Source: Larkinella humicola
Lineage (GTDB): Bacteria; Bacteroidota; Bacteroidia; Cytophagales; Spirosomataceae
DNA: 64,000 nucleotides
Direction of reading: 5' to 3'
Assembly (NCBI RefSeq): GCF_008727875.1
Contig: NZ_VTWS01000003.1
Span: 806,001 to 870,000, forward strand
Under the pieces are notes generated by a model. That model worked only from the letters and a program-made list of their open reading frames with translations. It ran no database searches and was not told the origin of the DNA. Made by a program: the position numbers and the translations under genes. Positions 1 to 64,000 of this stretch are shown one piece after another; within the stretch, counting starts at the first letter, position 1; every line of letters begins with the position of its first letter.

Positions 1-906
1 CTGGCGCCACGGGTAACGGTCAACTACCGGAACCAATGGCCCGCCGTGACCAATTACGTCACGTCCATGGTGAGCGTCGATCACTATTTCGACCGTTACA
101 ACAGCGGGGTTGGCCTGATGCTGCAAAGCGATAACCAGGGTCAGGGGCGCATCCGTTCCACCGACATTGGCTTGCAATATTCCTACCAGATTCAATTGGC
201 CGAACAAACGTTCGTGCGGCTGGGCGTTCAGGGCTCCTACGTAAACCGCTCGATCAACTGGTTTGGCTTGACTTTTGGCGATCAATATAACAACGGCGGC
301 TTCACCGGCAATCCCACCACTGACCCCGTGGTTTCCAACGGCTCGCCAACCCTTTCGTACCTGGATTTTTCAACCGGCGGTTTGCTGTATTCCGACTGGT
401 ACTGGATCGGCGTGGCGGCTCACCACCTGGGGCGACCCAATCAGGGCGTTTTTGTCCTGAGCGACGAAAGCCGTCTTCCGATGAAAGGGAGCGTCCACGC
501 GGGTCTGCGAATTCCCTTCGCGGGTTTCACCGGCCTGGGCGACGAGTGGGATCGTGAGAAAACGATATCCCCCGCGATTAACTACCGGTATCAGGGCAAG
601 TACGACCAACTGGATCTGGGTGTTTACATGACCTATTCGCCCATGGTGGTCGGGCTTTGGTACCGTGGTTTACCGTTGAAAAAATACGCTCCGAGTGTCA
701 CCAACCGCGAATCACTGATTGTGTTGGCCGGTTTTCGTCAGGACAATTTTTCGATTGGCTATAGCTACGACGCCACCATTTCCTCGCTCGGACCGGGCAG
801 CGGGGGTGCCCACGAAATTTCGCTGTCGTATACCTTCGAGAATTTTCCTGCGGGCAAACCGAAAAACCGCAAAGCTCGCAAGCAGCTTTCCTGCCCCAAA
901 TTCTAG
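1..906 (+). CDS. PorP/SprF family type IX secretion membrane protein, 5' truncated by window edge
   Basis: The reading frame is open from base 1 and ends at the TAG at 904-906, giving 301 visible residues. The first residues read LAPRVTVNYRNQWP; the RNQWP stretch is typical of the N-terminal part of PorP/SprF proteins, so the true start lies left of the window. The first in-frame ATG in the window (at 46) is therefore probably not the start. The rest is glycine- and aromatic-rich with alternating hydrophobic strands, as in an outer-membrane beta-barrel, and ends in a short basic tail (KPKNRKARKQ). Known family role: PorP/SprF proteins help anchor or secrete type IX substrates at the outer membrane, often next to a large secreted adhesin. 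Such a neighbour would be upstream and cannot be seen here. Confidence 0.85.
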   Translation: MAPRVTVNYRNQWPAVTNYVTSMVSVDHYFDRYNSGVGLMLQSDNQGQGRIRSTDIGLQYSYQIQLAEQTFVRLGVQGSYVNRSINWFGLTFGDQYNNGGFTGNPTTDPVVSNGSPTLSYLDFSTGGLLYSDWYWIGVAAHHLGRPNQGVFVLSDESRLPMKGSVHAGLRIPFAGFTGLGDEWDREKTISPAINYRYQGKYDQLDLGVYMTYSPMVVGLWYRGLPLKKYAPSVTNRESLIVLAGFRQDNFSIGYSYDATISSLGPGSGGAHEISLSYTFENFPAGKPKNRKARKQLSCPKF

Positions 907-971
907 TTGCTTTGTTTCGTGAAATGCCTGACCTTTTCGTTTAATTTATTTAGGACTTACACCTGATAATT

Positions 972-1067
972 CTTTCGCTTTCTGCCCCGTTCCCCTAAAG
1001 GGGACTTGGACGCGAATTCTCCGGATGCTAGAAGTCCCCTTTAGGGGAACGGGGCAGAAAGCGAAAG
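972..1067. repeat. Palindromic element family A, copy 1
   Basis: Perfect 36-bp inverted arms at 972-1007 and 1032-1067 surround a 24-nt loop. The arm contains its own small palindrome CCCCTAAAGGGG. The loop (GGACGCG..TCTCCGGATGCTA) is conserved in copies at 4134 and 14876 and, in reverse orientation, at 5531, so this is a sequence family and not a chance hairpin. It lies 65 bp after the PorP/SprF stop and upstream of the GH2 promoter. No T-tract follows, so it is not a standard intrinsic terminator. Confidence 0.9.
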
Positions 1068-1098
1068 TCCTTGATTGAAGGGCTCTGGAATTTCCGTT

Positions 1099-1160
1099 AA
1101 ATTATCCATCTTTTCCCAAATAAACTCTATGGTTTATTTTATATGAATTTGTGTTTTTTG
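1099..1160 (+). promoter_or_regulatory. Shared bipartite regulatory motif, copy 1 (GH2 promoter)
   Basis: AAATTATCCAT at 1099-1109, CTCTAT at 1125-1130 and TTTG at 1157-1160. The offsets +26 and +58 are identical in copies at 10044 and 19543. The TTTG here lacks the TA two bases upstream seen in the consensus -7 box TAnnTTTG, so the promoter assignment is weaker than for copy 3. The two boxes repeat the CYAT core 21 bp apart, the geometry expected of AraC-type direct half-sites. The rest of the 907-1213 gap holds only the palindrome at 972-1067. Confidence 0.6.
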
Positions 1161-1213
1161 CATGACGATTAGGTAGATCACGGCTGATCATAAACCGCCT
1201 GATCGGGTTCACA

Positions 1214-4099
1214 ATGCAAAAAAGGGGGCTATTCATTTTTATCCTTTCCATCGGAAGCTGGCTTGCCAATTCTACACAAGCCGTCAGTCAATCCAAACTT
1301 TCGCTCGCCGGGGAGTGGCAACTCCGTTTAGACCCCGCCGATCTGGGTTTACGGGAACACTGGTGGCAGGGAACCTACCCCGATCGGGTGAAGCTACCGG
1401 GTTCTTTAACGGAAAACGGAAAGGGGAATGACATTACCCTGCAAACACCCTGGGTCGGCGATGTCATCGACAGCACGTATTTTTTCGCGGACAGCTACAA
1501 AAAATACCGCGAGAATCCCATCAAAATACCGTTCTGGCTTCAATCCGTCAAGTATTACGCCGGACCGGCCTGGTATCGACGCCAGATTGAAATTCCCGCC
1601 AACTGGGCCAAAAAACGCATGACGCTGAACCTGGAACGCTGCCATTGGGAAACAATGGTATACGTTAATGGCCAGTTCTGCGGCACCCGCAACTCCCTCG
1701 TGGCTCCCCATCAGTTCGACCTGACCAAACACCTTCGACCGGGCACTAATACCATCGCTATTCGGGTCGACAACCGGTATAAACTGCACATTGGCCCCAA
1801 TTCGCACAGCGTTGCCGATCATACGCAAACCAACTGGAATGGGTTGGTCGGTGATTTGTCGGTAACCGCCGAAGCACCAACGTATATTGAAGACGTTCAA
1901 GCCTTTCCAAATCTGGCAACTCAATCGATCAAAGTGACGATGGCGCTTCGCCAGCCCCGGCACCAGGAATTTCAGGGGAAGCTGATTCTACAGGCCCGGA
2001 GTTTGCAAAAAAATGGCGCGGCCTTGCCGGAATTCACGCAGGCCGTTCGGTTCACCGGCGAAGAAACCACGGTAAACCCAACGTATGCCATACCGAATCC
2101 GCAACGCTGGGACGAGTTTAACCCCAACCTGTACAAATTGCACGTTCGGCTGGTCAGCGATCAGGGCGAGTTGCTATCGGAACGGGAGGTGACGTTTGGC
2201 ATGCGCGAAATGAGTACGAGCGGAACGCGACTGGCCATCAACGGTCGCCCGATTTTTCTGCGGGGCGATGTCGAATGCGCCACCTTCCCGCTGACGGGCT
2301 ATCCGCCAACGGCGGAACCGTACTGGGAAAAAATCATGAAAACCGCCAAAAGTTACGGCCTGAATCATCTGCGCTTTCACTCGTGGTGTCCGCCCGAAGC
2401 GGCATTTGACGTGGCCGACCGGCTTGGCGTGTATCTGTACGTGGAAAGCCCGCTGTGGGCCAACCAGAGCAGTGCCGTCGGCACCGGTGGCGTAATCGAC
2501 GATTTCATTTACCAGGAATCGGAACGCATTCTGAAAGCGTACGGCAATCACCCGTCGTTTTGCATGATGTCCTACGGCAATGAACCAGCCGGACCCGAGC
2601 AGAACGAGTTTCTGGGTCGCTGGGTCGATCATTTCAAGCAAAAAGACAACCGCCGACTCTACACCAGTGGCGCGGGCTGGCCGATGATTCCTGAAAACCA
2701 GTTTCATATTCATTCCGACGCCCGGATTCAGCGGTGGGGCGAGGGCGTGAAAAGCATCATCAACGCGGGAACGCCCAAAACCAGTTACGACTGGCGCGAG
2801 ATCACCAAAACCGCTACGGCACCCTACGTCAGCCATGAAATCGGGCAGTGGTGCGTTTATCCGAATTTCAAGGAGATCGCTAAATACACCGGCGTGGTGC
2901 GGGCGAAAAATTTTGAAATTTTCAAGGAAACGCTCGAAGCCAACGGCATGGGCGATCAGGCCGAAGCCTTTCTGCATTCGTCGGGTCGTTTGCAGACGCT
3001 TTGCTATAAAGCCGATATCGAAGCGGCCCTGCGCACGCCCGGTTTTGCCGGTTTTCAGTTGCTGGGGTTACACGATTTTCCGGGACAGGGCACCGCGCTG
3101 GTGGGCGCGCTGGATGTTTTCTGGGAATCCAAAGGCTACACCACCCCTGAGGAATACCGCACGTTTTGCAGCCCAACGGTTTTGCTGGCCCGCATGGAAA
3201 AGCTCGTGTATGAAAACAATGAAACGTTACAGGCCGCTGTGGAAATCGCCCACTTTGGCGCGGGCGAGTTGACCAACCAAACCGTGCTCTGGCAGGTGCT
3301 CGATGCAGCCGGTAAAGTAAAACGAAGTGGTTCGCTGACCAAAGACAAGATAGCAATTGATAACCTCCAGTCGGTCGGAACCATTCAATTGCCGCTGGCG
3401 GGTTTCAAAAAACCGGAGATGCTTACGTTGAAAGTCGCGTTGAAAGGGGCTGAGAGTACGAATTCCTGGAATTTCTGGGTCTATCCGGCGGGCGTTGATG
3501 CCGATGCGGCTACGGGCAAAGTTATTGTTGCTCATACGTTAACGCCGGATGTTGTCAATCAATTGCAGAACGGCGCGAACGTGTTGCTGTTGCCCTACGG
3601 ACACGTCAAAAAAGGCAAAGGGGCTGAAGTGGAGATTGGGTTTTCGAGTGTTTTCTGGAATACGTCCTGGACCAAAGGGCAGGCTCCGCACACGCTCGGT
3701 CTGGTTTGCAACCCGGCTCATCCGCTGTTTGCCAGCTTCCCGACCGAAGCCAGCAGCAACTACCAGTGGCAGGATCTGGTCAGTCATTCGCAAACCGTCA
3801 TTCTGAACGGTTTTCCGAAAAACCTCCGTCCGCTGATTCAGCCGATCGATACCTGGTTTGAAAACCGCCGGTTGTCGCTGGCCTTCGAAGGCCGGGTTGG
3901 CAAAGGAAAACTGCTGGTGTGCAGCATCGATCTGGAAAGTGATCTGGCCAAACGCCCGTCCGCCCGGCAGTTGAAATACAGCCTGCTGAACTACATGAAC
4001 AGCAGCCAGTTTAAGCCCGCGAACGAGCTGGCACTCGATCAGGTAAACCAGTTGTTTCAGGCCGAAACGTCTCTGCTTAGTCCGAGCTTAAAGAACTAG
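1214..4099 (+). CDS. Glycoside hydrolase family 2 protein, secreted
   Basis: A 961-residue protein with an N-terminal signal peptide (hydrophobic FIFILSIGSWLA, cleavage near residue 23-26). The order fits GH2: an N-terminal jelly-roll sugar-binding domain (about 30-215), an immunoglobulin-like domain (about 220-335), then a TIM barrel (about 340-640). The acid/base site is visible as SYGNEP with E457, and the likely nucleophile is E542 in SHEIGQW. The C-terminal 300 residues are less typical of simple GH2 enzymes. GH2 enzymes hydrolyse beta-galactosides, glucuronides, mannosides and related bonds; the exact substrate cannot be read from sequence. It is the first gene of the carbohydrate island and carries the shared regulatory motif upstream. 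It probably acts in the periplasm on oligosaccharides. Confidence 0.85.
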   Translation: MQKRGLFIFILSIGSWLANSTQAVSQSKLSLAGEWQLRLDPADLGLREHWWQGTYPDRVKLPGSLTENGKGNDITLQTPWVGDVIDSTYFFADSYKKYRENPIKIPFWLQSVKYYAGPAWYRRQIEIPANWAKKRMTLNLERCHWETMVYVNGQFCGTRNSLVAPHQFDLTKHLRPGTNTIAIRVDNRYKLHIGPNSHSVADHTQTNWNGLVGDLSVTAEAPTYIEDVQAFPNLATQSIKVTMALRQPRHQEFQGKLILQARSLQKNGAALPEFTQAVRFTGEETTVNPTYAIPNPQRWDEFNPNLYKLHVRLVSDQGELLSEREVTFGMREMSTSGTRLAINGRPIFLRGDVECATFPLTGYPPTAEPYWEKIMKTAKSYGLNHLRFHSWCPPEAAFDVADRLGVYLYVESPLWANQSSAVGTGGVIDDFIYQESERILKAYGNHPSFCMMSYGNEPAGPEQNEFLGRWVDHFKQKDNRRLYTSGAGWPMIPENQFHIHSDARIQRWGEGVKSIINAGTPKTSYDWREITKTATAPYVSHEIGQWCVYPNFKEIAKYTGVVRAKNFEIFKETLEANGMGDQAEAFLHSSGRLQTLCYKADIEAALRTPGFAGFQLLGLHDFPGQGTALVGALDVFWESKGYTTPEEYRTFCSPTVLLARMEKLVYENNETLQAAVEIAHFGAGELTNQTVLWQVLDAAGKVKRSGSLTKDKIAIDNLQSVGTIQLPLAGFKKPEMLTLKVALKGAESTNSWNFWVYPAGVDADAATGKVIVAHTLTPDVVNQLQNGANVLLLPYGHVKKGKGAEVEIGFSSVFWNTSWTKGQAPHTLGLVCNPAHPLFASFPTEASSNYQWQDLVSHSQTVILNGFPKNLRPLIQPIDTWFENRRLSLAFEGRVGKGKLLVCSIDLESDLAKRPSARQLKYSLLNYMNSSQFKPANELALDQVNQLFQAETSLLSPSLKN

Positions 4100-4133
4100 A
4101 ACTTAGGTATGATACTCAAATTGTGTTCACAAA

Positions 4134-4230
4134 TTGCCCCTAAATCCCCTAAAGGGGACTTGGACGCGGAACCCTCTGGATGCTAAAAGTCCGGCAGCGG
4201 CCGACCGTCCTTTAGGGGATTTAGGGGCAA
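4134..4230. repeat. Palindromic element family A, copy 2 (interrupted)
   Basis: Left arm 4134-4161 (TTGCCCCTAAATCCCC then TAAAGGGGACTT) pairs with the right arm ending at 4230. The right arm is interrupted by exactly 16 extra bases at 4193-4208 between AAAGTCC and CCTTTAGGGG; removing them restores the arm. The loop (GGACGCGG..CTCTGGATGCTA) matches copy 1, as does the tail after the right arm (AAGCGAAAGT). It fills most of the gap between the GH2 and DUF5107 genes. Confidence 0.85.
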
Positions 4231-4287
4231 CAAGCGAAAGTTCTAAAAACATTAAAAACTGGTCCGTTTTTATATACAAGCATCTTT

Positions 4288-7200
4288 ATGGCTTTGCAGG
4301 AAGTAACTGTGTGGGAAGAATCGGTTGTGATTCCCACGTATGGTGTCGGCGCACCCGAAAAAAATCCGATGTTTCTGGAAAAACGGGTGTATCAGGGCAG
4401 CAGCGGGGTGGTGTATCCCCATGCCGTGATCGAAAAGATCGACGATCACAAGGAGGACCGGACCTACCAGGCGGTTTTTCTGGAAAACCGCTACCTGAAA
4501 ATCATGGTGTTGCCCCAGTTGGGCGGACGGATTCAGATGGCTTACGATAAAATCAAAAACCGTCATTTCGTCTATTACAACCAGGTGATCAAACCCGCAC
4601 TGGTCGGGCTGACAGGGCCGTGGATTTCGGGCGGTATCGAGTTCAACTGGCCGCAGCACCACCGCCCCAGCACGTTTGAGCCGGTGGATTATACGACCGA
4701 AGCGCATCCCGACGGCTCCAAAACCGTGTGGGTCAGCGAAGTGGAGCGGATGTTTCACACCAAAGGCATGGCCGGTTTTCGGCTGCATCCTGATAAAGCC
4801 TACCTCGAAATTCAGGGCGTGCTGTACAACCGCACGCCCGTTCCGCAGACTTTTTTGTGGTGGACGAATCCGGCCGTCAAAGTGAATGATCACTACCAGT
4901 CGGTTTTTCCGCCGGATGTGTATGCGGTTTTCGACCATGGAAAACGGGATGTTTCCTCGTTTCCGATTGCCACCGGGACCTACTACAAAGTGGATTATTC
5001 ACCGGGAACGGATATTTCGCGGTACAAGAACATTCCGGTCCCAACGTCTTACATGGCCGTGGCGTCGAAGTATGATTTTATGGGCGGCTACGAACACGAC
5101 AGCCGGGGCGGTTTGCTGCATGTAGCCAATCACCATTTGTCGCCCGGTAAAAAGCAGTGGACCTGGGGCAACGGCGAGTTTGGCTACGCCTGGGATCGCA
5201 ACCTGACCGACGAAGACGGGCCGTATATCGAGCTGATGACCGGCGTTTTTACGGACAACCAACCCGATTTTTCGTGGATCATGCCCAATGAAGAACGGAC
5301 GTTTGTGCAGTACTTCATGCCGTACAGCGAAATCGGCATCGTCAAAAACGCTACGAAGGAAGCCGCTGTCAATCTGGAACTTACATATAAAACCGTCCAG
5401 ATCAGCGCGTATGCCACCGCCGTGTACGCCGGGGCCGTCATTCGATTGACAAAAAATGGAAACGTGGTTTTTGAACAACGGATTGAGCTTTCGCCGGAAA
5501 AACCGTTTCTGCATGAAATCCCGCTTTTTGCCCCTATATCCCCTAAAGGGGACCTTTTGCATCCGGAGGATTTTGCGTCCGAGTCCCCTTCAGGGGATAT
5601 AGGGGTATTCCGCCTGAGCGTCGAAACCGCTGACGGCCTGGAACTGGTCGCTTACCAGCCCGACGAAGTAGCGGAGACAACGGTTATTCCGGAACCGGCG
5701 CAGGCCGCTCTGGACCCCGCCGAGGTGGAAAACAACGAGCAGTTGTATCTGACGGGGTTACACATCGAGCAATACCGCCACGCAACCTATGTTGCCACCG
5801 ATTATTACGAAGAAGCCCTGCGCCGTGATCCGAAGGATGTGCGGTGCAACAACGCCCTGGGGCTTTGGCATATGAAACGCGGTCAGTTCGCCAAAGCGGA
5901 ACCGTATTTCAGGCAAGCCATTCAGACACTGATCCAGCGAAATCCGAATCCGTACGACGGCGAACCGTATTACAACCTCGGCCTGTGTTTGCAGGGGGTG
6001 GGGCGGTATGACGAAGCCTTCGACGCGTTTTTCAAAGCCACCTGGAATGCCGCCTGGCAGGACACCAGCTTTCTGGAACTGGCTCGCATTGCCACCCGGC
6101 GGAAAACCTATACCCAGGCCCTCGAACTGGTCGAGCGTTCACTGGCGCGTAACTGGCACGGGCATTCGGCGCGGCATTTAAAAGTCGCTTTGCTGCGGAA
6201 AACCGGGCGAACCCACGAGGCTTTGCAACTCATCAACGACACCCTGGCGATCGACCGGTTTCATTTCGGCTGTCTGTTCGAAAAATCGCTCCTCTTGCAA
6301 ACCGACGACGCAACGGCTGCGGCCCAGACGCGGAGCCAGCTTAACGACCTGATGCGCTACAACGTCCATACCTACCTGGACTACGCGCTGGATTACAGCC
6401 GGGCCGGTTTATACGACGAAGCCATTCAACTGCTCTCGGAATTGCTGAAAACTGGAAAAGCAGTTTATCCGATGGTGTATTACTTTCTGGCCTTTTTCAA
6501 CACGCAGTTGGGCCAAACCGAAACCGCTCACGATCATCTCAAAAAAGCCACCGAAGCCAGTCCTGACTTTGTGTTCCCCAACCGGCTGGAAGAATTGATG
6601 GTTTTGCAATGGGCGGTTTTGCAAAAACCGGATAATCAGCCGATTAATCACGCCCATGCCTGGTATTTTCTGGGCAATTTCTGGTATGGCAACCGGCAAT
6701 ATGAAGAAGCCATCGACGCCTGGGAGCGGTCCGTGAATTTCGATAATACCTTTCCCACCGTGCACCGGAATCTCTCTTTGGCGTATTACAACAAACAGCA
6801 ACGGGCCGACAAAGCACTGGCGTCTCTGGAAATCGCCTTTGCGCTGGATACCGCCGATGCGCGGGTACTGATGGAGTTGGATCAGTTGTATAAAAAGCTG
6901 AATTACCCGCACGAAGAGCGGCTGGCACTACTGGAAAAACATCTTGATACAACCGAAGAGCGCGATGACCTGTCTTTAGAGCGAATCACGCTGTATAATC
7001 AGCTCGGCGCGTATGAAAAAGCCCGTGATTTGCTGGCCACCCGGCAATTTCATCCGTGGGAGGGGGGCGAAGGCAAAGTGGTGAGTCAGTACCTGATTTG
7101 CCACATCGAACTGGCGAAACAGGCGTTGCAAAATGCGGATTATTCGGAGGCTCTGACTTTACTGACGGCCGCTGAAACCTATCCGGTCAATCTGGGCGAA

Positions 7201-7716
7201 GGCAAACTGTATGGCGTGCAGGAGCCTGATATTTTCTATTTGAAAGGCTTGGCCTGCGAAGCGATGGGCGAAACGCAAACCGCCCGATCGTATTTTGAAC
7301 GGGCATCAGTCGGTTTGGATGCGCCGGTACAGGCGGTTTTCTACAACGATCAGCAACCGGACAAACTGTTTTATCAGGGACTGGCCTGGAAAAAACTGGG
7401 GCAGAACGACCGGGCCGAAAAGCTCTTCAAGATGCTGATTCAGTACGGAGAAACGCACCTGAACGACGCCATCAAGATCGATTATTTCGCGGTATCGCTC
7501 CCCGATTTACTGGTCTTTGATGCCGATCTGAACGAACGAAACCGCATCGGTTGTCAGTACCTGATGGGCCTTGGTCACCTGGGTTTGGGAAATGGACATA
7601 TCGACCGGGCCTTAAGTAGTTTTGATGCCGTTCTGGCGAGTGATCGCAACCACCAGGGCGCAGCTTTGCACCGAAAAATGGTCGATTTTCTAACCACACA
7701 GGTCGTTTCGGGTTAG
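4288..7716 (+). CDS. DUF5107 domain protein with C-terminal TPR repeats
   Basis: 1142 residues with no signal peptide, so probably cytoplasmic. Residues about 1-400 match the DUF5107 type: aromatic-rich beta-sandwich with LPQLGGRIQMAYDK and SGGIEFNWPQHHRP, resembling the sugar-mutarotase-like fold. Residues about 480-1130 are many tetratricopeptide repeats (for example the segment EALRRDPKDVRCNNALGLWH). The function is not established; the family often sits beside glycosidases, and a role in handling sugars or sensing the pathway is inference. Residues 415-441 (roughly APISPKGD to ESPSGDIGV) are encoded by a family A palindromic element (5531-5605) that keeps the frame. The stop overlaps the convergent AraC gene's stop within TTAG at 7713-7716. 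Confidence 0.85.
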   Translation: MALQEVTVWEESVVIPTYGVGAPEKNPMFLEKRVYQGSSGVVYPHAVIEKIDDHKEDRTYQAVFLENRYLKIMVLPQLGGRIQMAYDKIKNRHFVYYNQVIKPALVGLTGPWISGGIEFNWPQHHRPSTFEPVDYTTEAHPDGSKTVWVSEVERMFHTKGMAGFRLHPDKAYLEIQGVLYNRTPVPQTFLWWTNPAVKVNDHYQSVFPPDVYAVFDHGKRDVSSFPIATGTYYKVDYSPGTDISRYKNIPVPTSYMAVASKYDFMGGYEHDSRGGLLHVANHHLSPGKKQWTWGNGEFGYAWDRNLTDEDGPYIELMTGVFTDNQPDFSWIMPNEERTFVQYFMPYSEIGIVKNATKEAAVNLELTYKTVQISAYATAVYAGAVIRLTKNGNVVFEQRIELSPEKPFLHEIPLFAPISPKGDLLHPEDFASESPSGDIGVFRLSVETADGLELVAYQPDEVAETTVIPEPAQAALDPAEVENNEQLYLTGLHIEQYRHATYVATDYYEEALRRDPKDVRCNNALGLWHMKRGQFAKAEPYFRQAIQTLIQRNPNPYDGEPYYNLGLCLQGVGRYDEAFDAFFKATWNAAWQDTSFLELARIATRRKTYTQALELVERSLARNWHGHSARHLKVALLRKTGRTHEALQLINDTLAIDRFHFGCLFEKSLLLQTDDATAAAQTRSQLNDLMRYNVHTYLDYALDYSRAGLYDEAIQLLSELLKTGKAVYPMVYYFLAFFNTQLGQTETAHDHLKKATEASPDFVFPNRLEELMVLQWAVLQKPDNQPINHAHAWYFLGNFWYGNRQYEEAIDAWERSVNFDNTFPTVHRNLSLAYYNKQQRADKALASLEIAFALDTADARVLMELDQLYKKLNYPHEERLALLEKHLDTTEERDDLSLERITLYNQLGAYEKARDLLATRQFHPWEGGEGKVVSQYLICHIELAKQALQNADYSEALTLLTAAETYPVNLGEGKLYGVQEPDIFYLKGLACEAMGETQTARSYFERASVGLDAPVQAVFYNDQQPDKLFYQGLAWKKLGQNDRAEKLFKMLIQYGETHLNDAIKIDYFAVSLPDLLVFDADLNERNRIGCQYLMGLGHLGLGNGHIDRALSSFDAVLASDRNHQGAALHRKMVDFLTTQVVSG
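5531..5605 (-). repeat. Palindromic element family A, copy 3, inside a coding sequence
   Basis: Arms 5531-5553 and 5583-5605 match at 22 of 23 positions. The loop read on the minus strand is GGACGCAAAATCCTCCGGAT followed by GC, matching the loops of copies 1, 2 and 4, so this copy is inverted relative to them. It spans 75 bp (25 codons) in frame within the DUF5107 gene and encodes a proline/glycine-rich linker just before the TPR region. Confidence 0.9.
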
Positions 7717-8594
7717 GATTTCCGGAGTTTGCGGAAGTCGCGCGGAGACACGCCCATGACGTGGGCAAAAACCCGGCTGAAGTGGTACGGGTCGCTGTAC
7801 CCGATCTGATAGGCGACTTCCTTGATGCGCAATTGCGTGTTTTCAAGTAAACGGCAGGATTCCTGAATCTTTAAAAAGGTGAAGAAATTGATGGGCGCAC
7901 TTTGGACTTTGGTCCGAAAAACCGCCGAATAATGCGACGCCGACATACCCGCAATCTGCGCCAGGTCTTCCAGCGTCAGGTTCTTGCTCAGGTTTTCTTT
8001 CATGAACGCGATGGTTCGGCTGATCGGGTCATTTTCGGGTTGGGCAAACTGGTTGGGGTTATAAACCGCATTGTTGAACGTGGCCAGAAACCGCGACAGA
8101 CTGCTGTTGGCATACACAATATTGTCCATGTTATACGACATTTCAACGTGCGACAGAATGTCGTCGAAAAGTTGAAACCGTTCGGGCTGGGGCGACACGG
8201 TTACCGGGGAAGGATCGGTATCCTGCTTTAAAAACTGCAAAAAATGATGCGCGTTGGAACCGGTAAAATGCAGCCAGTAGATGGTCCAGGGATTTTGGGC
8301 GTCGGTTCCGTAGCGGTGGGCGAGGTCAGCGGGCAGGATAAAGGCCTGATTGGGTTTGACAAGGTGTTTACGGTCGTTGAGGACGTACCAGCCTTCCCCC
8401 TGAACGCAGTAGATCAGAATATGCTGCGGGCTTCCTTTCCGGCGTTCGCGGTCATGGAAAGCGGCTTTCGGATAATACCCGATATCGGTGATGTACAACG
8501 ACTCACAAAGCGGATGAACGGCAATCAGTTTTTTTAACTCGCCCGGCAACACATAACTGCGTTGTCCGGCAAAGCCTTCTTTCTTTTTGATCAT
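7713..8594 (-). CDS. AraC family transcriptional regulator
   Basis: 293 residues. The N-terminal half is a cupin-like sensor domain (about 20-160, with HILIYCVQGEGWYVLN and a PNQAFILPADLAHRY segment). The C-terminal AraC DNA-binding domain has two helix-turn-helix units (about 190-290: NLTLEDLAQIAGMSASHYSAVF and IKEVAYQIGYSDPYHFSRVF), ending at the usual position. Family members bind a sugar in the cupin pocket and activate transcription from direct half-sites. It lies tail-to-tail with the DUF5107 gene and head-to-head with the sugar transporter, so it is the natural local regulator. I infer that it binds the AAATTATCCAT/CTCYAT motif found upstream of three operons here. Confidence 0.92.
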   Translation of the reverse strand: MIKKKEGFAGQRSYVLPGELKKLIAVHPLCESLYITDIGYYPKAAFHDRERRKGSPQHILIYCVQGEGWYVLNDRKHLVKPNQAFILPADLAHRYGTDAQNPWTIYWLHFTGSNAHHFLQFLKQDTDPSPVTVSPQPERFQLFDDILSHVEMSYNMDNIVYANSSLSRFLATFNNAVYNPNQFAQPENDPISRTIAFMKENLSKNLTLEDLAQIAGMSASHYSAVFRTKVQSAPINFFTFLKIQESCRLLENTQLRIKEVAYQIGYSDPYHFSRVFAHVMGVSPRDFRKLRKS

Positions 8595-8695
8595 GTCGCA
8601 ATATTATCTAGGTATGGGTCAGGAATGGTTTGTAAAAATACGCATCTGTATCGCTTTTTTTCTAAAAATTACCCGAATACTTTAACAAAACCACC

Positions 8696-10036
8696 ATGGC
8701 AAAAACCGGGCTTAACGCCAACTATATTTTTGGAATCGCCTTCATTTCGGCCCTGGGCGGGTATCTGTTTGGCTTTGATTTTGCCGTGATTTCGGGGACG
8801 CTGCCGTTTCTGCGGGGCTATTTCGGGCTCACAGCCTGGTGGGAGGGATTTCTAACCGGTTCGCTGGCATTGGGCTGTATGCTGGGCTGCGTGCTGGCTG
8901 GTAACCTCGCCGACCGCTACGGTCGTAAGCCCGGCCTGATGGTGGCGGCCCTCATTTTTGCGCTCTCTTCGCTGGGCATGGCCTTCTCCTCCACCTTACC
9001 GGTTTTCATCACCATGCGCTTCGTGGCCGGGATCGGGGTCGGGATGGCGTCGACGCTGAGTCCGCTCTACATTGCCGAAATTTCGCCCGCCGAAGTCCGG
9101 GGCCGGAATGTGTCCATCAACCAGTTGACCATCGTTATCGGGATTCTGATCACCAATCTGGTTAACTACGCATTGGCTGATAACGGCCCCGATGCCTGGC
9201 GGTGGATGTTCGGGCTGGGGGCGGTGCCATCCGCCGGTTTTTTGCTGGGCGTGTTCTGGTTACCCGAAAGTCCACGGTGGCTGGTACAGAAAGGACGGGT
9301 GCAGGAAGGCGAAACGATTTTGCGTCGGATTGGTGGAGAATCCTTTGTAAAACAGACCGTTACTGCCATCAATCGGTCAATGGAAGGAGCCGAAAAACCG
9401 TCGTTGTCCATGCTGCTGGAGCAGGGCGTTCGCCCGGCGGTGATTGTCGGCATTGGCCTGGCGGTGCTGCAGCAATTGTGCGGAATCAATGTGGTTTTCA
9501 ATTATACCTCCACGATTTTCGAGACCGTGGGAGCCAATCTCGACCGGCAGTTGTTCGAAACCGTAGCCATCGGAATCGTCAATCTGGTGTTCACGCTGGT
9601 GGCCATGTGGCAGGTGGATAAACTGGGCCGAAAACCGCTGATGCTCATCGGAACCCTGGGGCTGGCGGTGTTGTATGTGGTGATTGCAGTGCTCCTGAAA
9701 ACCGGTGCATCGTCGGGTTTGCTGTCGGTCTTTGTGCTGCTGGCAATCAGCGTTTACGCAACCTCCCTGGCACCCATCACCTGGGTTTTGATCTCGGAGA
9801 TTTTTCCCAACCGGGTCCGTGGACTGGCGTCGTCGGTCGCGATTCTGGCGTTGTGGGGTGCCTACTTCATTCTGGTTTTCACCTTTCCCATTCTGGCCGA
9901 ACAGCTCGGGACATACGGACCTTTCGGGCTTTACGCGGTAATCTGTCTCGTCGGATTCTGGTTTGTCCGCCGAAATGTGCGCGAAACCAAAGGAAAAACG
10001 CTGGAAGAACTGGAAGATACCTTCACCGCACACTGA
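8696..10036 (+). CDS. Sugar porter family MFS transporter
   Basis: 446 residues, about 12 membrane segments. Sugar-porter signatures are present: GGYLFGFDFAVISG (21-34), ADRYGRKPG (72-80), LPESPRWLV near 190, QQLCGIN near 262, LISEIFPNRVRG, and RETKGKTLEEL at the C-terminus. The family imports hexoses or pentoses with protons across the inner membrane (XylE/GalP type). It is transcribed away from the AraC gene, with about 100 bp between them, and likely brings in the monosaccharide released by the island's glycosidase. The sugar itself cannot be deduced. Confidence 0.9.
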   Translation: MAKTGLNANYIFGIAFISALGGYLFGFDFAVISGTLPFLRGYFGLTAWWEGFLTGSLALGCMLGCVLAGNLADRYGRKPGLMVAALIFALSSLGMAFSSTLPVFITMRFVAGIGVGMASTLSPLYIAEISPAEVRGRNVSINQLTIVIGILITNLVNYALADNGPDAWRWMFGLGAVPSAGFLLGVFWLPESPRWLVQKGRVQEGETILRRIGGESFVKQTVTAINRSMEGAEKPSLSMLLEQGVRPAVIVGIGLAVLQQLCGINVVFNYTSTIFETVGANLDRQLFETVAIGIVNLVFTLVAMWQVDKLGRKPLMLIGTLGLAVLYVVIAVLLKTGASSGLLSVFVLLAISVYATSLAPITWVLISEIFPNRVRGLASSVAILALWGAYFILVFTFPILAEQLGTYGPFGLYAVICLVGFWFVRRNVRETKGKTLEELEDTFTAH

Positions 10037-10043
10037 TTTCATA

Positions 10044-10105
10044 AAATTATCCATCTTAATCGAAATTCTCTCTATTGATTTAGGCGTCGAAGCCTTTAAT
10101 CTTTG
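10044..10105 (+). promoter_or_regulatory. Shared bipartite regulatory motif, copy 2 (SusC promoter)
   Basis: AAATTATCCAT at 10044-10054, CTCTAT at 10070-10075, TTTG at 10102-10105: offsets +26 and +58 as in the other two copies. The -7 region reads TAATCTTTG, one base longer between TA and TTTG than the TAnnTTTG consensus. It begins 8 bp after the transporter stop, so susCD has its own controlled promoter. The leader to the SusC start is about 100 nt. Confidence 0.7.
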
Positions 10106-10210
10106 TAGTTATGGAATTTAGCAAATAATGATTTGGATTTTATTGTGCCTACCATCAATTCAATCGGCTAATTCTGACTAATCAACTAAACCCTTAATCC
10201 TTTCTTACGT

Positions 10211-13200
10211 ATGAATCATTCTATACGGTGTCTGCAAACAACCCTGGTATTGGTTTGCCTTACACTGACCACTTTTGCCCAGAGCCTGATTACGGGCAAG
10301 GTGGTTGGTGAGCAAAACGATGGCATACCGGGTGCTACGATTACCATAAAGGGCACGACCCGGGGCACGACAACTGATGCTTCTGGCGGGTTTCAACTGA
10401 ATGCCAGCCCCAACGAAACGCTCGTATTCAGCTACGTGGGCTATGTGACTCAGGAAGCCGTTGTTGGCAACCGCACCAGCCTGACCATCAAAATGCTGAC
10501 CGACACCCGCAGTCTGGAAGAAGTAGTGGTGGTGGGCTACGGTACGGTGAAGAAAAGTGACCTGACCGGTTCGGTTTCGACCATCAAGGCCGATGCCATC
10601 AAGGAAATGCCGGTGGTTTCGGTCGATCAGGCCATTCAGTCGCGGGCACCTGGCGTTCAGGTGACCCAGAGTTCGGCGGCTCCGGGCGGTGGGATTTCCA
10701 TTCGTGTGCGGGGTGCCAACTCCATCAACAGCGGAAGTGAGCCGCTGTATGTCATCGACGGTTTTCCGATGTATCCCGACAATGGCGCGATGGGAACCGC
10801 GGGGAACCGGCAATCGAGCAACGCGATGGCCACCATCAACCCCAACGAAATTGAATCCATCGAAATTCTGAAAGATGCCTCCGCCACCTCGATTTACGGG
10901 TCGCGGGGTTCGAACGGGGTGGTTCTGATTACGACCAAACGCGGGAAAGAAGGCCAGAGCCGGGTCGATTACGAAGGATCGTACTCGTTCCAGCAAATTG
11001 CAAGGCCCATTGAAGTGTTGAACGGCAGCGATTACGCCCGGTATCTGAACCTTCTGGAACGAAGCCAGGGCGGCAGCCCTCGGTTTACCGACGCGCAAAT
11101 CAGCCAGATCGGCGAGGGCACCAACTGGCTGAATGCGATTACGCAAACCGGCGCACTGTCTAACCACCAGCTTTCGTTTACCGGCGGAAACAAGGCCATG
11201 CGGTATGCTTTCGTTGCCAACTATCTGGATAACAAGGGAATTGTCAAGAATACATTTTTCAAACGGTACGGTTTTCGGCTGAACCTCGACAATGATTTTC
11301 TCAACGGCCGGGCCACACTCAGCAATAGCTGGTCGTATAACCGGACAGGAAGCAGCAACGTGGCAACGGATCGGGGCGGCCCGGGCGGAATCATCATTAC
11401 GGCACTGGGCCTGGACCCAACCGTCGCGGTGTATGACCAGAATGGCAATTACAATTACCCCAGCTACGATCAGCGCTTCAACATCAACCCCCTGGCGGAA
11501 GCTCAGGAAGGCTACGACCGGGATAACATCAACCGGTTATTCGGAACCACGGCGCTGACCTTCAACATCATTGAGGGGCTGAAATTCCGGACCAGCCTGG
11601 GCGCTGATGTCGTGAATGCGACCCGTAACACGTTCTACAACAACTACACTTTCACCGGTCGGCAGTATGGCCGGCAACTGGAACGGGCCAACCGCAACGT
11701 CAGCAGCATCCTGAACGAAAACATTCTGAGCTACAACAAGCAAATCCGGCCGGGCCATAACCTCGACGTAACACTGGGATATACCTACCAGCAGGAGAGC
11801 AACCTGTTCAACTCGGCGTCGACGCGCGGACTGCCCTCGGACGATCCGGAGTCGGTTAACATGCAAAACGGTAGCAAACCGCAGATTCCCAATTCCGGGC
11901 GTCAGGACTGGGCCCTGCAATCGTTGCTGGGCCGGGTGAACTACAATCTGAAAGACCGCTACCTGTTTACGGTAACGTTCCGGCGCGATGGTTCGTCCCG
12001 GTTTGGCCCGAGCAACAAATGGGCCACGTTCCCTTCAGCGGCTGTTGGCTGGCGTCTGGTAAACGAAGATTTCTTCCAGAACTCGGCTCTGAAAAATGTG
12101 TTTGATGACGTTAAAATCCGGGCCAGCTACGGTCTGACGGGGAATTCACAAATCCCGGTTTACCGATCTTTGGGTGGTTTGTCGACCTACAATTATGTGT
12201 TCGGCGGTAGCCTGGCTGCGGGCTATGGCCCCAACCGGATTGCGAACCCCAACCTGAAATGGGAAAGCACGGCGATGCTGAACCTCGGTCTGGATCTGTC
12301 CCTGCTGAACAACCGCCTTTCGATGACCTTCGACGTGTTCAGCAACAAAACCACGGATCTGTTGCTGGATGTTTCCATTCCGCAGAGCACCGGTTTCAGC
12401 ACCATCATGTTGAACTCCGGATCGCTGACTAACAAGGGTGTTGAGTTTTCCACGAACTACAAAATCGTTAACAATGCCGCGTTTAAATGGGATGTGAGCG
12501 GTAATATTTCGGTGTTGCGGAATGAGATTACCAATTTGGGCCAAAGTACGCCCTTCTTCGCCAACAGCACCAGCGGCCACTTGGGCGTTTTTGGTAGCTG
12601 GGTAGAAGCCGGAAATCCGATCGGCGTCTGGAAAGGCTACAAATACGTCGGACTGTTTCAAACTGACGACGAAGGCAAGACCTTTGCCGCCCGCGCGGGC
12701 TATCCGAAATACGAAGACGTGAACGGCGACGGAAAATATACCGCCGATGATTACGTGGTGATGGGCAATCCAAACCCGAAATTTACCTGGGGACTGAATT
12801 CCAGTGTCAAGTTTAAAAATTTCGACCTGTCGATCTTCTTCCGGGGTGTTCATGGCAACGATGTACGGAACCTGCAACAGTCGGAAATGGGCGATGGGGT
12901 TCAGAAAATCAACCAGATTGGCGACATCCTGACGGATTCGTGGACGCCGACCAACACGGGTGCCAGCCGGCCCGTGATCGATGGTCGCCGGGATTTCATC
13001 TCCTTCCGCCGGTCGTCGTTCTTCATTCAGGACGGATCTTTTGTTCGGTTGCAAAACCTGGCGCTGGGGTATAACCTGCCGCTGAATACCAAATACATCC
13101 GGTCGGCCCGGATCTACGCCAGCGGTCAGAACCTGTTCCTGATTACGAAATACAAAGGATTCGATCCGGAAGTGAACAACCAGGGCCAGAACAACCTGAA

Positions 13201-13270
13201 CCGGGGCGATGACTACGACGCGTATCCCCGCGCCCGGATGTTTACGGTGGGAGTCAATCTTGGTCTGTAA
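10211..13270 (+). CDS. SusC/RagA family TonB-linked outer membrane protein
   Basis: 1019 residues. Signal peptide 1-23 (ends TTFAQ), carboxypeptidase-like regulatory domain about 26-108 (ITGKVVGEQNDGIPGATITI), then a TonB-box-like EEVVVVGYGTVKKSDLTGSV, a plug domain with IRVRGANSINSGSEPLYVID and YGSRGSNGVVLITTKRG, then a beta-barrel to the C-terminus. SusC proteins form the outer-membrane channel that imports glycan pieces with a SusD lid, powered by TonB. The partner SusD follows 29 bp downstream. Length and architecture are normal for the family. Confidence 0.97.
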   Translation: MNHSIRCLQTTLVLVCLTLTTFAQSLITGKVVGEQNDGIPGATITIKGTTRGTTTDASGGFQLNASPNETLVFSYVGYVTQEAVVGNRTSLTIKMLTDTRSLEEVVVVGYGTVKKSDLTGSVSTIKADAIKEMPVVSVDQAIQSRAPGVQVTQSSAAPGGGISIRVRGANSINSGSEPLYVIDGFPMYPDNGAMGTAGNRQSSNAMATINPNEIESIEILKDASATSIYGSRGSNGVVLITTKRGKEGQSRVDYEGSYSFQQIARPIEVLNGSDYARYLNLLERSQGGSPRFTDAQISQIGEGTNWLNAITQTGALSNHQLSFTGGNKAMRYAFVANYLDNKGIVKNTFFKRYGFRLNLDNDFLNGRATLSNSWSYNRTGSSNVATDRGGPGGIIITALGLDPTVAVYDQNGNYNYPSYDQRFNINPLAEAQEGYDRDNINRLFGTTALTFNIIEGLKFRTSLGADVVNATRNTFYNNYTFTGRQYGRQLERANRNVSSILNENILSYNKQIRPGHNLDVTLGYTYQQESNLFNSASTRGLPSDDPESVNMQNGSKPQIPNSGRQDWALQSLLGRVNYNLKDRYLFTVTFRRDGSSRFGPSNKWATFPSAAVGWRLVNEDFFQNSALKNVFDDVKIRASYGLTGNSQIPVYRSLGGLSTYNYVFGGSLAAGYGPNRIANPNLKWESTAMLNLGLDLSLLNNRLSMTFDVFSNKTTDLLLDVSIPQSTGFSTIMLNSGSLTNKGVEFSTNYKIVNNAAFKWDVSGNISVLRNEITNLGQSTPFFANSTSGHLGVFGSWVEAGNPIGVWKGYKYVGLFQTDDEGKTFAARAGYPKYEDVNGDGKYTADDYVVMGNPNPKFTWGLNSSVKFKNFDLSIFFRGVHGNDVRNLQQSEMGDGVQKINQIGDILTDSWTPTNTGASRPVIDGRRDFISFRRSSFFIQDGSFVRLQNLALGYNLPLNTKYIRSARIYASGQNLFLITKYKGFDPEVNNQGQNNLNRGDDYDAYPRARMFTVGVNLGL

Positions 13271-13299
13271 TTCGCTAACCCTACAATCTTTAAAGAGAC

Positions 13300-14868
13300 A
13301 TGAACCTGATTATTTCTTCCAAAGTCAAATCCCTGCTGATGCTGTCGGTCCTGGCCACGGGCCTCGGTTGCTCGGATCTCAAGGAAAACCCCGACTTTAT
13401 CAATCCCGACACGTTTTATAAATCGGCTACGGAACTGGAACTGGGCGTCAACGGTATTTACGACGATCTGAACTCCGGCTATTCCGGTTATTTCTATGAC
13501 CGCTACGTGTTTGAGTGTTTGACGGGCGACCAGATCGGCTGGGAAAAAGGCCCGCTGCAATACAACCTGGGGAACGTCAGCTCGGCCGATGAGTACATTG
13601 AGGCTTACTGGTCAATCAGTTACCGTTCCATCAACCGCGCCAATGCGGTGATCGAAACCGCCGATGCGATGAAAGATCCATCCAACGACGCCCTGGTAAA
13701 ACGCCTGAAGGCCGAAGCGCAGTTTCTGCGGGCGTTCTATTACTACGGTTTGCTGAGTTATTTTGACAATCCTCCGCTGACGACCAAATCGACCAAGGGC
13801 ATTAGTGAATTGCCGTCGAACGCGGGTGGAAAACGGGCGGTCATCGACCAGATTTACGCCGATGCCAAAGCCGCGGCTGAAGCATTGCCCGCAGCCTACA
13901 CCGGTGCCAACGCCGGACGGGCGACGAAATGGGCCGCCAAATCGATCCTGATGAAAGCCCAGCTTTGGGATGAAAAATGGGCCGACGCCAAAACCACCGC
14001 CGAAGACATTATCAACAACAGCGGTTTGCAGTTGTACGAAAACTTCGGGTATAACTTCGATCTGGCCCACGAAAACCAGGGCGAACGGATTTTTGAAGGC
14101 CAGGTTTCGGCAGCCGCCAACGCCAGCGAGTGGAATGTGCATTCAGCCCACTTCAATCCGGAAGATTATCCGAGCGAACTGGGTGGTGCAGGCTGGAGCT
14201 GGCTGAGCGCGACGCAGGAATTCCGGGCTTCGTACGACAGCAAGGACAAACGCATCGATGCCACGTTCATCGAATCATATCCAACGGGCCGCCTGGGCAA
14301 AGTCAACGGGCAATATCCGGTTGTGAAGTGGAGCCCAACAGCGGATTTCAACCTTTCCCGGTTTGGCGGTATTGTCAAGGCCGATGCGAATCCGGCGGAC
14401 CCTAATCAACTGGTTTTTGGCAAAGCCTGGGCGGGCAAGCTGGTGGAACTGGGTATTAACTACAACAATACCGAAAAGAACACCATCTACATCCGGCTGG
14501 CGGACATTCTACTGGGTCATTCCGAAGCCTGTAATGAAAGCAATGCGGGCGACAAGTTCATGGGAATCAATAAGGTACGTGCTCGTGCCGGTCTGACGGC
14601 CCTGAGCGGTTTGAGCCAGTCGGCGTTGCGGGATGCGATCATCAAAGAGCGCGAGCAGGAGTTCGTCTTTGAGCAGGTCATGTATCCGGAATTGCGTCGC
14701 AAAAGCAAACCGGGCGGACAGCCTGATTACCTGGGTGAGCGAATCAACCACTATATTACGAAATACAAAGTGGGCCGGACCCTCAAACCACGGGATTACG
14801 TGCTTCCACTCCCGCTGAAAGAAATGCAGGGAAATCCGAACGTAACGCAAAACCCGGTGTGGCAGTAA
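13300..14868 (+). CDS. RagB/SusD family nutrient uptake lipoprotein
   Basis: 522 residues. Lipoprotein signal peptide with lipobox ending at C24 (LATGLGC), followed by the SusD N-terminal motif LKENPDFINPDTFYKSATEL. TPR-like helices carry the nearly invariant stretch AEAQFLRAFYYYGLL. The C-terminal SusD domain contains YIRLADILLGHSEACN and EREQEFVFE, with the usual ending LPLKEMQGNPNVTQNP. It sits at the cell surface, binds glycan and covers the SusC channel. It is cotranscribed with susC; a terminator follows at 14971. Confidence 0.96.
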   Translation: MNLIISSKVKSLLMLSVLATGLGCSDLKENPDFINPDTFYKSATELELGVNGIYDDLNSGYSGYFYDRYVFECLTGDQIGWEKGPLQYNLGNVSSADEYIEAYWSISYRSINRANAVIETADAMKDPSNDALVKRLKAEAQFLRAFYYYGLLSYFDNPPLTTKSTKGISELPSNAGGKRAVIDQIYADAKAAAEALPAAYTGANAGRATKWAAKSILMKAQLWDEKWADAKTTAEDIINNSGLQLYENFGYNFDLAHENQGERIFEGQVSAAANASEWNVHSAHFNPEDYPSELGGAGWSWLSATQEFRASYDSKDKRIDATFIESYPTGRLGKVNGQYPVVKWSPTADFNLSRFGGIVKADANPADPNQLVFGKAWAGKLVELGINYNNTEKNTIYIRLADILLGHSEACNESNAGDKFMGINKVRARAGLTALSGLSQSALRDAIIKEREQEFVFEQVMYPELRRKSKPGGQPDYLGERINHYITKYKVGRTLKPRDYVLPLPLKEMQGNPNVTQNPVWQ

Positions 14869-14875
14869 TAGTTAG

Positions 14876-14953
14876 TTGCCCTTAAATCCCCTAAAGGAGA
14901 CTTGTACACAGATTCTCCAGGACGAAAGTCCCCTTTAGGGGATTTAGGGGCAA
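14876..14953. repeat. Palindromic element family A, copy 4
   Basis: Arms 14876-14903 and 14926-14953 match at 26 of 28 positions. The loop (GATTCTCCAGGACG) is a diverged form of the family loop. It begins 7 bp after the SusD stop and is followed by a separate intrinsic terminator. Confidence 0.88.
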
Positions 14954-14970
14954 AATTTGATCAATCAAAG

Positions 14971-14993
14971 AGGGCTTTCACGAGCCCTTTTTT
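14971..14993 (+). terminator. Rho-independent terminator after susCD
   Basis: Stem AGGGCT (14971-14976) / AGCCCT (14983-14988) with loop TTCACG, followed by a T-run ending at 14993. It separates the SusD gene from the FG-GAP lipoprotein gene, which starts 30 bp later. Confidence 0.75.
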
Positions 14994-15022
14994 GATTTCT
15001 GTTTTTTAGCGACCTTGCCTGT

Positions 15023-18000
15023 ATGAAGTACCTATTCCTCTTGCCGGTTTTCCTGTGCATCCTGGCCTGCGAGCAAAAGCCGAAGACGCTCTTTACCACC
15101 TTGCCCGCTTCACAAACCGGCGTCCATTTCCAGAATTCCATTACCGAAAACGACTCCTTTAATCTGGTCGATTATTATTATGTCTACAACGGCGGGGGCG
15201 TCGCGGTCGGTGATTTGAACAACGACAACCTGCCCGATTTGTATTTCACCGGCAATCAGGTGGGCGACCGGATGTATTGGAACACCACCAAACCCGGTTC
15301 GGATTCGCCCACCTTCGAGGACGTGACGGACAAGGCCGGTATTCAGAAAGGCGGCTGGTCGACTGGGGTCACGATGGCCGATGTGAATGCCGACGGGCTG
15401 CTGGATATTTACGTTTGTAAGTCCGGGAATTACGCCGGAAGCCGCCGGAAAAATCAGCTCTACATCAACAAAGGGAATTTTCAGTTTGAAGAAAGCGCCG
15501 AACGCTACGGTCTGGACGATACCAGTTACACCAATCAGGCTACGTTTTTTGATTACGACAAGGACGGTGATCTGGACGTTTTTTTGCTGACCAGTACGAA
15601 TCTGGTTCGCAATCCCAACCAGGTGACGCCGGTCATTGCCGACGGTTCCGGGCTGGCCAACGACAAGCTGTTTCGCAACGATTCGAAGGCATCGGGACCC
15701 CGGTTTACGGACGTGACCAAAGCGGCCGGTATTCTGCACGACGGTTTCGGGTTGGGGCTGACGGTTTCGGATTTCAATCAGGACGGCTGGGAGGACATTT
15801 ACGTCGCCAACGACTTTCTGGCGAACGATTTTCTGTACGTCAACAACCGGAACGGGACCTTCAGCGAAGTCAGTAAATCGTATTTCAAGCACCACAGCCA
15901 GTTTTCGATGGGCTGCGATGCTGCCGACATCAACAACGACGGCTTACCGGATCTGGTCGTAGCCGACATGCTGCCCGCCGACAACGAGCAGCGTAAAAAA
16001 ATGGCGGGGGCCGCTAACTATCAGCAGTTTGAAAGCATCACCCGCCAGGGCTATCACCCGCAGTTTATGCGCAATATGCTGCAGGTGAACGGCGGAAAAG
16101 CCGCCGACGGCCGGATCGTTTTCTCCGAAATTGGGCAGTTCGCCGGGGTTTCGTCCACCGACTGGAGCTGGTCGCCTTTGCTGGCCGATCTGGACAACGA
16201 CGGCTGGCGGGATCTGGTCATCACGAATGGCTATCTGCGCGACATTACCGATCTGGATTTTGTATCGTTCAACGATTCCTTCGCGCAGGGAAACCGCACG
16301 CCCGAAGAAATTAATGCGTATCTGCGGCAGGGCGCACCCAAAATGCCGAGCATCAAAAAGGCCAACCGGTTTTTCCGAAACCGTCGCGATCTGACCTTTG
16401 ATGATGTGACCGCCACCTGGTTCGGCTCGGAAACATCCCTGTCGAATGGGTCAGCCTACGCCGATCTCGACCGCGACGGTGATCTGGATTTGATTGTCAA
16501 CAACATCAACCAGGACGCCTACATCCTACAAAACGCGACCGCCAACTCGCATTACCTGCAACTGAAATTACAAGGCCCGAAACAGAACCGGTTCGGACTG
16601 GGGGCGGATGTGACACTCTACAACAACGGATTGACGCAAACGCATCATCAGGCCGTTACGCGGGGCTATCAATCGTCAGTCGATTACATTATTCACTTTG
16701 GTTTGGGTGCCGCAAAAACCGTTGATTCCCTGCGGATTGTGTGGCCGGATGGCAAATTGCAGACGCTCAAAAAACCGGGCATCGACCGGCTGGTATCGTT
16801 GGATTACCGTCAAGCTACCCAAACCGCCCGGCAACCGGAAATCCGCCCGGTCACGCTGCTGACCGACGTAACCCAGGCATCTGGAATAAGGCTGACGCAC
16901 CAGGAAGAGTCGTATCTGGATTACAACCAGGAACCGCTTTTGCCGCACAAACTCTCGCAACAAGGCCCGAAACTGGCGGCAGGCGATGTTAACGGCGACG
17001 GTCTGGAAGATCTGTTCGTGGGCGGTTCGTTCCGGCATTACGGAAAATTGCTGATCCAGACGTCGGCAGGGCGGTTTATCGAAAAACCGTACACCGATGA
17101 ATCGCAGCCGAAAGACGAGGAGGATGTTGGGGCGCTGCTGTTCGACGCGGATGGCGATGGCGATAAGGATTTGTACATTGTCAGCGGCTCCAACGAGTAT
17201 TACGACGGTTCCGAGTATTACCAGGACCGGCTGTATCTCAACGACGGAAAAGGCAAATTTACGGCAGCCACCGACCGATTACCGGCCATCCGGCACAGTG
17301 GTTCGTGTGTGCTGGCGGTTGATGTGGACAAAGACGGTGACCTCGACCTGTTCCGGGGTGGGCGACTGAAGGCGTTGCAATATCCTCTGCCCGGCGAAAG
17401 CTACGTATTGATCAACGACGGCGGGCGCTTTCGGAATGCAACGGATGAGCTGGCACCCAACCTGCGGAACGTCGGTATGGTGACCGATGCGGTTTGGGCC
17501 GACATCGACCGCGATTCGTGGCCGGATCTGGTGGTGGTGGGTGAAATGATGCCGATTACGGTTTTCAAAAATAACCGGGGCCGACTCGTGCCCTTGTCGC
17601 TGGAGGCACTGAAAGGCTCGGAAGGGTTCTGGAATTGCATTCGTTCCGGTGATTTCGACCACGATGGCGATCTTGATTTTGTGATTGGCAATCTGGGGCT
17701 GAACAGCCGCTACCGGGTGTCGCCCAGCCAGCCGATGCGCATCTACGCGGGTGATTACGACAATAACGGTCGGCTCGATGCCATCGCCACCTATTATTTA
17801 GACGGCATCGAATATCCGATTGCGTCCCGCGACGAGCTGGGTCGCCAGTTGCCCCTCATCAAAAAGCAGTTCACGAATTACGCCCTCTACGCCAAAGCCA
17901 AAGTCACCGACCTGCTGACGCCCGAGCGACAAAAAATCAGCACGGTTTTGCAGGCTTGCTGGCAGCAAAGTGTATTCCTCGAAAATACCGGCGGCAGTTT

Positions 18001-18331
18001 CCGGCTTCAACCCTTGCCTGCGCTTGCTCAGTGGGCACCCATCCAGAGTTTGCTGGTGGAAGACATCAATCAGGACGGTCATCTCGACGTGCTGGCGGTC
18101 GGAAACGCGTATGATGCCGAGTCGGTGGCCGGACAATACGATGCGATGACGGGACTCGTGCTGAAAGGCGACGGAAAAGGCGGATTTCAGCCATTATTGT
18201 TTCCGCAAAGCGGTTTTCTGGCGGATGGCGATTGCAAATTCATCGTTGGAGTCAACAGCCCTGCCCAGCGGCTGATTGTGGTCTCGGTCAATAATGGCCC
18301 TTTAAAGGTCTTTCAGCCCAGGAAGAACTAG
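15023..18331 (+). CDS. FG-GAP/VCBS-repeat lipoprotein with ASPIC/UnbV-like domain
   Basis: 1102 residues. Lipobox ends at C16 (LCILAC), so it is a lipoprotein. I count about 14 calcium-type DxNxDGxxD motifs along the chain (for example DLNNDNLPDLYF, DVNADGLLDIYV, DYDKDGDLDVFL, DINQDGHLDVLA), which implies two beta-propeller blocks. Between them, about residues 515-590, is an ASPIC/UnbV-like segment (LQLKLQGPKQNRFGLGADVT, HFGLGAAKTVDSLRIVWPDG). Such proteins are common next to SusC/SusD pairs; their role is not settled, and glycan or surface binding is inference. Its last codon overlaps the convergent HxlR gene's stop (CTAG, 18328-18331). Confidence 0.88.
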   Translation: MKYLFLLPVFLCILACEQKPKTLFTTLPASQTGVHFQNSITENDSFNLVDYYYVYNGGGVAVGDLNNDNLPDLYFTGNQVGDRMYWNTTKPGSDSPTFEDVTDKAGIQKGGWSTGVTMADVNADGLLDIYVCKSGNYAGSRRKNQLYINKGNFQFEESAERYGLDDTSYTNQATFFDYDKDGDLDVFLLTSTNLVRNPNQVTPVIADGSGLANDKLFRNDSKASGPRFTDVTKAAGILHDGFGLGLTVSDFNQDGWEDIYVANDFLANDFLYVNNRNGTFSEVSKSYFKHHSQFSMGCDAADINNDGLPDLVVADMLPADNEQRKKMAGAANYQQFESITRQGYHPQFMRNMLQVNGGKAADGRIVFSEIGQFAGVSSTDWSWSPLLADLDNDGWRDLVITNGYLRDITDLDFVSFNDSFAQGNRTPEEINAYLRQGAPKMPSIKKANRFFRNRRDLTFDDVTATWFGSETSLSNGSAYADLDRDGDLDLIVNNINQDAYILQNATANSHYLQLKLQGPKQNRFGLGADVTLYNNGLTQTHHQAVTRGYQSSVDYIIHFGLGAAKTVDSLRIVWPDGKLQTLKKPGIDRLVSLDYRQATQTARQPEIRPVTLLTDVTQASGIRLTHQEESYLDYNQEPLLPHKLSQQGPKLAAGDVNGDGLEDLFVGGSFRHYGKLLIQTSAGRFIEKPYTDESQPKDEEDVGALLFDADGDGDKDLYIVSGSNEYYDGSEYYQDRLYLNDGKGKFTAATDRLPAIRHSGSCVLAVDVDKDGDLDLFRGGRLKALQYPLPGESYVLINDGGRFRNATDELAPNLRNVGMVTDAVWADIDRDSWPDLVVVGEMMPITVFKNNRGRLVPLSLEALKGSEGFWNCIRSGDFDHDGDLDFVIGNLGLNSRYRVSPSQPMRIYAGDYDNNGRLDAIATYYLDGIEYPIASRDELGRQLPLIKKQFTNYALYAKAKVTDLLTPERQKISTVLQACWQQSVFLENTGGSFRLQPLPALAQWAPIQSLLVEDINQDGHLDVLAVGNAYDAESVAGQYDAMTGLVLKGDGKGGFQPLLFPQSGFLADGDCKFIVGVNSPAQRLIVVSVNNGPLKVFQPRKN

Positions 18332-18669
18332 ATCACGGTTCTATGATGCTTCGCCCAGCTAATCATTTCGCTCAGCATTGGCCAGAGCGTTTTGCAATAC
18401 TCCGTGATTTCATATTCGATGAGGACGGGCGTTTCATTATGTACCGTTCTGGTTACCAACTTATTCATTTCCAATTCCTTCAACTCTTTTGAAAGCATCC
18501 TGAACGTAATATTCGGGATGCTTTTGGCAATTTCCCGGTAGCGCTTGTGGCCGCTGCTTAGCGATACGATGATCAATACTTTCCATTTACCGCTGATTAC
18601 ATACAAGGTGTCCTGAATGTATTTCAGATCGGTTGGGCAACTGAAGTTGCAGACGTATTCCTCTTTCAT
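18328..18669 (-). CDS. HxlR family winged-helix transcriptional regulator
   Basis: 113 residues from ATG at 18667-18669 (MKEEYVCNFSCPTDLKYIQD). It shows the HxlR pattern: CPTD near the N-terminus, ISGKWKVLIIVSLSSG, RYREIAKSIPNITFRMLSKE, then the wing with PVLIEYEITEYCKTLWPML. The frame stays open much further upstream, but that part lies antisense to the SDR gene and has no family similarity. HxlR proteins often sense electrophiles or oxidants through a conserved cysteine and repress a divergent oxidoreductase; that arrangement is present here. Confidence 0.9.
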   Translation of the reverse strand: MKEEYVCNFSCPTDLKYIQDTLYVISGKWKVLIIVSLSSGHKRYREIAKSIPNITFRMLSKELKELEMNKLVTRTVHNETPVLIEYEITEYCKTLWPMLSEMISWAKHHRTVI

Positions 18670-18696
18670 GTTGTGGGTGCTATTCCCGATGATAGC

Positions 18697-18749
18697 GCTA
18701 TACCTTAGTATACTGCACACAAATGTATAGCAACTGGTGCATACTTTTG
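18697..18749 (+). promoter_or_regulatory. Operator/promoter region between HxlR and SDR genes
   Basis: An exact -7 box TACTTTTG (TAnnTTTG) lies at 18742-18749, 21 bp before the SDR start. Upstream are inverted copies GCTATAC (18697-18703) / GTATAGC (18725-18731) and an 8-bp palindrome AGTATACT (18707-18714). These are plausible HxlR binding sites; which is used is not determined. Confidence 0.6.
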
Positions 18750-18769
18750 CAGCCATACTAAAAACGAAC

Positions 18770-19519
18770 ATGAAAAAGTTAGCAAACAAAGTCGCAGTGG
18801 TCACCGGTGGAAACAGCGGAATCGGTTTATCAACCGCCATACTATTTGCCGAACAGGGTGCCAACGTAGCCATTACCGGCCGCAACCCGATTTCTTTAGA
18901 CCGTGCTGTAGAAGCCATAGGCCACGGAGCGGTCGGCATTGTCAGTGATGTTTCCGATGTAAACAACATCACAAAAGCGTATGAAAAAGTAAGCGAAGTG
19001 TTTGGCAAGATTGACGTACTGGTCGTCAATGCGGGTGTAAATCATGCCGGGCCGTTAGCCGACTATACGGAAGAACAATTCGATCAGATCAGCGACATCA
19101 ATTTCAAAGGGGCCTTTTTTTCGGTGCAGCGCGCGTTGCCGTATTTAAATGATGGAGCGTCCATTATTCTGACTTCCAGCGCCGTAAACGAAAAAGGATT
19201 TAGCAATGGGGCGGCCTATTCGGCTACAAAAGCGGCCGTCCGGTCATTGGCCCGAAGTTTTTCGACCGAATTGATGGACCGGAATATCCGGGTGAACGTT
19301 CTGTCACCCGGCGCGATTGACACCCCATTTTTCGGCCGAGGTGGTGCTTCACAGGAAGAAGTTGATGGCACAAAAGAATACATGGCCAGCATTATCCCCG
19401 CGAAACGGCTGGGCACGGTTGAGGAAGTTGCGGAAGGATTCCTCTATTTAGCCTCGGATGCTTCTAAATACATGGTTGGTTCCGAATTAGTCATGGATGG
19501 CGGAGTAAAAACTTTGTAA
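18770..19519 (+). CDS. SDR family NAD(P)-dependent oxidoreductase
   Basis: 249 residues from ATG at 18770 (MKKLANKVAVVTGG). Rossmann cofactor motif TGGNSGIG at 12-19, NAG at 87-89, catalytic S137, Y150 and K154 (YSATK) with the normal 13-residue Ser-Tyr spacing. The C-terminal DGG near the end is also typical of classical SDRs. The residue after the second strand is in TGRNP, suggesting NADP preference (inference). The substrate is unknown. The gene is transcribed away from the HxlR regulator, which probably controls it. An upstream in-frame start at 18737 would place the start codon inside the promoter. Confidence 0.9.
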   Translation: MKKLANKVAVVTGGNSGIGLSTAILFAEQGANVAITGRNPISLDRAVEAIGHGAVGIVSDVSDVNNITKAYEKVSEVFGKIDVLVVNAGVNHAGPLADYTEEQFDQISDINFKGAFFSVQRALPYLNDGASIILTSSAVNEKGFSNGAAYSATKAAVRSLARSFSTELMDRNIRVNVLSPGAIDTPFFGRGGASQEEVDGTKEYMASIIPAKRLGTVEEVAEGFLYLASDASKYMVGSELVMDGGVKTL

Positions 19520-19542
19520 TAGGCTCTTCAGCAAATTCCGTA

Positions 19543-19604
19543 AAATTATCCATGTAAAGCAAAATTTGCTCCATTCCGATTAGGATTATGGCTGACTAAA
19601 TTTG
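19543..19604 (+). promoter_or_regulatory. Shared bipartite regulatory motif, copy 3 (cytochrome/DUF1549 promoter)
   Basis: AAATTATCCAT at 19543-19553, CTCCAT at 19569-19574, and an exact -7 box TAAATTTG at 19597-19604, with offsets +26 and +58 as in the other copies. This copy best links the motif to a real promoter. The start codon at 19638 is 33 bp beyond the -7 box. Confidence 0.75.
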
Positions 19605-19637
19605 TGTAGAACCAATACCGCCCAGTTAGGGCCGCGT

Positions 19638-22409
19638 ATGAACACAAAAGTAATCGTCGTCAGTGGAGCTGTAGTAGGCGTAGGCTTGCTGCTCTCGTCT
19701 TTTCTGGGCTGGTTCGAGGAGCGCGTCGACTTCAACACCCAGGTCAAACCGCTGCTGAATAAAAACTGCATTGCCTGCCACGGGGGCGTCAAAAAGGCCG
19801 GGGGCTTTTCCGTCTTGTTTCGGCACGAAGCCGTCGCACCGACGAAATCGGGCAAACCCGCGATCGTTCCCGGTGATGCCGACGCCAGTGAAATGATTCG
19901 CCGGTTGACGCTAACCGATCATGACGACCGGATGCCGCTGGATGCGCCCCCCCTGAAACCCGAAGAAATTGAAACCCTCCGCAAGTGGATCGATCAGGGC
20001 GCGGAATGGGGAGATCACTGGGCCTATACCCGCATCGAAAAACCGGAAATTCCGAAAGTGGGTACGTTCTGGAGCCGCATGGGAATGGCCAAAAATGATG
20101 AAACCGACTGGGTTAAAAACGAAATCGATCCGTTTGTGCTCGAAAAACTCCGGGGCCAATCGCTCAAACCGTCACCGGAAACCGACCGCGCCACGCTCAT
20201 CCGGCGCGTTTCCCTCGACCTGACCGGTTTGCCGCCCACCCAACAGGAAGTGGCTGATTTTGTGAAGGATCAATCACCGAATGCGTACGAAAAAGTGGTG
20301 GACCGGCTTCTGGCTTCACCGGCGTACGGCGAACGCTGGACGGCGCTCTGGCTCGATCTGGCCCGCTATGCCGATTCAAAAGGCTACGAAAAAGATACCG
20401 AACGAAAAATCTGGCGGTACCGCGACTGGGTTATCAACGCGTTCAACCAGGATATGCCCTACAACCAGTTCACCATCGAACAACTAGCAGGCGACTTGTT
20501 GCCCAATGCAACTGACAATCAATTCATTGCGACCGGTTTTCACCGCAACACGATGACCAACGACGAGGGCGGCACGCAGGACGAGGAATTTCGGGTAGCT
20601 GCGGTGCTGGACCGGGTCAACACGACCTGGGACGTGTTTCAGGGAACGACGTTTGCCTGTGTGCAGTGTCACAGTCACCCCTACGACCCGTTTGTTCATG
20701 ATGAATATTACAAGTATCTGGCGTTTTTCAACAACACGCGCGACGAGGACGTTCAGACCGATACGCCGACCCTGCGGTTTTTCAAGGACCAGGATTCGGT
20801 GAAGGTGGCTGAGTTGAAAAACTGGGTGGCATCGCATACGAAGCAACCACAGCCGGTGCAGGAACTGGTGAATTTTGTCCGGCTGACGGAGCCAAAAATC
20901 AACTCACACGATTTCGATCAGTACGTCAATGCGTCGCTGCTGGATGCCAAGTTTTTCGGCGTGCAGCACGGCGGATCGGCGCGAATCAAAAGTGTCAACC
21001 TGAACGGAACGAATCGCCTGATTATGGCGATCGGAACGAATGCCGAAAAAGCGGTTTTGACGCTTCACCAGGACAGCCCGACCGGCCCGACACTACTAAC
21101 GATCCCGGTACCGAAAACCGGTAGCCAGTGGCGCGATACGGTGATGATTTACGCGCTTCCGACGATTTCGGGGCGTCATCATGTGTATCTGACCATGGAT
21201 AGCCCGAAGCAACCGAAGGATTGGACGATGATCAAATGGGTGTCGTTTCGGCCTGCCTTACCGGGAACCTCGGCAACGGTTTTGGGCGAAATGGATTACA
21301 AACTCCAGGCTGTGTTGAACGCCAAACCGGAATCGACGCCGGTTTTGTTCGAAGGAAAAGGCGATTTTGCCCGGAAAACGCACGTGTTCGACCGGGGTAA
21401 CTGGCTCGTGAAAGGAAAACCGGTTCAGCCCGACGTTCCCCAATCGCTGCCACCCTTGCCCACTGATTCAAACGGAAAACCGGTTCCCCGCAACCGTCTG
21501 GGACTCGCGTTGTGGATGGTCAACCGCGATCATCCGCTGACCGCCCGGGTAGCCGTCAACCGCTTCTGGGAGCAACTTTTCGGAACCGGTCTGGCCGAAA
21601 CCGTGGAGGATCTGGGAACGCAGGGCATTCCGCCCACCCACCGGGAACTGCTGGATTATCTGGCGACCGAATTCATGGAAACCGATCAATGGTCGGTGAA
21701 ACGCCTGCTGAAACGCATGGTTCTGTCGGCGACTTACCGCCAGCGTTCGGAGGCTTCGGCGGATCTGGTCGCAAAAGATCCGTTTAACCGCTGGCTCGCG
21801 CGTGGCCCGCGTGTCCGGTTAACCGCCGAGCAAGTTCGCGATCAGGCGCTGGCAACCAGTGGTTTGCTGAGTTCGAAACGGTTTGGTCCGAGTGTAAAAC
21901 CGTCGCAACCCGACGGCATCTGGCAGTCGCCCTACAACGGCGAGAGCTGGAAACTGAGCGAGGGCGAAGACCGCCACCGCCGGGCACTTTACACCTACTG
22001 GAAACGCACCTCGCCCTATCCGTCGATGATTACCTTCGACAGCCCAAGCCGGGAATTTTGTCAGGTCCGGCGCATTCGGACGAACACGCCTTTGCAGGCA
22101 CTCGTTACCCTAAACGATCCGGTTTTTGTTGAATCGGCCCAGACGCTGGCGGCTATGATGCAGAAACACGGAAAAACCGCCGACCAACAAATTCAGGCCG
22201 GTTTTCGGCAAGTCATGCAGCGGAATCCGGCCCCTCAGAAACTGGCCGTGCTGGTGAAGTTGTATCAAAAAGCGGAGACCTATTATCAACAACATCCCAT
22301 CGACGCGCAGAAGTTACTGGCCCGGAAAGACGCCACTCCGCAGTTGGCGGCTTTGACGATTACGGCCAATACGATGCTCAATCTGGATGAGGTGATAACC
22401 AAAGAATGA
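19638..22409 (+). CDS. Cytochrome c / DUF1549 / CBM6-like / DUF1553 (PSD1) protein
   Basis: 923 residues from ATG 19638 ([20 protein letters not shown], one N-terminal membrane segment or signal). A heme-binding CIACH at 44-48 opens a planctomycete-type cytochrome c domain (to about 110). DUF1549 (about 150-360) carries [17 protein letters not shown] and [12 protein letters not shown], the second CxxCH. About 441-541 resembles a CBM6 sugar-binding module ([27 protein letters not shown]). DUF1553 (about 600-870) carries [20 protein letters not shown] and [16 protein letters not shown]. The family is abundant in Planctomycetes and linked to polysaccharide degradation; the biochemical reaction is unknown. 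An upstream TTG start at 19602 would overlap the -7 box. The DUF1501 gene follows after 1 bp. Confidence 0.9.
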
Positions 22410-22410
22410 C

Positions 22411-23925
22411 ATGAAAAAGCTCATCAACGAATTACAACAGGCGGCTGTCCAGCGCGAAACCCGGCGGCATTTTTTGCATACGTGTTCCACCGGTTTGGGT
22501 GCCATGGCACTGGGTTCCGTCCTGGCTAGCTGTGATTTTTTGGGGAAATCCGACGAGAAAGGTTCGTCCGTAACCAGTGCGCAACCGCTGGGTAACGACG
22601 ACCGTTCCCCGACGGCGGTGCGTCCGGCGCAGTTTGCGGGCAAAGCCAAGCGGGTGATTTACATCCACATGGCCGGGTCGCCCTCGCAACTGGAATTGTT
22701 CGATTACAAGCCCGAACTGGCGAAATACAACGGAAAAGACTGTCCGCAGGAACTGCTGACCGGGAAGAAATTTGCGTTCATCCGGGGCGTTCCCAAAATG
22801 CTGGGACCGCAGGGAAAGTTTGCGCAACACGGTCAGTCGGGAGCCTGGGTTTCCGATTATTTGCCCCATTTACAGGGTGTGGTGGACGAAATTACGTTTC
22901 TGAAAGCCATGCACACCGACCAGTTCAACCACGCTCCGGCGCAGTTGCTGATGCACACCGGAGCCGCCCGGCTGGGACGGCCCAGCATGGGTTCGTGGGT
23001 GACCTACGGTTTGGGAACGGAAAATGACAATTTGCCCGGTTACATCGTGCTGGCATCGGGCGGCAAACAACCCGATGCGGGCAAATCGGTCTGGGGCAGC
23101 GGTTTTCTGCCGTCGGTGTATCAGGGCGTTCAGTGCCGGACGGAAGGCGACCCGGTTTTGTACGTTTCCAACCCGGATGGGATGTCGCGGGATATGCGGA
23201 AAAACACCATCGATGCCATTTCAGAAATTAACCAGCAGCAATACAACGACGTCAAAGATCCGGAAATTCTGACCCGAATTGCGCAGTATGAACTGGCGTT
23301 CCGGATGCAGATGTCGGTGCCGGATGCGATGGATATCAAAGGCGAACCGCAGTATATGCTTGATCTATACGGCGTTGACCCGAACAAAGGCTCATTTGCC
23401 CGGAACTGTTTGCTGGCCCGGCGGCTGGTGGAGCGCGGAGTGCGTTTTGTGCAGTTGTTCGACTGGGGCTGGGATTCCCACGGTACAGACACCAGTACGG
23501 CCATCGATCTGGGACTGCACGACAAATGCCGGCAATCGGACCAGGCCGTGGCGGCTTTGCTCCAGGATCTGAAACAACGCGGTTTGCTCGACGATACGCT
23601 CGTGGTGTGGGGTGGCGAATTTGGCCGGACGCCGATGCAGGAAAACCGCGATGGCCAGACTCTGCCATTCATGGGTCGCGATCACCATTTGGATGCGTTC
23701 ACGGTCTGGATGGCGGGCGGTGGCGTCAAACGTGGTTTTTCATTTGGCGAAACCGATGACATCGGCTATTACGGCGTGAAGGATCAGGTACACGTCCACG
23801 ATTTACAGGCGACGATTCTGCATTTGCTGGGGTTCAATCACGAAAAACTCACGTACCAGTTTCAGGGCCGCCCTTTCCGGCTGACCGATGTGGCCGGAAA
23901 GGTGGTAAAACCTATTCTGGCGTAA
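22411..23925 (+). CDS. DUF1501 family protein, Tat-type lipoprotein
   Basis: 504 residues. The N-terminus has a twin-arginine motif (RRHFLHTC, RR at 18-19), a hydrophobic stretch (GLGAMALGSVLAS) and a lipobox cysteine C41, so it looks like a Tat-exported lipoprotein. The body matches DUF1501, an alkaline-phosphatase/sulfatase-like fold: HMAGSPSQLELFDYKP, FARNCLLARRLVERGVRFVQ, WGGEFGRTPMQEN, GRDHHLDAFTVWMAGGGVKRG. DUF1501 proteins are nearly always paired with a DUF1549/DUF1553 partner, as here. Function is unproven. The 3' end overlaps the convergent lysC gene by 14 bp. Confidence 0.92.
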   Translation: MKKLINELQQAAVQRETRRHFLHTCSTGLGAMALGSVLASCDFLGKSDEKGSSVTSAQPLGNDDRSPTAVRPAQFAGKAKRVIYIHMAGSPSQLELFDYKPELAKYNGKDCPQELLTGKKFAFIRGVPKMLGPQGKFAQHGQSGAWVSDYLPHLQGVVDEITFLKAMHTDQFNHAPAQLLMHTGAARLGRPSMGSWVTYGLGTENDNLPGYIVLASGGKQPDAGKSVWGSGFLPSVYQGVQCRTEGDPVLYVSNPDGMSRDMRKNTIDAISEINQQQYNDVKDPEILTRIAQYELAFRMQMSVPDAMDIKGEPQYMLDLYGVDPNKGSFARNCLLARRLVERGVRFVQLFDWGWDSHGTDTSTAIDLGLHDKCRQSDQAVAALLQDLKQRGLLDDTLVVWGGEFGRTPMQENRDGQTLPFMGRDHHLDAFTVWMAGGGVKRGFSFGETDDIGYYGVKDQVHVHDLQATILHLLGFNHEKLTYQFQGRPFRLTDVAGKVVKPILA

Positions 23926-25204
23926 GTTCCGGGGTCGGGCTACTGGCTTCGTCTTTCACCACCAGTTGCACGGTATACCGGCTTTTCTGTTCCAGCAGCA
24001 GTTTTTTATGGACCAAAACCCGGTCGATGGTTTTTTCGTCGTAGTGGCGAATGGTGATGAGCTCCAGCCCCTCGTTGTAGGTAATCCGAAAGTTTTCCTG
24101 CAAATGGGGCATCAAACGGGCCAACCGCTCCGGCCGGTGATCGACCACGACGGAAAAGCTGATGGCGGTATTTTGCATCAGGTTGATTTTCACGCCGTAT
24201 TCTGCAAAATGACCGAATATCTTGCTCAGATTTTCTTCCGCAATAAACGAGAAGTCTTTTGGATGCAATGAAATCAGCGTCTGGTTCATCTTGAAAATGA
24301 ACGACGGAACGGGCAGGTGCTTCTCAAAATGGCCGATTACCGTTCCGGGCTCCTGCGGTTGCAGAAACGACCGGACGTACAATGGAATGTTCTTATTCTG
24401 TAACGGTTTGATGGTTTTCGGGTGAATAACCGTAGCGCCGTAATAGGCCAGTTCGATGGCATCCTGATAAGTCAACTGGTCGATTTTGACGGTTTCGTCG
24501 AACCATTTCGGATCGGCATTCAAAACGCCCGGCACATCTTTCCAGATCGTAACGCGCTCAGCGTTGAGGCAATAGGCAAAAATTGCCGCCGTATAATCTG
24601 AACCATCCCGGCCCAGAGTCGTGGTGTAGCCTTCGCCTGTGTTGCCAATAAACCCCTGCGTGATCACGACGCTGGTTTCGATCAGATCGGCGAGGGTGTC
24701 CGTAATGTGTTCACCGGTTCGATCCCAGTCTACCTTGCCTTCGCGGTAGGTATCATCCGTTCGAATTAACCGCCGGGCATCCACCCAGTAGGAGTCCAAA
24801 CCGGATTGGTTCAGGTGAGCATTGAGAATGCGCGTTGACAGCAGTTCACCAAATGAAACCAGTTGGTCGTATACTTTATCCCCATTGGGTTCCGGCTCCT
24901 CGGCAAGCAGGTTTTCTACGGCGGAAAACAGCTCGTAGACGCCCTCAAAAGGCTCGCGGTTATCACCAGCCAAATTATTGATCACGTGTTCGTGACGCGC
25001 CCGGATGTGCTGCCAGATCGTGTCTTTGGCCGCTTCCCGGCCGAGATAGGCCCAGGTCAGCTTCTCCAGCTCATTCGTGGTTTCACCCATTGCCGACACC
25101 ACCACCACCAGTTGCTTCGGTGGCTGCTGTTGAATGATTCCGGCCACGTTGCGAATTCCCTGCGCATCTTTCACCGATGCTCCGCCGAATTTAAATACCT
25201 GCAT
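23912..25204 (-). CDS. lysC: Aspartate kinase
   Basis: 430 residues from ATG 25204 (MQVFKFGGASVKDAQG). The kinase domain has the KFGGASV signature at 5-11 and GRDGSDYTAAIFAY; the C-terminal part (about 290-430) holds ACT regulatory repeats. Length fits a monofunctional aspartokinase without homoserine dehydrogenase. It catalyses the first step to lysine, threonine and methionine (aspartate to aspartyl phosphate). It lies downstream of dxs on the same strand, but an intrinsic-terminator-like hairpin ends about 22 bp upstream of its start. The 3' end overlaps the DUF1501 gene by 14 bp. Confidence 0.95.
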   Translation of the reverse strand: MQVFKFGGASVKDAQGIRNVAGIIQQQPPKQLVVVVSAMGETTNELEKLTWAYLGREAAKDTIWQHIRARHEHVINNLAGDNREPFEGVYELFSAVENLLAEEPEPNGDKVYDQLVSFGELLSTRILNAHLNQSGLDSYWVDARRLIRTDDTYREGKVDWDRTGEHITDTLADLIETSVVITQGFIGNTGEGYTTTLGRDGSDYTAAIFAYCLNAERVTIWKDVPGVLNADPKWFDETVKIDQLTYQDAIELAYYGATVIHPKTIKPLQNKNIPLYVRSFLQPQEPGTVIGHFEKHLPVPSFIFKMNQTLISLHPKDFSFIAEENLSKIFGHFAEYGVKINLMQNTAISFSVVVDHRPERLARLMPHLQENFRITYNEGLELITIRHYDEKTIDRVLVHKKLLLEQKSRYTVQLVVKDEASSPTPELTPE

Positions 25205-25225
25205 TGTCAAAATGTAGAAATGAAT

Positions 25226-25323
25226 AAAAACGTGGCCGGATTACCGATGCGATTGAAGAGAGGAGGCCGTTTGATTTCCGCACCCATCCATCGGTTCAAT
25301 CACACTGGTAACCCGGCCACGTT
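25226..25323 (-). terminator. Hairpin with T5 tract between dxs and lysC
   Basis: Outer arms AACGTGGCCGG (25229-25239) / CCGGCCACGTT (25313-25323), inner arms TTACC/GGTAA (25241-25245 / 25307-25311) and GATTGAA/TTCAATC (25251-25257 / 25295-25301). On the minus strand the structure is followed by five T's (25226-25230). It can end dxs transcripts or act as an attenuator in the lysC leader. Confidence 0.7.
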
Positions 25324-25342
25324 GCTGAGTAAGGGTTATCGG

Positions 25343-27277
25343 TTAAGCGGTAATGATGCGCTCGGCATAGGTTAGTTCCCGGACGGCATCGGCAATTCCT
25401 TTCGGATCGAAACCACATTCGCGGTGAAGGTCGATCTGCTCGCCGTGTTCGATCACCGCATCCGGAATGCCCAGCCGCTTCACGCGGGCCACATAACCGT
25501 GGTCGGTCATGAATTCGATCACCGCACTGCCAAAACCGCCCATCACGCAGCCATCTTCAACGGTCACGACTTTGTCGTACCGCTGGAATATTTCGTGCAG
25601 CATCGCTTCGTCGAGCGGTTTTACGAACCGCATGTCGTAGTGCGCCGGGTGAATCAGCTCGGTTTCGAGGAGTTCACAGGCGTTTGTGACGTAGTTACCA
25701 ATGGGGCCAATGGTCAGAATGGCGACGCCTTTCCCATCCCGGATTTTGCGTCCTTTTCCTACTTCAATGGCTTCAAGCGGAGTCCGCCAGTTGGGCATCA
25801 CGCCTTCACCCCGTGGGTAGCGGATGGTAAAAGCCTGTTTTCCCTGCTGAATGGTGTCCGACTGGGCCGTAAACATCAGGTTACGGAGTTCCTGCTCATT
25901 CATCGGGCTGGCCACGATCATGTTCGGAATGCAGCGCATGAAAGACAAATCGTAGGCTCCGTGGTGCGTTGGACCATCGGCACCGGCAAAACCGGCCCGG
26001 TCGAGGCAGAAAATAACCGGCAGTTCCTGAATACAGACGTCATGGATCACCTGATCGTAGGCCCGTTGCATGAACGTGGAGTAGATGTTACAGAAAACGA
26101 CCTGTCCCTGTGTGGCCATTCCCGCCGAAAACGTAACGGCATGTTGTTCGGCAATGCCGACATCGAAAGCCCGGTCCGGGATGGCTTTCATCATGATGTT
26201 CATTGACGATCCGGACGGCATGGCGGGCGTTACACCTACGATTTTTTCGTTTGCTTCGGCGAGTTCCACCAGTGTATTCCCGAAAACATCCTGGTATTTA
26301 GGCGGTTGCGGTTTATCGTAGACTTTCTTTTTGATTTCGCCCGTTACCTTGTCGAACAAACCCGGCGCGTGCCATTTGGTCTGGTCTTTTTCGGCGGGGC
26401 CGTATCCTTTGCCTTTTACCGTCAGACAGTGCAGCAGTTTGGGGCCGGGAATGTCTTTCAGGTCGTTCATCACACTCACCAGATGATCGATGTCGTGGCC
26501 GTCGATGGGGCCAAAATACCGCAGGTTCAGCGATTCGAACAGGTTGCTCTGGTGAAGCAGCGACGCTTTCAGTCCGGTTTCAATTTTAGAAACAATGTCC
26601 TGCGCGCTTTTTCCGAAATTGCTCATCTTGCCCAACAAATTCCAGACTTCGTCCTTCATTTTGTTGTAGGTCGGCGAGGTGGTAATGTCCGTCAGATATT
26701 CGCGCAAGGCGCCCACGTTGGGGTCGATGGACATGCAGTTGTCATTCAGCACAATAAGCAAGTCGGCTTCGGTTGCACCAGCGTGGTTCATGCCTTCAAA
26801 AGCCAAACCGGCCGTCATCGCACCGTCGCCAATGACGGCGATGTGATGCCGTTTGGGATGGTTTTGTAGCTGCGAGGCAACCGCCATACCCAGGGCCGCC
26901 GAAATCGAAGTTGAAGAGTGGCCAACGCCAAAAGAATCATATGGACTTTCCTTCCGTTTCGGAAAACCGGAAAGCCCCTTATAAAACCGATTGGTATGAA
27001 AAGTATCCCGTCGTCCGGTCAGAATTTTATGGCCATACGCCTGATGCCCAACATCCCAGACCAATTGATCATCCGGCGTGTTGAAAACGTAATGTAGTGC
27101 TACCGTCAATTCGACAACGCCCAGACTGGCCCCGAAATGGCCCCCATAAACCGATACGTTATCGACAATGAACTGCCGAAGTTCGGCACAGACTTGTGGA
27201 AGATCGGTTTGATTCAAATGACGGAGGTCGTCCGGACTGTCAATCTTGGCGAGTAGCCTGCCGGGTGTGATCAACAT
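25343..27277 (-). CDS. dxs: 1-deoxy-D-xylulose-5-phosphate synthase
   Basis: 644 residues, full length for the family. Thiamine-diphosphate enzyme joining pyruvate and glyceraldehyde 3-phosphate, the first step of the MEP isoprenoid pathway. Seen: WDVGHQAYGHKILTGRR near residue 75, the TPP motif GDGAMTAGLAFEGMNHAG near 151, and DRAGFAGADGPTHHGAYDLS, with the C-terminal transketolase domain. ATG at 27275-27277. A -7 box TACTTTTG lies upstream at 27366-27373. The MEP pathway feeds carotenoid synthesis, and a CrtZ-like hydroxylase is encoded further on. Confidence 0.97.
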   Translation of the reverse strand: MLITPGRLLAKIDSPDDLRHLNQTDLPQVCAELRQFIVDNVSVYGGHFGASLGVVELTVALHYVFNTPDDQLVWDVGHQAYGHKILTGRRDTFHTNRFYKGLSGFPKRKESPYDSFGVGHSSTSISAALGMAVASQLQNHPKRHHIAVIGDGAMTAGLAFEGMNHAGATEADLLIVLNDNCMSIDPNVGALREYLTDITTSPTYNKMKDEVWNLLGKMSNFGKSAQDIVSKIETGLKASLLHQSNLFESLNLRYFGPIDGHDIDHLVSVMNDLKDIPGPKLLHCLTVKGKGYGPAEKDQTKWHAPGLFDKVTGEIKKKVYDKPQPPKYQDVFGNTLVELAEANEKIVGVTPAMPSGSSMNIMMKAIPDRAFDVGIAEQHAVTFSAGMATQGQVVFCNIYSTFMQRAYDQVIHDVCIQELPVIFCLDRAGFAGADGPTHHGAYDLSFMRCIPNMIVASPMNEQELRNLMFTAQSDTIQQGKQAFTIRYPRGEGVMPNWRTPLEAIEVGKGRKIRDGKGVAILTIGPIGNYVTNACELLETELIHPAHYDMRFVKPLDEAMLHEIFQRYDKVVTVEDGCVMGGFGSAVIEFMTDHGYVARVKRLGIPDAVIEHGEQIDLHRECGFDPKGIADAVRELTYAERIITA

Positions 27278-27365
27278 AGTAGGTTGAATGGTATAAAATG
27301 TTTTTCATAAACTACGTGTGGTAACAAACTGTTTCACAGCGTTCATTCATGAAATAAGTATCGGG

Positions 27366-27373
27366 CAAAAGTA
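27366..27373 (-). promoter_or_regulatory. dxs: -7 box TACTTTTG upstream of dxs
   Basis: Exact match to TAnnTTTG on the minus strand, about 89 bp upstream of the dxs start. I see no clear -33 TTTG at the ideal spacing. Confidence 0.5.
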
Positions 27374-27444
27374 CAAAAAAAATACAAACGGCACAGTGCT
27401 TGTCCGGATTCCGGATAAATGAACCAGAGGAACGGTAAAGGGTT

Positions 27445-27480
27445 AAAAAGCACGCCAAAACCGTGTTTCAGCGTGCTTTT
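27445..27480 (-). terminator. Rho-independent terminator after the mutL-rhomboid group
   Basis: Perfect 10-bp arms AAAAGCACGC (27446-27455) / GCGTGCTTTT (27471-27480); the loop can pair further (AAAC/GTTT). Read on the minus strand a T5 tract follows. It lies 80 bp past the rhomboid stop and before the dxs promoter, so it insulates dxs. Confidence 0.8.
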
Positions 27481-27560
27481 AAATAAAAATTGTCAAACTT
27501 CCGTGTTCTTTCCTGCTAAAAATACCGCCGAATTTGCGCGAGAAAAATACAATTTAGATT

Positions 27561-28481
27561 CTATCCACGCTGGCTCGCCCGGAAAAGTTTCTGTTTCTCT
27601 TCACGAGTCAGGCTTTCATAACCGGAACGGGATATTTTATCCAGAATCGCGTCAATTTCGTCCTGATCCGGCATCGCAACCGCCGAAGGAGACGACGGAG
27701 CCGCGTAGGCTCCGGTGCTCAGGCTGGCACTACTGCGCTGACGGTAAGACACTTTAACCGGCGGTTTTTTCCGAAACAGGCTTTGCCAGCCGTCCATCAC
27801 CCAATAAATGGGCTGCCCCAGATCTGTTCCATTCTGAAGCATTTTGATGAACAGAAACCCGACTAAAGCCCCCCCCAAATGGGAAAGATCGCCCCCGGCA
27901 TTCGGACCAATGGACCGGGCCAGCGACAGAACAATGTAAAAGAAGGCAATGTATTTGATCCGAACCGGACCGAAAAACAGCAGATGAAACGTATAGTTGG
28001 GCAGCAGCGTTGACGCTCCGACGGCAACGGAAAAAGCCGCTGCCGACGCGCCCAGCATCCGGGAGTCACCCACTTGTTCCTGGAAATAGGGGAGGAGGTT
28101 GTAGATGGCCATGTAGGCCAGACCGCCCGCCAAACCGCCCAGCATGTAGAGGGCCACCAGTCGGCGATTCCCCAGGTATTCGTCGATCAACCGGCCAAAC
28201 CAGTACAGGAAGAGCATGTTGAACAGAATGTGGAAGACGTCTTCGTGGGTGAAGAAGTACGTAATCATTGTCCACGGCTTGGTGATGAAAGTGCCCAGGG
28301 CAGCCGGTAACCGCATTTGATCGACAATCAGGGTGTAGACTCCTGACATCTCTGCCAGCGTCAGAATGACTTTCAGGATCAACAGCAGCAGAAAGACAAT
28401 CGTATTAATAAGAATCAACTGCACCAACGTGTTGTTGGGCTTGTTGAATTCGCTCCGGAAGTCATCTAACAGTCCACTCAT
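27561..28481 (-). CDS. Rhomboid family intramembrane serine protease (variant GASA site)
   Basis: 306 residues with about 6-7 membrane segments. HxxxN motif (HILFNM) in TM2 and catalytic histidine in DLSHLGGALVGF are present. The serine motif reads LGASAAAFSV, that is GASA where GxSG is usual, so the serine is kept but the following glycine is not. The C-terminal 80 residues are a polar tail (about 225-306). Rhomboids cleave membrane proteins within the bilayer; the substrate is unknown. Starts 3 bp after the stop of a second rhomboid gene, forming a tandem pair. Confidence 0.88.
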   Translation of the reverse strand: MSGLLDDFRSEFNKPNNTLVQLILINTIVFLLLLILKVILTLAEMSGVYTLIVDQMRLPAALGTFITKPWTMITYFFTHEDVFHILFNMLFLYWFGRLIDEYLGNRRLVALYMLGGLAGGLAYMAIYNLLPYFQEQVGDSRMLGASAAAFSVAVGASTLLPNYTFHLLFFGPVRIKYIAFFYIVLSLARSIGPNAGGDLSHLGGALVGFLFIKMLQNGTDLGQPIYWVMDGWQSLFRKKPPVKVSYRQRSSASLSTGAYAAPSSPSAVAMPDQDEIDAILDKISRSGYESLTREEKQKLFRASQRG

Positions 28482-28484
28482 TAC

Positions 28485-29261
28485 TCAATAAAAATTATTT
28501 CGTTGCTTCCCCCAATATTTTACCAATATAAAAGCAAACAGCATACCGCCAATATGAGCAAAATGCGCCACATTGTCGGACTGTGCCCGATAAATGCCCG
28601 AATACAATTCATACGCACCGTAAAACGCCACCAGGTATTTCGCCTTGATGGGGATCGGTGGAAATAAAAGGAAAAGTTCGGTATTTGGGAATAATAATCC
28701 AAATGCCATCAAGATCCCAAAAATTGCTCCCGACGCGCCCACCATCGGCACCGCCAATTGCTGCTCGTAATACGTTTGAATCAGTTGCACGGCCCCTCGT
28801 CGATACGCCGGGTCCGTCGGGTTGTCTTCAAACACGCGTAAAAAATTATCGCCCTGACTCAATAGACCCCGATCCGACAGAAACATCTCCAGCGACTCGG
28901 GGGTTGGGTTACTTTGGAAAGCAGCCACTGCATCTCGTAACTGGCTGGCTTCAAAATAGTTTATGCCCAGAAATAATAATCCGGCTCCAACGCCGGTAAT
29001 AAAATAAAAAATCGTAAATCGCTTGCTCCCCCATACCTGCTCAAGCATCGGGCCAAAGAAAAATAAACCCAGCATATTACTGAAAATGTGACCAAAATCA
29101 GCATGCAGGAACATGTAGGTTACAAACTGGTGGGGTGCAAAGGCCGGTGAAAGAAAAGAATAGAGTCCAAACGTACTGATCAGATCGATTCCCAACGCTT
29201 TAACAATAAACAGACCAACATTAATCAGCAATAGCGTCCTGACGACCGGCGTAAGATTCAT
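28485..29261 (-). CDS. Rhomboid family intramembrane serine protease
   Basis: 258 residues. Canonical site: HIFSN in TM2, VGASGAIFG with the GxSG serine, and HFAHIGGMLFAF with the catalytic histidine. A long soluble insert (about 105-165) lies between TM3 and TM4, larger than in E. coli GlpG. It lies 33 bp downstream of mutL and 3 bp upstream of the second rhomboid gene, so the three are likely one operon. Confidence 0.93.
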   Translation of the reverse strand: MNLTPVVRTLLLINVGLFIVKALGIDLISTFGLYSFLSPAFAPHQFVTYMFLHADFGHIFSNMLGLFFFGPMLEQVWGSKRFTIFYFITGVGAGLLFLGINYFEASQLRDAVAAFQSNPTPESLEMFLSDRGLLSQGDNFLRVFEDNPTDPAYRRGAVQLIQTYYEQQLAVPMVGASGAIFGILMAFGLLFPNTELFLLFPPIPIKAKYLVAFYGAYELYSGIYRAQSDNVAHFAHIGGMLFAFILVKYWGKQRNNFY

Positions 29262-29294
29262 AAAATTGTAACGTTTTCTTGCATAATAACCATA

Positions 29295-31244
29295 TCAGGA
29301 TCGAAATAATCCCGCTAATTTATCTAACGCCAATACAGTTGTGATCGGTTCACCATTGGGCGTATAGGATGGGTTCGATGACGCCATCAACTGATCAACC
29401 AGGGCCCGTTGCTCCGGTTCGGCCAGTTGCTTCTGGTGTCGCGCAGCCGACCGCCGGGCCAGCGAACGGGCAAGGACTTCGGCCCGCTCCAGTTTCAACC
29501 GCCCCGTATCTTCGCGGAGTTGCGCCAGCAGGTTGGCAAACAGTTCTTCTTCATTCTCGCCAACCGAAAGCGCCGGAACGCCCCGGATCATAAACGCATT
29601 CTGCCCGATCTCGTCGAACAGAAACCCCAGACTCGTCAAATCGTCGCGCAGCTCGAGGGCCAGGTTGTAATCGACCGGCATCACCGTTACTGTTTTTGGA
29701 AACAGCAATTGCTGCGACACGCCGTTGCGCTTGGTTAGCGCGGTCTGGTATTGATCATACAACACCCGTTCGTAGGCCCGGCGCTGGTCGATCACCAGCA
29801 TACCAGCCTGAACGGACGTCACCAGATAGCGGTTGTGCACTTGAAGAATGGGACCAGCCCCTTCCAGAGCAACCGCCGACGTGATCAGTTTGTTCACCCG
29901 GCTTCCCAGCGTTACCGACTCGATTTCGGCCTGTGAATCGGCGGAAACGGTGTTGTCAAACAGATTCTGCGCTTCCGTTGCCGGGGTTTCGTTGGTTTCC
30001 AGCCCTTCAAACAGTGCCTGCCAGTTAGCCGCCGACTTCCGCGGAAAGTCAAAACCGGTTGCCGCTTTGTGTTCCGCCGGTTCGGTCGACCAAGCGGGTG
30101 ACATCGGGCGCAGAGACGACCGGTTTGGGGCATCAGCCTGACCATTGCCGTTTCCCACCTGTACTTCAGACGAACGACGGGGGGCCGGGGTCACAGGCAG
30201 GAAGTTCACATTGGAGTCAAAATCAAGCGAAGGGGTCAAATTATAGACGCCGACGGCTTTCCGAACGGCCGCCATGACAATGGCATACACCGAACGTTCA
30301 TCGTCGAACTTGATTTCCGTTTTGGTGGGATGGATGTTGATGTCGATGTGTGACGGGTCAATTTCGATAAACAGGACGTAAAAAGGGTGAAAACCGTCCT
30401 GAATCGTTCCTTCGTAGGCCCCCACCACGGCGTGGTGCAGGTAGTTGTGCTTGACGAAGCGCGAATTGACAAAGAAAAACTGTTCTCCGCGCGTTTTGCG
30501 GGCAAATTCGGGCTTGCCGATATACCCCCGGACATTTACATATGGCGTTTCTTCTTCGCAGAAAGCCAGTTGTTCGCGGTATTGCTTGCCAAATAAATCG
30601 ACAATCCGGCGGCTCAGCTTTCCGGCCTGCAGGTTGTAGACTTCCGAATCGTTGTGATACAGAGAAAAGGCTACCTCCGGATGGGCCAGCGCGACACGCT
30701 GAAACTCATCGAGTATATGGCGCATTTCTACCGAATTGGTCTTCAGAAAATTGCGCCGGGCCGGAACATTGAAGAATAAATTTTTTACCAGAATATTCGT
30801 CCCCGGCAAACACGAAACCGTTTCCTGGGTTTTCAGTTCGGAGCCTTCCATCCGGATGAGCGTTCCCAGCTCGTCGTTGGTGCGGGATGCATCGGACCGG
30901 CGGGTGCGCAGTTCGACCTGAGCAATAGCAGCAATGGATGCTAAGGCTTCGCCCCGAAACCCCATCGTTCGGATGCGAAACAGGTCGTCGGACGAACGAA
31001 TTTTTGAGGTAGCGTGCCGTTCAAAACTCATCCGGGCATCCGTTTCAGACATGCCAATGCCATCATCTATAATCTGAATCAGTGTTTTCCCGGCGTCCCG
31101 AATAATAATTTGTACGGTTTTTGCTTGGGCATCTACTGAGTTTTCCAGTAATTCTTTGACCACTGATGCCGGGCGTTGCACCACTTCTCCTGCCGCAATC
31201 TGATTGGCAATCGAATCCGGTAACAGTTGAATAATATTCAACAT
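29295..31244 (-). CDS. mutL: DNA mismatch repair protein MutL
   Basis: 649 residues. N-terminal GHKL ATPase intact: AAGEVVQRPASVVKELLEN, DDGIGM, RHATSKI, TMGFRGEALASI. The C-terminal dimerisation domain (about 455-649) has DQRRAYERVLYD at 486-497 where endonuclease-type MutL carries DQHAxxExxxxE, and YTPNGEP near the end in place of CPHGRP. So the metal site that makes nicks looks degenerate, although Q487 and E492 remain. Role: couples MutS mismatch recognition to strand removal. It heads the mutL-rhomboid-rhomboid run. Confidence 0.96.
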   Translation of the reverse strand: MLNIIQLLPDSIANQIAAGEVVQRPASVVKELLENSVDAQAKTVQIIIRDAGKTLIQIIDDGIGMSETDARMSFERHATSKIRSSDDLFRIRTMGFRGEALASIAAIAQVELRTRRSDASRTNDELGTLIRMEGSELKTQETVSCLPGTNILVKNLFFNVPARRNFLKTNSVEMRHILDEFQRVALAHPEVAFSLYHNDSEVYNLQAGKLSRRIVDLFGKQYREQLAFCEEETPYVNVRGYIGKPEFARKTRGEQFFFVNSRFVKHNYLHHAVVGAYEGTIQDGFHPFYVLFIEIDPSHIDINIHPTKTEIKFDDERSVYAIVMAAVRKAVGVYNLTPSLDFDSNVNFLPVTPAPRRSSEVQVGNGNGQADAPNRSSLRPMSPAWSTEPAEHKAATGFDFPRKSAANWQALFEGLETNETPATEAQNLFDNTVSADSQAEIESVTLGSRVNKLITSAVALEGAGPILQVHNRYLVTSVQAGMLVIDQRRAYERVLYDQYQTALTKRNGVSQQLLFPKTVTVMPVDYNLALELRDDLTSLGFLFDEIGQNAFMIRGVPALSVGENEEELFANLLAQLREDTGRLKLERAEVLARSLARRSAARHQKQLAEPEQRALVDQLMASSNPSYTPNGEPITTVLALDKLAGLFRS

Positions 31245-31362
31245 TTTGTATTTATCTACTATTTCAAACCTTTAATGGAAGAACAAATTACTATTTTTCC
31301 ATGACATACGGAAAAGCAATCAGACCAGCTTTTGTAATTTAGTAAATCTTTTTTTTTGAATG

Positions 31363-31394
31363 TTTGTTATAGAAATAATTCAAGAGTAACTTTG
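31363..31394 (+). promoter_or_regulatory. Promoter of the small membrane protein gene
   Basis: TTTG at 31363-31366 and TAACTTTG at 31387-31394 (exact TAnnTTTG) with 20 bp between, the spacing expected for the Bacteroidota primary sigma factor. Predicted transcript start near 31400, about 105 nt before the ORF at 31505. The surrounding mutL-small gene gap is AT-rich. Confidence 0.65.
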
Positions 31395-31504
31395 AATATA
31401 AGCAGAAATTAAACGTTTCTTTCTTTGAATCCAGTACACTACCAATAGGGGTTTTAATACCTTGAGTTCCGTTAAAAGTGGCACCCTTTTACCCAAATAC
31501 CGAG

Positions 31505-31663
31505 ATGAAGAAGGTCAAATTGAACATGATTTTGCACTGGGTCGTATTCTTCCCTATCATTCTGCCTTTATGCATGATTTTTGGCGCTTTTCAGGGAGCG
31601 ATTCAGATGGCAGACAAAGTGCTCAACCAGTTTTGGTCTGATGTAGCACCCACCGTAAAGTAA
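31505..31663 (+). CDS. Small single-pass membrane protein, function unknown
   Basis: 52 residues from ATG 31505 (MKKVKLNMILHWVVFFPIIL). Basic N-terminus, one hydrophobic segment (about 8-30, WVVFFPIILPLCMIFGAFQG), then a short polar tail ending DVAPTVK. I do not recognise a family. Support for it being real: a well-formed promoter 110 bp upstream, a hairpin after the stop, and no overlap with another gene. A start at 31478 would add nine residues. Confidence 0.6.
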   Translation: MKKVKLNMILHWVVFFPIILPLCMIFGAFQGAIQMADKVLNQFWSDVAPTVK

Positions 31664-31684
31664 GCGGTTTGTATTCCTCATTTT

Positions 31685-31705
31685 CCGGTTCGAAGACCGG
31701 TTTCT
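31685..31705 (+). terminator. Weak terminator-like hairpin after the small membrane protein
   Basis: Stem CCGGT (31685-31689) / ACCGG (31696-31700), loop TCGAAG, followed by TTTCT. Short stem and poor T-tract. Confidence 0.4.
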
Positions 31706-31779
31706 CTTCGCCCGAATCTCTACGCCATTTTAACGAATTGTAGGATGATTCTACGTTGGCCTTTCGCTGACGGGAGTGA

Positions 31780-32505
31780 TCAATAAATAAAATCTAGGTT
31801 TTTATCCTTGTAATCTTCCGGATCAAGCGTTAAAAACTCTTCCCAAAATGGACTGTTTGGAACCCCGGCTTTGCAAATCAGGGGTTCTTTTTTTATGGGA
31901 TGAATAAAATAAAGCCGTCTGGCATGTAAATTGATGCTGCTGTCCTGATTCGGCCGCGGGAAACCGTACTTGATATCCCCCCGGATGGGGCAGCCCATAC
32001 TTGCCAATTGCACCCGAATCTGGTGCGGCCGACCCGTAATCGGATTCACTTCCAACAAATAATGATCGTTGATTTTTCCGAGTAAACGGTACGTCAATTC
32101 GGCCTTTTGCGAACCCGGTACTTCGTCGTCATAGGCTTTGACGGTATTCGTCGCTTCATCTTTGAGCAGAAAATGGGTCAGTCGCCCTTTCTCCTCCCGG
32201 GGTTTTCGCCCCACCACCGCCCAATAAGTTTTCTGAACCTGCCGTTTTCGGAAGATTTCGTTCATCCGTTCCAGCGCTTTCGACGTCCGGGCAAACACCA
32301 CCAGCCCACTCACGGGCCGGTCGAGCCGATGAACGGTCCCCAAAAACACATCGCCGGGTTTGTCATATTTCTTCTTGATGTAATTTTTCATCATATCAAG
32401 CAGCGGCACATCGCGGGTCTTATCCGCCTGCACTAATACCCCCGGCTCTTTGTTAACAATAATGAGATGGTTATCCTCGTAGACAACGACGTATTTCTGT
32501 TTCAT
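31780..32505 (-). CDS. RluA family pseudouridine synthase
   Basis: 241 residues. The catalytic motif is GTVHRLDRPVSGLVVFARTS with the active aspartate in HRLDRP; NPITGRPHQIRVQLA and the C-terminal LHARRLYFIHP are also typical. No S4 domain precedes it. The family isomerises uridine to pseudouridine in rRNA or tRNA; the site cannot be told from sequence. It follows panB after 81 bp that hold a 19-bp perfect palindrome. Confidence 0.92.
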   Translation of the reverse strand: MKQKYVVVYEDNHLIIVNKEPGVLVQADKTRDVPLLDMMKNYIKKKYDKPGDVFLGTVHRLDRPVSGLVVFARTSKALERMNEIFRKRQVQKTYWAVVGRKPREEKGRLTHFLLKDEATNTVKAYDDEVPGSQKAELTYRLLGKINDHYLLEVNPITGRPHQIRVQLASMGCPIRGDIKYGFPRPNQDSSINLHARRLYFIHPIKKEPLICKAGVPNSPFWEEFLTLDPEDYKDKNLDFIY

Positions 32506-32513
32506 TCGTTTGG

Positions 32514-32532
32514 GACGGTTTTTAAAACCGTC
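32514..32532. repeat. Perfect 19-bp palindrome upstream of the RluA-family gene
   Basis: GACGGTTTT (32514-32522) / AAAACCGTC (32524-32532) around one central base. It ends 9 bp before the ATG of the pseudouridine synthase gene, so it would fold directly over its ribosome-binding region. On the plus strand it is followed by TTTT. Confidence 0.6.
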
Positions 32533-32586
32533 TTTTGTGCCTCCCTGATACGCCGGACGCCATGCGTCATCCGACCGTTTGTTCGG

Positions 32587-33405
32587 CTAGTATGCTTCTT
32601 CTTTACTCGGAAATTCACGATCTTTTACATCGTCGACATAATGCCCGATGGCCTGTGTAATCACGCCGTGCAGGTCGGCATACCGGCGCAGGAAACGCGG
32701 TTTGAATTCTTTGTTGATGCCCAGCAGGTCGTGCAACACCAGAATCTGGCCATCGGCATCCGGTCCGGCCCCAATACCAATCGTCGGAATAGTCAGGCTT
32801 TCAGAGACCTGTTTGGTCAATGCGGCCGGAATTTTCTCCAGAACGACGGCAAAGCAGCCAATGTTTTCCAGCATTTTGGCGTCTTCCAACAGTTTTTGGG
32901 CTTCGGTTTCTTCCTTCGCCCGAACGGCATACGTCCCGAATTTATAGATCGACTGCGGGGTCAGACCCAGGTGGCCCATCACGGGAACGCCCGCGCTCAG
33001 AACCCGGATAATCGACTCCCGAACCTCCAGACCGCCTTCCATTTTCACCGAATGCGCACCCGATTCTTTCATGATCCGGATGGCCGACCGCAGGGCTTCC
33101 GATGAATTCCCCTGGTAGGAACCAAACGGCAAATCGACCACGACCAGCGCCCGCTTCACGGCCCGAACAACCGACGTCGCGTGGTAGATCATCTGGTCCA
33201 GCGTGATCGGCAGGGTCGTTTCGTGGCCAGCCATCACGTTGGAGGCCGAATCACCCACCAGGATGATTTCGACACCGGCGGCATCAACCAACCGCGCCAG
33301 TGAATAATCATAGGCAGTTAATGCCGAAATTTTCTCTCCCTTGCTTTTCAGCTCCTGAATAACATGGGTAGTGATCCGTTTGATGTCGGGGTTATGAACA
33401 GACAT
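32587..33405 (-). CDS. panB: 3-methyl-2-oxobutanoate hydroxymethyltransferase
   Basis: 272 residues, normal length. Motifs: [40 protein letters not shown] (metal-binding aspartate in GDS), [27 protein letters not shown], and [21 protein letters not shown]. It makes ketopantoate from 2-oxoisovalerate for coenzyme A synthesis. The rest of the pantothenate pathway is not in the window. Confidence 0.97.
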
Positions 33406-33539
33406 TCCTTAGGTAAACCGTTTATAATAGTCAGTGAGCAGGTTTTAGCAGGCAATCTACGGGTATTCGTAGGTAATAAAACCACGATGACGGCAAAATG
33501 ATTCTGTTGAAGGTGAACGGTTTGCGGTTTGGATCAAAA

Positions 33540-34985
33540 TCAACGGTCGATCAGCCAGGATTCGGGGTTCATCCGGCTGGTACTTTTCCAGACCTGGAAC
33601 TGCACTTCCGCCACGCCATCCTTGTCGGTGGCCACCACGCCAATCACTTCGCGGGCTTTGACGCGCTGTCCCACCTGCACCGATACGCTTTTCAGTTTGG
33701 CATAAACCGTGTAATAATCCCCATGCTGAACCGCCACGATGTTGTGCATCCCGGTTACATAGGTTGTATACTGAACTATTCCGTCGTAAACCGCTTTCAC
33801 CACCTCACCGGGCGTGGTCTGAATGTCGATGCCGGGATTATCCTGCATGACGCCTTTCAAAACCGGGTGCGGTTTTACGCCGTAATGATCCGAAATAAAC
33901 CCGCGCGTAACGGGCCAGGGCAGCCGGTTTTTCGAGGATGCAAAGGAGGACGCTAAAGCCGCTTCTTCGTCATTCAGCAAGGTATTCCGACGCTCATCGG
34001 GCTTCCGGGCAGTTCGTTCGGATGCTTCCGGGGCCGATTCCGTGACTTTGGGCTCGGCGGCTTTCGGTTCAGCAGTTTCCGGTTTGTTTGTTTCCGATTC
34101 CGTCGCGGCTGCGGCTCGTTCGGCTTTGGCTGCGGCAGCAGCAGCGGCTTTTTCGCGGGCAATGCGCTCGCGTTCGGCTTTTAATCGGGCCAGACGGGCC
34201 ACGCGTTCCCGCTCTTCCCGTTCGCGAATTTCCCGGCGAATCATTTCCGTGATGGCCGATTCCAGCCGGTTGACGGCCTTGCGGCTTTCGGCCAGCTCAG
34301 TACGCAAATCCTGCTCCTTCTCGCTCAGTTCCTCAGCAACCCGGTTTTTCTCATCCTTCAGCCCTTCCAGGCGTTTCGATTCGTTGACCTGCACAGCCAG
34401 TGTTCCCTGTTGTTGTTTCTTTTTACGCTCAACGTCCTGCTGCTTCGTGAGCATTTCCTGCCGTACTTTCTCCATCTGCCGTACCTGTCCCTGCCGGGCT
34501 TCAGAATATTGCTGGAGGTATTTATACCGCGCCACCAACTGGTTGAAATTTTCGGCCGAAAACAGAAAGCCCAGCGGGTTCACCTGCTGCCGGCGTTTAT
34601 CGGCGGCATAAATCATTTCGCCGTATTCCTTTTTGAGTTTTTCCAGATTATTCTGCAACTGGTTGGAAGTCCGGCGCAGGTCCTGAATTTCGGACGTCAT
34701 CAGTTTAACGTCTTCCGTCAGCAGGTTGATCTGTTTGGATTGGGCCGCAATTTCCTGATTCAGCGCTTTTAGTTGGCCGAGGGTGGCCTGTTTCTGCGAA
34801 GAAGTCTTTTTCAGAATCGTCCGGATCTGCGATACCTTCTCGATGTTCTGTTTTTTCTCTTTTTCTAACTGCTGACGACTCCGCTGTTGGGCCATTACGC
34901 TCCCGCCAGCCAGCCAGCATAGGGTAAGCACGAGGATCAATTCCCTCCAATCGGTAGCCCGAACCACTCTGTACTTCATAAGCAT
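33540..34985 (-). CDS. EnvC-like murein hydrolase activator with degenerate LytM domain
   Basis: 481 residues. Signal peptide (LILVLTLCWLAGGSVMA), long coiled coil about 35-280 (rich in K/E/Q, including EKKQNIEKVSQIRTILKK), an alanine/glutamate-rich stretch, then a C-terminal LytM (M23) domain 369-481. The zinc/catalytic residues are altered: the first His is N383 (NPGID), the YAHL His is K430, and the HxH pair reads E460-V-Q462; only D387 is kept. That pattern fits EnvC/NlpD-type proteins that activate amidases and do not cut peptidoglycan themselves. A second possible start (34979) is two codons inside. Follows DUF4292 by 18 bp. Confidence 0.88.
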   Translation of the reverse strand: MLMKYRVVRATDWRELILVLTLCWLAGGSVMAQQRSRQQLEKEKKQNIEKVSQIRTILKKTSSQKQATLGQLKALNQEIAAQSKQINLLTEDVKLMTSEIQDLRRTSNQLQNNLEKLKKEYGEMIYAADKRRQQVNPLGFLFSAENFNQLVARYKYLQQYSEARQGQVRQMEKVRQEMLTKQQDVERKKKQQQGTLAVQVNESKRLEGLKDEKNRVAEELSEKEQDLRTELAESRKAVNRLESAITEMIRREIREREERERVARLARLKAERERIAREKAAAAAAAKAERAAAATESETNKPETAEPKAAEPKVTESAPEASERTARKPDERRNTLLNDEEAALASSFASSKNRLPWPVTRGFISDHYGVKPHPVLKGVMQDNPGIDIQTTPGEVVKAVYDGIVQYTTYVTGMHNIVAVQHGDYYTVYAKLKSVSVQVGQRVKAREVIGVVATDKDGVAEVQFQVWKSTSRMNPESWLIDR

Positions 34986-35003
34986 CTTGCAATACCGGGG
35001 CTG

Positions 35004-35855
35004 TTACGGTCTCCGCTGGTATTTTGGCGGAATGCTGAACGGAAAGCCCGGATTTTTATCGGTAAGCTCTACTTTATTGTGTCGTATTCGTAAGACGGTC
35101 TGGTACGGTTGACCATCATTTTTGGATTTATAATCGACGGTTACCAGACTGGTGTACGGAAACAGAAAATTATTCAATACCGTGAAGTCTTCATAATCCA
35201 GCGTCAGCGAATTTCGGGTGGGTTGTTCCACCACCAGCAGCTTTTTCAGTTTCCGGTTTTCTTCGCCAATGTAGTTGTCGACCATCACCTTGCCTTCGCG
35301 CTGCCGCAACAGGAGGTAATCCTTCTCGTTTTTAACCCGCTGAGCCGGTTCCTGGGGCAGCGGCAGATTCCCGATCAGCAGCGACTGGATCAACCCGAAA
35401 GTCAGGTTAAAATTAAACCGTTGACTCAATGACGCGTAATCATATACGGAATATTCGCGGTGAATGCGATCCATAATCACCACGGAATCTTTTGTAATCA
35501 GCGCCCGTGCCACTTCAACCCCGACGCCCGACACCGACAACCAGATCAGGCTGTCTTTATCGATGCGAAGGTTTACGTTCGCGTTGTTGATGTCCTGGTC
35601 TTTGCTTTTGAACGAAACCTTCGATTTAGCCGTCAGATAGGCAAAATCAACCTGGTCGACGGTCGCCTTGGGGTCAACAGAAGACACTACCGGGGCGGTG
35701 GCAATCGTATCGGTCCGGATTGGGGTTTGGGCTTGCACGGAAACCGTATCGGCTGTGGGCGAAGGAGGGGCGTTGCGGAACAGTCTCCGCCGACGGCATC
35801 CTTCCGATGTACACAGCATGATGACGCACAAAAGTCCAATAAGGTATTTACTCAT
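35004..35855 (-). CDS. DUF4292 lipoprotein
   Basis: 283 residues from ATG 35855. Signal peptide with lipobox cysteine near residue 20 (CTSEGC) followed by a basic RRRR run. The body resembles DUF4292: LTAKSKVSFKSKDQDINNAN, RIDKDSLIWLSVSGVGVEVA, DRIHREYSVYD. The pattern recalls LolA/LolB-like lipoprotein folds, and a role in lipoprotein or envelope traffic is inference. The start overlaps the stop of the TPR gene by 8 bp (ATGAGTAA), so translation is likely coupled. A start at 35873 would add six residues. Confidence 0.88.
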   Translation of the reverse strand: MSKYLIGLLCVIMLCTSEGCRRRRLFRNAPPSPTADTVSVQAQTPIRTDTIATAPVVSSVDPKATVDQVDFAYLTAKSKVSFKSKDQDINNANVNLRIDKDSLIWLSVSGVGVEVARALITKDSVVIMDRIHREYSVYDYASLSQRFNFNLTFGLIQSLLIGNLPLPQEPAQRVKNEKDYLLLRQREGKVMVDNYIGEENRKLKKLLVVEQPTRNSLTLDYEDFTVLNNFLFPYTSLVTVDYKSKNDGQPYQTVLRIRHNKVELTDKNPGFPFSIPPKYQRRP

Positions 35856-37605
35856 AAATTTTTCCGGTTGCAATTTTCTTGTCCAACCGTTCGGTCGTTT
35901 CGCCTTTTAGTTTAGCCCGTTTCCACTGTTCAACCGCTTTGTCGTGCTCACCAAGCTGGTACAGCACATCGCCGTAGTGTTCGATAATTGTCCCACTCAC
36001 GTTCTGATCGGATTGAATGGCTTTTTCAAGGAAAGTACGGGCCTTGGCGTAGTCTTTCATGACGTACAAAACCCAGGCGTAGGTGTCCAGATAGGTCGCG
36101 TTAGTCTGGTTTTTTTCAACCAGTCGCTCCGACATTTGCAGCGCCAGCGGCAATTTTTCTTTCCGCAGGGACAAAAAATAGCTGTAGTTATTCAAAACGT
36201 GATCGTTGTCCGGGTCTTCTTTCAACACCAGTTCGTAGGCTTCGTCCGACTTCTGGTGGTCGCCCATGCCGTTGTAAACGTCGCCCAACTGTGCATTTAC
36301 GCTCTTCATCAGCTCGGCGTTGGTGGCCGAAAGCCGCCGGGTTTCCTCGTAGGCTTCAATGGCCTCTTTGTACCGTTTCTTGAAATAATTGGCCGATCCG
36401 TTAAACGCCCAAATGACGCCCTGATTCGGAAACAATTCCAGTGCCTGTTCGGAGTGAACCAGCATGCTGTCCATCTGATTCAGTTCGCCATCGAGCTGCA
36501 AAATGGCCCCCCATACTTCATAGGTGGCTTTGTCCAGCCGGGCGGCTTTGACGTAATAATCCCGGGCTTCGGCTTTTTTACCCTGTTGCACCAGCAAGTC
36601 GGCATAAATCGCTTGGGATTGAGCGTCTTTGGGATGAGCCGCCGACAGTTCTTTTGCCAGCTTCACCGCACTCTGTTTTGCTTTTTCGTCCTTCCCAACC
36701 ATGCGGATGTAACTCGACAAAATCCGCGCTTTAATGTCGGCTTCCAGGTTCGGATTCGAGAAGACTTTGTCGAGTTCCTGGCTGCATTTTTCCAGATTAC
36801 CCTGCTTCCGGTACAGATCGGCCAGCATCACGTGGGCCTGGGGTAAATCCGTGTTGACTTTCAAGGCTCGCTGAAGCCAGTCCACCGCCTGATCGTTCCG
36901 GTCGTTGGCAATCAGCAATTCTGCCCCTTCGAGCAGGTAATCGGTTTCGCCCGGTTCGGAAGCCACCAGTTTTTCAGCTTCCTGAATGGCTTTTTCCACC
37001 TTGTTCTGCTTCAGGTAAATCCGCTGTTTCTGCCGGATGATCTCTTCGTTCATGCCAGTGGCCTTCTCCACTTTGTCGTACATGTCGAGGGCCTTATCCG
37101 GTTTTTCGTCAAACAGGTAAATGGCCGCCAGTTCAACGCCATATTCGATATTTTCCGGGCTTTTCTTGATCAGTTCTTCATACAGATTTTCGGCATCGGC
37201 GTATCGTTTCTGCTTCACCAGCAGTTCGGCCAGTTGCAGCACATAATATTTGTTGGTGCCTTTATCCAACTGAACGGCTTTCTGGGCGAAAGGAAGGGCT
37301 TCTTCCGGTTTGCTCAGTTTCATCAGGGCCGTAGCGGCTGCGTAGTTGGCCGCCGGGTTTTCGGGATCAAGCTGGATTACTTTCTGGAATTGCGCTACGG
37401 CTTTGGCCGGTTCATCCATCATCATGAACTTCATCCCTTCCGTAAACAGGGATTCCTCCACCCCCCGAACGCCTTCCTTTGGCTTCTGCTGCTCTTTCTC
37501 CCTGGCTTTACGTTGTGCCTCAGCGGGTGTGGTGCTACACACCATCAGGCAACCGATACCGGCAACCAGCCATTTCCGCCAATTGGGTTTTACCAGATAG
37601 TGCAT
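35848..37605 (-). CDS. Tetratricopeptide repeat protein, secreted
   Basis: 585 residues. Signal peptide 1-30 (GIGCLMVCSTTPAEAQ), then about 12 TPR units across 50-565 (for example EPAKAVAQFQKVIQLDPENP and YKEAIEAYEETRRLSATNAE). Acts as a periplasmic or outer-membrane scaffold; partners unknown. It leads the TPR-DUF4292-EnvC operon, an arrangement common in Bacteroidota and suggestive of envelope assembly. A -7 box (37721-37728) lies upstream. Confidence 0.9.
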   Translation of the reverse strand: MHYLVKPNWRKWLVAGIGCLMVCSTTPAEAQRKAREKEQQKPKEGVRGVEESLFTEGMKFMMMDEPAKAVAQFQKVIQLDPENPAANYAAATALMKLSKPEEALPFAQKAVQLDKGTNKYYVLQLAELLVKQKRYADAENLYEELIKKSPENIEYGVELAAIYLFDEKPDKALDMYDKVEKATGMNEEIIRQKQRIYLKQNKVEKAIQEAEKLVASEPGETDYLLEGAELLIANDRNDQAVDWLQRALKVNTDLPQAHVMLADLYRKQGNLEKCSQELDKVFSNPNLEADIKARILSSYIRMVGKDEKAKQSAVKLAKELSAAHPKDAQSQAIYADLLVQQGKKAEARDYYVKAARLDKATYEVWGAILQLDGELNQMDSMLVHSEQALELFPNQGVIWAFNGSANYFKKRYKEAIEAYEETRRLSATNAELMKSVNAQLGDVYNGMGDHQKSDEAYELVLKEDPDNDHVLNNYSYFLSLRKEKLPLALQMSERLVEKNQTNATYLDTYAWVLYVMKDYAKARTFLEKAIQSDQNVSGTIIEHYGDVLYQLGEHDKAVEQWKRAKLKGETTERLDKKIATGKIYE

Positions 37606-37720
37606 CTGTATGAGTTACTTAAATGAATTGAACGACTCTGAATGCCCACCGGGCTCTCCTGTTCAAACGTGTCAGGCACAGTCTCTATTGCAACCGGATG
37701 CAACCATTGGTCACAATATG

Positions 37721-37728
37721 CAAAGGTA
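37721..37728 (-). promoter_or_regulatory. -7 box TACCTTTG for the TPR-DUF4292-EnvC operon
   Basis: Exact TAnnTTTG on the minus strand, 115 bp upstream of the TPR gene start. No well-placed -33 box. Confidence 0.5.
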
Positions 37729-37785
37729 GTGGAAAACATCGGATAGTCATCCGACAAAGGCGGGTTGATCTTTAGTGGAAAGTAC

Positions 37786-37887
37786 TAATAACGAATATTG
37801 AACAACGAATAGCGAATAACGAAGTGAAGGCCAGGATTTCGGTTTTAACTTCGTTATTCGCTATTCGTTGTTCAATATTCGTTATTA
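37786..37887. repeat. Long perfect inverted repeat, 40-bp arms
   Basis: Arms 37786-37825 and 37848-37887 are exact reverse complements; the loop is 22 nt. Each arm holds short tandem-like units AACGAATA and GCGAATAACGAA. It lies 9 bp after the stop of the AlbA_2 gene and before the promoter of the TPR operon. No T-tract follows on either strand. Apart from this and the -7 box, the 37606-37896 gap shows nothing. Confidence 0.9.
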
Positions 37888-37896
37888 AAAAACCTT

Positions 37897-38541
37897 TCAT
37901 TCAATCCGCGTCGTAAACTGATCCACGGTTTCGTTGGGATGAATTTCCAGCACATTGGCCAACACCAGCAAGACCAGAGTCCGGGAGGCCATTTTGCGGG
38001 GGATGTTGGCGATGTTGGCGAAGAGATCGACGGTAATGCTCTGGTTACGATCCAGATGCTGCATCAGCGTCTGCTCTTTGTCGCCATATGTAAACCGCAC
38101 GGCCCGCTCGGCGGTTTCGCCTTTCATAATCTCGCGAACCTCTTTGCTGGCCTGAACGGCCTTGTCGTCAACCCGAATGTAGGCCCGCCGAAAATCGTTG
38201 AGCGGATCGTCGACGTAGTGCGGTTTTCGCTCGCTCTCCGGAACCGTAATCACCAGCACTTCCCGCTCGTTGGCGAGCAGCACGCGTTCCATGGAGTAGG
38301 CGATGGTGGGCGTACAATACCGTTCGATGGCGCGTTCCAGCAGGTATTCGTCTTCGTCGACGTGTTTAAGGCCCTGGATACTTTTGTCATCACCGATGCC
38401 AATCAGCAGTTTTCCGCCCTCGGTGTTGGCAAACGCCACAATTTCGCGAATAATCCGTTCGGGGTGATTGGACTTTAATTTGAATTCGAGATGCGTTCCC
38501 TCACCCTGTCTAACCAGTTCCTTGAGCGCCCTGTAGTCCAT
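37897..38541 (-). CDS. AlbA_2 (Schlafen-type) putative DNA-binding protein
   Basis: 214 residues. N-terminal AlbA_2 domain about 10-135: GEGTHLEFKLKSNHPERIIR, IVAFANTEGGKLLIGIGDDK, and YIRVDDKAVQASKEV. The remaining C-terminal part has a helical segment (FANIANIPRKMASRTLVLLV) resembling a winged helix. Usually annotated as an ATP-binding or transcriptional protein; the real role is unknown. Confidence 0.85.
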   Translation of the reverse strand: MDYRALKELVRQGEGTHLEFKLKSNHPERIIREIVAFANTEGGKLLIGIGDDKSIQGLKHVDEDEYLLERAIERYCTPTIAYSMERVLLANEREVLVITVPESERKPHYVDDPLNDFRRAYIRVDDKAVQASKEVREIMKGETAERAVRFTYGDKEQTLMQHLDRNQSITVDLFANIANIPRKMASRTLVLLVLANVLEIHPNETVDQFTTRIE

Positions 38542-38659
38542 CCGTCAGTCGGCTGTGTAGGTATCAGGAAGGATGTCAGCCCCTCCCTTGCTTTTAAATA
38601 TAACCGTTTTAACCCATACGAACCAAAAGGTTGAACAACTATTTTACCGGAAATTGCCG

Positions 38660-38667
38660 TAATTTTG
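38660..38667 (+). promoter_or_regulatory. -7 box TAATTTTG upstream of the crtZ-like gene
   Basis: Exact TAnnTTTG, 79 bp before the start codon. The -33 region is not clear. Confidence 0.45.
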
Positions 38668-38745
38668 TCCGTTGTTCTCCGTATTAACCATTTAAACTAG
38701 TTAGCGGTTTTACCTTTTGGTAGGATCTGATCTAGTAACGAAAAA

Positions 38746-39189
38746 ATGCTGGTAAACGTTGTTATCGTCTTGGTTACGTTTGTGGGAATGGAAGGAGTGG
38801 CCTGGTGGACACACAAATACATCATGCATGGTTTCATGTGGCGCTGGCATCATTCGCACCACAACCACCATGCCGGTTTTCTGGAGCGAAATGATCTGTT
38901 CAGTGTCATTTTCAGTCTGGCCGCAGTCGGAACAGTGGTAGTGGGTTTTGAAGTGGACTCGCTCTGGTTTCTGGCACCAATCGGCATTGGCGTGACCTTA
39001 TACGGTATTTTTTATTTTCTTTTCCACGATGTGATTGTTCACCGGCGGATCAAAATCCGGTTCAACACCCGAAATTCGTACCTCAAGCGAATCATTCGGG
39101 CGCATTACATTCACCACAAGGTTCACAAGCGCCAGGGAGCTGAGGCATTTGGTTTTTTGTATGCGCCAAAGAAATACCGGAATCGGTGA
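38746..39189 (+). CDS. crtZ: Sterol desaturase/CrtZ family beta-carotene hydroxylase
   Basis: 147 residues with 3-4 membrane segments. The di-iron histidine clusters are all present: HKYIMH, HHSHHNHH, HDVIVHRR and HYIHHKVHK. Length is slightly below that of typical CrtZ (about 160). The enzyme adds 3-hydroxyl groups to beta-ionone rings, making zeaxanthin-type pigments. It stands alone with its own promoter; no other carotenoid gene is in the window. Confidence 0.88.
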   Translation: MLVNVVIVLVTFVGMEGVAWWTHKYIMHGFMWRWHHSHHNHHAGFLERNDLFSVIFSLAAVGTVVVGFEVDSLWFLAPIGIGVTLYGIFYFLFHDVIVHRRIKIRFNTRNSYLKRIIRAHYIHHKVHKRQGAEAFGFLYAPKKYRNR

Positions 39190-39268
39190 TTTCCCGCAAA
39201 TGGCAAAACCCATAAAGTCACAACATTGACGCTGTACCTTTATGGGCCAAATTCATGGAAACAACCGG

Positions 39269-39490
39269 CTAATACTCGTCTTCGTTGAAGAAGAAATCGT
39301 CCTTGGTTGGGTAATCAGGCCATATTTCCTCGATACTCTCGTAGGGCTGACCGTCGTCCTCCAACTCCTGCAGGTTTTCAACTACTTCTAAGGGAGCGCC
39401 AGAGCGGATCGAGTAATCAATCAACTCATCTTTGGTAGCCGGCCAGGGGGCATCTTCCAGATAGGATGCCAATTCGAGTGTCCAATACAT
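39269..39490 (-). CDS. DUF2795 family small acidic protein
   Basis: 73 residues from ATG 39490 (MYWTLELASYLEDAPWPATK). It is very acidic at the C-terminus (IEEIWPDYPTKDDFFFNEDE). The sequence is strongly conserved among Bacteroidota and normally starts at this methionine; an upstream start at 39538 would add 16 unmatched residues. Function unknown. Divergent from cutC. Confidence 0.88.
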   Translation of the reverse strand: MYWTLELASYLEDAPWPATKDELIDYSIRSGAPLEVVENLQELEDDGQPYESIEEIWPDYPTKDDFFFNEDEY

Positions 39491-39687
39491 ACGCGTTGCT
39501 GCTAAAATATGACGACTGATTGTCGTAAAATTGTGCAAAAGTAAAAAAATATGAATATCCTATACATGTCCCCGAAAATTCTTTCAGAAACGTTCGGAAT
39601 GCTATTCAGGCCATTTAACGGATTCACGGCTAAAAATGTTTGTATTCTTTCGTCAAACTTCTTCTTTTTCTAACCGTCTCTTAATCA

Positions 39688-40413
39688 ATGAACATTGAAA
39701 TTTGCGCGTTTTCTCTGGAGTCCTGCCTGATTGCGCAGGCCAACGGTGCCACCCGGATCGAGTTGTGTGGGGGAGCCGGGGAGGGCGGCACCACGCCGAG
39801 CTACGGCCTGATCGAATTGGCCCGCCAGCAGGTAACGATTGCCCTTTACGTCATGATACGTCCCCGTGGGGGCGATTTCTTATACAACGACACCGAACTG
39901 GCGGTGATGCGCCGGGATATTGAAGCCGCGAAGCAAGCCGGTGCCGATGGCGTGGTGCTGGGCCTGTTGAAGGCCGACGGTACGGTCGATGAAGAAAAAA
40001 CCGCCGAACTCATTCAGGTAGCCCACCCCTTAGCGGTGACGTTTCACCGGGCGTTCGACCTGACGCGCGATCCGGAAGAAGCCCTGGAAGCCGTCATCCG
40101 AACGGGTGCCAAACGGATTCTGACTTCGGGGCAGCAAGCCAGCGCAGAAGCCGGTATTCCGCTTCTCCGGCAGTTGGTTCAACAGGCAGACGATCGGATT
40201 GAAATTATGGCCGGAGCGGGCGTGACAGCCACCAATGCCGCGCAACTGGCTGCCACAGGCGTCCACGCGCTCCACCTGACTGGAAAAAAGGTGATGGATA
40301 GCGGCATGGAATACCGTAACCCCAACGTGCCGATGGCTTCGGTAGCCATGAGCGAATACGAATGGCTCAGTACGAGCCGTGAAGTCGTCCGGGCGGTGGT
40401 TGACGCGGTTTGA
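39688..40413 (+). CDS. cutC: Copper homeostasis protein CutC
   Basis: 241 residues, TIM barrel. Signatures: EICAFSLESCLIAQANGATR, RIELCGGAGEGGTTPSYGLI, VMIRPRGGDFLYND, VTFHRAFDLTRDPEEALE, RILTSGQQASAEAG, and IMAGAGVTATNA. The role in copper handling is from E. coli genetics; the enzyme reaction is unresolved. Convergent with the symporter gene across a palindrome. Confidence 0.94.
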   Translation: MNIEICAFSLESCLIAQANGATRIELCGGAGEGGTTPSYGLIELARQQVTIALYVMIRPRGGDFLYNDTELAVMRRDIEAAKQAGADGVVLGLLKADGTVDEEKTAELIQVAHPLAVTFHRAFDLTRDPEEALEAVIRTGAKRILTSGQQASAEAGIPLLRQLVQQADDRIEIMAGAGVTATNAAQLAATGVHALHLTGKKVMDSGMEYRNPNVPMASVAMSEYEWLSTSREVVRAVVDAV

Positions 40414-40414
40414 G

Positions 40415-40505
40415 TTATTACACAGAGTTTATCAGAGGGAATCAGAGATTATCAGAGAAATACTCTGTTTAACTCTGATAATCTCTGATTCCCTCTGTGT
40501 AATAA
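40415..40505. terminator. Imperfect palindrome between convergent cutC and symporter genes
   Basis: The left arm starts at 40415 (TTATTACACAGAG) and continues GGAATCAGAGATTATCAGAG to about 40457; the right arm is 40471-40505. The left arm carries 10 extra bases (TTTATCAGAG), a local duplication of the arm's own unit; otherwise the arms match. On the plus strand a T-rich tail (TTTCTCTTTTT) follows. It fills the whole gap between two convergent genes, so a bidirectional terminator role is plausible. Confidence 0.65.
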
Positions 40506-40514
40506 TTTCTCTTT

Positions 40515-42179
40515 TTACCAGAAATACCCGTATAAAAGTACGATAAGCACCAGAACAATGGCGGCTCCGATGGCGAAGCTGGAAGAGGTTTTGAACATGC
40601 TGCTGTCAATCTCCAGCCCTTTGTCACTGGGCTTTTGCAAACCAAGCACGATCATCACAGCGACACAGATCAGGAAGACAAAGCCCATCGTGTCGAGAAA
40701 CGGAATGGTGTAGATGCCATCCGGGTTCGGAACAGCAAAACCGGTTGGGGCCAGAAATTGCAGATCTACCAGACCGGGCAGCATGTATTTGAAAAACAGC
40801 GACAACAGGAACCCGCCAACAATGGCGAACAAGGCCCCGGACGAGTTGGTTTTTTTCCAGAAGAAACCCATGATAAAGGCGGCAAAAACGCCCGGCGACA
40901 CCAGCCCCGTCATTTCCTGAATAAATTGAAAACCGCCTTTTTTATCGATTCCCATAAACGGCGAAATGAAAATGGCCATCAGCATCGACACCCAGATGGC
41001 GATTCGACCCACCCGAACCAGTTTCTTCTCACTGGCATCCGGTGCAATGTATTTCTTGAAAATATCGAGCGTAAAAATGGTCGAAATCGAGTTGGCTTTC
41101 CCGGCCAGCGATGCCACGACCGCAGCCGTCAGCGCGGCAAATGAAAGACCTTTCAGACCGGCGGGCAGCAAATTGAGCAAAACCGGATAGGCATGATCTT
41201 TATTTACCTCCCCCGTAACATCGAGCATTTCCTGTTGAAACAAGCCCTGTTGATACAGTGTGTAGGCGGCAATCCCCGGCAAAACCACGATAATCGGCAT
41301 CAGGAGTTTCAGAAATGCCGCAAACAGAATACCTTCCCGGGCGGTTTTCAAATCGGCTCCCAGCGCCCGTTGCGTGATGTACTGGTTACAGCCCCAGTAG
41401 TTCAGGTTCACAATCCACATCCCGCCGATCAGTACCGTCAGACCGGGCAGCGACGCGTAATGCGGGTGACCCTTCGGAAAGATCATGTGAAAATGGTCTT
41501 CGGATTTCGCCAGCATGTGATTAAAGCCGTTGAGAATGCCCGTGGTACCGTTTTCCGACGAGACCAGATTGACCGCCAGATAGGTGGTGGCCAGCCCGCC
41601 CAGAATGAGAAAAAACACCTGAATTACGTCCGTATAACCAATCACTTTCATGCCGCCCAGCGTGATGATGACCGCAAAAACGGCCAGAGCGAACATACAG
41701 AATGTAAAATTGAGTCCTGAAATGGTGGAAACCGCCAATGCGCCCAAAAACAGAATCGACGTCAGGTTGACCAGGATGTAAAGAAACAGCCAGAAAATGG
41801 CCATGATCATCGCGACGGTGTTGTTATACCGTTTGGTCAGGAATTGCGGCATCGTAAAAATCCGGTTCTTGAGGTAAATCGGCATAAAAAAAACGGCGAC
41901 CACGATCAGCGTAGCGGCCGCCATCCATTCGTAGGTGGCAATGGCCAACCCCATCGCAAAACCGTCACCGGAAGCACCGATGAACTGCTCCGCCGAAATG
42001 TTGGAAGCAATCAGTGACGACCCGATGGCCCACCAGGTAAGTGACCCTTCGGCCAGGAAAAAATCGGTGGAGGAGGTTTCTTTGGTCTTTTTTCGTTGGT
42101 AAATCCAGTAGCCGTACGACGCTACAATGATGAAATAAATGAAGAAAACAACGTAATCGAGAGTCTGTAATTTTTGCAT
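40515..42179 (-). CDS. Sodium:solute symporter (SSS family), probably sugar
   Basis: 554 residues from ATG 42179 (MQKLQTLDYVVFFIYFIIVA). About 14 membrane segments. SSS features: FFLAEGSLTWWAIGSSLIAS NISAEQFIGASGDG-type core around residues 45-85, NYWGCNQYITQRALGA near 275, and KANSISTIFTLDIF in TM9. The glucose/galactose cotransporter branch (SglT-like) is the best match. It imports a sugar with sodium across the inner membrane. A start at 42263 would add 28 residues without membrane character. No catabolic gene adjoins it. Confidence 0.9.
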   Translation of the reverse strand: MQKLQTLDYVVFFIYFIIVASYGYWIYQRKKTKETSSTDFFLAEGSLTWWAIGSSLIASNISAEQFIGASGDGFAMGLAIATYEWMAAATLIVVAVFFMPIYLKNRIFTMPQFLTKRYNNTVAMIMAIFWLFLYILVNLTSILFLGALAVSTISGLNFTFCMFALAVFAVIITLGGMKVIGYTDVIQVFFLILGGLATTYLAVNLVSSENGTTGILNGFNHMLAKSEDHFHMIFPKGHPHYASLPGLTVLIGGMWIVNLNYWGCNQYITQRALGADLKTAREGILFAAFLKLLMPIIVVLPGIAAYTLYQQGLFQQEMLDVTGEVNKDHAYPVLLNLLPAGLKGLSFAALTAAVVASLAGKANSISTIFTLDIFKKYIAPDASEKKLVRVGRIAIWVSMLMAIFISPFMGIDKKGGFQFIQEMTGLVSPGVFAAFIMGFFWKKTNSSGALFAIVGGFLLSLFFKYMLPGLVDLQFLAPTGFAVPNPDGIYTIPFLDTMGFVFLICVAVMIVLGLQKPSDKGLEIDSSMFKTSSSFAIGAAIVLVLIVLLYGYFW

Positions 42180-42314
42180 GACGGCAACTGTAAGCAGGGA
42201 AGAAATAAGCTTAGGATTATTACGACTCGAAAGATAATAATTTACAGAACATATTCTTGCCAATCTTCGACTTCGGCGCGGATTATTGTTGCGAAGCGTT
42301 TTTTTGCCAAATCA

Positions 42315-43388
42315 TCAGATTTTGATGGTCTCCGGCACGATTTTTCGCAACCGGGGATTGGTTTTAAAGCGATGGGCAACGGTGAGCCGGTAGTTGCCGG
42401 TATGGATGGTGTAATTGTAAATGGGCGTTATGACCGACACCGAGCCGTTGACCCAGCCGAGCGTTACACACCACAAATTGCTGTTGTAGCCCGCAACGAT
42501 CCTGAAAAGGAGATCCGGACGCAGTGTGCTGTAGGTCAGTTTGCCCGCTCCGAAGGTCTCCTTACTAAAGGTGGCGTTCAAATTGGTCGTCAGCGAACCC
42601 GTGGCAAACCAGTGTTGCCGATAGACGTACGTGTAGGCATAGCCCCCACCGGGGCCAAATTTGAGAAACCGCATCCGACGCACGTCGGACTCCGGGAAAA
42701 CCGGTCGCAGAACGGTAGGATACAGCGCACTGTCACCCCGCATAATGCCATAATACAACTGGAAACCGGCCAGAAATGTGCCTGCCGACTTTTTCTGCCA
42801 CTCATTTTGCACCAAAGCCGCCCGAAACGAAAACCGCCGAAAATTAAAAACCCGCCGAATCGATGCGCCCACCAAATAAATGCCCAGATCGGGGCGCAGG
42901 TAATACTGATCGGGACCAGGCGACGCGTTGCCCCGGGGGGCGAGGTAGTACCCTTCGTAAAATTGCCCGAATCCGTCGACGACCCATTTTCGCATGTACA
43001 GATGCGTTTGCAGGTCAATGTCGCGGGTTTTTCCTTTCCCGTTGTTGTTTAGAAACGAAAGACCGTAAGCCAGGTTTAGCGTCAGAGCGTTGAAGGTGGC
43101 ACCAATGCCCAGGTCCAGCGACGAATTGGGCTTGAAACGCAGCGTAGGACTCGGAATAACCGGGGTTGACAGAACAAACGAGGTGTATTTTTGGGAAAGA
43201 TACAGCCGCCCCGTCAGTTTTCCGGGGAACGTCTTTACGTACGTCGAGTCCAGCCCACGACCCAGGAGGCTTTGGGCCCGTGCTGGCGAAACCGTTTCGA
43301 ACACCAGCCAGACAACCGGAAAAAAGTAAGAAACCGCCCGGATTATGGCGCTGGCACGCTCACGATTACCCTTCAAACGTCGCTTCAT
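42315..43388 (-). CDS. DUF4421 outer membrane protein
   Basis: 357 residues. Signal peptide (VVWLVFETVSPARAQ, end near 39), then the DUF4421 motif DSTYVKTFPGKLTGRLYLSQ and many amphipathic strands typical of an outer-membrane barrel (YYGIMRGDSALYPTVLRP, FGPGGGYAYTYVYRQHWF). Function unknown. Its ATG overlaps the TGA of the AsmA gene (ATGA, 43385-43388), so the two are translationally coupled. Confidence 0.85.
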   Translation of the reverse strand: MKRRLKGNRERASAIIRAVSYFFPVVWLVFETVSPARAQSLLGRGLDSTYVKTFPGKLTGRLYLSQKYTSFVLSTPVIPSPTLRFKPNSSLDLGIGATFNALTLNLAYGLSFLNNNGKGKTRDIDLQTHLYMRKWVVDGFGQFYEGYYLAPRGNASPGPDQYYLRPDLGIYLVGASIRRVFNFRRFSFRAALVQNEWQKKSAGTFLAGFQLYYGIMRGDSALYPTVLRPVFPESDVRRMRFLKFGPGGGYAYTYVYRQHWFATGSLTTNLNATFSKETFGAGKLTYSTLRPDLLFRIVAGYNSNLWCVTLGWVNGSVSVITPIYNYTIHTGNYRLTVAHRFKTNPRLRKIVPETIKI

Positions 43389-46219
43389 CGGGCAAAGGTA
43401 GTGTCAATTTTGTGGCGGCTCAATTCTTCCTGCCATTCCGAACGGAGGGTTTGCTTCTGGGCTTCAAAATCTCTTCGGCCAAACATTTTCATGCGGTATT
43501 TTCCGAGATCGCGCTGCAACAGCAAATGGTTTTTCAGGCCCCGGGAGGTTCGGGTTGAATCCGGTTCCTGGATTTGCCGAATGCGTCGTTTGTTATTGCC
43601 AAAGATTAAATCTGTCAGACTAATTTCCACCAGAAAAGCGGCTTTCTTGTTGAGCGTGTAATCGCCGTTCAAATGCAGATACGACAGGTTGCTGGACAGA
43701 TTCAGATCCGGCATCAGAATCCGGTTGTCGTGCAGCAAAAACTGGGCTTCCACGTCTTCAAAATAGATGTGGCTCGTCTTGGCTTTCGGCAAAAATCGCA
43801 GGGCTTGCTGAATGGGCTGGACTTCGATGAGTTCCATTTGCCGGATCGACGCCCTGGTATAGGCGGTTATTTTCTTGATATCCGGCAAAAAATCGTTGTT
43901 TAATTCCGTCCGGAGCGTCATGGCGCAATCCACATTGCCCCGGATGTTCTCGCTCTTCAGCACATCGATTCTCATTTCCTCAGCGGCCCGGAAAAGCTGG
44001 TGCAAATCCATCTTCTGGAGCGTTACATTGAGCGTTACCGGAAACCCTTCGGGACGCCCCAGTTTCATCAGACCGTGAGAACCCAGCCGCCCGCCAAAAA
44101 CATTCATCGTAAGCCGTTCCAGTTGCGCGGTTTCGTCTTTGATGACGGTTTTCAGACCAAAGTCATCACCTTTCAGCGTTTGGTAATCCAGCTTGCGGGC
44201 TTTCACCTCCACATCGAACTGGTAATCGTTCAACGCGGATTTTTTTTGCTGCGAAGCAGGGCGCTTATACGTTGCCTGCATGCTGTTTAAACCTGCCAGC
44301 AGCCCCACCAGCCGTTGCAGATCCAGCCGTTCGTAGGACAGACTTAAAGCCGCATACGGCTCCTGAATGCCGTCCGGAGTCAATTGAAAGTGACCCAGCC
44401 CCGCGATCGATCCGCCCAGGGTAGTCCGGCAACGAAGCTGCGGAACGCGCACCTGTTCTCCCTTCTTGTTAACCACAAACGACATATCGCTCAAATCTTC
44501 CCGGGACGGCAATCGGATGCGGTCAATCCGAATGACGGCCGAGTACTCGGCGCCGAACAAAAGCCCGGCCAGCAAGCTATCCGTTGAAGTCGGTATTTTG
44601 GGGGGAGCCGCCCGCCGGGTTGGCGGAGGCAGCGGTTTCGAGAAATCCAGTTCCTGCCAGTGCGCGGCCAGTTTGGTCCGAACCGGGTAGGTAGTCCGGT
44701 TGCCGCCCAGGGCATACCGGAGCAAATTGGTCACTTCGCCGTTGATTTTAAAAACCCGGCCATCCAGTTTTCCCACCACTTCCCGAAGCCGGAGCATGTT
44801 ATTTTCCGGAATAAAATGAATATCCGCATTGAGTGCCGTACACCGACCCGACGGTTTTGGAAAATGAAGACACCCGTCTTTCACGCGAAGGGTTCCTTTC
44901 CAGAAGGGTTCATTGGGAGAGGGTTTGATTACATTCGAATACAGCAGCGGGCTGCGAACGGTCAGATCGATGGCGGCTGTCCCGGAGTAGAGCGAGTCGC
45001 CGGGCCAGTTCATCAGTTGTGCCAGTTGTTGCAGCGACAAGTTTCCCTGAATGGTGGCATCGGCAACCGGCGATACCAGATTGGCCAGCGTGCCGCGTAC
45101 CACCAGCGTATCGTCGCCCGACTGAACCCGAAACTGCTGAAGCGTCAGTTTAGTGGTTTCACGGGCGTTTTTAGCCCCATTGTTCCAGTTTCCCCGCACC
45201 TGCACGGTTTGAAAAACCACCGGTGTTTTGGGCCAGTGGTAATTTTGGGCCTGAAGCTGAAAGCTGATGTCGTTGTGGGGCCGCACCGTCGTGCTGCTTT
45301 GTCCGCTCATTCGAAACCGGAAAGCGACTTTCCCTTTCATGGCGGCATCACCGGCATACCGTTTGAGCGAGTCGGGCAACAAAGCTGCCAGAAACTCGTG
45401 AGCCGGTTGCAGGCCGTTCAGGCCGATGTTCAAATCCATGCCCTGGTTTTCGGGGAGTTTTCGGTGGCTGCCCGTCAGATGAATGGGCGAACCGTTGACC
45501 AGAAGCTGGCTTTGGCTGAACGTCCCGGTTTTGGTCGTCGGATTGTATTCATACCGGACATTGGCCGTGAAAGCCTGCGCCCGAAACAGCATCAGGTTCC
45601 GGTTTTTAATGAAGTCGATGGCGCCCTCGACGGTTCCCTGCAATTGCAGCGTCGGCTGGTTGAGGTGTCCACTCAGATCGGCATTCCGGATGGTCATCGA
45701 AAATGCATTCTTTTTGTACTCATTTTCAACGACCACCGCAGCGTCTTCGATCCGGATTTCGGGAATGGCAATCGAATGCGTGTGGCTGGTGTCCGGCCGG
45801 GTTTCGGCTTTCCAGACCAGCCCGGTTTTTTGTCCGGTCGAATCAACGCGCTGGTGATACCGAACGCCTTTGAGCAAGATCTTCTTCACCGTCCGGCTTT
45901 CCCGGAAAATATCGGTGAGCCGGATCACCAGATTGGCCTGATCGACGCCCACAATTTCCATCGGTTTTGGCCCCTGGTTATCGTGAATCGACACATCGTT
46001 GAGTTGAATGGCCAGATTCGGAAAGTGGCTGAGCAATGAAAAATTTACGCCGAAATCGGCCAGACGCTGTTCGGAATGGCTGGCAAATTCATTGCGAACG
46101 GCCAGAATGACTTTTTCTTTGTAGACGGTTGTCAGCAAAAGCGGAATCAGCAAGCCCACCACCAGCAGAACGCCAGCCAGAGCGGCTCCTATTTTTATCC
46201 AGTGAGAAAACCTCGCCAT
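43385..46219 (-). CDS. AsmA family protein
   Basis: 944 residues. One N-terminal membrane anchor (GAALAGVLLVVGLLIPLLLTT, about 10-32) followed by a long periplasmic region rich in beta strands. AsmA-like N-terminal domain (LSHFPNLAIQLNDVSIHDNQ) and an AsmA-like C-terminal region (about 780-880). AsmA/TamB-like proteins bridge the envelope and are thought to move phospholipids. Coupled to the DUF4421 gene, with which it may work. Confidence 0.87.
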   Translation of the reverse strand: MARFSHWIKIGAALAGVLLVVGLLIPLLLTTVYKEKVILAVRNEFASHSEQRLADFGVNFSLLSHFPNLAIQLNDVSIHDNQGPKPMEIVGVDQANLVIRLTDIFRESRTVKKILLKGVRYHQRVDSTGQKTGLVWKAETRPDTSHTHSIAIPEIRIEDAAVVVENEYKKNAFSMTIRNADLSGHLNQPTLQLQGTVEGAIDFIKNRNLMLFRAQAFTANVRYEYNPTTKTGTFSQSQLLVNGSPIHLTGSHRKLPENQGMDLNIGLNGLQPAHEFLAALLPDSLKRYAGDAAMKGKVAFRFRMSGQSSTTVRPHNDISFQLQAQNYHWPKTPVVFQTVQVRGNWNNGAKNARETTKLTLQQFRVQSGDDTLVVRGTLANLVSPVADATIQGNLSLQQLAQLMNWPGDSLYSGTAAIDLTVRSPLLYSNVIKPSPNEPFWKGTLRVKDGCLHFPKPSGRCTALNADIHFIPENNMLRLREVVGKLDGRVFKINGEVTNLLRYALGGNRTTYPVRTKLAAHWQELDFSKPLPPPTRRAAPPKIPTSTDSLLAGLLFGAEYSAVIRIDRIRLPSREDLSDMSFVVNKKGEQVRVPQLRCRTTLGGSIAGLGHFQLTPDGIQEPYAALSLSYERLDLQRLVGLLAGLNSMQATYKRPASQQKKSALNDYQFDVEVKARKLDYQTLKGDDFGLKTVIKDETAQLERLTMNVFGGRLGSHGLMKLGRPEGFPVTLNVTLQKMDLHQLFRAAEEMRIDVLKSENIRGNVDCAMTLRTELNNDFLPDIKKITAYTRASIRQMELIEVQPIQQALRFLPKAKTSHIYFEDVEAQFLLHDNRILMPDLNLSSNLSYLHLNGDYTLNKKAAFLVEISLTDLIFGNNKRRIRQIQEPDSTRTSRGLKNHLLLQRDLGKYRMKMFGRRDFEAQKQTLRSEWQEELSRHKIDTTFAR

Positions 46220-46249
46220 GCTTTTACAGACAGATCGTTGAGCAATCGA

Positions 46250-46269
46250 AACCGGCGAAATAGCCGGTT
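46250..46269. terminator. Short hairpin between purU and the AsmA gene
   Basis: Stem AACCGGC (46250-46256) / GCCGGTT (46263-46269) with loop GAAATA in the 86-bp gap after the purU stop. On the minus strand it is followed by TTT only, so it is a weak terminator candidate. Confidence 0.35.
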
Positions 46270-46305
46270 ATACCTAAACACCCATCGACGGCACACTGTT
46301 CGACC

Positions 46306-47145
46306 CTACAGAATGATCGTCCGATTCTGGTGAATGAAGACGCGGTCGTTGAAAACCAGTTTTAGCGCCTGCGACAACACGATTTTTTCCACGTCTTTTC
46401 CTTCCGTAGACATGTCGGCCGCCGTGTGCCGGTGGTCGACCTCCTTGATATTTTGGGCAATAATCGGTCCTTCATCCAAATCATTGTTCACGAAGTGGGC
46501 GGTGGCTCCAATGATTTTGACCCCCCGTTCATACGCCTGCCGGTATGGGTTAGCTCCCATGAAGGCCGGCAAAAACGAGTGGTGAATGTTGACAATCCGG
46601 TTCGGAAATTTTTTTACAAACGTCGGCGTCAACACCCGCATGTATTTGGCCAGCACAATGTATTCCGGTTCATAAATCGACAAGGTTCGGGTAATGGCCT
46701 CCTCGTGTTCTTCCCGGGTTTTGTGCTCGTGCGTAACATAATGAAACGGAATACCGAACTTACTGACCAGCGGCTGGAGCGTATTGTAGTTGCTGACCAC
46801 CGCCAGAATATCGGCATCGAGTTCATCAAAAGCATACCGGATCAGCAATTCGGCCAAACAATGATGCTCTTTTGTAACAAAAACAATAATATTTTTCTTT
46901 TTTTTGGGATTAATACGGAGATTGATGCCCGGTGGTAGCGTTTGTTGTAAGTTATCAGACAAAGCAGATGAATCATAATTACCTTCGAACTCGGTACGCA
47001 TGAAAAACTGCCGGTCGGGGCTTACGTATTCGTCGTTTCGGATGATATTCAGATTGTAATGCGCCAGTACGCCGGTGACGCGGTGAATGAGTCCCGTGCT
47101 ATCGGGGCCGTCCATTAACAGAATGTGACGTGTTTCGATTGACAT
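46306..47145 (-). CDS. purU: Formyltetrahydrofolate deformylase
   Basis: 279 residues. N-terminal ACT domain (about 5-85: LLMDGPDSTGLIHRVTGVLA) then a formyltransferase-like hydrolase domain with the catalytic set in NIHHSFLPAFMGANPYRQAY and GATAHFVNNDLDEGPIIAQ (N, H and D present). It releases formate from 10-formyl-THF and balances one-carbon pools for purine synthesis. It is transcribed away from the glycogen synthase gene. Confidence 0.95.
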   Translation of the reverse strand: MSIETRHILLMDGPDSTGLIHRVTGVLAHYNLNIIRNDEYVSPDRQFFMRTEFEGNYDSSALSDNLQQTLPPGINLRINPKKKKNIIVFVTKEHHCLAELLIRYAFDELDADILAVVSNYNTLQPLVSKFGIPFHYVTHEHKTREEHEEAITRTLSIYEPEYIVLAKYMRVLTPTFVKKFPNRIVNIHHSFLPAFMGANPYRQAYERGVKIIGATAHFVNNDLDEGPIIAQNIKEVDHRHTAADMSTEGKDVEKIVLSQALKLVFNDRVFIHQNRTIIL

Positions 47146-47247
47146 GAACGAATTGATAATTTGAAAGTTAGTGTAAAAGTAGTAAAATCACCTCGCGAAT
47201 CGCCTTTCCCGACTGAATAAGGCAGGCTAGCCACCCTAACAAATTGT

Positions 47248-49068
47248 ATGGCATTGGAATCGATGTTCTCTGCATCTAAGCGAAAATTACTGATTGAAGT
47301 GGCCTGGGAAGTTTGCAACCAGGTCGGTGGTATTTATACCGTCATCCGGTCGAAGGTGCCTTCGATGGTCGAGAAATGGGATACTGATTACATCCTGCTG
47401 GGCCCGTATTTTCCACAACGGGCCGCCGTTGAATTTGAACCGATTACGCACGACGACGGCACTGAAATCGGTCGCGTTGTGCTGAACATGCGCTCGCGGG
47501 GGCTGGACGTTCAATATGGCCACTGGCTCATCACGGGCAAGCCGCGCGTGGTTCTTTTTGGCATTGCAAGTCTGGGACCGGCCATTGAGCAGGTAAAATA
47601 CCAGCTTTGGGAGCGTCACCAGATTTCGACGCTGGGCGTCGAGGACCTGGTCAATCAGGTGGTTGGTTTTGGTGAACTGGTGCGCATTTTCCTGACCGAA
47701 CTGGCCGCTGAAAGTGCTAAGCACGTCGATATTGTGGTTCATTTTCACGAGTGGATGGCCAGCAGCGGTTTGCCGGATCTGCGGAAAGACAATGTGAAGG
47801 TGGCTACGGTTTTCACCACCCACGCCACCATGCTCGGTCGTTATCTGGCCCAGAATGAATCCGGTTTTTACGGCAAACTGCCGTTTTTCGACTGGCAGCG
47901 CGAAGCCAAACACTACAATATCGAGGCTCAGGCAACCATCGAGCGGCTTTCGGCGCAGCTTTCCCACGTTTTCACGACCGTCAGCGACGTTACCGCCCGC
48001 GAGTGTGAAGTGTTTCTGGGCCGCGTTCCCGACCTGATTCTGCCCAACGGATTGAATATCGTCCGGTTTACGGCGGTTCATGAATTCCAGAATCTGCACG
48101 TCAAGTTCAAGGAACGGATTCATGAGTTTATCATGGGCCACTTCTTCCAGAGTTATTCGTTCGATCTGGAAAAGACCCTGTATTTTTTCACCTCAGGCCG
48201 GTTTGAGTTCAGCAACAAAGGGTACGATATAACGCTCGAAGCGCTCGCCCGGCTGAACTGGAAAATGCGCGAGGCCAATATGGACATGACCGTCGTTATG
48301 TTCATGATTACCAAGCAACCCTTCAAGTCCATCAACCCCGACGTGTTGCACAGCCGGGCACTGCTGGACGAGATTCAGGAAACTTGTAAAGCCATTGAAA
48401 ATCAACTCGGTGATAAGTTATTTTTGAATGCCGCTTCCGGCGAAGACATCAATTTGCCCGACTTGAATCAGTTTGTGGATGAATACTGGCGGCTCCGGCT
48501 CCGGCGAACCATCCAGAGCTTCAAGACCAAGCAACTGCCGCCTTTTGTGACCCACGATCTGGTTGAAGAAGATGACATGGTGCGGTTTATCCGGCAGGTG
48601 CAATTGGTCAACAATGCCCACGACCGCGTAAAAGTCGTGTATCACCCTGACTTCATTTCCTCGACCAATCCGCTGTTTGGGCTTGATTATGGCCAGTTTG
48701 TGCGGGGTTGTCACCTGGGCGTTTTTCCGAGCTATTACGAACCCTGGGGGTATACGCCCCTGGAATGCGTGGTCCGGGGCATTCCGACCGTCACCAGCGA
48801 CCTGTCCGGTTTTGGCGATTTCATCATGCAGATCATGCGGGATTACGAAAACCGGGGCATTTATGTCGTCAACCGGAAAACGCAAACGTTCAACGAAGCA
48901 GCCGATCAACTGGCCAACATCCTGTTCCGCTTTGTCCGGCTTTCACAACGCGACCGGATTACGCAGCGCAACCGGGTTGAAAACATTGCCGAAGTCTTCG
49001 ACTGGACTAACCTCCGCTCGTATTACGACACCGCTCACGATCTGGCGTTAAAGCGCCGGAAACCGTGA
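47248..49068 (+). CDS. Glycogen synthase, GT3 (eukaryote-type)
   Basis: 606 residues. The N-terminus (LLIEVAWEVCNQVGGIYTVI) and the motif YYEPWGYTPLECVVRGIPTV match animal/fungal glycogen synthase (GT3), not the bacterial GT5 GlgA. The two catalytic glutamates E498 and E506 keep the eight-residue spacing known in yeast and human enzymes. THATMLGRYLAQN and the insert region about 260-300 are also GT3-like. The arginine-rich regulatory segment of eukaryotic enzymes is not obvious. It probably elongates glycogen from UDP-glucose in the cytosol. A start at 47266 (MFSASKRK) is possible. Confidence 0.9.
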   Translation: MALESMFSASKRKLLIEVAWEVCNQVGGIYTVIRSKVPSMVEKWDTDYILLGPYFPQRAAVEFEPITHDDGTEIGRVVLNMRSRGLDVQYGHWLITGKPRVVLFGIASLGPAIEQVKYQLWERHQISTLGVEDLVNQVVGFGELVRIFLTELAAESAKHVDIVVHFHEWMASSGLPDLRKDNVKVATVFTTHATMLGRYLAQNESGFYGKLPFFDWQREAKHYNIEAQATIERLSAQLSHVFTTVSDVTARECEVFLGRVPDLILPNGLNIVRFTAVHEFQNLHVKFKERIHEFIMGHFFQSYSFDLEKTLYFFTSGRFEFSNKGYDITLEALARLNWKMREANMDMTVVMFMITKQPFKSINPDVLHSRALLDEIQETCKAIENQLGDKLFLNAASGEDINLPDLNQFVDEYWRLRLRRTIQSFKTKQLPPFVTHDLVEEDDMVRFIRQVQLVNNAHDRVKVVYHPDFISSTNPLFGLDYGQFVRGCHLGVFPSYYEPWGYTPLECVVRGIPTVTSDLSGFGDFIMQIMRDYENRGIYVVNRKTQTFNEAADQLANILFRFVRLSQRDRITQRNRVENIAEVFDWTNLRSYYDTAHDLALKRRKP

Positions 49069-49113
49069 TAGACAAGAGAGAAAAGACAAGAGAACAAAGA
49101 CGGTAATACTACT

Positions 49114-49168
49114 AAAAGACAAGAGAGTAAAGAATTCCAGTGCGGTTTTCTTTACTCTCTTGTCTTTT
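49114..49168. repeat. Inverted repeat between convergent glycogen synthase and DUF349 genes
   Basis: Perfect 19-bp arms AAAAGACAAGAGAGTAAAG (49114-49132) and its complement (49150-49168). A second partial copy of the left arm (AGAGAAAAGACAAGAGA) starts near 49078, so the left side is duplicated. Could serve as a bidirectional terminator. Confidence 0.7.
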
Positions 49169-49189
49169 CTCTAACTTCTCTATTCTACC

Positions 49190-50560
49190 TCAATATTGAC
49201 TCAGTTCTTTATTGAACTCCGTCAGTATCTGTTCCTTCATGGCAATCTTCCTTTTTTGCGTGTTCATCTTGCTCATCATCATCTTGTCTACGTCCTCATT
49301 ACCGGGACGCCCCATCGTGTCCATGCTGCTCATCGACATGGCCAGATCGCTTTTTTCGCGACGAACCAGATACTCCAGTTCCCGAACTTTCGTCCGGAGT
49401 TGCTCCGAGCGGCTTTTGAGTTCGAAGGCCGGGTATTTGCGGCTGATGACACGTTCCAGATAATTCAATTCGAAAATCTTGTCACACGAAGACCGGAACC
49501 GCTCCGAAACCGCCTTATCGACCAGTTTGAACGGAATCTTGATTTCTTTCCACTGATTCAGCAGTTCTTTCGCCCGATCGGCAGCCGCCGGAATGTTTGA
49601 TTGTTTCGCCAGTTTTTCGGCTTCGTCAGCCATTTTCATTTGCTGCTCCACACGTGGGTCGATCCGAACTTTCGGTTGGATTCCGCGCGCCAGGTTGTAG
49701 CGGTCGAAGATGGTTTTGGTGGCCCGACGGTATTTTTTGAGAATTTTTCCGGATTTTTTGATCGGCACTTCGCCCACCTCTTTCCAGTCGTTGTTCAGAT
49801 TCCGAACGAGGTGATAGGCTTCCGTCAGCACTTTCATGTACCGTTCTTCGGCGACATTAGCCCGTTCGAGGGCTTCGCCTTCCAGGCCGTCGCGTTTGAA
49901 GGGGCGGCTGCGGTCGGCTTCATAGATGCTCCGAACGGCCCGTTCGGCCTGCCAGATCAGGTTATCGTAGCGATCCATGCGCTCCTGAATCACCTTATTC
50001 TGTTCATTGAAGAATTCGCGCCGACGCTGAAAAAAGCCATCGAGGGTATCGCTAAAACGCGTCTCGATGGTTTCGTCCAGTTCTTTATCGACCGGCCCGG
50101 TTTTTATCCACTTTAGCTTAATCTCCTGTAACTTCTCCGCCGTTTCGCGCCATTCCGTACTGTCGGCGACCTGTTCGGCTTCTGCCAGCAGAGCGTGCTT
50201 GATTTCAAGATTTTTGAGCTGGTTCGTCCGAATCAGTTCGACCAGGACCTGTTCCTGTTCGTCGAGCCGGTTCAGCAGCGGAATGAAATTTCCAATTGCG
50301 TCGAAACTCAGTAATTTTTTTCGCAGTTGAACGAGTTTCGTCAGGTACGACCCTTTGTTCTGGGCCTCCTCAACTTCCTGCTCTAACTGGTTTACTTTGT
50401 TTTCGGCAATTGTAAACCTATTTTTGAAATAATCGAGCGCTTCCTGTTCTGTGCGTTTCACTTCACCGATTTGTCGGTCCGGATAGCTGAGGTAGCTCGA
50501 TAAGAATACCTTTCCGTCTTTGACGTAACCGTATTCGTCTACCAATTGAGCTTGTTCCAT
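49190..50560 (-). CDS. DUF349 domain protein
   Basis: 456 residues, almost all helical and charged. Several DUF349 units are visible: LQEIKLKWIKTGPVDKELDE, LNNDWKEVGEVPIKKSGKIL and LLNQWKEIKIPFKLVDKAVS. The C-terminus ends in a coiled coil. Cytosolic, function unknown. Divergent from ettA with 71 bp between. Confidence 0.9.
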   Translation of the reverse strand: MEQAQLVDEYGYVKDGKVFLSSYLSYPDRQIGEVKRTEQEALDYFKNRFTIAENKVNQLEQEVEEAQNKGSYLTKLVQLRKKLLSFDAIGNFIPLLNRLDEQEQVLVELIRTNQLKNLEIKHALLAEAEQVADSTEWRETAEKLQEIKLKWIKTGPVDKELDETIETRFSDTLDGFFQRRREFFNEQNKVIQERMDRYDNLIWQAERAVRSIYEADRSRPFKRDGLEGEALERANVAEERYMKVLTEAYHLVRNLNNDWKEVGEVPIKKSGKILKKYRRATKTIFDRYNLARGIQPKVRIDPRVEQQMKMADEAEKLAKQSNIPAAADRAKELLNQWKEIKIPFKLVDKAVSERFRSSCDKIFELNYLERVISRKYPAFELKSRSEQLRTKVRELEYLVRREKSDLAMSMSSMDTMGRPGNEDVDKMMMSKMNTQKRKIAMKEQILTEFNKELSQY

Positions 50561-50631
50561 TATTTTACTCTTTAAGACTAAGCTATGGGTTTAATTGTTG
50601 ATATTTGCCACCTAAAAAAGTAACCAAACCA

Positions 50632-52299
50632 ATGAGTCAGGAAACGATCATTTTTTCCATGGCGGGTGTCAGTAAAATTATTCCGCCAAACCGACAAATC
50701 CTAAAGAATATCTACCTTTCCTTTTTTTACGGTGCAAAAATTGGTGTTTTAGGCTTGAACGGCTCCGGGAAATCGACGCTATTGCGCATCATTGCCGGTA
50801 TTGACAAGAACTTTCAGGGCGACGTTGTGTTTTCGCCGGGCTATTCAGTGGGCATGTTGGAGCAGGAACCGAAGCTCGATCCAACCAAAACCGTGAAGGA
50901 AATCGTCGAAGAAGGCGTGCAGGAAACGGTGGATCTGCTGAAAGAATTCGATCAGATCAATGAAGCGTTTGGCGATCCCGATGCTGATTTTGACAAGCTA
51001 ATTGCCAGACAGGGCGAGGTGCAGGAGAAACTCGACCACCTGAATGCCTGGGAACTGGATAACCGGCTCGAAAAAGCCATGGACGCCCTTCGTTGCCCGC
51101 CTTCCGATGCGAAAGTGGCGAATTTATCGGGCGGGGAAAAACGCCGGGTGGCCCTCTGCCGCCTGTTGCTCCAACAACCCGATGTCTTGCTGCTGGATGA
51201 ACCGACCAACCACCTCGACGCTGAATCGGTGCTGTGGCTCGAAGAACACTTGCGCCAGTATGCCGGAACGGTCATCGCCGTAACGCACGACCGGTATTTT
51301 CTGGATAACGTCGCCGGCTGGATTCTGGAGCTGGACCGGGGCGAAGGCATTCCCTGGAAAGGCAATTATTCATCGTGGCTCGATCAGAAGCAAACCCGCT
51401 TAGCCAAAGAAGAAAAGCAGGAATCGAAGCGCCAAAAGACCTTGCAGCGCGAACTGGAATGGGTCCGGATGGCTCCCAAAGCCCGTCAGGCCAAGTCGAA
51501 AGCGCGGTTGGGTGCCTACGAAAAGCTGCTGAGTGAAGACAACCGCCAGAAGGAAGACAAACTGGAAATCTTTATTCCGGCTGGTCCGCGACTGGGTTCC
51601 AAGGTCATTGAAGCGCACGACGTTGCCAAAGCGTTTGGCGACCGGCTGCTGTTCGAACACCTGGATTTTCAGTTGCCACAAGGCGGTATTGTCGGTATTA
51701 TTGGCCCGAACGGTGCTGGGAAAACGACCCTGTTTAAACTCATCACCGGGAAAGAGAAACCCCAAAACGGCACGTTCGAAGTGGGCGAAACCGTGAAGTG
51801 GGCATACGTCGATCAGGAACACGACGGGCTGGAAGGCGACAAGACGGTTTTTCAGACCATCGCGGGCGGCAACGAATGGGTGATTCTGGGCGGCAAGCAA
51901 GTGAATGCCCGCGCCTACGTCAGCCGGTTCAACTTCACCGGTTCCGATCAGGAGAAGAAAATTGCCAATCTGTCGGGCGGGGAGCGCAACCGCGTTCACC
52001 TGGCCATGATGCTGAAAGAAGGCGCCAATTTGCTGCTGCTCGATGAGCCGACCAACGACCTGGACATCAACACGCTGCGGGCGTTGGAAGAAGGGCTGGA
52101 AAACTTCGCCGGTTGCGCCGTCGTCATTTCCCACGACCGCTGGTTCCTCGACCGCGTGGCCACGCACATTCTGGCGTTTGAAGGCGATTCGCAGGTCTAC
52201 TGGTTTGAAGGCAACTTCTCCGAATACGAAGAAAACCGCAAAAAACGGCTGGGTGGAGATGCTACGCCGAAACGGATTAAGTACAAGAAACTGGTTTAG
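50632..52299 (+). CDS. ettA: Energy-dependent translational throttle protein EttA (ABC-F)
   Basis: 555 residues from ATG 50632 (MSQETIIFSMAGVSKIIPPN). Two ABC domains with no membrane part: Walker A GLNGSGKST and GPNGAGKTT, signatures LSGGEKRRVA and LSGGERNRVH, Walker B LLLDEPTNHLD and LLLDEPTNDLD. The linker between them includes the arm and the PtIM helices (ELEWVRMAPKARQAKSKARL), typical of EttA. It binds the ribosomal E site and gates early elongation according to ATP/ADP. A TTG start at 50605 would add nine residues. Confidence 0.96.
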   Translation: MSQETIIFSMAGVSKIIPPNRQILKNIYLSFFYGAKIGVLGLNGSGKSTLLRIIAGIDKNFQGDVVFSPGYSVGMLEQEPKLDPTKTVKEIVEEGVQETVDLLKEFDQINEAFGDPDADFDKLIARQGEVQEKLDHLNAWELDNRLEKAMDALRCPPSDAKVANLSGGEKRRVALCRLLLQQPDVLLLDEPTNHLDAESVLWLEEHLRQYAGTVIAVTHDRYFLDNVAGWILELDRGEGIPWKGNYSSWLDQKQTRLAKEEKQESKRQKTLQRELEWVRMAPKARQAKSKARLGAYEKLLSEDNRQKEDKLEIFIPAGPRLGSKVIEAHDVAKAFGDRLLFEHLDFQLPQGGIVGIIGPNGAGKTTLFKLITGKEKPQNGTFEVGETVKWAYVDQEHDGLEGDKTVFQTIAGGNEWVILGGKQVNARAYVSRFNFTGSDQEKKIANLSGGERNRVHLAMMLKEGANLLLLDEPTNDLDINTLRALEEGLENFAGCAVVISHDRWFLDRVATHILAFEGDSQVYWFEGNFSEYEENRKKRLGGDATPKRIKYKKLV

Positions 52300-52306
52300 G
52301 ATTGGT

Positions 52307-52337
52307 AACCTGTCAGGTCTTGTAGACCTGACAGGTT
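52307..52337. repeat. Palindrome with CCTGACAGGT core, copy 1
   Basis: Perfect 14-bp arms AACCTGTCAGGTCT (52307-52320) / AGACCTGACAGGTT (52324-52337) with a 3-nt loop, in the 59-bp gap between ettA and the aminotransferase gene. Shares its core with the larger palindrome at 53178. Confidence 0.85.
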
Positions 52338-52358
52338 GAAATTTTGGTATCACTGCAC

Positions 52359-53177
52359 ATGTACGGCTATTTCAACGGCTCCATTCTCCCCGTCGAGCAA
52401 ATCGCTTTCGGCATCACAGACCTCGGCTTGCTGCGCGGCTTCGGGTTGTTCGATTATTTCCGTACCTACAACGGACGCCCGTTTCAGTGGGACTGGTATT
52501 GGGAGCGTTTCGCGAATTCAGCCACCAAAATGCACTTGCCGGTTCCGATTCAGAAGGAGGAAGCCTACCGGGTGGTGATGGAACTGGTCGATAAAAGCAG
52601 TCTGCCGGATGTTGCTATACGCTTCGTGATGACGGGCGGTTACAGCTCCGACAGCATCAGCGTGGTCAATCCCAATCTGGTGATAATTACAGAGGAAATC
52701 CATCCCACCCCACTCAGCCAGTTTGAAGAGGGCATCAAGGTAATTCTGGACGACTACGTCCGCGAGATGGCCGAAGTGAAAAGTACGGATTACAAGCGCG
52801 TCATTCTGCTCGCCCAAGCCATCCGGTCGGCACGGGCGTCGGATGTGTTGTACCACAAAAACGGCGAAATCAGCGAGCTCAGCCGCAGCAACTTCTTCAT
52901 CTTCAAAGGCGACCGACTCATTACGCCCAACCGGCATATTCTGCACGGCATCACCCGCCGAACGGTCATGAACCTGGCACAGAACGATTTTCAGGTGGAA
53001 GAGCGCCCGGTTTTGCTCTCCGATCTTTACGACGCTGACGAAGCCTTTACGACCAGTTCGACCAAAAAAGTATTGCCCATCGTTCAGATTGGCGAGTTGA
53101 CGATTGCCGACGGAAAACCGGGCAAACGGACATTGTTCTTACTGGAAGAATTTAACGAACTGATCGGGAATTGGTAA
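52359..53177 (+). CDS. Class IV PLP-dependent aminotransferase
   Basis: 272 residues from ATG 52359 (MYGYFNGSILPVEQIAFGIT). Fold-type IV pattern: LRGFGLFDYFRTYNGRPF near the N-terminus, the catalytic lysine likely in STDYKRVILLAQ, and NGEISELSRSNFFIFKGDRL followed by ILHGITRRTVMNLA for phosphate binding. Candidates are branched-chain or D-amino-acid aminotransferase or aminodeoxychorismate lyase; I cannot choose. The gene is bracketed by two related palindromes. Confidence 0.88.
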   Translation: MYGYFNGSILPVEQIAFGITDLGLLRGFGLFDYFRTYNGRPFQWDWYWERFANSATKMHLPVPIQKEEAYRVVMELVDKSSLPDVAIRFVMTGGYSSDSISVVNPNLVIITEEIHPTPLSQFEEGIKVILDDYVREMAEVKSTDYKRVILLAQAIRSARASDVLYHKNGEISELSRSNFFIFKGDRLITPNRHILHGITRRTVMNLAQNDFQVEERPVLLSDLYDADEAFTTSSTKKVLPIVQIGELTIADGKPGKRTLFLLEEFNELIGNW

Positions 53178-53230
53178 CACCACAGCAATACCTGACAGGT
53201 TTTGAAAACCTGTCAGGTATTGCTGTGGTG
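53178..53230. repeat. Palindrome with CCTGACAGGT core, copy 2
   Basis: Perfect 26-bp arms 53178-53203 and 53205-53230 around one base. It begins on the base after the aminotransferase stop and lies between convergent genes. The inner part (CCTGACAGG) is shared with 52307-52337; the outer part (CACCACAGCAATA) is not. Confidence 0.9.
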
Positions 53231-53239
53231 TCGTCTTGA

Positions 53240-53794
53240 TCACCGCTCGTTGTGCAGTTTGAACGGTTCCACATCCGTCAGCCACGACAGCCATTTGCCC
53301 TGCGCTTTCATCACCTGCTCAATCACATCGCGAACCGCCCCACGACCACCTGGCACGGGCGAGATGTAATCACAAACGGCTTTGATTTCATCGGCGGCAT
53401 CGGCCGGACAAGTGCTGAACAGATTAGGGCGCGAAAGCACCTGAAAATCCGGAATGTCGTCGCCCATATACAACACTTCGGCTTCGTTGATCTGGTCGCG
53501 GTTCAAATACCCCAGGTAGGCATAGATTTTTTGTTCCGTGGGGCTGCCCATGAAGATATCCTTGATTTTCAGGAATTCCAGCCGCTTTCGAACGCCCACC
53601 TGATTTCCGGCGGAAAGGACAGCTACCCGGTAGCCGGCATTTACGGCCCGCTCGATGGCATACCCGTCGCGGATATTGAACGTCCGGAATTGTTCCCCCG
53701 ACTCCAGGGCGTTCACACTGCCGTCCGTCATCACCCCGTCGACATCGAAAATGAAGGTAGTTATTTGTTTAAATCGTTCCTGTAAAGCATCCAT
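53240..53794 (-). CDS. KdsC-like HAD family phosphatase
   Basis: 184 residues from ATG 53794 (MDALQERFKQITTFIFDVDG). HAD motifs: DVDGVMTDG with D17 and D19, LSAGNQVGVRKR (motif II), and MGDDIPDF (motif III). Length and the capless form match KDO-8-phosphate phosphatase, which acts in lipid A core synthesis. Other KDO genes are not here, so the assignment rests on the family. A start at 53875 would add 27 unmatched residues. Confidence 0.9.
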   Translation of the reverse strand: MDALQERFKQITTFIFDVDGVMTDGSVNALESGEQFRTFNIRDGYAIERAVNAGYRVAVLSAGNQVGVRKRLEFLKIKDIFMGSPTEQKIYAYLGYLNRDQINEAEVLYMGDDIPDFQVLSRPNLFSTCPADAADEIKAVCDYISPVPGGRGAVRDVIEQVMKAQGKWLSWLTDVEPFKLHNER

Positions 53795-53817
53795 ACTGAT
53801 ACGGTTAATGAGACTAC

Positions 53818-53909
53818 TGATGGGAACACCGATTAAACGGATCGAACAGATCAAAACGGATTTCAATTCGCGCAAATCCGTCTCATCCGTTGAATCCGCG
53901 TTCCCATCA
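53818..53909. repeat. Imperfect palindrome between KdsC-like and AGE epimerase genes
   Basis: Outer arms TGATGGGAAC (53818-53827) / GTTCCCATCA (53900-53909), middle arms GATTAAACGGAT / ATCCGTTGAATC (11 of 12), inner arms ACGGATTT (53856-53863) / AAATCCGT (53874-53881). It lies in the shared 5' region of two divergent genes. Confidence 0.75.
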
Positions 53910-54002
53910 AAACGGACGAAAGTACGCGTTCAATCGGTTTAATTTCCATTTACTCCGATTTTCTTATAGTTTCGGGAATGCCAATGAATGCAGATATTTT
54001 GA

Positions 54003-55214
54003 ATGGATTTCAGTAAACTGGCTGCTCAGTACCAGGAAAGCCTTTTCCGAACGATCATCCCTTTTTGGACCAAAAACAGCCGCGATACGCTCTGCGGAGG
54101 GTACTTTAATGCACTTACCGATCAGGGAGAAGCTTTCGACACCGACAAAGTCATCAAACTTCAGGCGCAACAAATCTGGGCCTTTGCTTTTTTATACAAC
54201 CAGGTCGATGCCATTCCGTTGTGGCTTGATCTGGCCCGGCACGGTGCCGATTTTTTGCTGAACCACGGGCAGCAAGAAAACCGCTGGCTGGGCGTAGTCG
54301 ATCGGCGGGGAAGGGCCGTGACACCAGCCGCGACCATCGAATCGGATTGCTCGGCCGCCATGGCGTTTGCGCAGTTGTACGTGGCGACCAAAGACGCAAA
54401 ATTTGCGACTATCGCCCGGCAAACCATTTTCTCTGTGGCTACCCATCGTCTGGAGCAACGCGAACAATGGGAGAGTCAGCTGGGCGGTTTCCGGGAGTTT
54501 AAACACCTGGGCGAACCGATGCTGCTCCTGAAAGCCTTGCTGGAAACCCGTTCGTTGCTGGACCCGGAGTTCTATAAACAGGCGTATGAAGCGGTTTTGA
54601 GCGAAATTCAAAACGAGTTTTTCGACAAACGCATCACGGTTTTACGAGAGCATGTGCTGCCGGGCGGTTCTTTTTACGACAGTGCAACCGGTCGGCGGCT
54701 CCACGGCGGCTACGGATTTGAAACCGCGAATTACCTGCTGGATGCCGCCGATCTGACCGGCAACCGGCGACTGGCCCAGCAAGCCATGCAGATGGCACTT
54801 CACCTGGCCGATATTTGCTGGGATGAACCGGCCGGCGGTTTTTTTCAGTATGCCGATTTGAAAGAACGACCCAGCGTATCCAGTGAATGGGACCGGAAAC
54901 TGTGGTGGATTCACTCCGAAGCCCTGGCGGTTTTTTCGAAAGGGTATGTCCGCACGCGGCAAAATGATTGCCTGAAATGGTTTCGGAAGGTTCACGACTA
55001 TACCTGGTTACACTTCCCGGACAAGCTAAACAAGGAATGGTTCGGCATCCTCGATCGAAAAGGGGAGCCGGTGTCGACGGTGAAAGCGACTCCCGAAAAA
55101 GGGTGTTACCACCTCATCAAAGGCTTGTACGAAACCTGGCAGGCTCTGGAACAAAGTGCCGCCATCGCTGACAAACCCCGCCTGGAAACCCGGATTGGTC
55201 GCCCATTGCGCTGA
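54003..55214 (+). CDS. AGE family epimerase/isomerase
   Basis: 403 residues, (alpha/alpha)6 barrel type. Motifs: IIPFWTKNSRDTLCGGYFNA, GGFREFKHLGEPMLLLKALL, the region HGGYGFETANYLLDAADLTG where the family has a histidine-containing loop, KLWWIHSEALAVF, and GCYHLIKGLYETWQAL near the C-terminus. Enzymes of this family epimerise N-acylglucosamine, mannose or cellobiose; the substrate is undetermined. Convergent with the DUF2520 gene (7 bp apart). Confidence 0.88.
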   Translation: MDFSKLAAQYQESLFRTIIPFWTKNSRDTLCGGYFNALTDQGEAFDTDKVIKLQAQQIWAFAFLYNQVDAIPLWLDLARHGADFLLNHGQQENRWLGVVDRRGRAVTPAATIESDCSAAMAFAQLYVATKDAKFATIARQTIFSVATHRLEQREQWESQLGGFREFKHLGEPMLLLKALLETRSLLDPEFYKQAYEAVLSEIQNEFFDKRITVLREHVLPGGSFYDSATGRRLHGGYGFETANYLLDAADLTGNRRLAQQAMQMALHLADICWDEPAGGFFQYADLKERPSVSSEWDRKLWWIHSEALAVFSKGYVRTRQNDCLKWFRKVHDYTWLHFPDKLNKEWFGILDRKGEPVSTVKATPEKGCYHLIKGLYETWQALEQSAAIADKPRLETRIGRPLR

Positions 55215-55221
55215 ATCCGTT

Positions 55222-56016
55222 TTAACGCCGGGTTTGAATTCCCTCCGACAGCATTCGATACAGGTGTAACAGCTCCGGCTTGTCCGATAAATAAGCCCGG
55301 TGGAGACTCAGCGTAGTCACATCACCACGCCGGGCCGGGCCGGTTTGCACCTCGGCCGGATGCCGCGCATCGAGTGCTTTTTGAACGGTTTCCTCAATCA
55401 GCGGTTTCAATAAATCAAACTCCAGGTTTTCAGAATCGGTCAGGTCTTTGGCAATGCCGAAGAGGTAATTGGTGAAATTGCAGGCAAACACCGCAGCGAT
55501 GTGCAGCACTTTCCGCTCGTGCGAATTGACCAGATACACAATCTGGCTCAGTTCCTGCCCCAGTGCAATGAGTAGTTTTTCAGTGCTCTTGTCGCTGGCT
55601 TCGATGCAGAGCGGAATGGTTTCAAAAGGCAGGGGATTGATGCCTTTGCTGAACGTTTGAAGCGGGTAAAAAACGCCCGTCCGAACTGGTACGTCGCTGT
55701 AAATGTCCATCAGTTGACGCAGACTTTCCAGGGATTTGCTACCGGACGTATGAACCACCAGCGCGTTTTCAGGCAACACCAGTTGGGCGGTTACTTCTTC
55801 AATGGCGTCGTCCGGAATGGCCAGAACAAACAGCTCGGACTCGCTTTCGGCAAAGTTCAGATCGGGATTTAATCGTGCATCATACAGCATCGAAATGAGC
55901 CGCCGGGCGTTTTTTTCGTCGCGACTATACACCTCACAAATAAAATTACCAGCATTTTCGAATGCCATTGCCAAATGCCAGGCCAGGTTCCCGGCACCAA
56001 TAAAGGAGAGCTTCAT
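55222..56016 (-). CDS. Rossmann-like and DUF2520 domain protein
   Basis: 264 residues. N-terminal NAD(P)-binding motif FIGAGNLAWHLAMAFENAG (GxGNxA at 7-12), LAIPDDAIEEV and VVHTSGSKSLESL; C-terminal DUF2520 helical domain with HERKVLHIAAVFACNFTNYL. It resembles ketopantoate/6-phosphogluconate dehydrogenase-like reductases. The substrate is unknown. Confidence 0.9.
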   Translation of the reverse strand: MKLSFIGAGNLAWHLAMAFENAGNFICEVYSRDEKNARRLISMLYDARLNPDLNFAESESELFVLAIPDDAIEEVTAQLVLPENALVVHTSGSKSLESLRQLMDIYSDVPVRTGVFYPLQTFSKGINPLPFETIPLCIEASDKSTEKLLIALGQELSQIVYLVNSHERKVLHIAAVFACNFTNYLFGIAKDLTDSENLEFDLLKPLIEETVQKALDARHPAEVQTGPARRGDVTTLSLHRAYLSDKPELLHLYRMLSEGIQTRR

Positions 56017-56334
56017 CCAATCCGTTCGATTTTTTTATGTATACCAATTCTCGAAAATAGTAACTATCTCATTATCTGATAACAGTGTTAGATTTACACC
56101 CCATCCTGCTTGAATAACACTTCAGCTACGGCTCATGATAAAGAAGAATTCGGACATCAAATTCTAATGAATTTTAGAAATTATACATAATATCATCAAC
56201 TTAACACCATTAGATGTACATTCAATTATAAAATCAATCCTGTGGAGACTCCTCCGTCGTAGAACCACATGCTAAACTGTTTATTGATTCATTAAAAATA
56301 AATGAGTAATTAGCTGGTAATCTACTACAACGCA
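56017..56334. other. AT-rich intergenic region upstream of the histidine kinase gene
   Basis: No convincing gene. One inverted pair TTCTAA (56162-56167) / TTAGAA (56174-56179) could be an operator. No exact TAnnTTTG box was found on the plus strand near the kinase start. Confidence 0.4.
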
Positions 56335-58257
56335 ATGAAGATTGGCTATCTGATTGTTAGTTTCTGGCTGGTTTACCAACTTGCAGGAGCGCAGGTTCCG
56401 CAGACCCTCGATTCGGTGATGGTTTACCTGAAAAACCATACGGATCAGGATACCAACCGTGTCATTGCGCTCAATGTTATGGGACGGGAACTTCACTCGA
56501 CCGGCAACCCTGATTACAAACGCGCCGATTCTGCTCTGCGCGTTTCCGAGAAACTGGCTCTTAACCTTCACTACGGTTTGGGATTAGGCAAAGCCTACAC
56601 GAATATAGCATCCATCTACTTCCTGACCGACCGGCCGCAGCAGGCTTTGGCGTATTTCCAGAAGGCATTGTCAGTTGCGGAATCCTATCCTCTTTCGCTG
56701 CGGTTTACGTGTGGCGCATTCTCCAATGTAGCGGCCGCTTACAACAAGCTGGGACAGTACGACAAAGTGGTAGAAATCCAGCTTCGTTCCCTGCGTCTTC
56801 AGGAAGAAAAGAACCTCCAGCCCCGCATTTCAGCGACTTACGAGGGGCTTGGAAATGCCTATCGAAACCTGGGCAAACCCCGCGAAGCATTGCCCTATTA
56901 CCAGCAGGCACTGGCGATTCGCCAAGCTGGAAAAGAAATTCAGGGGATGGCAATCGTTGAAAATAATCTGGGAGTCACGTATGATCTCCTGGAGCAATAC
57001 AACCAATCAATCCCGTACTATCGCCGGGCGTTGAAACACGCAGAGGAAGTTAACTTTGAATTATTACAAGCTGATATTCTGGTTAATCTGGGACTGGTTT
57101 ACCGTCTGACAAACCGCCCGTTAGAGGGCCTTCCTTATGTAAAACGCTCGCTGGCGATTGAGCAGAAACTGCAAAATAAAGGCGGTTTAGGCACAGCTTT
57201 TTTTAATCTGGGGCAGATTTATCAGGATCTTAAGCAGCTTGGCCCGGCCGAAGACTACATGAAAAAGGCCCTGGCGCTAGCCAATGAAGTGGGGAATAAA
57301 CAAAAGATTACCGATTACACGGCAGGTTTGGCGGAGCTCTACAACGACATGAAGGAGTACAAACTCGCTTACGACAAACAGGTGCAATTGGCTGCTCTGA
57401 AAGATTCGTCGGTAACGCTGGCCACCAATCGACAGGTGGAAGAATTGATCACGCAGTATAAAACCGAAAAGAAAGAACAGCAAATCAAACTGCTCAACCA
57501 GCAGGCCCGAATCCGCGACGATGAGCTGGCGAATAAACGCCTGCAAACGACAGCCTTGCTCATGGGTGCGGTCATGCTCCTGTTGCTGGGGGCGGCCGTA
57601 ACGGCCTGGCTTCTCAACCGCGCCCGACTCCGGCGTCTGGAGGAAGCGCAGCAACTCCGTAAACAGATTGCCCACGACCTCCATGATGAGGTGGGCAGTA
57701 CACTCAGCAGCATTTCACTCTTGAGCGGGATGGTCAATGGCATCATTGCCCAAAACCGGCCCGAATCGGTGGAGCGGGCGGTTCAGAAAATCAATACCGA
57801 TGCCCGCCAGATTCTGGAAGCGATGGACGAAATCATCTGGACCATCAACCCCAGCAACGACACGCTGCACCGCATTGCTCTGCGCTTACAGGAATACGCG
57901 CAACCGTTGATGGAGTCGAAGAACATTCAGTTTTCGCTGGTGGCCGACCCGGTCTTGGACAGTTTACCGATTTCGATGGAAGTGCGCCGAAATCTGTATC
58001 TCATTGGTAAGGAAGCGATTAACAACCTGGTCAAACATTCGGAAGCAACCATCGCCACCATGCGGTTTGAGCATCAGAAAGACCAGCTCAACGTCGTGAT
58101 CGAAGACAACGGCCGGGGCTTCGACACCAGTCAGCTTTCGGAACGAACGGGGCAAACCAGTATGCAACAACGGGCGAAGGCTATGGCGGCAACCCTCAAC
58201 GTCCAGTCGGGAACGGGTTTCGGAACCACGCTGCAGGTATCGGTACCCATCGGATGA
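56335..58257 (+). CDS. TPR-containing sensor histidine kinase (HisKA_3 type)
   Basis: 640 residues. Signal peptide or anchor at the N-terminus (LIVSFWLVYQLAGAQ), periplasmic TPR repeats about 80-370, coiled segment, one membrane helix about 405-425 (LLMGAVMLLLLGAAVTAWLL), then HisKA_3 with phospho-acceptor H447 (AHDLHDEVGSTLSSISLL) and a HATPase domain (EAINNLVKHSEATIAT, VIEDNGRGFD, GTGFGTTLQV). It senses an unknown signal and phosphorylates the downstream NarL-type regulator. Its TGA overlaps an ATG (58254) in the regulator's frame. Confidence 0.93.
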   Translation: MKIGYLIVSFWLVYQLAGAQVPQTLDSVMVYLKNHTDQDTNRVIALNVMGRELHSTGNPDYKRADSALRVSEKLALNLHYGLGLGKAYTNIASIYFLTDRPQQALAYFQKALSVAESYPLSLRFTCGAFSNVAAAYNKLGQYDKVVEIQLRSLRLQEEKNLQPRISATYEGLGNAYRNLGKPREALPYYQQALAIRQAGKEIQGMAIVENNLGVTYDLLEQYNQSIPYYRRALKHAEEVNFELLQADILVNLGLVYRLTNRPLEGLPYVKRSLAIEQKLQNKGGLGTAFFNLGQIYQDLKQLGPAEDYMKKALALANEVGNKQKITDYTAGLAELYNDMKEYKLAYDKQVQLAALKDSSVTLATNRQVEELITQYKTEKKEQQIKLLNQQARIRDDELANKRLQTTALLMGAVMLLLLGAAVTAWLLNRARLRRLEEAQQLRKQIAHDLHDEVGSTLSSISLLSGMVNGIIAQNRPESVERAVQKINTDARQILEAMDEIIWTINPSNDTLHRIALRLQEYAQPLMESKNIQFSLVADPVLDSLPISMEVRRNLYLIGKEAINNLVKHSEATIATMRFEHQKDQLNVVIEDNGRGFDTSQLSERTGQTSMQQRAKAMAATLNVQSGTGFGTTLQVSVPIG

Positions 58258-58328
58258 TTATCCGATTGTGCGGTTTTCACAACGGCTTTACATTTGTTCA
58301 CCTGCTTTCCGCCACCGTTCCATTCGCT

Positions 58329-58982
58329 ATGATTCGCGTCTCTATTTTTGATGACAATGACTCCCTGCGCGAAACCCTCGCGCTGATCTTCGACGCCACC
58401 GACGATTTGATTACGACCGGATTGTATGCCAACGCGCTTGATGTCGTGCAGGCCGTTCAGCGCGACTCGCCCGACGTCATTCTGATGGACATCGACATGC
58501 CGGGTCGCACCGGTATCGAGGCCGTTCAACTCATCCGCGAACAACTTACTACGAGTGGAGTAGCCCTGCCTAAAATCCTGATGCTGACGGTTTTTGACGA
58601 TGTGGAGCGCATCTTTGCGGCTATTTCGGCGGGGGCCGTCGGGTATCTGCTCAAGAAAACACCCGCCGATAAAATCATCGATTCCATCCGCGAAGTGATG
58701 AATGGAGGAGCGGCTATGACGCCCTCCATTGCCCTGAAAGTCCTCGAATCGTTCCGGCCGCAGCCCAAATCACCAGCGATTACCTACCCATTAACAGACA
58801 AGGAAAATGAAGTGCTTTATCGGCTGGTGGAAGGCGATAGTTACAAGCTCATTGCCTTCCACTGCGGGATCAGCATGGGAACCGTTCGAACACACATTGT
58901 CAACATCTACGAGAAACTCCACGTCAATTCCAAATCGGAAGCCGTCGCCAAGGCCTTGAAAACCGGTCTGTTTCGTTCCTGA
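58329..58982 (+). CDS. LuxR/NarL family response regulator
   Basis: 217 residues from ATG 58329 (MIRVSIFDDNDSLRETLALI). Receiver domain with D54 as phosphorylation site (ILMDIDMPGR) and GYLLKKTPAD; C-terminal LuxR helix-turn-helix (LTDKENEVLYRLVEGDSYKL, GISMGTVRTHIVNIYEKLHV). An earlier ATG at 58254 overlaps the kinase stop in ATGA and stays in frame, adding 25 residues that do not look like a receiver; coupling could use it. Partner of the upstream kinase. Confidence 0.93.
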   Translation: MIRVSIFDDNDSLRETLALIFDATDDLITTGLYANALDVVQAVQRDSPDVILMDIDMPGRTGIEAVQLIREQLTTSGVALPKILMLTVFDDVERIFAAISAGAVGYLLKKTPADKIIDSIREVMNGGAAMTPSIALKVLESFRPQPKSPAITYPLTDKENEVLYRLVEGDSYKLIAFHCGISMGTVRTHIVNIYEKLHVNSKSEAVAKALKTGLFRS

Positions 58983-59009
58983 ATTTCAGCATCCGGTTTC
59001 CCGACCGTA

Positions 59010-59021
59010 CGTAGTACTACG
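59010..59021. promoter_or_regulatory. 12-bp palindrome, candidate response-regulator site
   Basis: CGTAGTACTACG is a perfect palindrome 28 bp after the regulator stop and about 107 bp upstream of the -33 box of the next gene. A LuxR-type dimer could bind it; no second copy was noticed. Confidence 0.4.
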
Positions 59022-59128
59022 CGTTATAGGCTAAGGAGCCGCTGCTCTCCAAAAATTAATCAATTAAAAATCAGTACGATAACTCTATTATTCTTCCTCC
59101 GTAGTTTCCCCATCATACATTTATCCGA

Positions 59129-59159
59129 TTGACGCGCACGGGGACTATCGGTAGCTTTG
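59129..59159 (+). promoter_or_regulatory. Promoter of the outer-membrane barrel operon
   Basis: TTG at 59129-59131 and exact -7 box TAGCTTTG at 59152-59159 with 20 bp between. The start codon is 34 bp downstream. Confidence 0.6.
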
Positions 59160-59193
59160 ATACCGTTGAGTTACTTCAAACCGGTGTCAGCGA

Positions 59194-60885
59194 ATGCGTC
59201 CATTTTTACTTCTTCTTTGCGGTTTTTGGCTGAGCGTTCCAGCGTGGGCTCAGACGGATTCACTAGCCACCAAATCTTCTTTGGTCAAGGTATCGGGAGG
59301 GCTCAACGCTTACGCCGGTTTTTATAGGGCCAGCGGTCTTGCCGCCCGGAACCAGCCCACGCCGTTTGGATTGAGCGGTTCGGTTACGGTTTCGCTGCCC
59401 GGCGGTATTTCGCTGCCGTTCTCGGCGGTTTTGGGCAATCAGGGGAACAGTTTCCGCCAGCCTTTCAATCAATTTGGCGTATCACCCACGTACAAATGGG
59501 CGACGGTTCACGCCGGTTATCGCAACGTTTCGTTTTCACCGTTCACGCTGGCGGGGCATACGTTTCTGGGCGGGGGTGTTGAAGTAAATCCCGGCAAACT
59601 GCGGCTGGGAGCGGTTTACGGCCGGTTTAACAAAGCCATTTCCAGCAATCTGGCCGAACCCGATATAATCCCCGCTTACCAACGCACCGGCTACGCCGTG
59701 AAAGTTGGCTACGGAAAACCGGGTAACTACGTCGATCTGGTGATGCTGCGGGCGAAAGACGATACGGCATCCATCGGCGCTGTGCCCGAAACCGCTTCCC
59801 AAATTATTAAACCCGCCGAAAACCTGGTGGTTGGCGTCACCACCCGCCTGCTGATTGTCAGACACATTACAATTGAACTGGACGGTGCCGTGAGTGGCTA
59901 CACCCGCGATGTTCGGAGCAGCCCGGTTTCGGCAGAGGGCAATTCGCCTTTGATCCGTCTTTTTGGCAAACTCCTGACGGCCCGGCTGTCAACCCAGCTC
60001 ACGCAGGCCACCCAGGCCGCCATTGGCTACCGGACGAAAAACGCCGGAATTAAACTCCAGTACAAGCGCATCGACCCGAATTTCCAGACCATGGGAGCCT
60101 ACTATTTCCAGAGTGATATCGAAAGTTACGCCCTTGCACCCAACCTGTCGCTGATGAAGGGAAAACTTCGGCTTTCCGGCAGTTACGGCGTGCAATTCGA
60201 CAATTTAGCCCGCACGAAAAACGCCCGGACCGGTCGGAAGATCGGCTCACTGGTGGCTTCGTATAACCCGGCGACGGCGTTCGGCATCGACCTGCAATTG
60301 TCCAACTACGGCATCAGCCAGCAGGCGGGAATCCGGCCCATCATCGACACCATCCGGCTGGCCCAGAATAATTTTTCAGCCACCGTCAATACTCGCTATA
60401 CCATTCAGAATGAACGCATTTTGAACCTATTTACCCTGACAGCAACGCGCCAGCAACTGAGCGATCTCAATCCGAACACGGCGGTTTTTACCAACAACAC
60501 CAATACAAACCTGAATCTGGGCTATTTCTACCAACGCATCACCAGCGGTTTTGGGGCCAATCTGCTCGTATCGTACACGCAGGCCAATCTGGCGCAGGGG
60601 ATGAAAACCAGTTTCTACGGCCCGACGCTGGGGCTGACCAAGTCGTTCCTGACCAACAAACTCAGCACCTCGCTCAATGGCAGTTACCTGATCAATCAGC
60701 AGACGGATGCGACCCAGGAAACGATGCAGGGGCAAATCATCAATGCATCGGCCAACGTGGGCTACCAACTTGGCAAACGCCAGAATCTTACTTTCCAGAT
60801 GGCGTATCTCAACTCAAATACCGGCGTTGCTGAACAACGCTACAACGAACTTCGGGGCACCTTAGGCTATGGCATCTCTTTCTAA
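59194..60885 (+). CDS. Outer membrane beta-barrel protein, function unknown
   Basis: 563 residues with signal peptide 1-19 (LLLLCGFWLSVPAWAQ). The rest is made of amphipathic strands with frequent aromatic girdle residues and glycines, ending in GTLGYGISF, whose last residue is the phenylalanine typical of outer-membrane proteins. I do not recognise a named family. The 3' end overlaps the next gene by 17 bp, so the two are one transcription unit and may be a membrane partner and a secreted protein. Confidence 0.8.
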   Translation: MRPFLLLLCGFWLSVPAWAQTDSLATKSSLVKVSGGLNAYAGFYRASGLAARNQPTPFGLSGSVTVSLPGGISLPFSAVLGNQGNSFRQPFNQFGVSPTYKWATVHAGYRNVSFSPFTLAGHTFLGGGVEVNPGKLRLGAVYGRFNKAISSNLAEPDIIPAYQRTGYAVKVGYGKPGNYVDLVMLRAKDDTASIGAVPETASQIIKPAENLVVGVTTRLLIVRHITIELDGAVSGYTRDVRSSPVSAEGNSPLIRLFGKLLTARLSTQLTQATQAAIGYRTKNAGIKLQYKRIDPNFQTMGAYYFQSDIESYALAPNLSLMKGKLRLSGSYGVQFDNLARTKNARTGRKIGSLVASYNPATAFGIDLQLSNYGISQQAGIRPIIDTIRLAQNNFSATVNTRYTIQNERILNLFTLTATRQQLSDLNPNTAVFTNNTNTNLNLGYFYQRITSGFGANLLVSYTQANLAQGMKTSFYGPTLGLTKSFLTNKLSTSLNGSYLINQQTDATQETMQGQIINASANVGYQLGKRQNLTFQMAYLNSNTGVAEQRYNELRGTLGYGISF

Positions 60886-63800
60886 AATACGCACCGGACA
60901 TCGGGCCTTCTGGCTGCTTTTTGTTGCCTTTTTTGGCCCTAAAACCGCCTGGGCGCAACAGGTTCAGGTGACGGTCAACGTGCTGCCGCCCTACAGCGCC
61001 TACATTCAGGACTATGCCACGTCGGTGAACCGGGTCCAGATTTTTGTGCGCAATACCACGACCACAGCGGTCAACATCCGGCTGCAGGCCAGTGTGACGG
61101 GCGATAACGGCGTGGATATTCGCACCCTGCCGAATTTTCGGCCCGTTGTGCCGCTGCGACTGGGACCGCTGGAAAACAAGCTGCTCACCCGCCCCGATCT
61201 CGAAGGTCTGTTCGACCTCAATCAGATTAGCGTGGAGGGCCTGGATAAAAACTTGTTGTATCAGGGAAAACCGCTGCCCGACGGTCAGTATCAACTCTGC
61301 GTGCAGGTGTTCGACAACGCGACCAGCCGCCAGTTGTCGGCCGGTGAACCGCTGGGGTGTTCGCCCCCGTTTCCGGTTCGGGCCATCGAGCCGCCCATCC
61401 TGATCGCGCCCTTGTGCGATGGTGAAATCCTGCCTACAACGCCCCAGGTAACGGTTTTTACATGGACACCGCCTACCGGGATTTCGCCCGCACAGGTCAG
61501 CTACACGCTGCGGGTGGTGGAATTGCCGCTCGAAAACGTGGACCCTAACGTGTTTATCGATGCCGTTACGCTGCCGCCTTCAGGCATCGAAATCAAAAAT
61601 CTGCTCACCAGTACGTTTCTGTACGGCCCCCAGTACCTGCCGCTAAAACCGGGTAAACGCTACGCCTGGCGGGTGCAGGCCGTGGACAAAACCGGTCGGC
61701 TGAATTTGCTCAACAACGGCAAAAGTCCGGTTTGTGCGTTTCGGTATGGCCCGATGCTGCGCGACCCCCTTGGCGATAATCCACCGCACTACCTGGCGTT
61801 TCTGAAACCGGGTGAGGGCAAAGGCAGAAAACTACCGGAGGTGGCCCTGGGTTACGGCAATCCGCTGTACCTGAGTTGGGAGATGTCGGGCCCATTGGCG
61901 ACGATGTTGGCCGAAAACCGGTCATCGCCGTCTGGTCAGGAAAATGCGCTGAAAACACCGGCAAAGAGTCATGACCTGACCAAAACCAATCTCAGTTACC
62001 GGGTTCTCATTAAAACGCTGGCGCAGCCGAACAAACCCGCCCAGATCGTGCTCGACCGGCAGGTGAAAACGCCTTATCTGAGTGCTGAAAAAGGTGATTT
62101 ACCCGCTACGCTTCTGCCGGGAAAACCGTATCGGGCGGAAGTCGAACTGGTGGGGCTGACGGACTTGCAACGTAAAACCTTCGGCCTGTCGAGCCGCCCG
62201 ATTGCCGCCGAGCCCCGCAGTTTTTCACTGGTTAGCAAAAATTCGGGAAGTCAGTCCGACTCGGTGTATGTGAAAGGCGTGCTGGTGTTTCGCTACCCCG
62301 GCGAAAACGGGGGCGGCCACGTCATGCCCAACACCTGGCTGATGCTGAAGCGCATCGAAAAAAGTGGCTACGAAAATAACATGGGCTACACCAAAACCAA
62401 TGCCCTCGGCGAGTTTACGGTGGCCGTTGCCCGCTGGCAAATTACGCCAGCAGATACGGTGGTCAAGGCCAACAGTTATCAGGTTCGGTACCGGGTGGTT
62501 TCTGGTAACATGTATTTGCTGCCTTCGGAGCAGACGTTCACCATTTCGCACGAACAGGTTGGCCCGCTGGATGCCGGAACCATTCTGATGCCCGCCAAAG
62601 GCTATCGCCTGAGCATAACGGCCCGGCAGGCTTACAACGACTGGCCCGGTGCGCCCCATGTGAACCTTAGCGGCAAACGCCTGGTGCTGTACCGCAAGCC
62701 CAACAAGCAGGTTGACGACTATCGGTTGCCCCTGGAAGGCCAGATAGACCGTTCTACGGATGAGCAGAAACAGGCCCAGAACGACACGACGTCTGGCGGG
62801 CAGACCAGCATCGGACTTGGAGCTTATGCTGCCAACTCCGGTACCAATACCCAAAAAAAACCGGCCAATCCAGTTAATGCAGGACCGTTGAATGCCGATG
62901 CTGACAAGAAAAAAGAGGTGATCACTACCCAGTTGCAAGCCAACGCGTTGCAGAAAGAGGTTGAACAGGCCGGGTATACATTCATCGGAATCACTACGCT
63001 TCAGGCCGACGGCAATGCGTATAAAGCTGGTATCGACCAGTTGCTTTATGCCTTTAATCCACTCGATAAATACGCGGTGTATTGCCCCGATTGCGGCCAG
63101 AATCCCGATGATGCCGAAACGTTCTGGATCAACGCCCCCAAAGAAGCGCTGTCGCCCGTACTGGCCCGCACCGAAAGTTATACGTTCAACATCCAGACTA
63201 CCGAAGCGCCCACGGTGACGTTCAAAGGGAAACTGACGTATCGGTTTGCCGACCTTGGGAAAGACGGCGCCGATGTCCGGCCGTTGGGAAAGACTCTGGT
63301 ACGGCTTCAGGTGGTTTATCGCAGCAGCAATGGCAAAACGCTGTATTACAACCAGGTACCTTCCGGATTTGCCGAGTTTCACAAAACCTTGAATCAGACG
63401 CTGGCGACGGACGAAACCGATCAAGACGGCAATTTCTCGTTCAGCGTCAAACTCACCAAACCACTCGAACTGGGCACGCTTGACCCCGTTACCGAGAGCA
63501 ATGCTGATTTTGGAACGGACCAGAATGTATACGTCCGAACTCTACAGGTAATGGTCGATAATGCCTACTACACGCATCCCTCGAGCCAGTTTGGCGACAC
63601 TGCGGAGGAGCGCATTCAGCCACAGGGCCAGTATGATCTCGGCAATCTGCTGTCCAAAGTCCGCAGTTACGGCCTGACCGTCGAGGTTCGCTCGGACACG
63701 ACGGGTCTGGGCGGAGCCGAAAAGCAGGTCAGTGGCATTCAGCAGGTCTTGTCGGGCATTGCGGTTCATGTCCTTCGCCGACCGTTGCCGGTGGCCCCCG

Positions 63801-64000
63801 GACTAGCGCCCCCCAAAGACGAAGGCCAGGGTTTGAACGAGAAAATGACCCTCAACGGCGTGACGTACGCGGTGGTTTCGTCCGGGAAAACCAACGCCGA
63901 AGGCATCGTAAAATTTACGCGGCTGGTGGTGGCAAAAGACGAAGCCGATACATACCTGATTGCGACCCAGTCGGGAAAAACCGGTCAGAATAACTACGAG
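60869..64000 (+). CDS. Very large secreted protein, TANFOR-like N-terminus, 3' truncated by window edge
   Basis: The frame is open from ATG 60869 (MASLSKIRTGHRAFWLLFVA) to the window end, giving 1044 residues and no stop; I translated it throughout. Signal peptide ends near AWAQ (residue 30). The first ~290 residues (VQVTVNVLPPYSAYIQDYAT, PPFPVRAIEPPILIAPLCDG, PGKRYAWRVQAVD) look like the TANFOR/fibronectin-like architecture of large Bacteroidota surface proteins. The remainder shows repeated beta-sandwich segments resembling carboxypeptidase-regulatory or Ig-like folds, and a CPDCGQN pair. It starts 17 bp before the barrel gene ends. The domain label is from memory of the family and is tentative. 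Confidence 0.8.
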   Translation, partial: MASLSKIRTGHRAFWLLFVAFFGPKTAWAQQVQVTVNVLPPYSAYIQDYATSVNRVQIFVRNTTTTAVNIRLQASVTGDNGVDIRTLPNFRPVVPLRLGPLENKLLTRPDLEGLFDLNQISVEGLDKNLLYQGKPLPDGQYQLCVQVFDNATSRQLSAGEPLGCSPPFPVRAIEPPILIAPLCDGEILPTTPQVTVFTWTPPTGISPAQVSYTLRVVELPLENVDPNVFIDAVTLPPSGIEIKNLLTSTFLYGPQYLPLKPGKRYAWRVQAVDKTGRLNLLNNGKSPVCAFRYGPMLRDPLGDNPPHYLAFLKPGEGKGRKLPEVALGYGNPLYLSWEMSGPLATMLAENRSSPSGQENALKTPAKSHDLTKTNLSYRVLIKTLAQPNKPAQIVLDRQVKTPYLSAEKGDLPATLLPGKPYRAEVELVGLTDLQRKTFGLSSRPIAAEPRSFSLVSKNSGSQSDSVYVKGVLVFRYPGENGGGHVMPNTWLMLKRIEKSGYENNMGYTKTNALGEFTVAVARWQITPADTVVKANSYQVRYRVVSGNMYLLPSEQTFTISHEQVGPLDAGTILMPAKGYRLSITARQAYNDWPGAPHVNLSGKRLVLYRKPNKQVDDYRLPLEGQIDRSTDEQKQAQNDTTSGGQTSIGLGAYAANSGTNTQKKPANPVNAGPLNADADKKKEVITTQLQANALQKEVEQAGYTFIGITTLQADGNAYKAGIDQLLYAFNPLDKYAVYCPDCGQNPDDAETFWINAPKEALSPVLARTESYTFNIQTTEAPTVTFKGKLTYRFADLGKDGADVRPLGKTLVRLQVVYRSSNGKTLYYNQVPSGFAEFHKTLNQTLATDETDQDGNFSFSVKLTKPLELGTLDPVTESNADFGTDQNVYVRTLQVMVDNAYYTHPSSQFGDTAEERIQPQGQYDLGNLLSKVRSYGLTVEVRSDTTGLGGAEKQVSGIQQVLSGIAVHVLRRPLPVAPGLAPPKDEGQGLNEKMTLNGVTYAVVSSGKTNAEGIVKFTRLVVAKDEADTYLIATQSGKTGQNNYE

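Follow-up and report, generated by a model that had tools for sequence, protein, structure and literature searches.

Three promoters of a Larkinella humicola glycan cluster share a predicted operator of an AraC-family regulator

The window, a 64-kb stretch of the Larkinella humicola genome, contains the gene cluster listed in Table 1 together with its promoter elements. It qualifies as a polysaccharide utilization locus, with adjacent SusC and SusD genes and with CAZyme genes present. The GH2 glycosidase scores 1211.7 bits against NCBIfam NF049890 (BT4151-type exo-beta-1,4-galactosidase), under the cut-off of 1500, and is predicted to be a near relative of that type. The DUF1549 protein has a weak CBM6-like stretch, under the Pfam cut-off, and a PDB search with the DUF1501 and DUF1549 proteins found no relative at E 0.01. 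No separate site was found for the DUF5107 + TPR gene in the search of the window. The identities that the initial annotation had assigned to the GH2, SusC, cytochrome/DUF1549 and AraC genes are all confirmed.

Table 1. Genes and promoter elements of the cluster (positions in the window)
Feature	Position	Strand	Remark
GH2 operator, upstream half-site CGTTAAATTATCCAT	1095..1109	+	sequence, direct-repeat analysis
GH2 operator, downstream half-site CCAAATAAACTCTAT, 21 bp further	1116..1130	+	sequence, direct-repeat analysis
GH2 promoter, TTTG of presumed -7 box	1157..1160	+	alternative TTTG 1148-1151
GH2 glycosidase	1214..4099	+	nearest models: exo-beta-1,4-galactosidase BT4151, PDB 8u01
DUF5107 + TPR protein	4288..7716	+	presumably served by GH2 promoter
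AraC-family regulator, AraC_binding cupin + HTH_AraC, 293 residues	7713..8594	-	proposed binder of the sites
Sugar porter family MFS transporter	8696..10036	+	other genera have the site at this promoter; Larkinella has a decayed form
SusC operator, upstream half-site CATAAAATTATCCAT	10040..10054	+	sequence, direct-repeat analysis
SusC operator, downstream half-site CGAAATTCTCTCTAT	10061..10075	+	sequence, direct-repeat analysis
SusC promoter, TTTG of presumed -7 box	10102..10105	+	spacing +58
SusC-family TonB-dependent transporter	10211..13270	+	profile match
SusD-family lipoprotein	13300..14868	+	profile match
FG-GAP / ASPIC-UnbV repeat protein	15023..18331	+	frequent partner in cluster
DUF1549 operator, upstream half-site CGTAAAATTATCCAT	19539..19553	+	sequence, direct-repeat analysis
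DUF1549 operator, downstream half-site CAAAATTTGCTCCAT	19560..19574	+	sequence, direct-repeat analysis
DUF1549 promoter, -7 box TAAATTTG	19597..19604	+	TAnnTTTG matched in full
PSCyt1-DUF1549(PSCyt2)-DUF1553(PSD1) protein	19638..22409	+	ATG at 19638 probable
DUF1501 protein	22411..23925	+	profile match

The AraC-family protein has a C-terminal double HTH over the Pfam cut-offs (PF00165/PF12833; 73.5 vs 26.6 bits, 65.9 vs 33.6 bits) and a ligand-binding cupin (PF02311; 59.7 bits, cut-off 21.1). Against NCBIfam NF007860, the profile for E. coli AraC orthologues, it scores 97.8 bits, under the cut-off of 208, and so does not count as such an orthologue. Nor is it an HTCS protein: its 293 residues match cupin and HTH families only, in contrast to the periplasmic sensor, kinase and receiver of that class. 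Among its closer orthologues, the segments taken for recognition helices are almost invariant.

Three copies of AAATTATCCAT were found in the window, starting at 1099, 10044 and 19543, and nowhere else on either strand; the mean in shuffled sequence was 0.08, and none of 100 shuffles held three or more. At +26 from its start stands CTCTAT (GH2 and SusC) or CTCCAT (DUF1549), and at exactly +58 a TTTG, without deviation at any of the three sites, so direct counting bears out the motif as first described. The CCAT and CYAT cores lie 21 bp apart, as had also been proposed. The surrounding DNA, which the initial annotation called otherwise different, is so in general, but likeness continues 5' of AAATTATCCAT (CGTT, CATA, CGTA) and between the cores, where AAAT or a close variant stands at +19 to +23; the half-sites are longer than the elements first described, which makes the flanks partly alike. 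The "bipartite promoter motif" should be divided into an operator, comprising both half-sites, and an ordinary -7 box. Compared with TAnnTTTG (sigma-ABfr), the DUF1549 promoter matches in full, and those of GH2 and SusC in the TTTG part only. At the GH2 promoter the +58 TTTG ends a TTTTTTG run and an additional TTTG lies at +49, making its -7 box less sure than the other two.

In the organism's own genome, the 32-base core with at most one mismatch occurs only at the three window sites (reversed control, 0); the random genome-wide scatter named beforehand as an argument against a regulon was not seen. The shorter pattern TTATCCAT-N15-CTCYAT has one extra exact place in this genome (C16:278549) and four others with one mismatch; the exact one was dropped as chance, overlapping the apparent start of a sigma-factor-like gene as read from its translation. 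Over 222 genomes of the family, the loose pattern RATTATCCAT-N16-TCYAT matched 59 times, in 41 genomes; 43 of these matches do not lie near an AraC orthologue, and the reversed control gives hits as well. This pattern is too short to serve as evidence, and a matrix and a model were therefore used instead. With filters off, no site was found in the divergent promoter between the MFS and AraC genes of the window; the next-best window match after the three sites was a lone half-site within the AraC gene (8118-8143, E 0.015). Judged by eye, the MFS/AraC divergent region in Larkinella carries a decayed copy of the site.

The matrix covers positions -6 to +37 of 18 Larkinella sites and was scanned over 1,072,576 positions in 25 regions. 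Its best 34 positions are all upstream of GH2, SusC, DUF1549 or MFS homologues, and 16 of them are outside the training set, so that a matrix from Larkinella alone finds promoters of these genes in further genera; TTTG, which lies outside the matrix, stands at exactly +58 in 15 of these 16. Forty-three sites were picked from 75 matrix rows, omitting positions that do not precede a gene, as well as the GH2 and SusC sites of G004 and G007, which are near-identical copies. TTTG is at +58 in 41 of the 43, a pick made with the bases up to TTTG visible, so that the unbiased figure is 15/16; TA is correctly placed for TAnnTTTG in 14 of the 43. In a 42-site set, direct-repeat identity peaks at 0.519 at 21 bp (at most 0.359 at the remaining offsets from 15 to 29), i.e. 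paired direct half-sites spaced by about two turns of the helix, the operator layout of the AraC/XylS family. Half-sites and -7 box are conserved between promoters in this set, +39 to +54 hardly so (at most 0.6 bits), and +32 to +38 carries 0.4 to 1.0 bits, i.e. no conserved TTTG around -33; the 42 sites are mutually related and were selected by the -6 to +37 matrix, so these information values are not independent evidence, although the matrix does not require the TTTG. The distance from half-site to TTTG is a constant 26 bp across four promoter classes. Footprinting of the GH2 promoter in seven Larkinella genomes shows the site as an island of identity amid diverged intergenic DNA.

A second model, R1, was built from 30 of the 43 picked sites and searched over the 222 family genomes, a strong site being one with E <1e-6. 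The comparison with AraC used 96 of the matches listed, namely those at E 0.003 or better with five weaker matches added, and the stricter filters of this search lose weak matches. A strong site is present in each of the 23 genomes that carry an AraC orthologue, a figure that is partly circular because some of the sites behind R1 come from these genomes themselves (the matrix scan is not circular), and in two of the 161 that have no homologue at E 1e-40. The motif in related genomes lacking the AraC gene, the other observation that was to count against the proposal, was seen as a strong site in these two only, one of which has an AraC remnant. G127 keeps the site with a remnant only and no working gene; in G058, whose assembly is 82% complete, the site is present without an AraC orthologue. 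Among R1 matches <1e-7, 42 of 46 lie within 22 kb of the orthologue gene. Linkage by itself would keep the cluster genes and AraC together, which counts against the argument from association. The site does follow the AraC orthologue despite rearranged gene order in G048, G128, G078 and Rhodocytophaga, and G189 has an unlinked member: a GH2 homologue (66%) mid-way in a separate 706-kb contig, whose start codon is preceded at 37 bp by a site of E 2.4e-5.

Thirty of the 38 family genomes having only a remote AraC homologue (35-46%) lack a match <1e-4, and in two of the remaining eight the match is on a different contig; at loci L083-L096, no site at E <1e-4 was found in nine of 14. Sites from outside the model were seen near AraC homologues of 38-46% identity, both in six family genomes and at loci whose labels are Ignavibacteriae, Parabacteroides, Mediterranea, Muribaculaceae and Olivibacter; in other orders the homologues concerned have 38-44% identity.

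A single AraC regulon joining glycan uptake to the DUF1549/DUF1501 pair, as initially predicted, is supported in that the site follows AraC; the pair takes part in only a portion of the clade. It lies in the cluster in four of the seven Larkinella clusters having AraC, and outside it in G001, G002 and G005. In G048 the DUF1549 gene is in the cluster, yet no site was found upstream of it. The Spirosoma-group genome G197 represents a natural deletion, with the pair present (78% and 88%) and neither AraC orthologue nor site. Of the 222 family genomes, 189 encode a protein closely homologous to the DUF1549 one. Nine motif matches near DUF1549 genes were picked by eye, and their distances checked against 150 of the DUF1549 homologues. 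Judging from these gene arrangements, the predicted regulon includes the pair in some members only.

The three elements are, very probably, operators of the AraC-family protein, which is predicted to co-activate the GH2, SusC and DUF1549 operons and probably switches on the use of beta-galactosides. The sequence itself shows the sites, with their geometry and conservation, and how they go together with the AraC gene; from these we infer binding, activation, operon extents, inducer and substrate. An AraC dimer would occupy two half-sites on one DNA face. The first, roughly C-R-T-A-A-N-A-T-T-R-T-C-C-A-T, would lie at about -70 to -56; the second, which repeats this register 21 bp further along and ends in Y-A-T, at about -49 to -35. 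The operator would directly precede a -7 box of putative sigma-ABfr type and replace a good -33 element. With a sugar sensed by the cupin domain, AraC would most likely contact RNA polymerase, and the GH2-DUF5107, SusC-SusD-FG-GAP and DUF1549-DUF1501 operons would be activated jointly as one regulon, whose substrate is probably beta-galactosides, e.g. galactan or xyloglucan side chains.

The E. coli araI1-araI2 sites form a 21-bp repeat that covers about -70 to -35. The E. coli protein has the same AraC_binding + HTH_AraC build, and its operator at pBAD likewise consists of two direct half-sites with a TCCAT box; in PMC4514859 they read TAGC-N7-TCCATA and TAGC-N7-ACCTGA, and the first box is TAGC there and CRTA here. 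The present system further differs in its presumed sigma-ABfr-type -7 box, its PUL targets and the sub-threshold NF007860 score. AraC might alternatively act as a repressor or through a looping switch in the style of E. coli ara, with sugar sensing releasing the operons. The downstream half-site does adjoin the -33 region, and other genera have the site in the AraC/MFS divergent region, where AraC itself could be repressed. Against this, the constant 26-bp spacing to TTTG in four promoter classes and the missing -33 TTTG are expected of an activator-dependent promoter, and CgrA, an AraC-family protein encoded with sugar transporters in the carrageenan regulon of Zobellia galactanivorans, regulates its own glycan cluster positively, as excerpted from PMC5698469 (likened here by description, not by sequence; substrate and genes differ, and that excerpt mentions no operator). 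We consider repression unlikely.

Still less probable is a different regulator (HTCS, unlinked AraC paralogue or ECF sigma/anti-sigma circuit) for which the AraC gene is a mere neighbour. The genome does offer 51 AraC-type HTH matches at E 0.001, and Bacteroides thetaiotaomicron HTCS proteins, in the excerpted text of PMC3878776, use AraC-type HTH domains on direct repeats averaging 21 bp in SusC/D regulons; the regulator here differs in being a cupin + HTH protein without a sensor kinase. Besides AraC, the scanned window genes encode only an HxlR-type HTH, found in just two (G000, G007) of seven Larkinella clusters, and the site tracks AraC through the changed gene orders and into other orders, and is absent with it from G197. 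That the three elements resemble one another merely as duplicated stretches of promoter DNA or as a dispersed repeat, devoid of regulatory meaning, is scarcely credible: short repeats are present in the cluster, but conservation is concentrated in the half-sites and -7 box, and its extent over genera and orders contradicts such an origin.

The predicted operator also provides a model of the sites bound by an AraC clade spanning several orders. Literature searches on AraC-type direct repeats in Bacteroidetes, on AraC regulons of Spirosoma, and on how PSCyt genes are regulated along with SusC (the last query being loose) returned no title on such a regulon, and one on DUF1501 together with DUF1549 found no paper. 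In the excerpted text of a 2017 study of freshwater Verrucomicrobia (PMC5615132), PSCyt proteins of the DUF1549/DUF1553 kind and their neighbours are of wholly obscure function, with a role in carbohydrate metabolism suggested. Those PSCyt/PSD clusters of Verrucomicrobia and Planctomycetes resemble the present one in that respect; their regulator and operator are not described in that excerpt, whereas here the pair falls under the operator of a sugar cluster. An operator common to the pair, SusC/D and a galactosidase-like GH2 supplies a growth condition for seeking the pair's function. More tentatively, this may be an old Bacteroidota regulator-operator pair (Cytophagales, Bacteroidales, an Ignavibacteria genome) that keeps an invariable position relative to the -7 box; the cytochrome with DUF1549 and DUF1553 and the DUF1501 protein might then form, in several lineages, a sugar-induced periplasmic module, probably oxidative, acting on the same beta-galactosides that SusC/D import, which would give this widespread pair its first regulon and hence a first handle on its substrate.

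As the initial annotation had it, AAATTATCCAT occurs three times in the window, its only copies there (starts in the table), and 100 shuffled versions of the window held a mean of 0.08 copies, none of them three; CTCYAT at +26 and TTTG at +58 from the start of AAATTATCCAT recur in all three copies. The genome-wide scan agreed as well: allowing one mismatch, the 32-base core AAATTATCCAT-N15-CTCYAT is restricted to these three promoters in the whole 7.86 Mb genome, while the reversed core, taken as a control, had no match in it.

Features of the predicted operator set and its cluster, genes in cluster order (window positions)
Feature	Position	Strand
AAATTATCCAT, GH2 promoter	1099 (start)	
GH2 gene	1214..4099	
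DUF5107-TPR gene	4288-7716	
AraC-family regulator gene (opposite strand)	7713..8594	-
AraC/MFS divergent region	8595-8695	
MFS sugar porter gene		
AAATTATCCAT, SusC promoter	10044 (start)	
SusC gene	10211..13270	
SusD gene		
FG-GAP/UnbV gene		
SDR gene and divergent HxlR-type HTH gene (91.9 bits), between FG-GAP and DUF1549 genes	18331-19519	
AAATTATCCAT, DUF1549 promoter	19543 (start)	
PSCyt1-DUF1549-DUF1553 gene	19638..22409	
DUF1501 gene		
TCCCCTAAAGGGGA-type palindromic repeats	972-1067, 4124-4243, 5515-5572, 14876-14963	

Among 42 sites, columns of at least 1 bit lie at -4 to 0, 2 to 10, 12 to 15, 17, 20-21, 23, 28 to 32, 55 and 58 to 62, with no column above 0.6 bits from +39 to +54. Comparison of the half-site with later positions gave a single distinct peak, at 21 bp, with an identity of 0.519 (at most 0.359 at other offsets from 15 to 29). 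If the -7 box is placed at -12 to -5 (PMC9723704), the upstream half-site would fall at about -70 to -56 and the downstream one at about -49 to -35. AraC-type activators in contact with polymerase have this arrangement, as at E. coli araI1-I2. The TCCAT box of the sites is also the E. coli AraC box (PMC4514859). The B. fragilis consensus has TTTG around -33 as its other part (PMC7366714); no conserved TTTG was found there in the 42 sites, whose information content at +32 to +38 is 0.4 to 1.0 bits.

The AraC protein is 100% identical to that of Larkinella sp. C7, 97% to L. punicea, 91% to L. rosea, 90% to L. knui and 84% to L. arboricola. Seven of nine genomes in the Larkinella set have an orthologue (86-100%), and the core with at most one mismatch is found in five of the nine, each time within 12 kb of AraC; it was not found in G006 or G008, the two genomes without the orthologue, and the sites of G001 and G002 carry more changes than that. 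GH2 promoters of the genus align poorly 5' of the site and are nearly unchanged from the site through TTTG. We infer that the window GH2 enzyme is a member of GH2_20. The proposed inclusion of the DUF1549/DUF1501 pair in the regulon holds in part: the DUF1549 gene lies inside the cluster in four of the seven AraC-bearing genomes (G000, G003, G004, G007) and is preceded by a site in all four, but the clusters of G001, G002 and G005 do not contain the pair. In G000 and G007, alone among the seven clusters, SDR and HxlR-type HTH genes separate the FG-GAP from the DUF1549 gene, with the site retained. Palindromic, REP-like repeats with arms around TCCCCTAAAGGGGA lie within and between the cluster genes, the first having 36-nt, fully complementary arms; a similar piece lies 5' of the FG-GAP gene in G004.

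Positions -6 to +37 of the 18 Larkinella sites gave a matrix with which 25 regions were searched on both strands (1,072,576 positions). Every one of the 34 top-ranked positions precedes a GH2, SusC, DUF1549 or MFS gene; those ranked 35 and 36 do not lie before a gene. Sixteen of the 34 are outside the training set: at GH2 promoters in G048, G051, G125, G129, G180, G215 and G216, at SusC promoters in G196, G205, G211, G215, G216 and Rhodocytophaga, at DUF1549 promoters in G211 and Rhodocytophaga, and at the MFS promoter in G120. Fifteen of these 16 have TTTG, which lies outside the matrix, exactly at +58; the Rhodocytophaga DUF1549 site (ATTG) is the sole exception. In a wider picked set, 41 of 43 sites have TTTG at +58, and no other offset in the range -12 to +8 has more than 4. 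G048 has the DUF1549/DUF1501 pair in its cluster, yet no site was found before its DUF1549 gene. Likeness to the window is uneven at Rhodocytophaga aerolata L081 (SusC 79%, AraC 59%) and at L077, a record titled Flavobacterium sp. SUN052 (AraC 81%), which points either to parts of the cluster having been transferred or to a wrongly labelled record.

A sequence model of the sites (R1; 72 columns, 30 sites) was run over 222 family genomes. All 23 genomes with an AraC orthologue (at least 52%) have a site at E <1e-6, a count that is partly circular, as R1 includes sites from orthologue genomes, though none from those with remote homologues. Among the 161 relatives without an AraC homologue at E 1e-40, where such sites would speak against the regulator, only 2 have one at <1e-4; with a remote homologue only, 8 of 38 have one and 30 have no match at that level. 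Of 46 matches below 1e-7, 42 are within 22 kb of an orthologue, two are on other contigs of orthologue genomes, and two are in G127 and G058, both without a homologue at E 1e-40. The 13 matches between 1e-7 and 1e-4 comprise four near orthologues, six near 39-46% homologues (G054, G080, G085, G091, G096, G103) and three on contigs without a homologue (G047, G090, G189); above about 1e-4, matches fall increasingly in AraC-less genomes, as expected of background.

Linkage of the cluster genes would by itself produce co-occurrence of site and AraC, and explains part of it. Against it as the whole account stand the exact geometry of the sites and their presence beside remote homologues of AraC where the gene order differs: among 14 loci of other groups with 35-44% homologues (L083-L096), five have a site at E <1e-4 and nine have none. 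The five are an Ignavibacteriae MAG (L083, two sites, E 2.5e-10 and 4.9e-9), Parabacteroides L084 and Muribaculaceae L091, each with the site in the region that separates AraC from a divergent MFS gene, Mediterranea L085, with the site between divergent AraC and GH2 genes, and Olivibacter L092. G189 has its AraC orthologue (67%) on contig C19 and a second GH2 homologue (66% to the window GH2) about 346 kb into the 706-kb contig C12; a C12 site (E 2.4e-5, first half-site poor) ends 37 bp before the GH2 start codon, a single weak case, but one that linkage does not explain.

Loss of the site also argues against linkage alone. G197, in the genome group holding Spirosoma records, has DUF1549 and DUF1501 proteins (78% and 88%) near the cluster type and, for AraC, nothing closer than a 28% likeness in the HTH; its DUF1549 promoter has no site (R1 found none at E 0.5 over 20 kb around the gene), and G196, G205, G211 and G216 retain theirs. 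G127 has lost AraC and kept a site, which precedes its DUF1549 gene by about 470 bp; the loss looks recent, because an AraC 3'-end remnant adjoins the site (64 nt at 78% to G128; residues 254-293 at 47.5%). The other exception, G058 (82% complete), has its site on a 6-kb contig. Nine of the 150 DUF1549 homologues listed have a site 24-92 bp upstream, picked by eye from R1 matches as near DUF1549 genes before the distance was computed. Eight are in AraC-orthologue genomes, seven near the AraC gene and G205 on another contig; the ninth, G099, is weak (E 0.0015) and near a 42% homologue.

The site at the MFS promoter of other genera survives in Larkinella only in decayed form. Several other genera have GTAAA, and often GTAAAAGTAC, after the site in the AraC/MFS divergent region; these bases could belong to the promoter of the AraC gene itself, and AraC may therefore regulate itself in those genera. 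The DUF5107-TPR protein accompanies this AraC very consistently, including at Parabacteroides, Muribaculaceae, Mucilaginibacter and Olivibacter loci.

From sequence comparison, the three sites are a real, conserved, predicted AraC-type operator set, and the predicted regulon of these sites and the cluster AraC is well supported. The kind of system is already known, and this member appears to be new in the literature searched. The predicted regulon is valuable chiefly because it ties the DUF1549/DUF1501 pair, in some species, to a beta-galactoside-type uptake system and thereby offers a condition for testing what the pair does.
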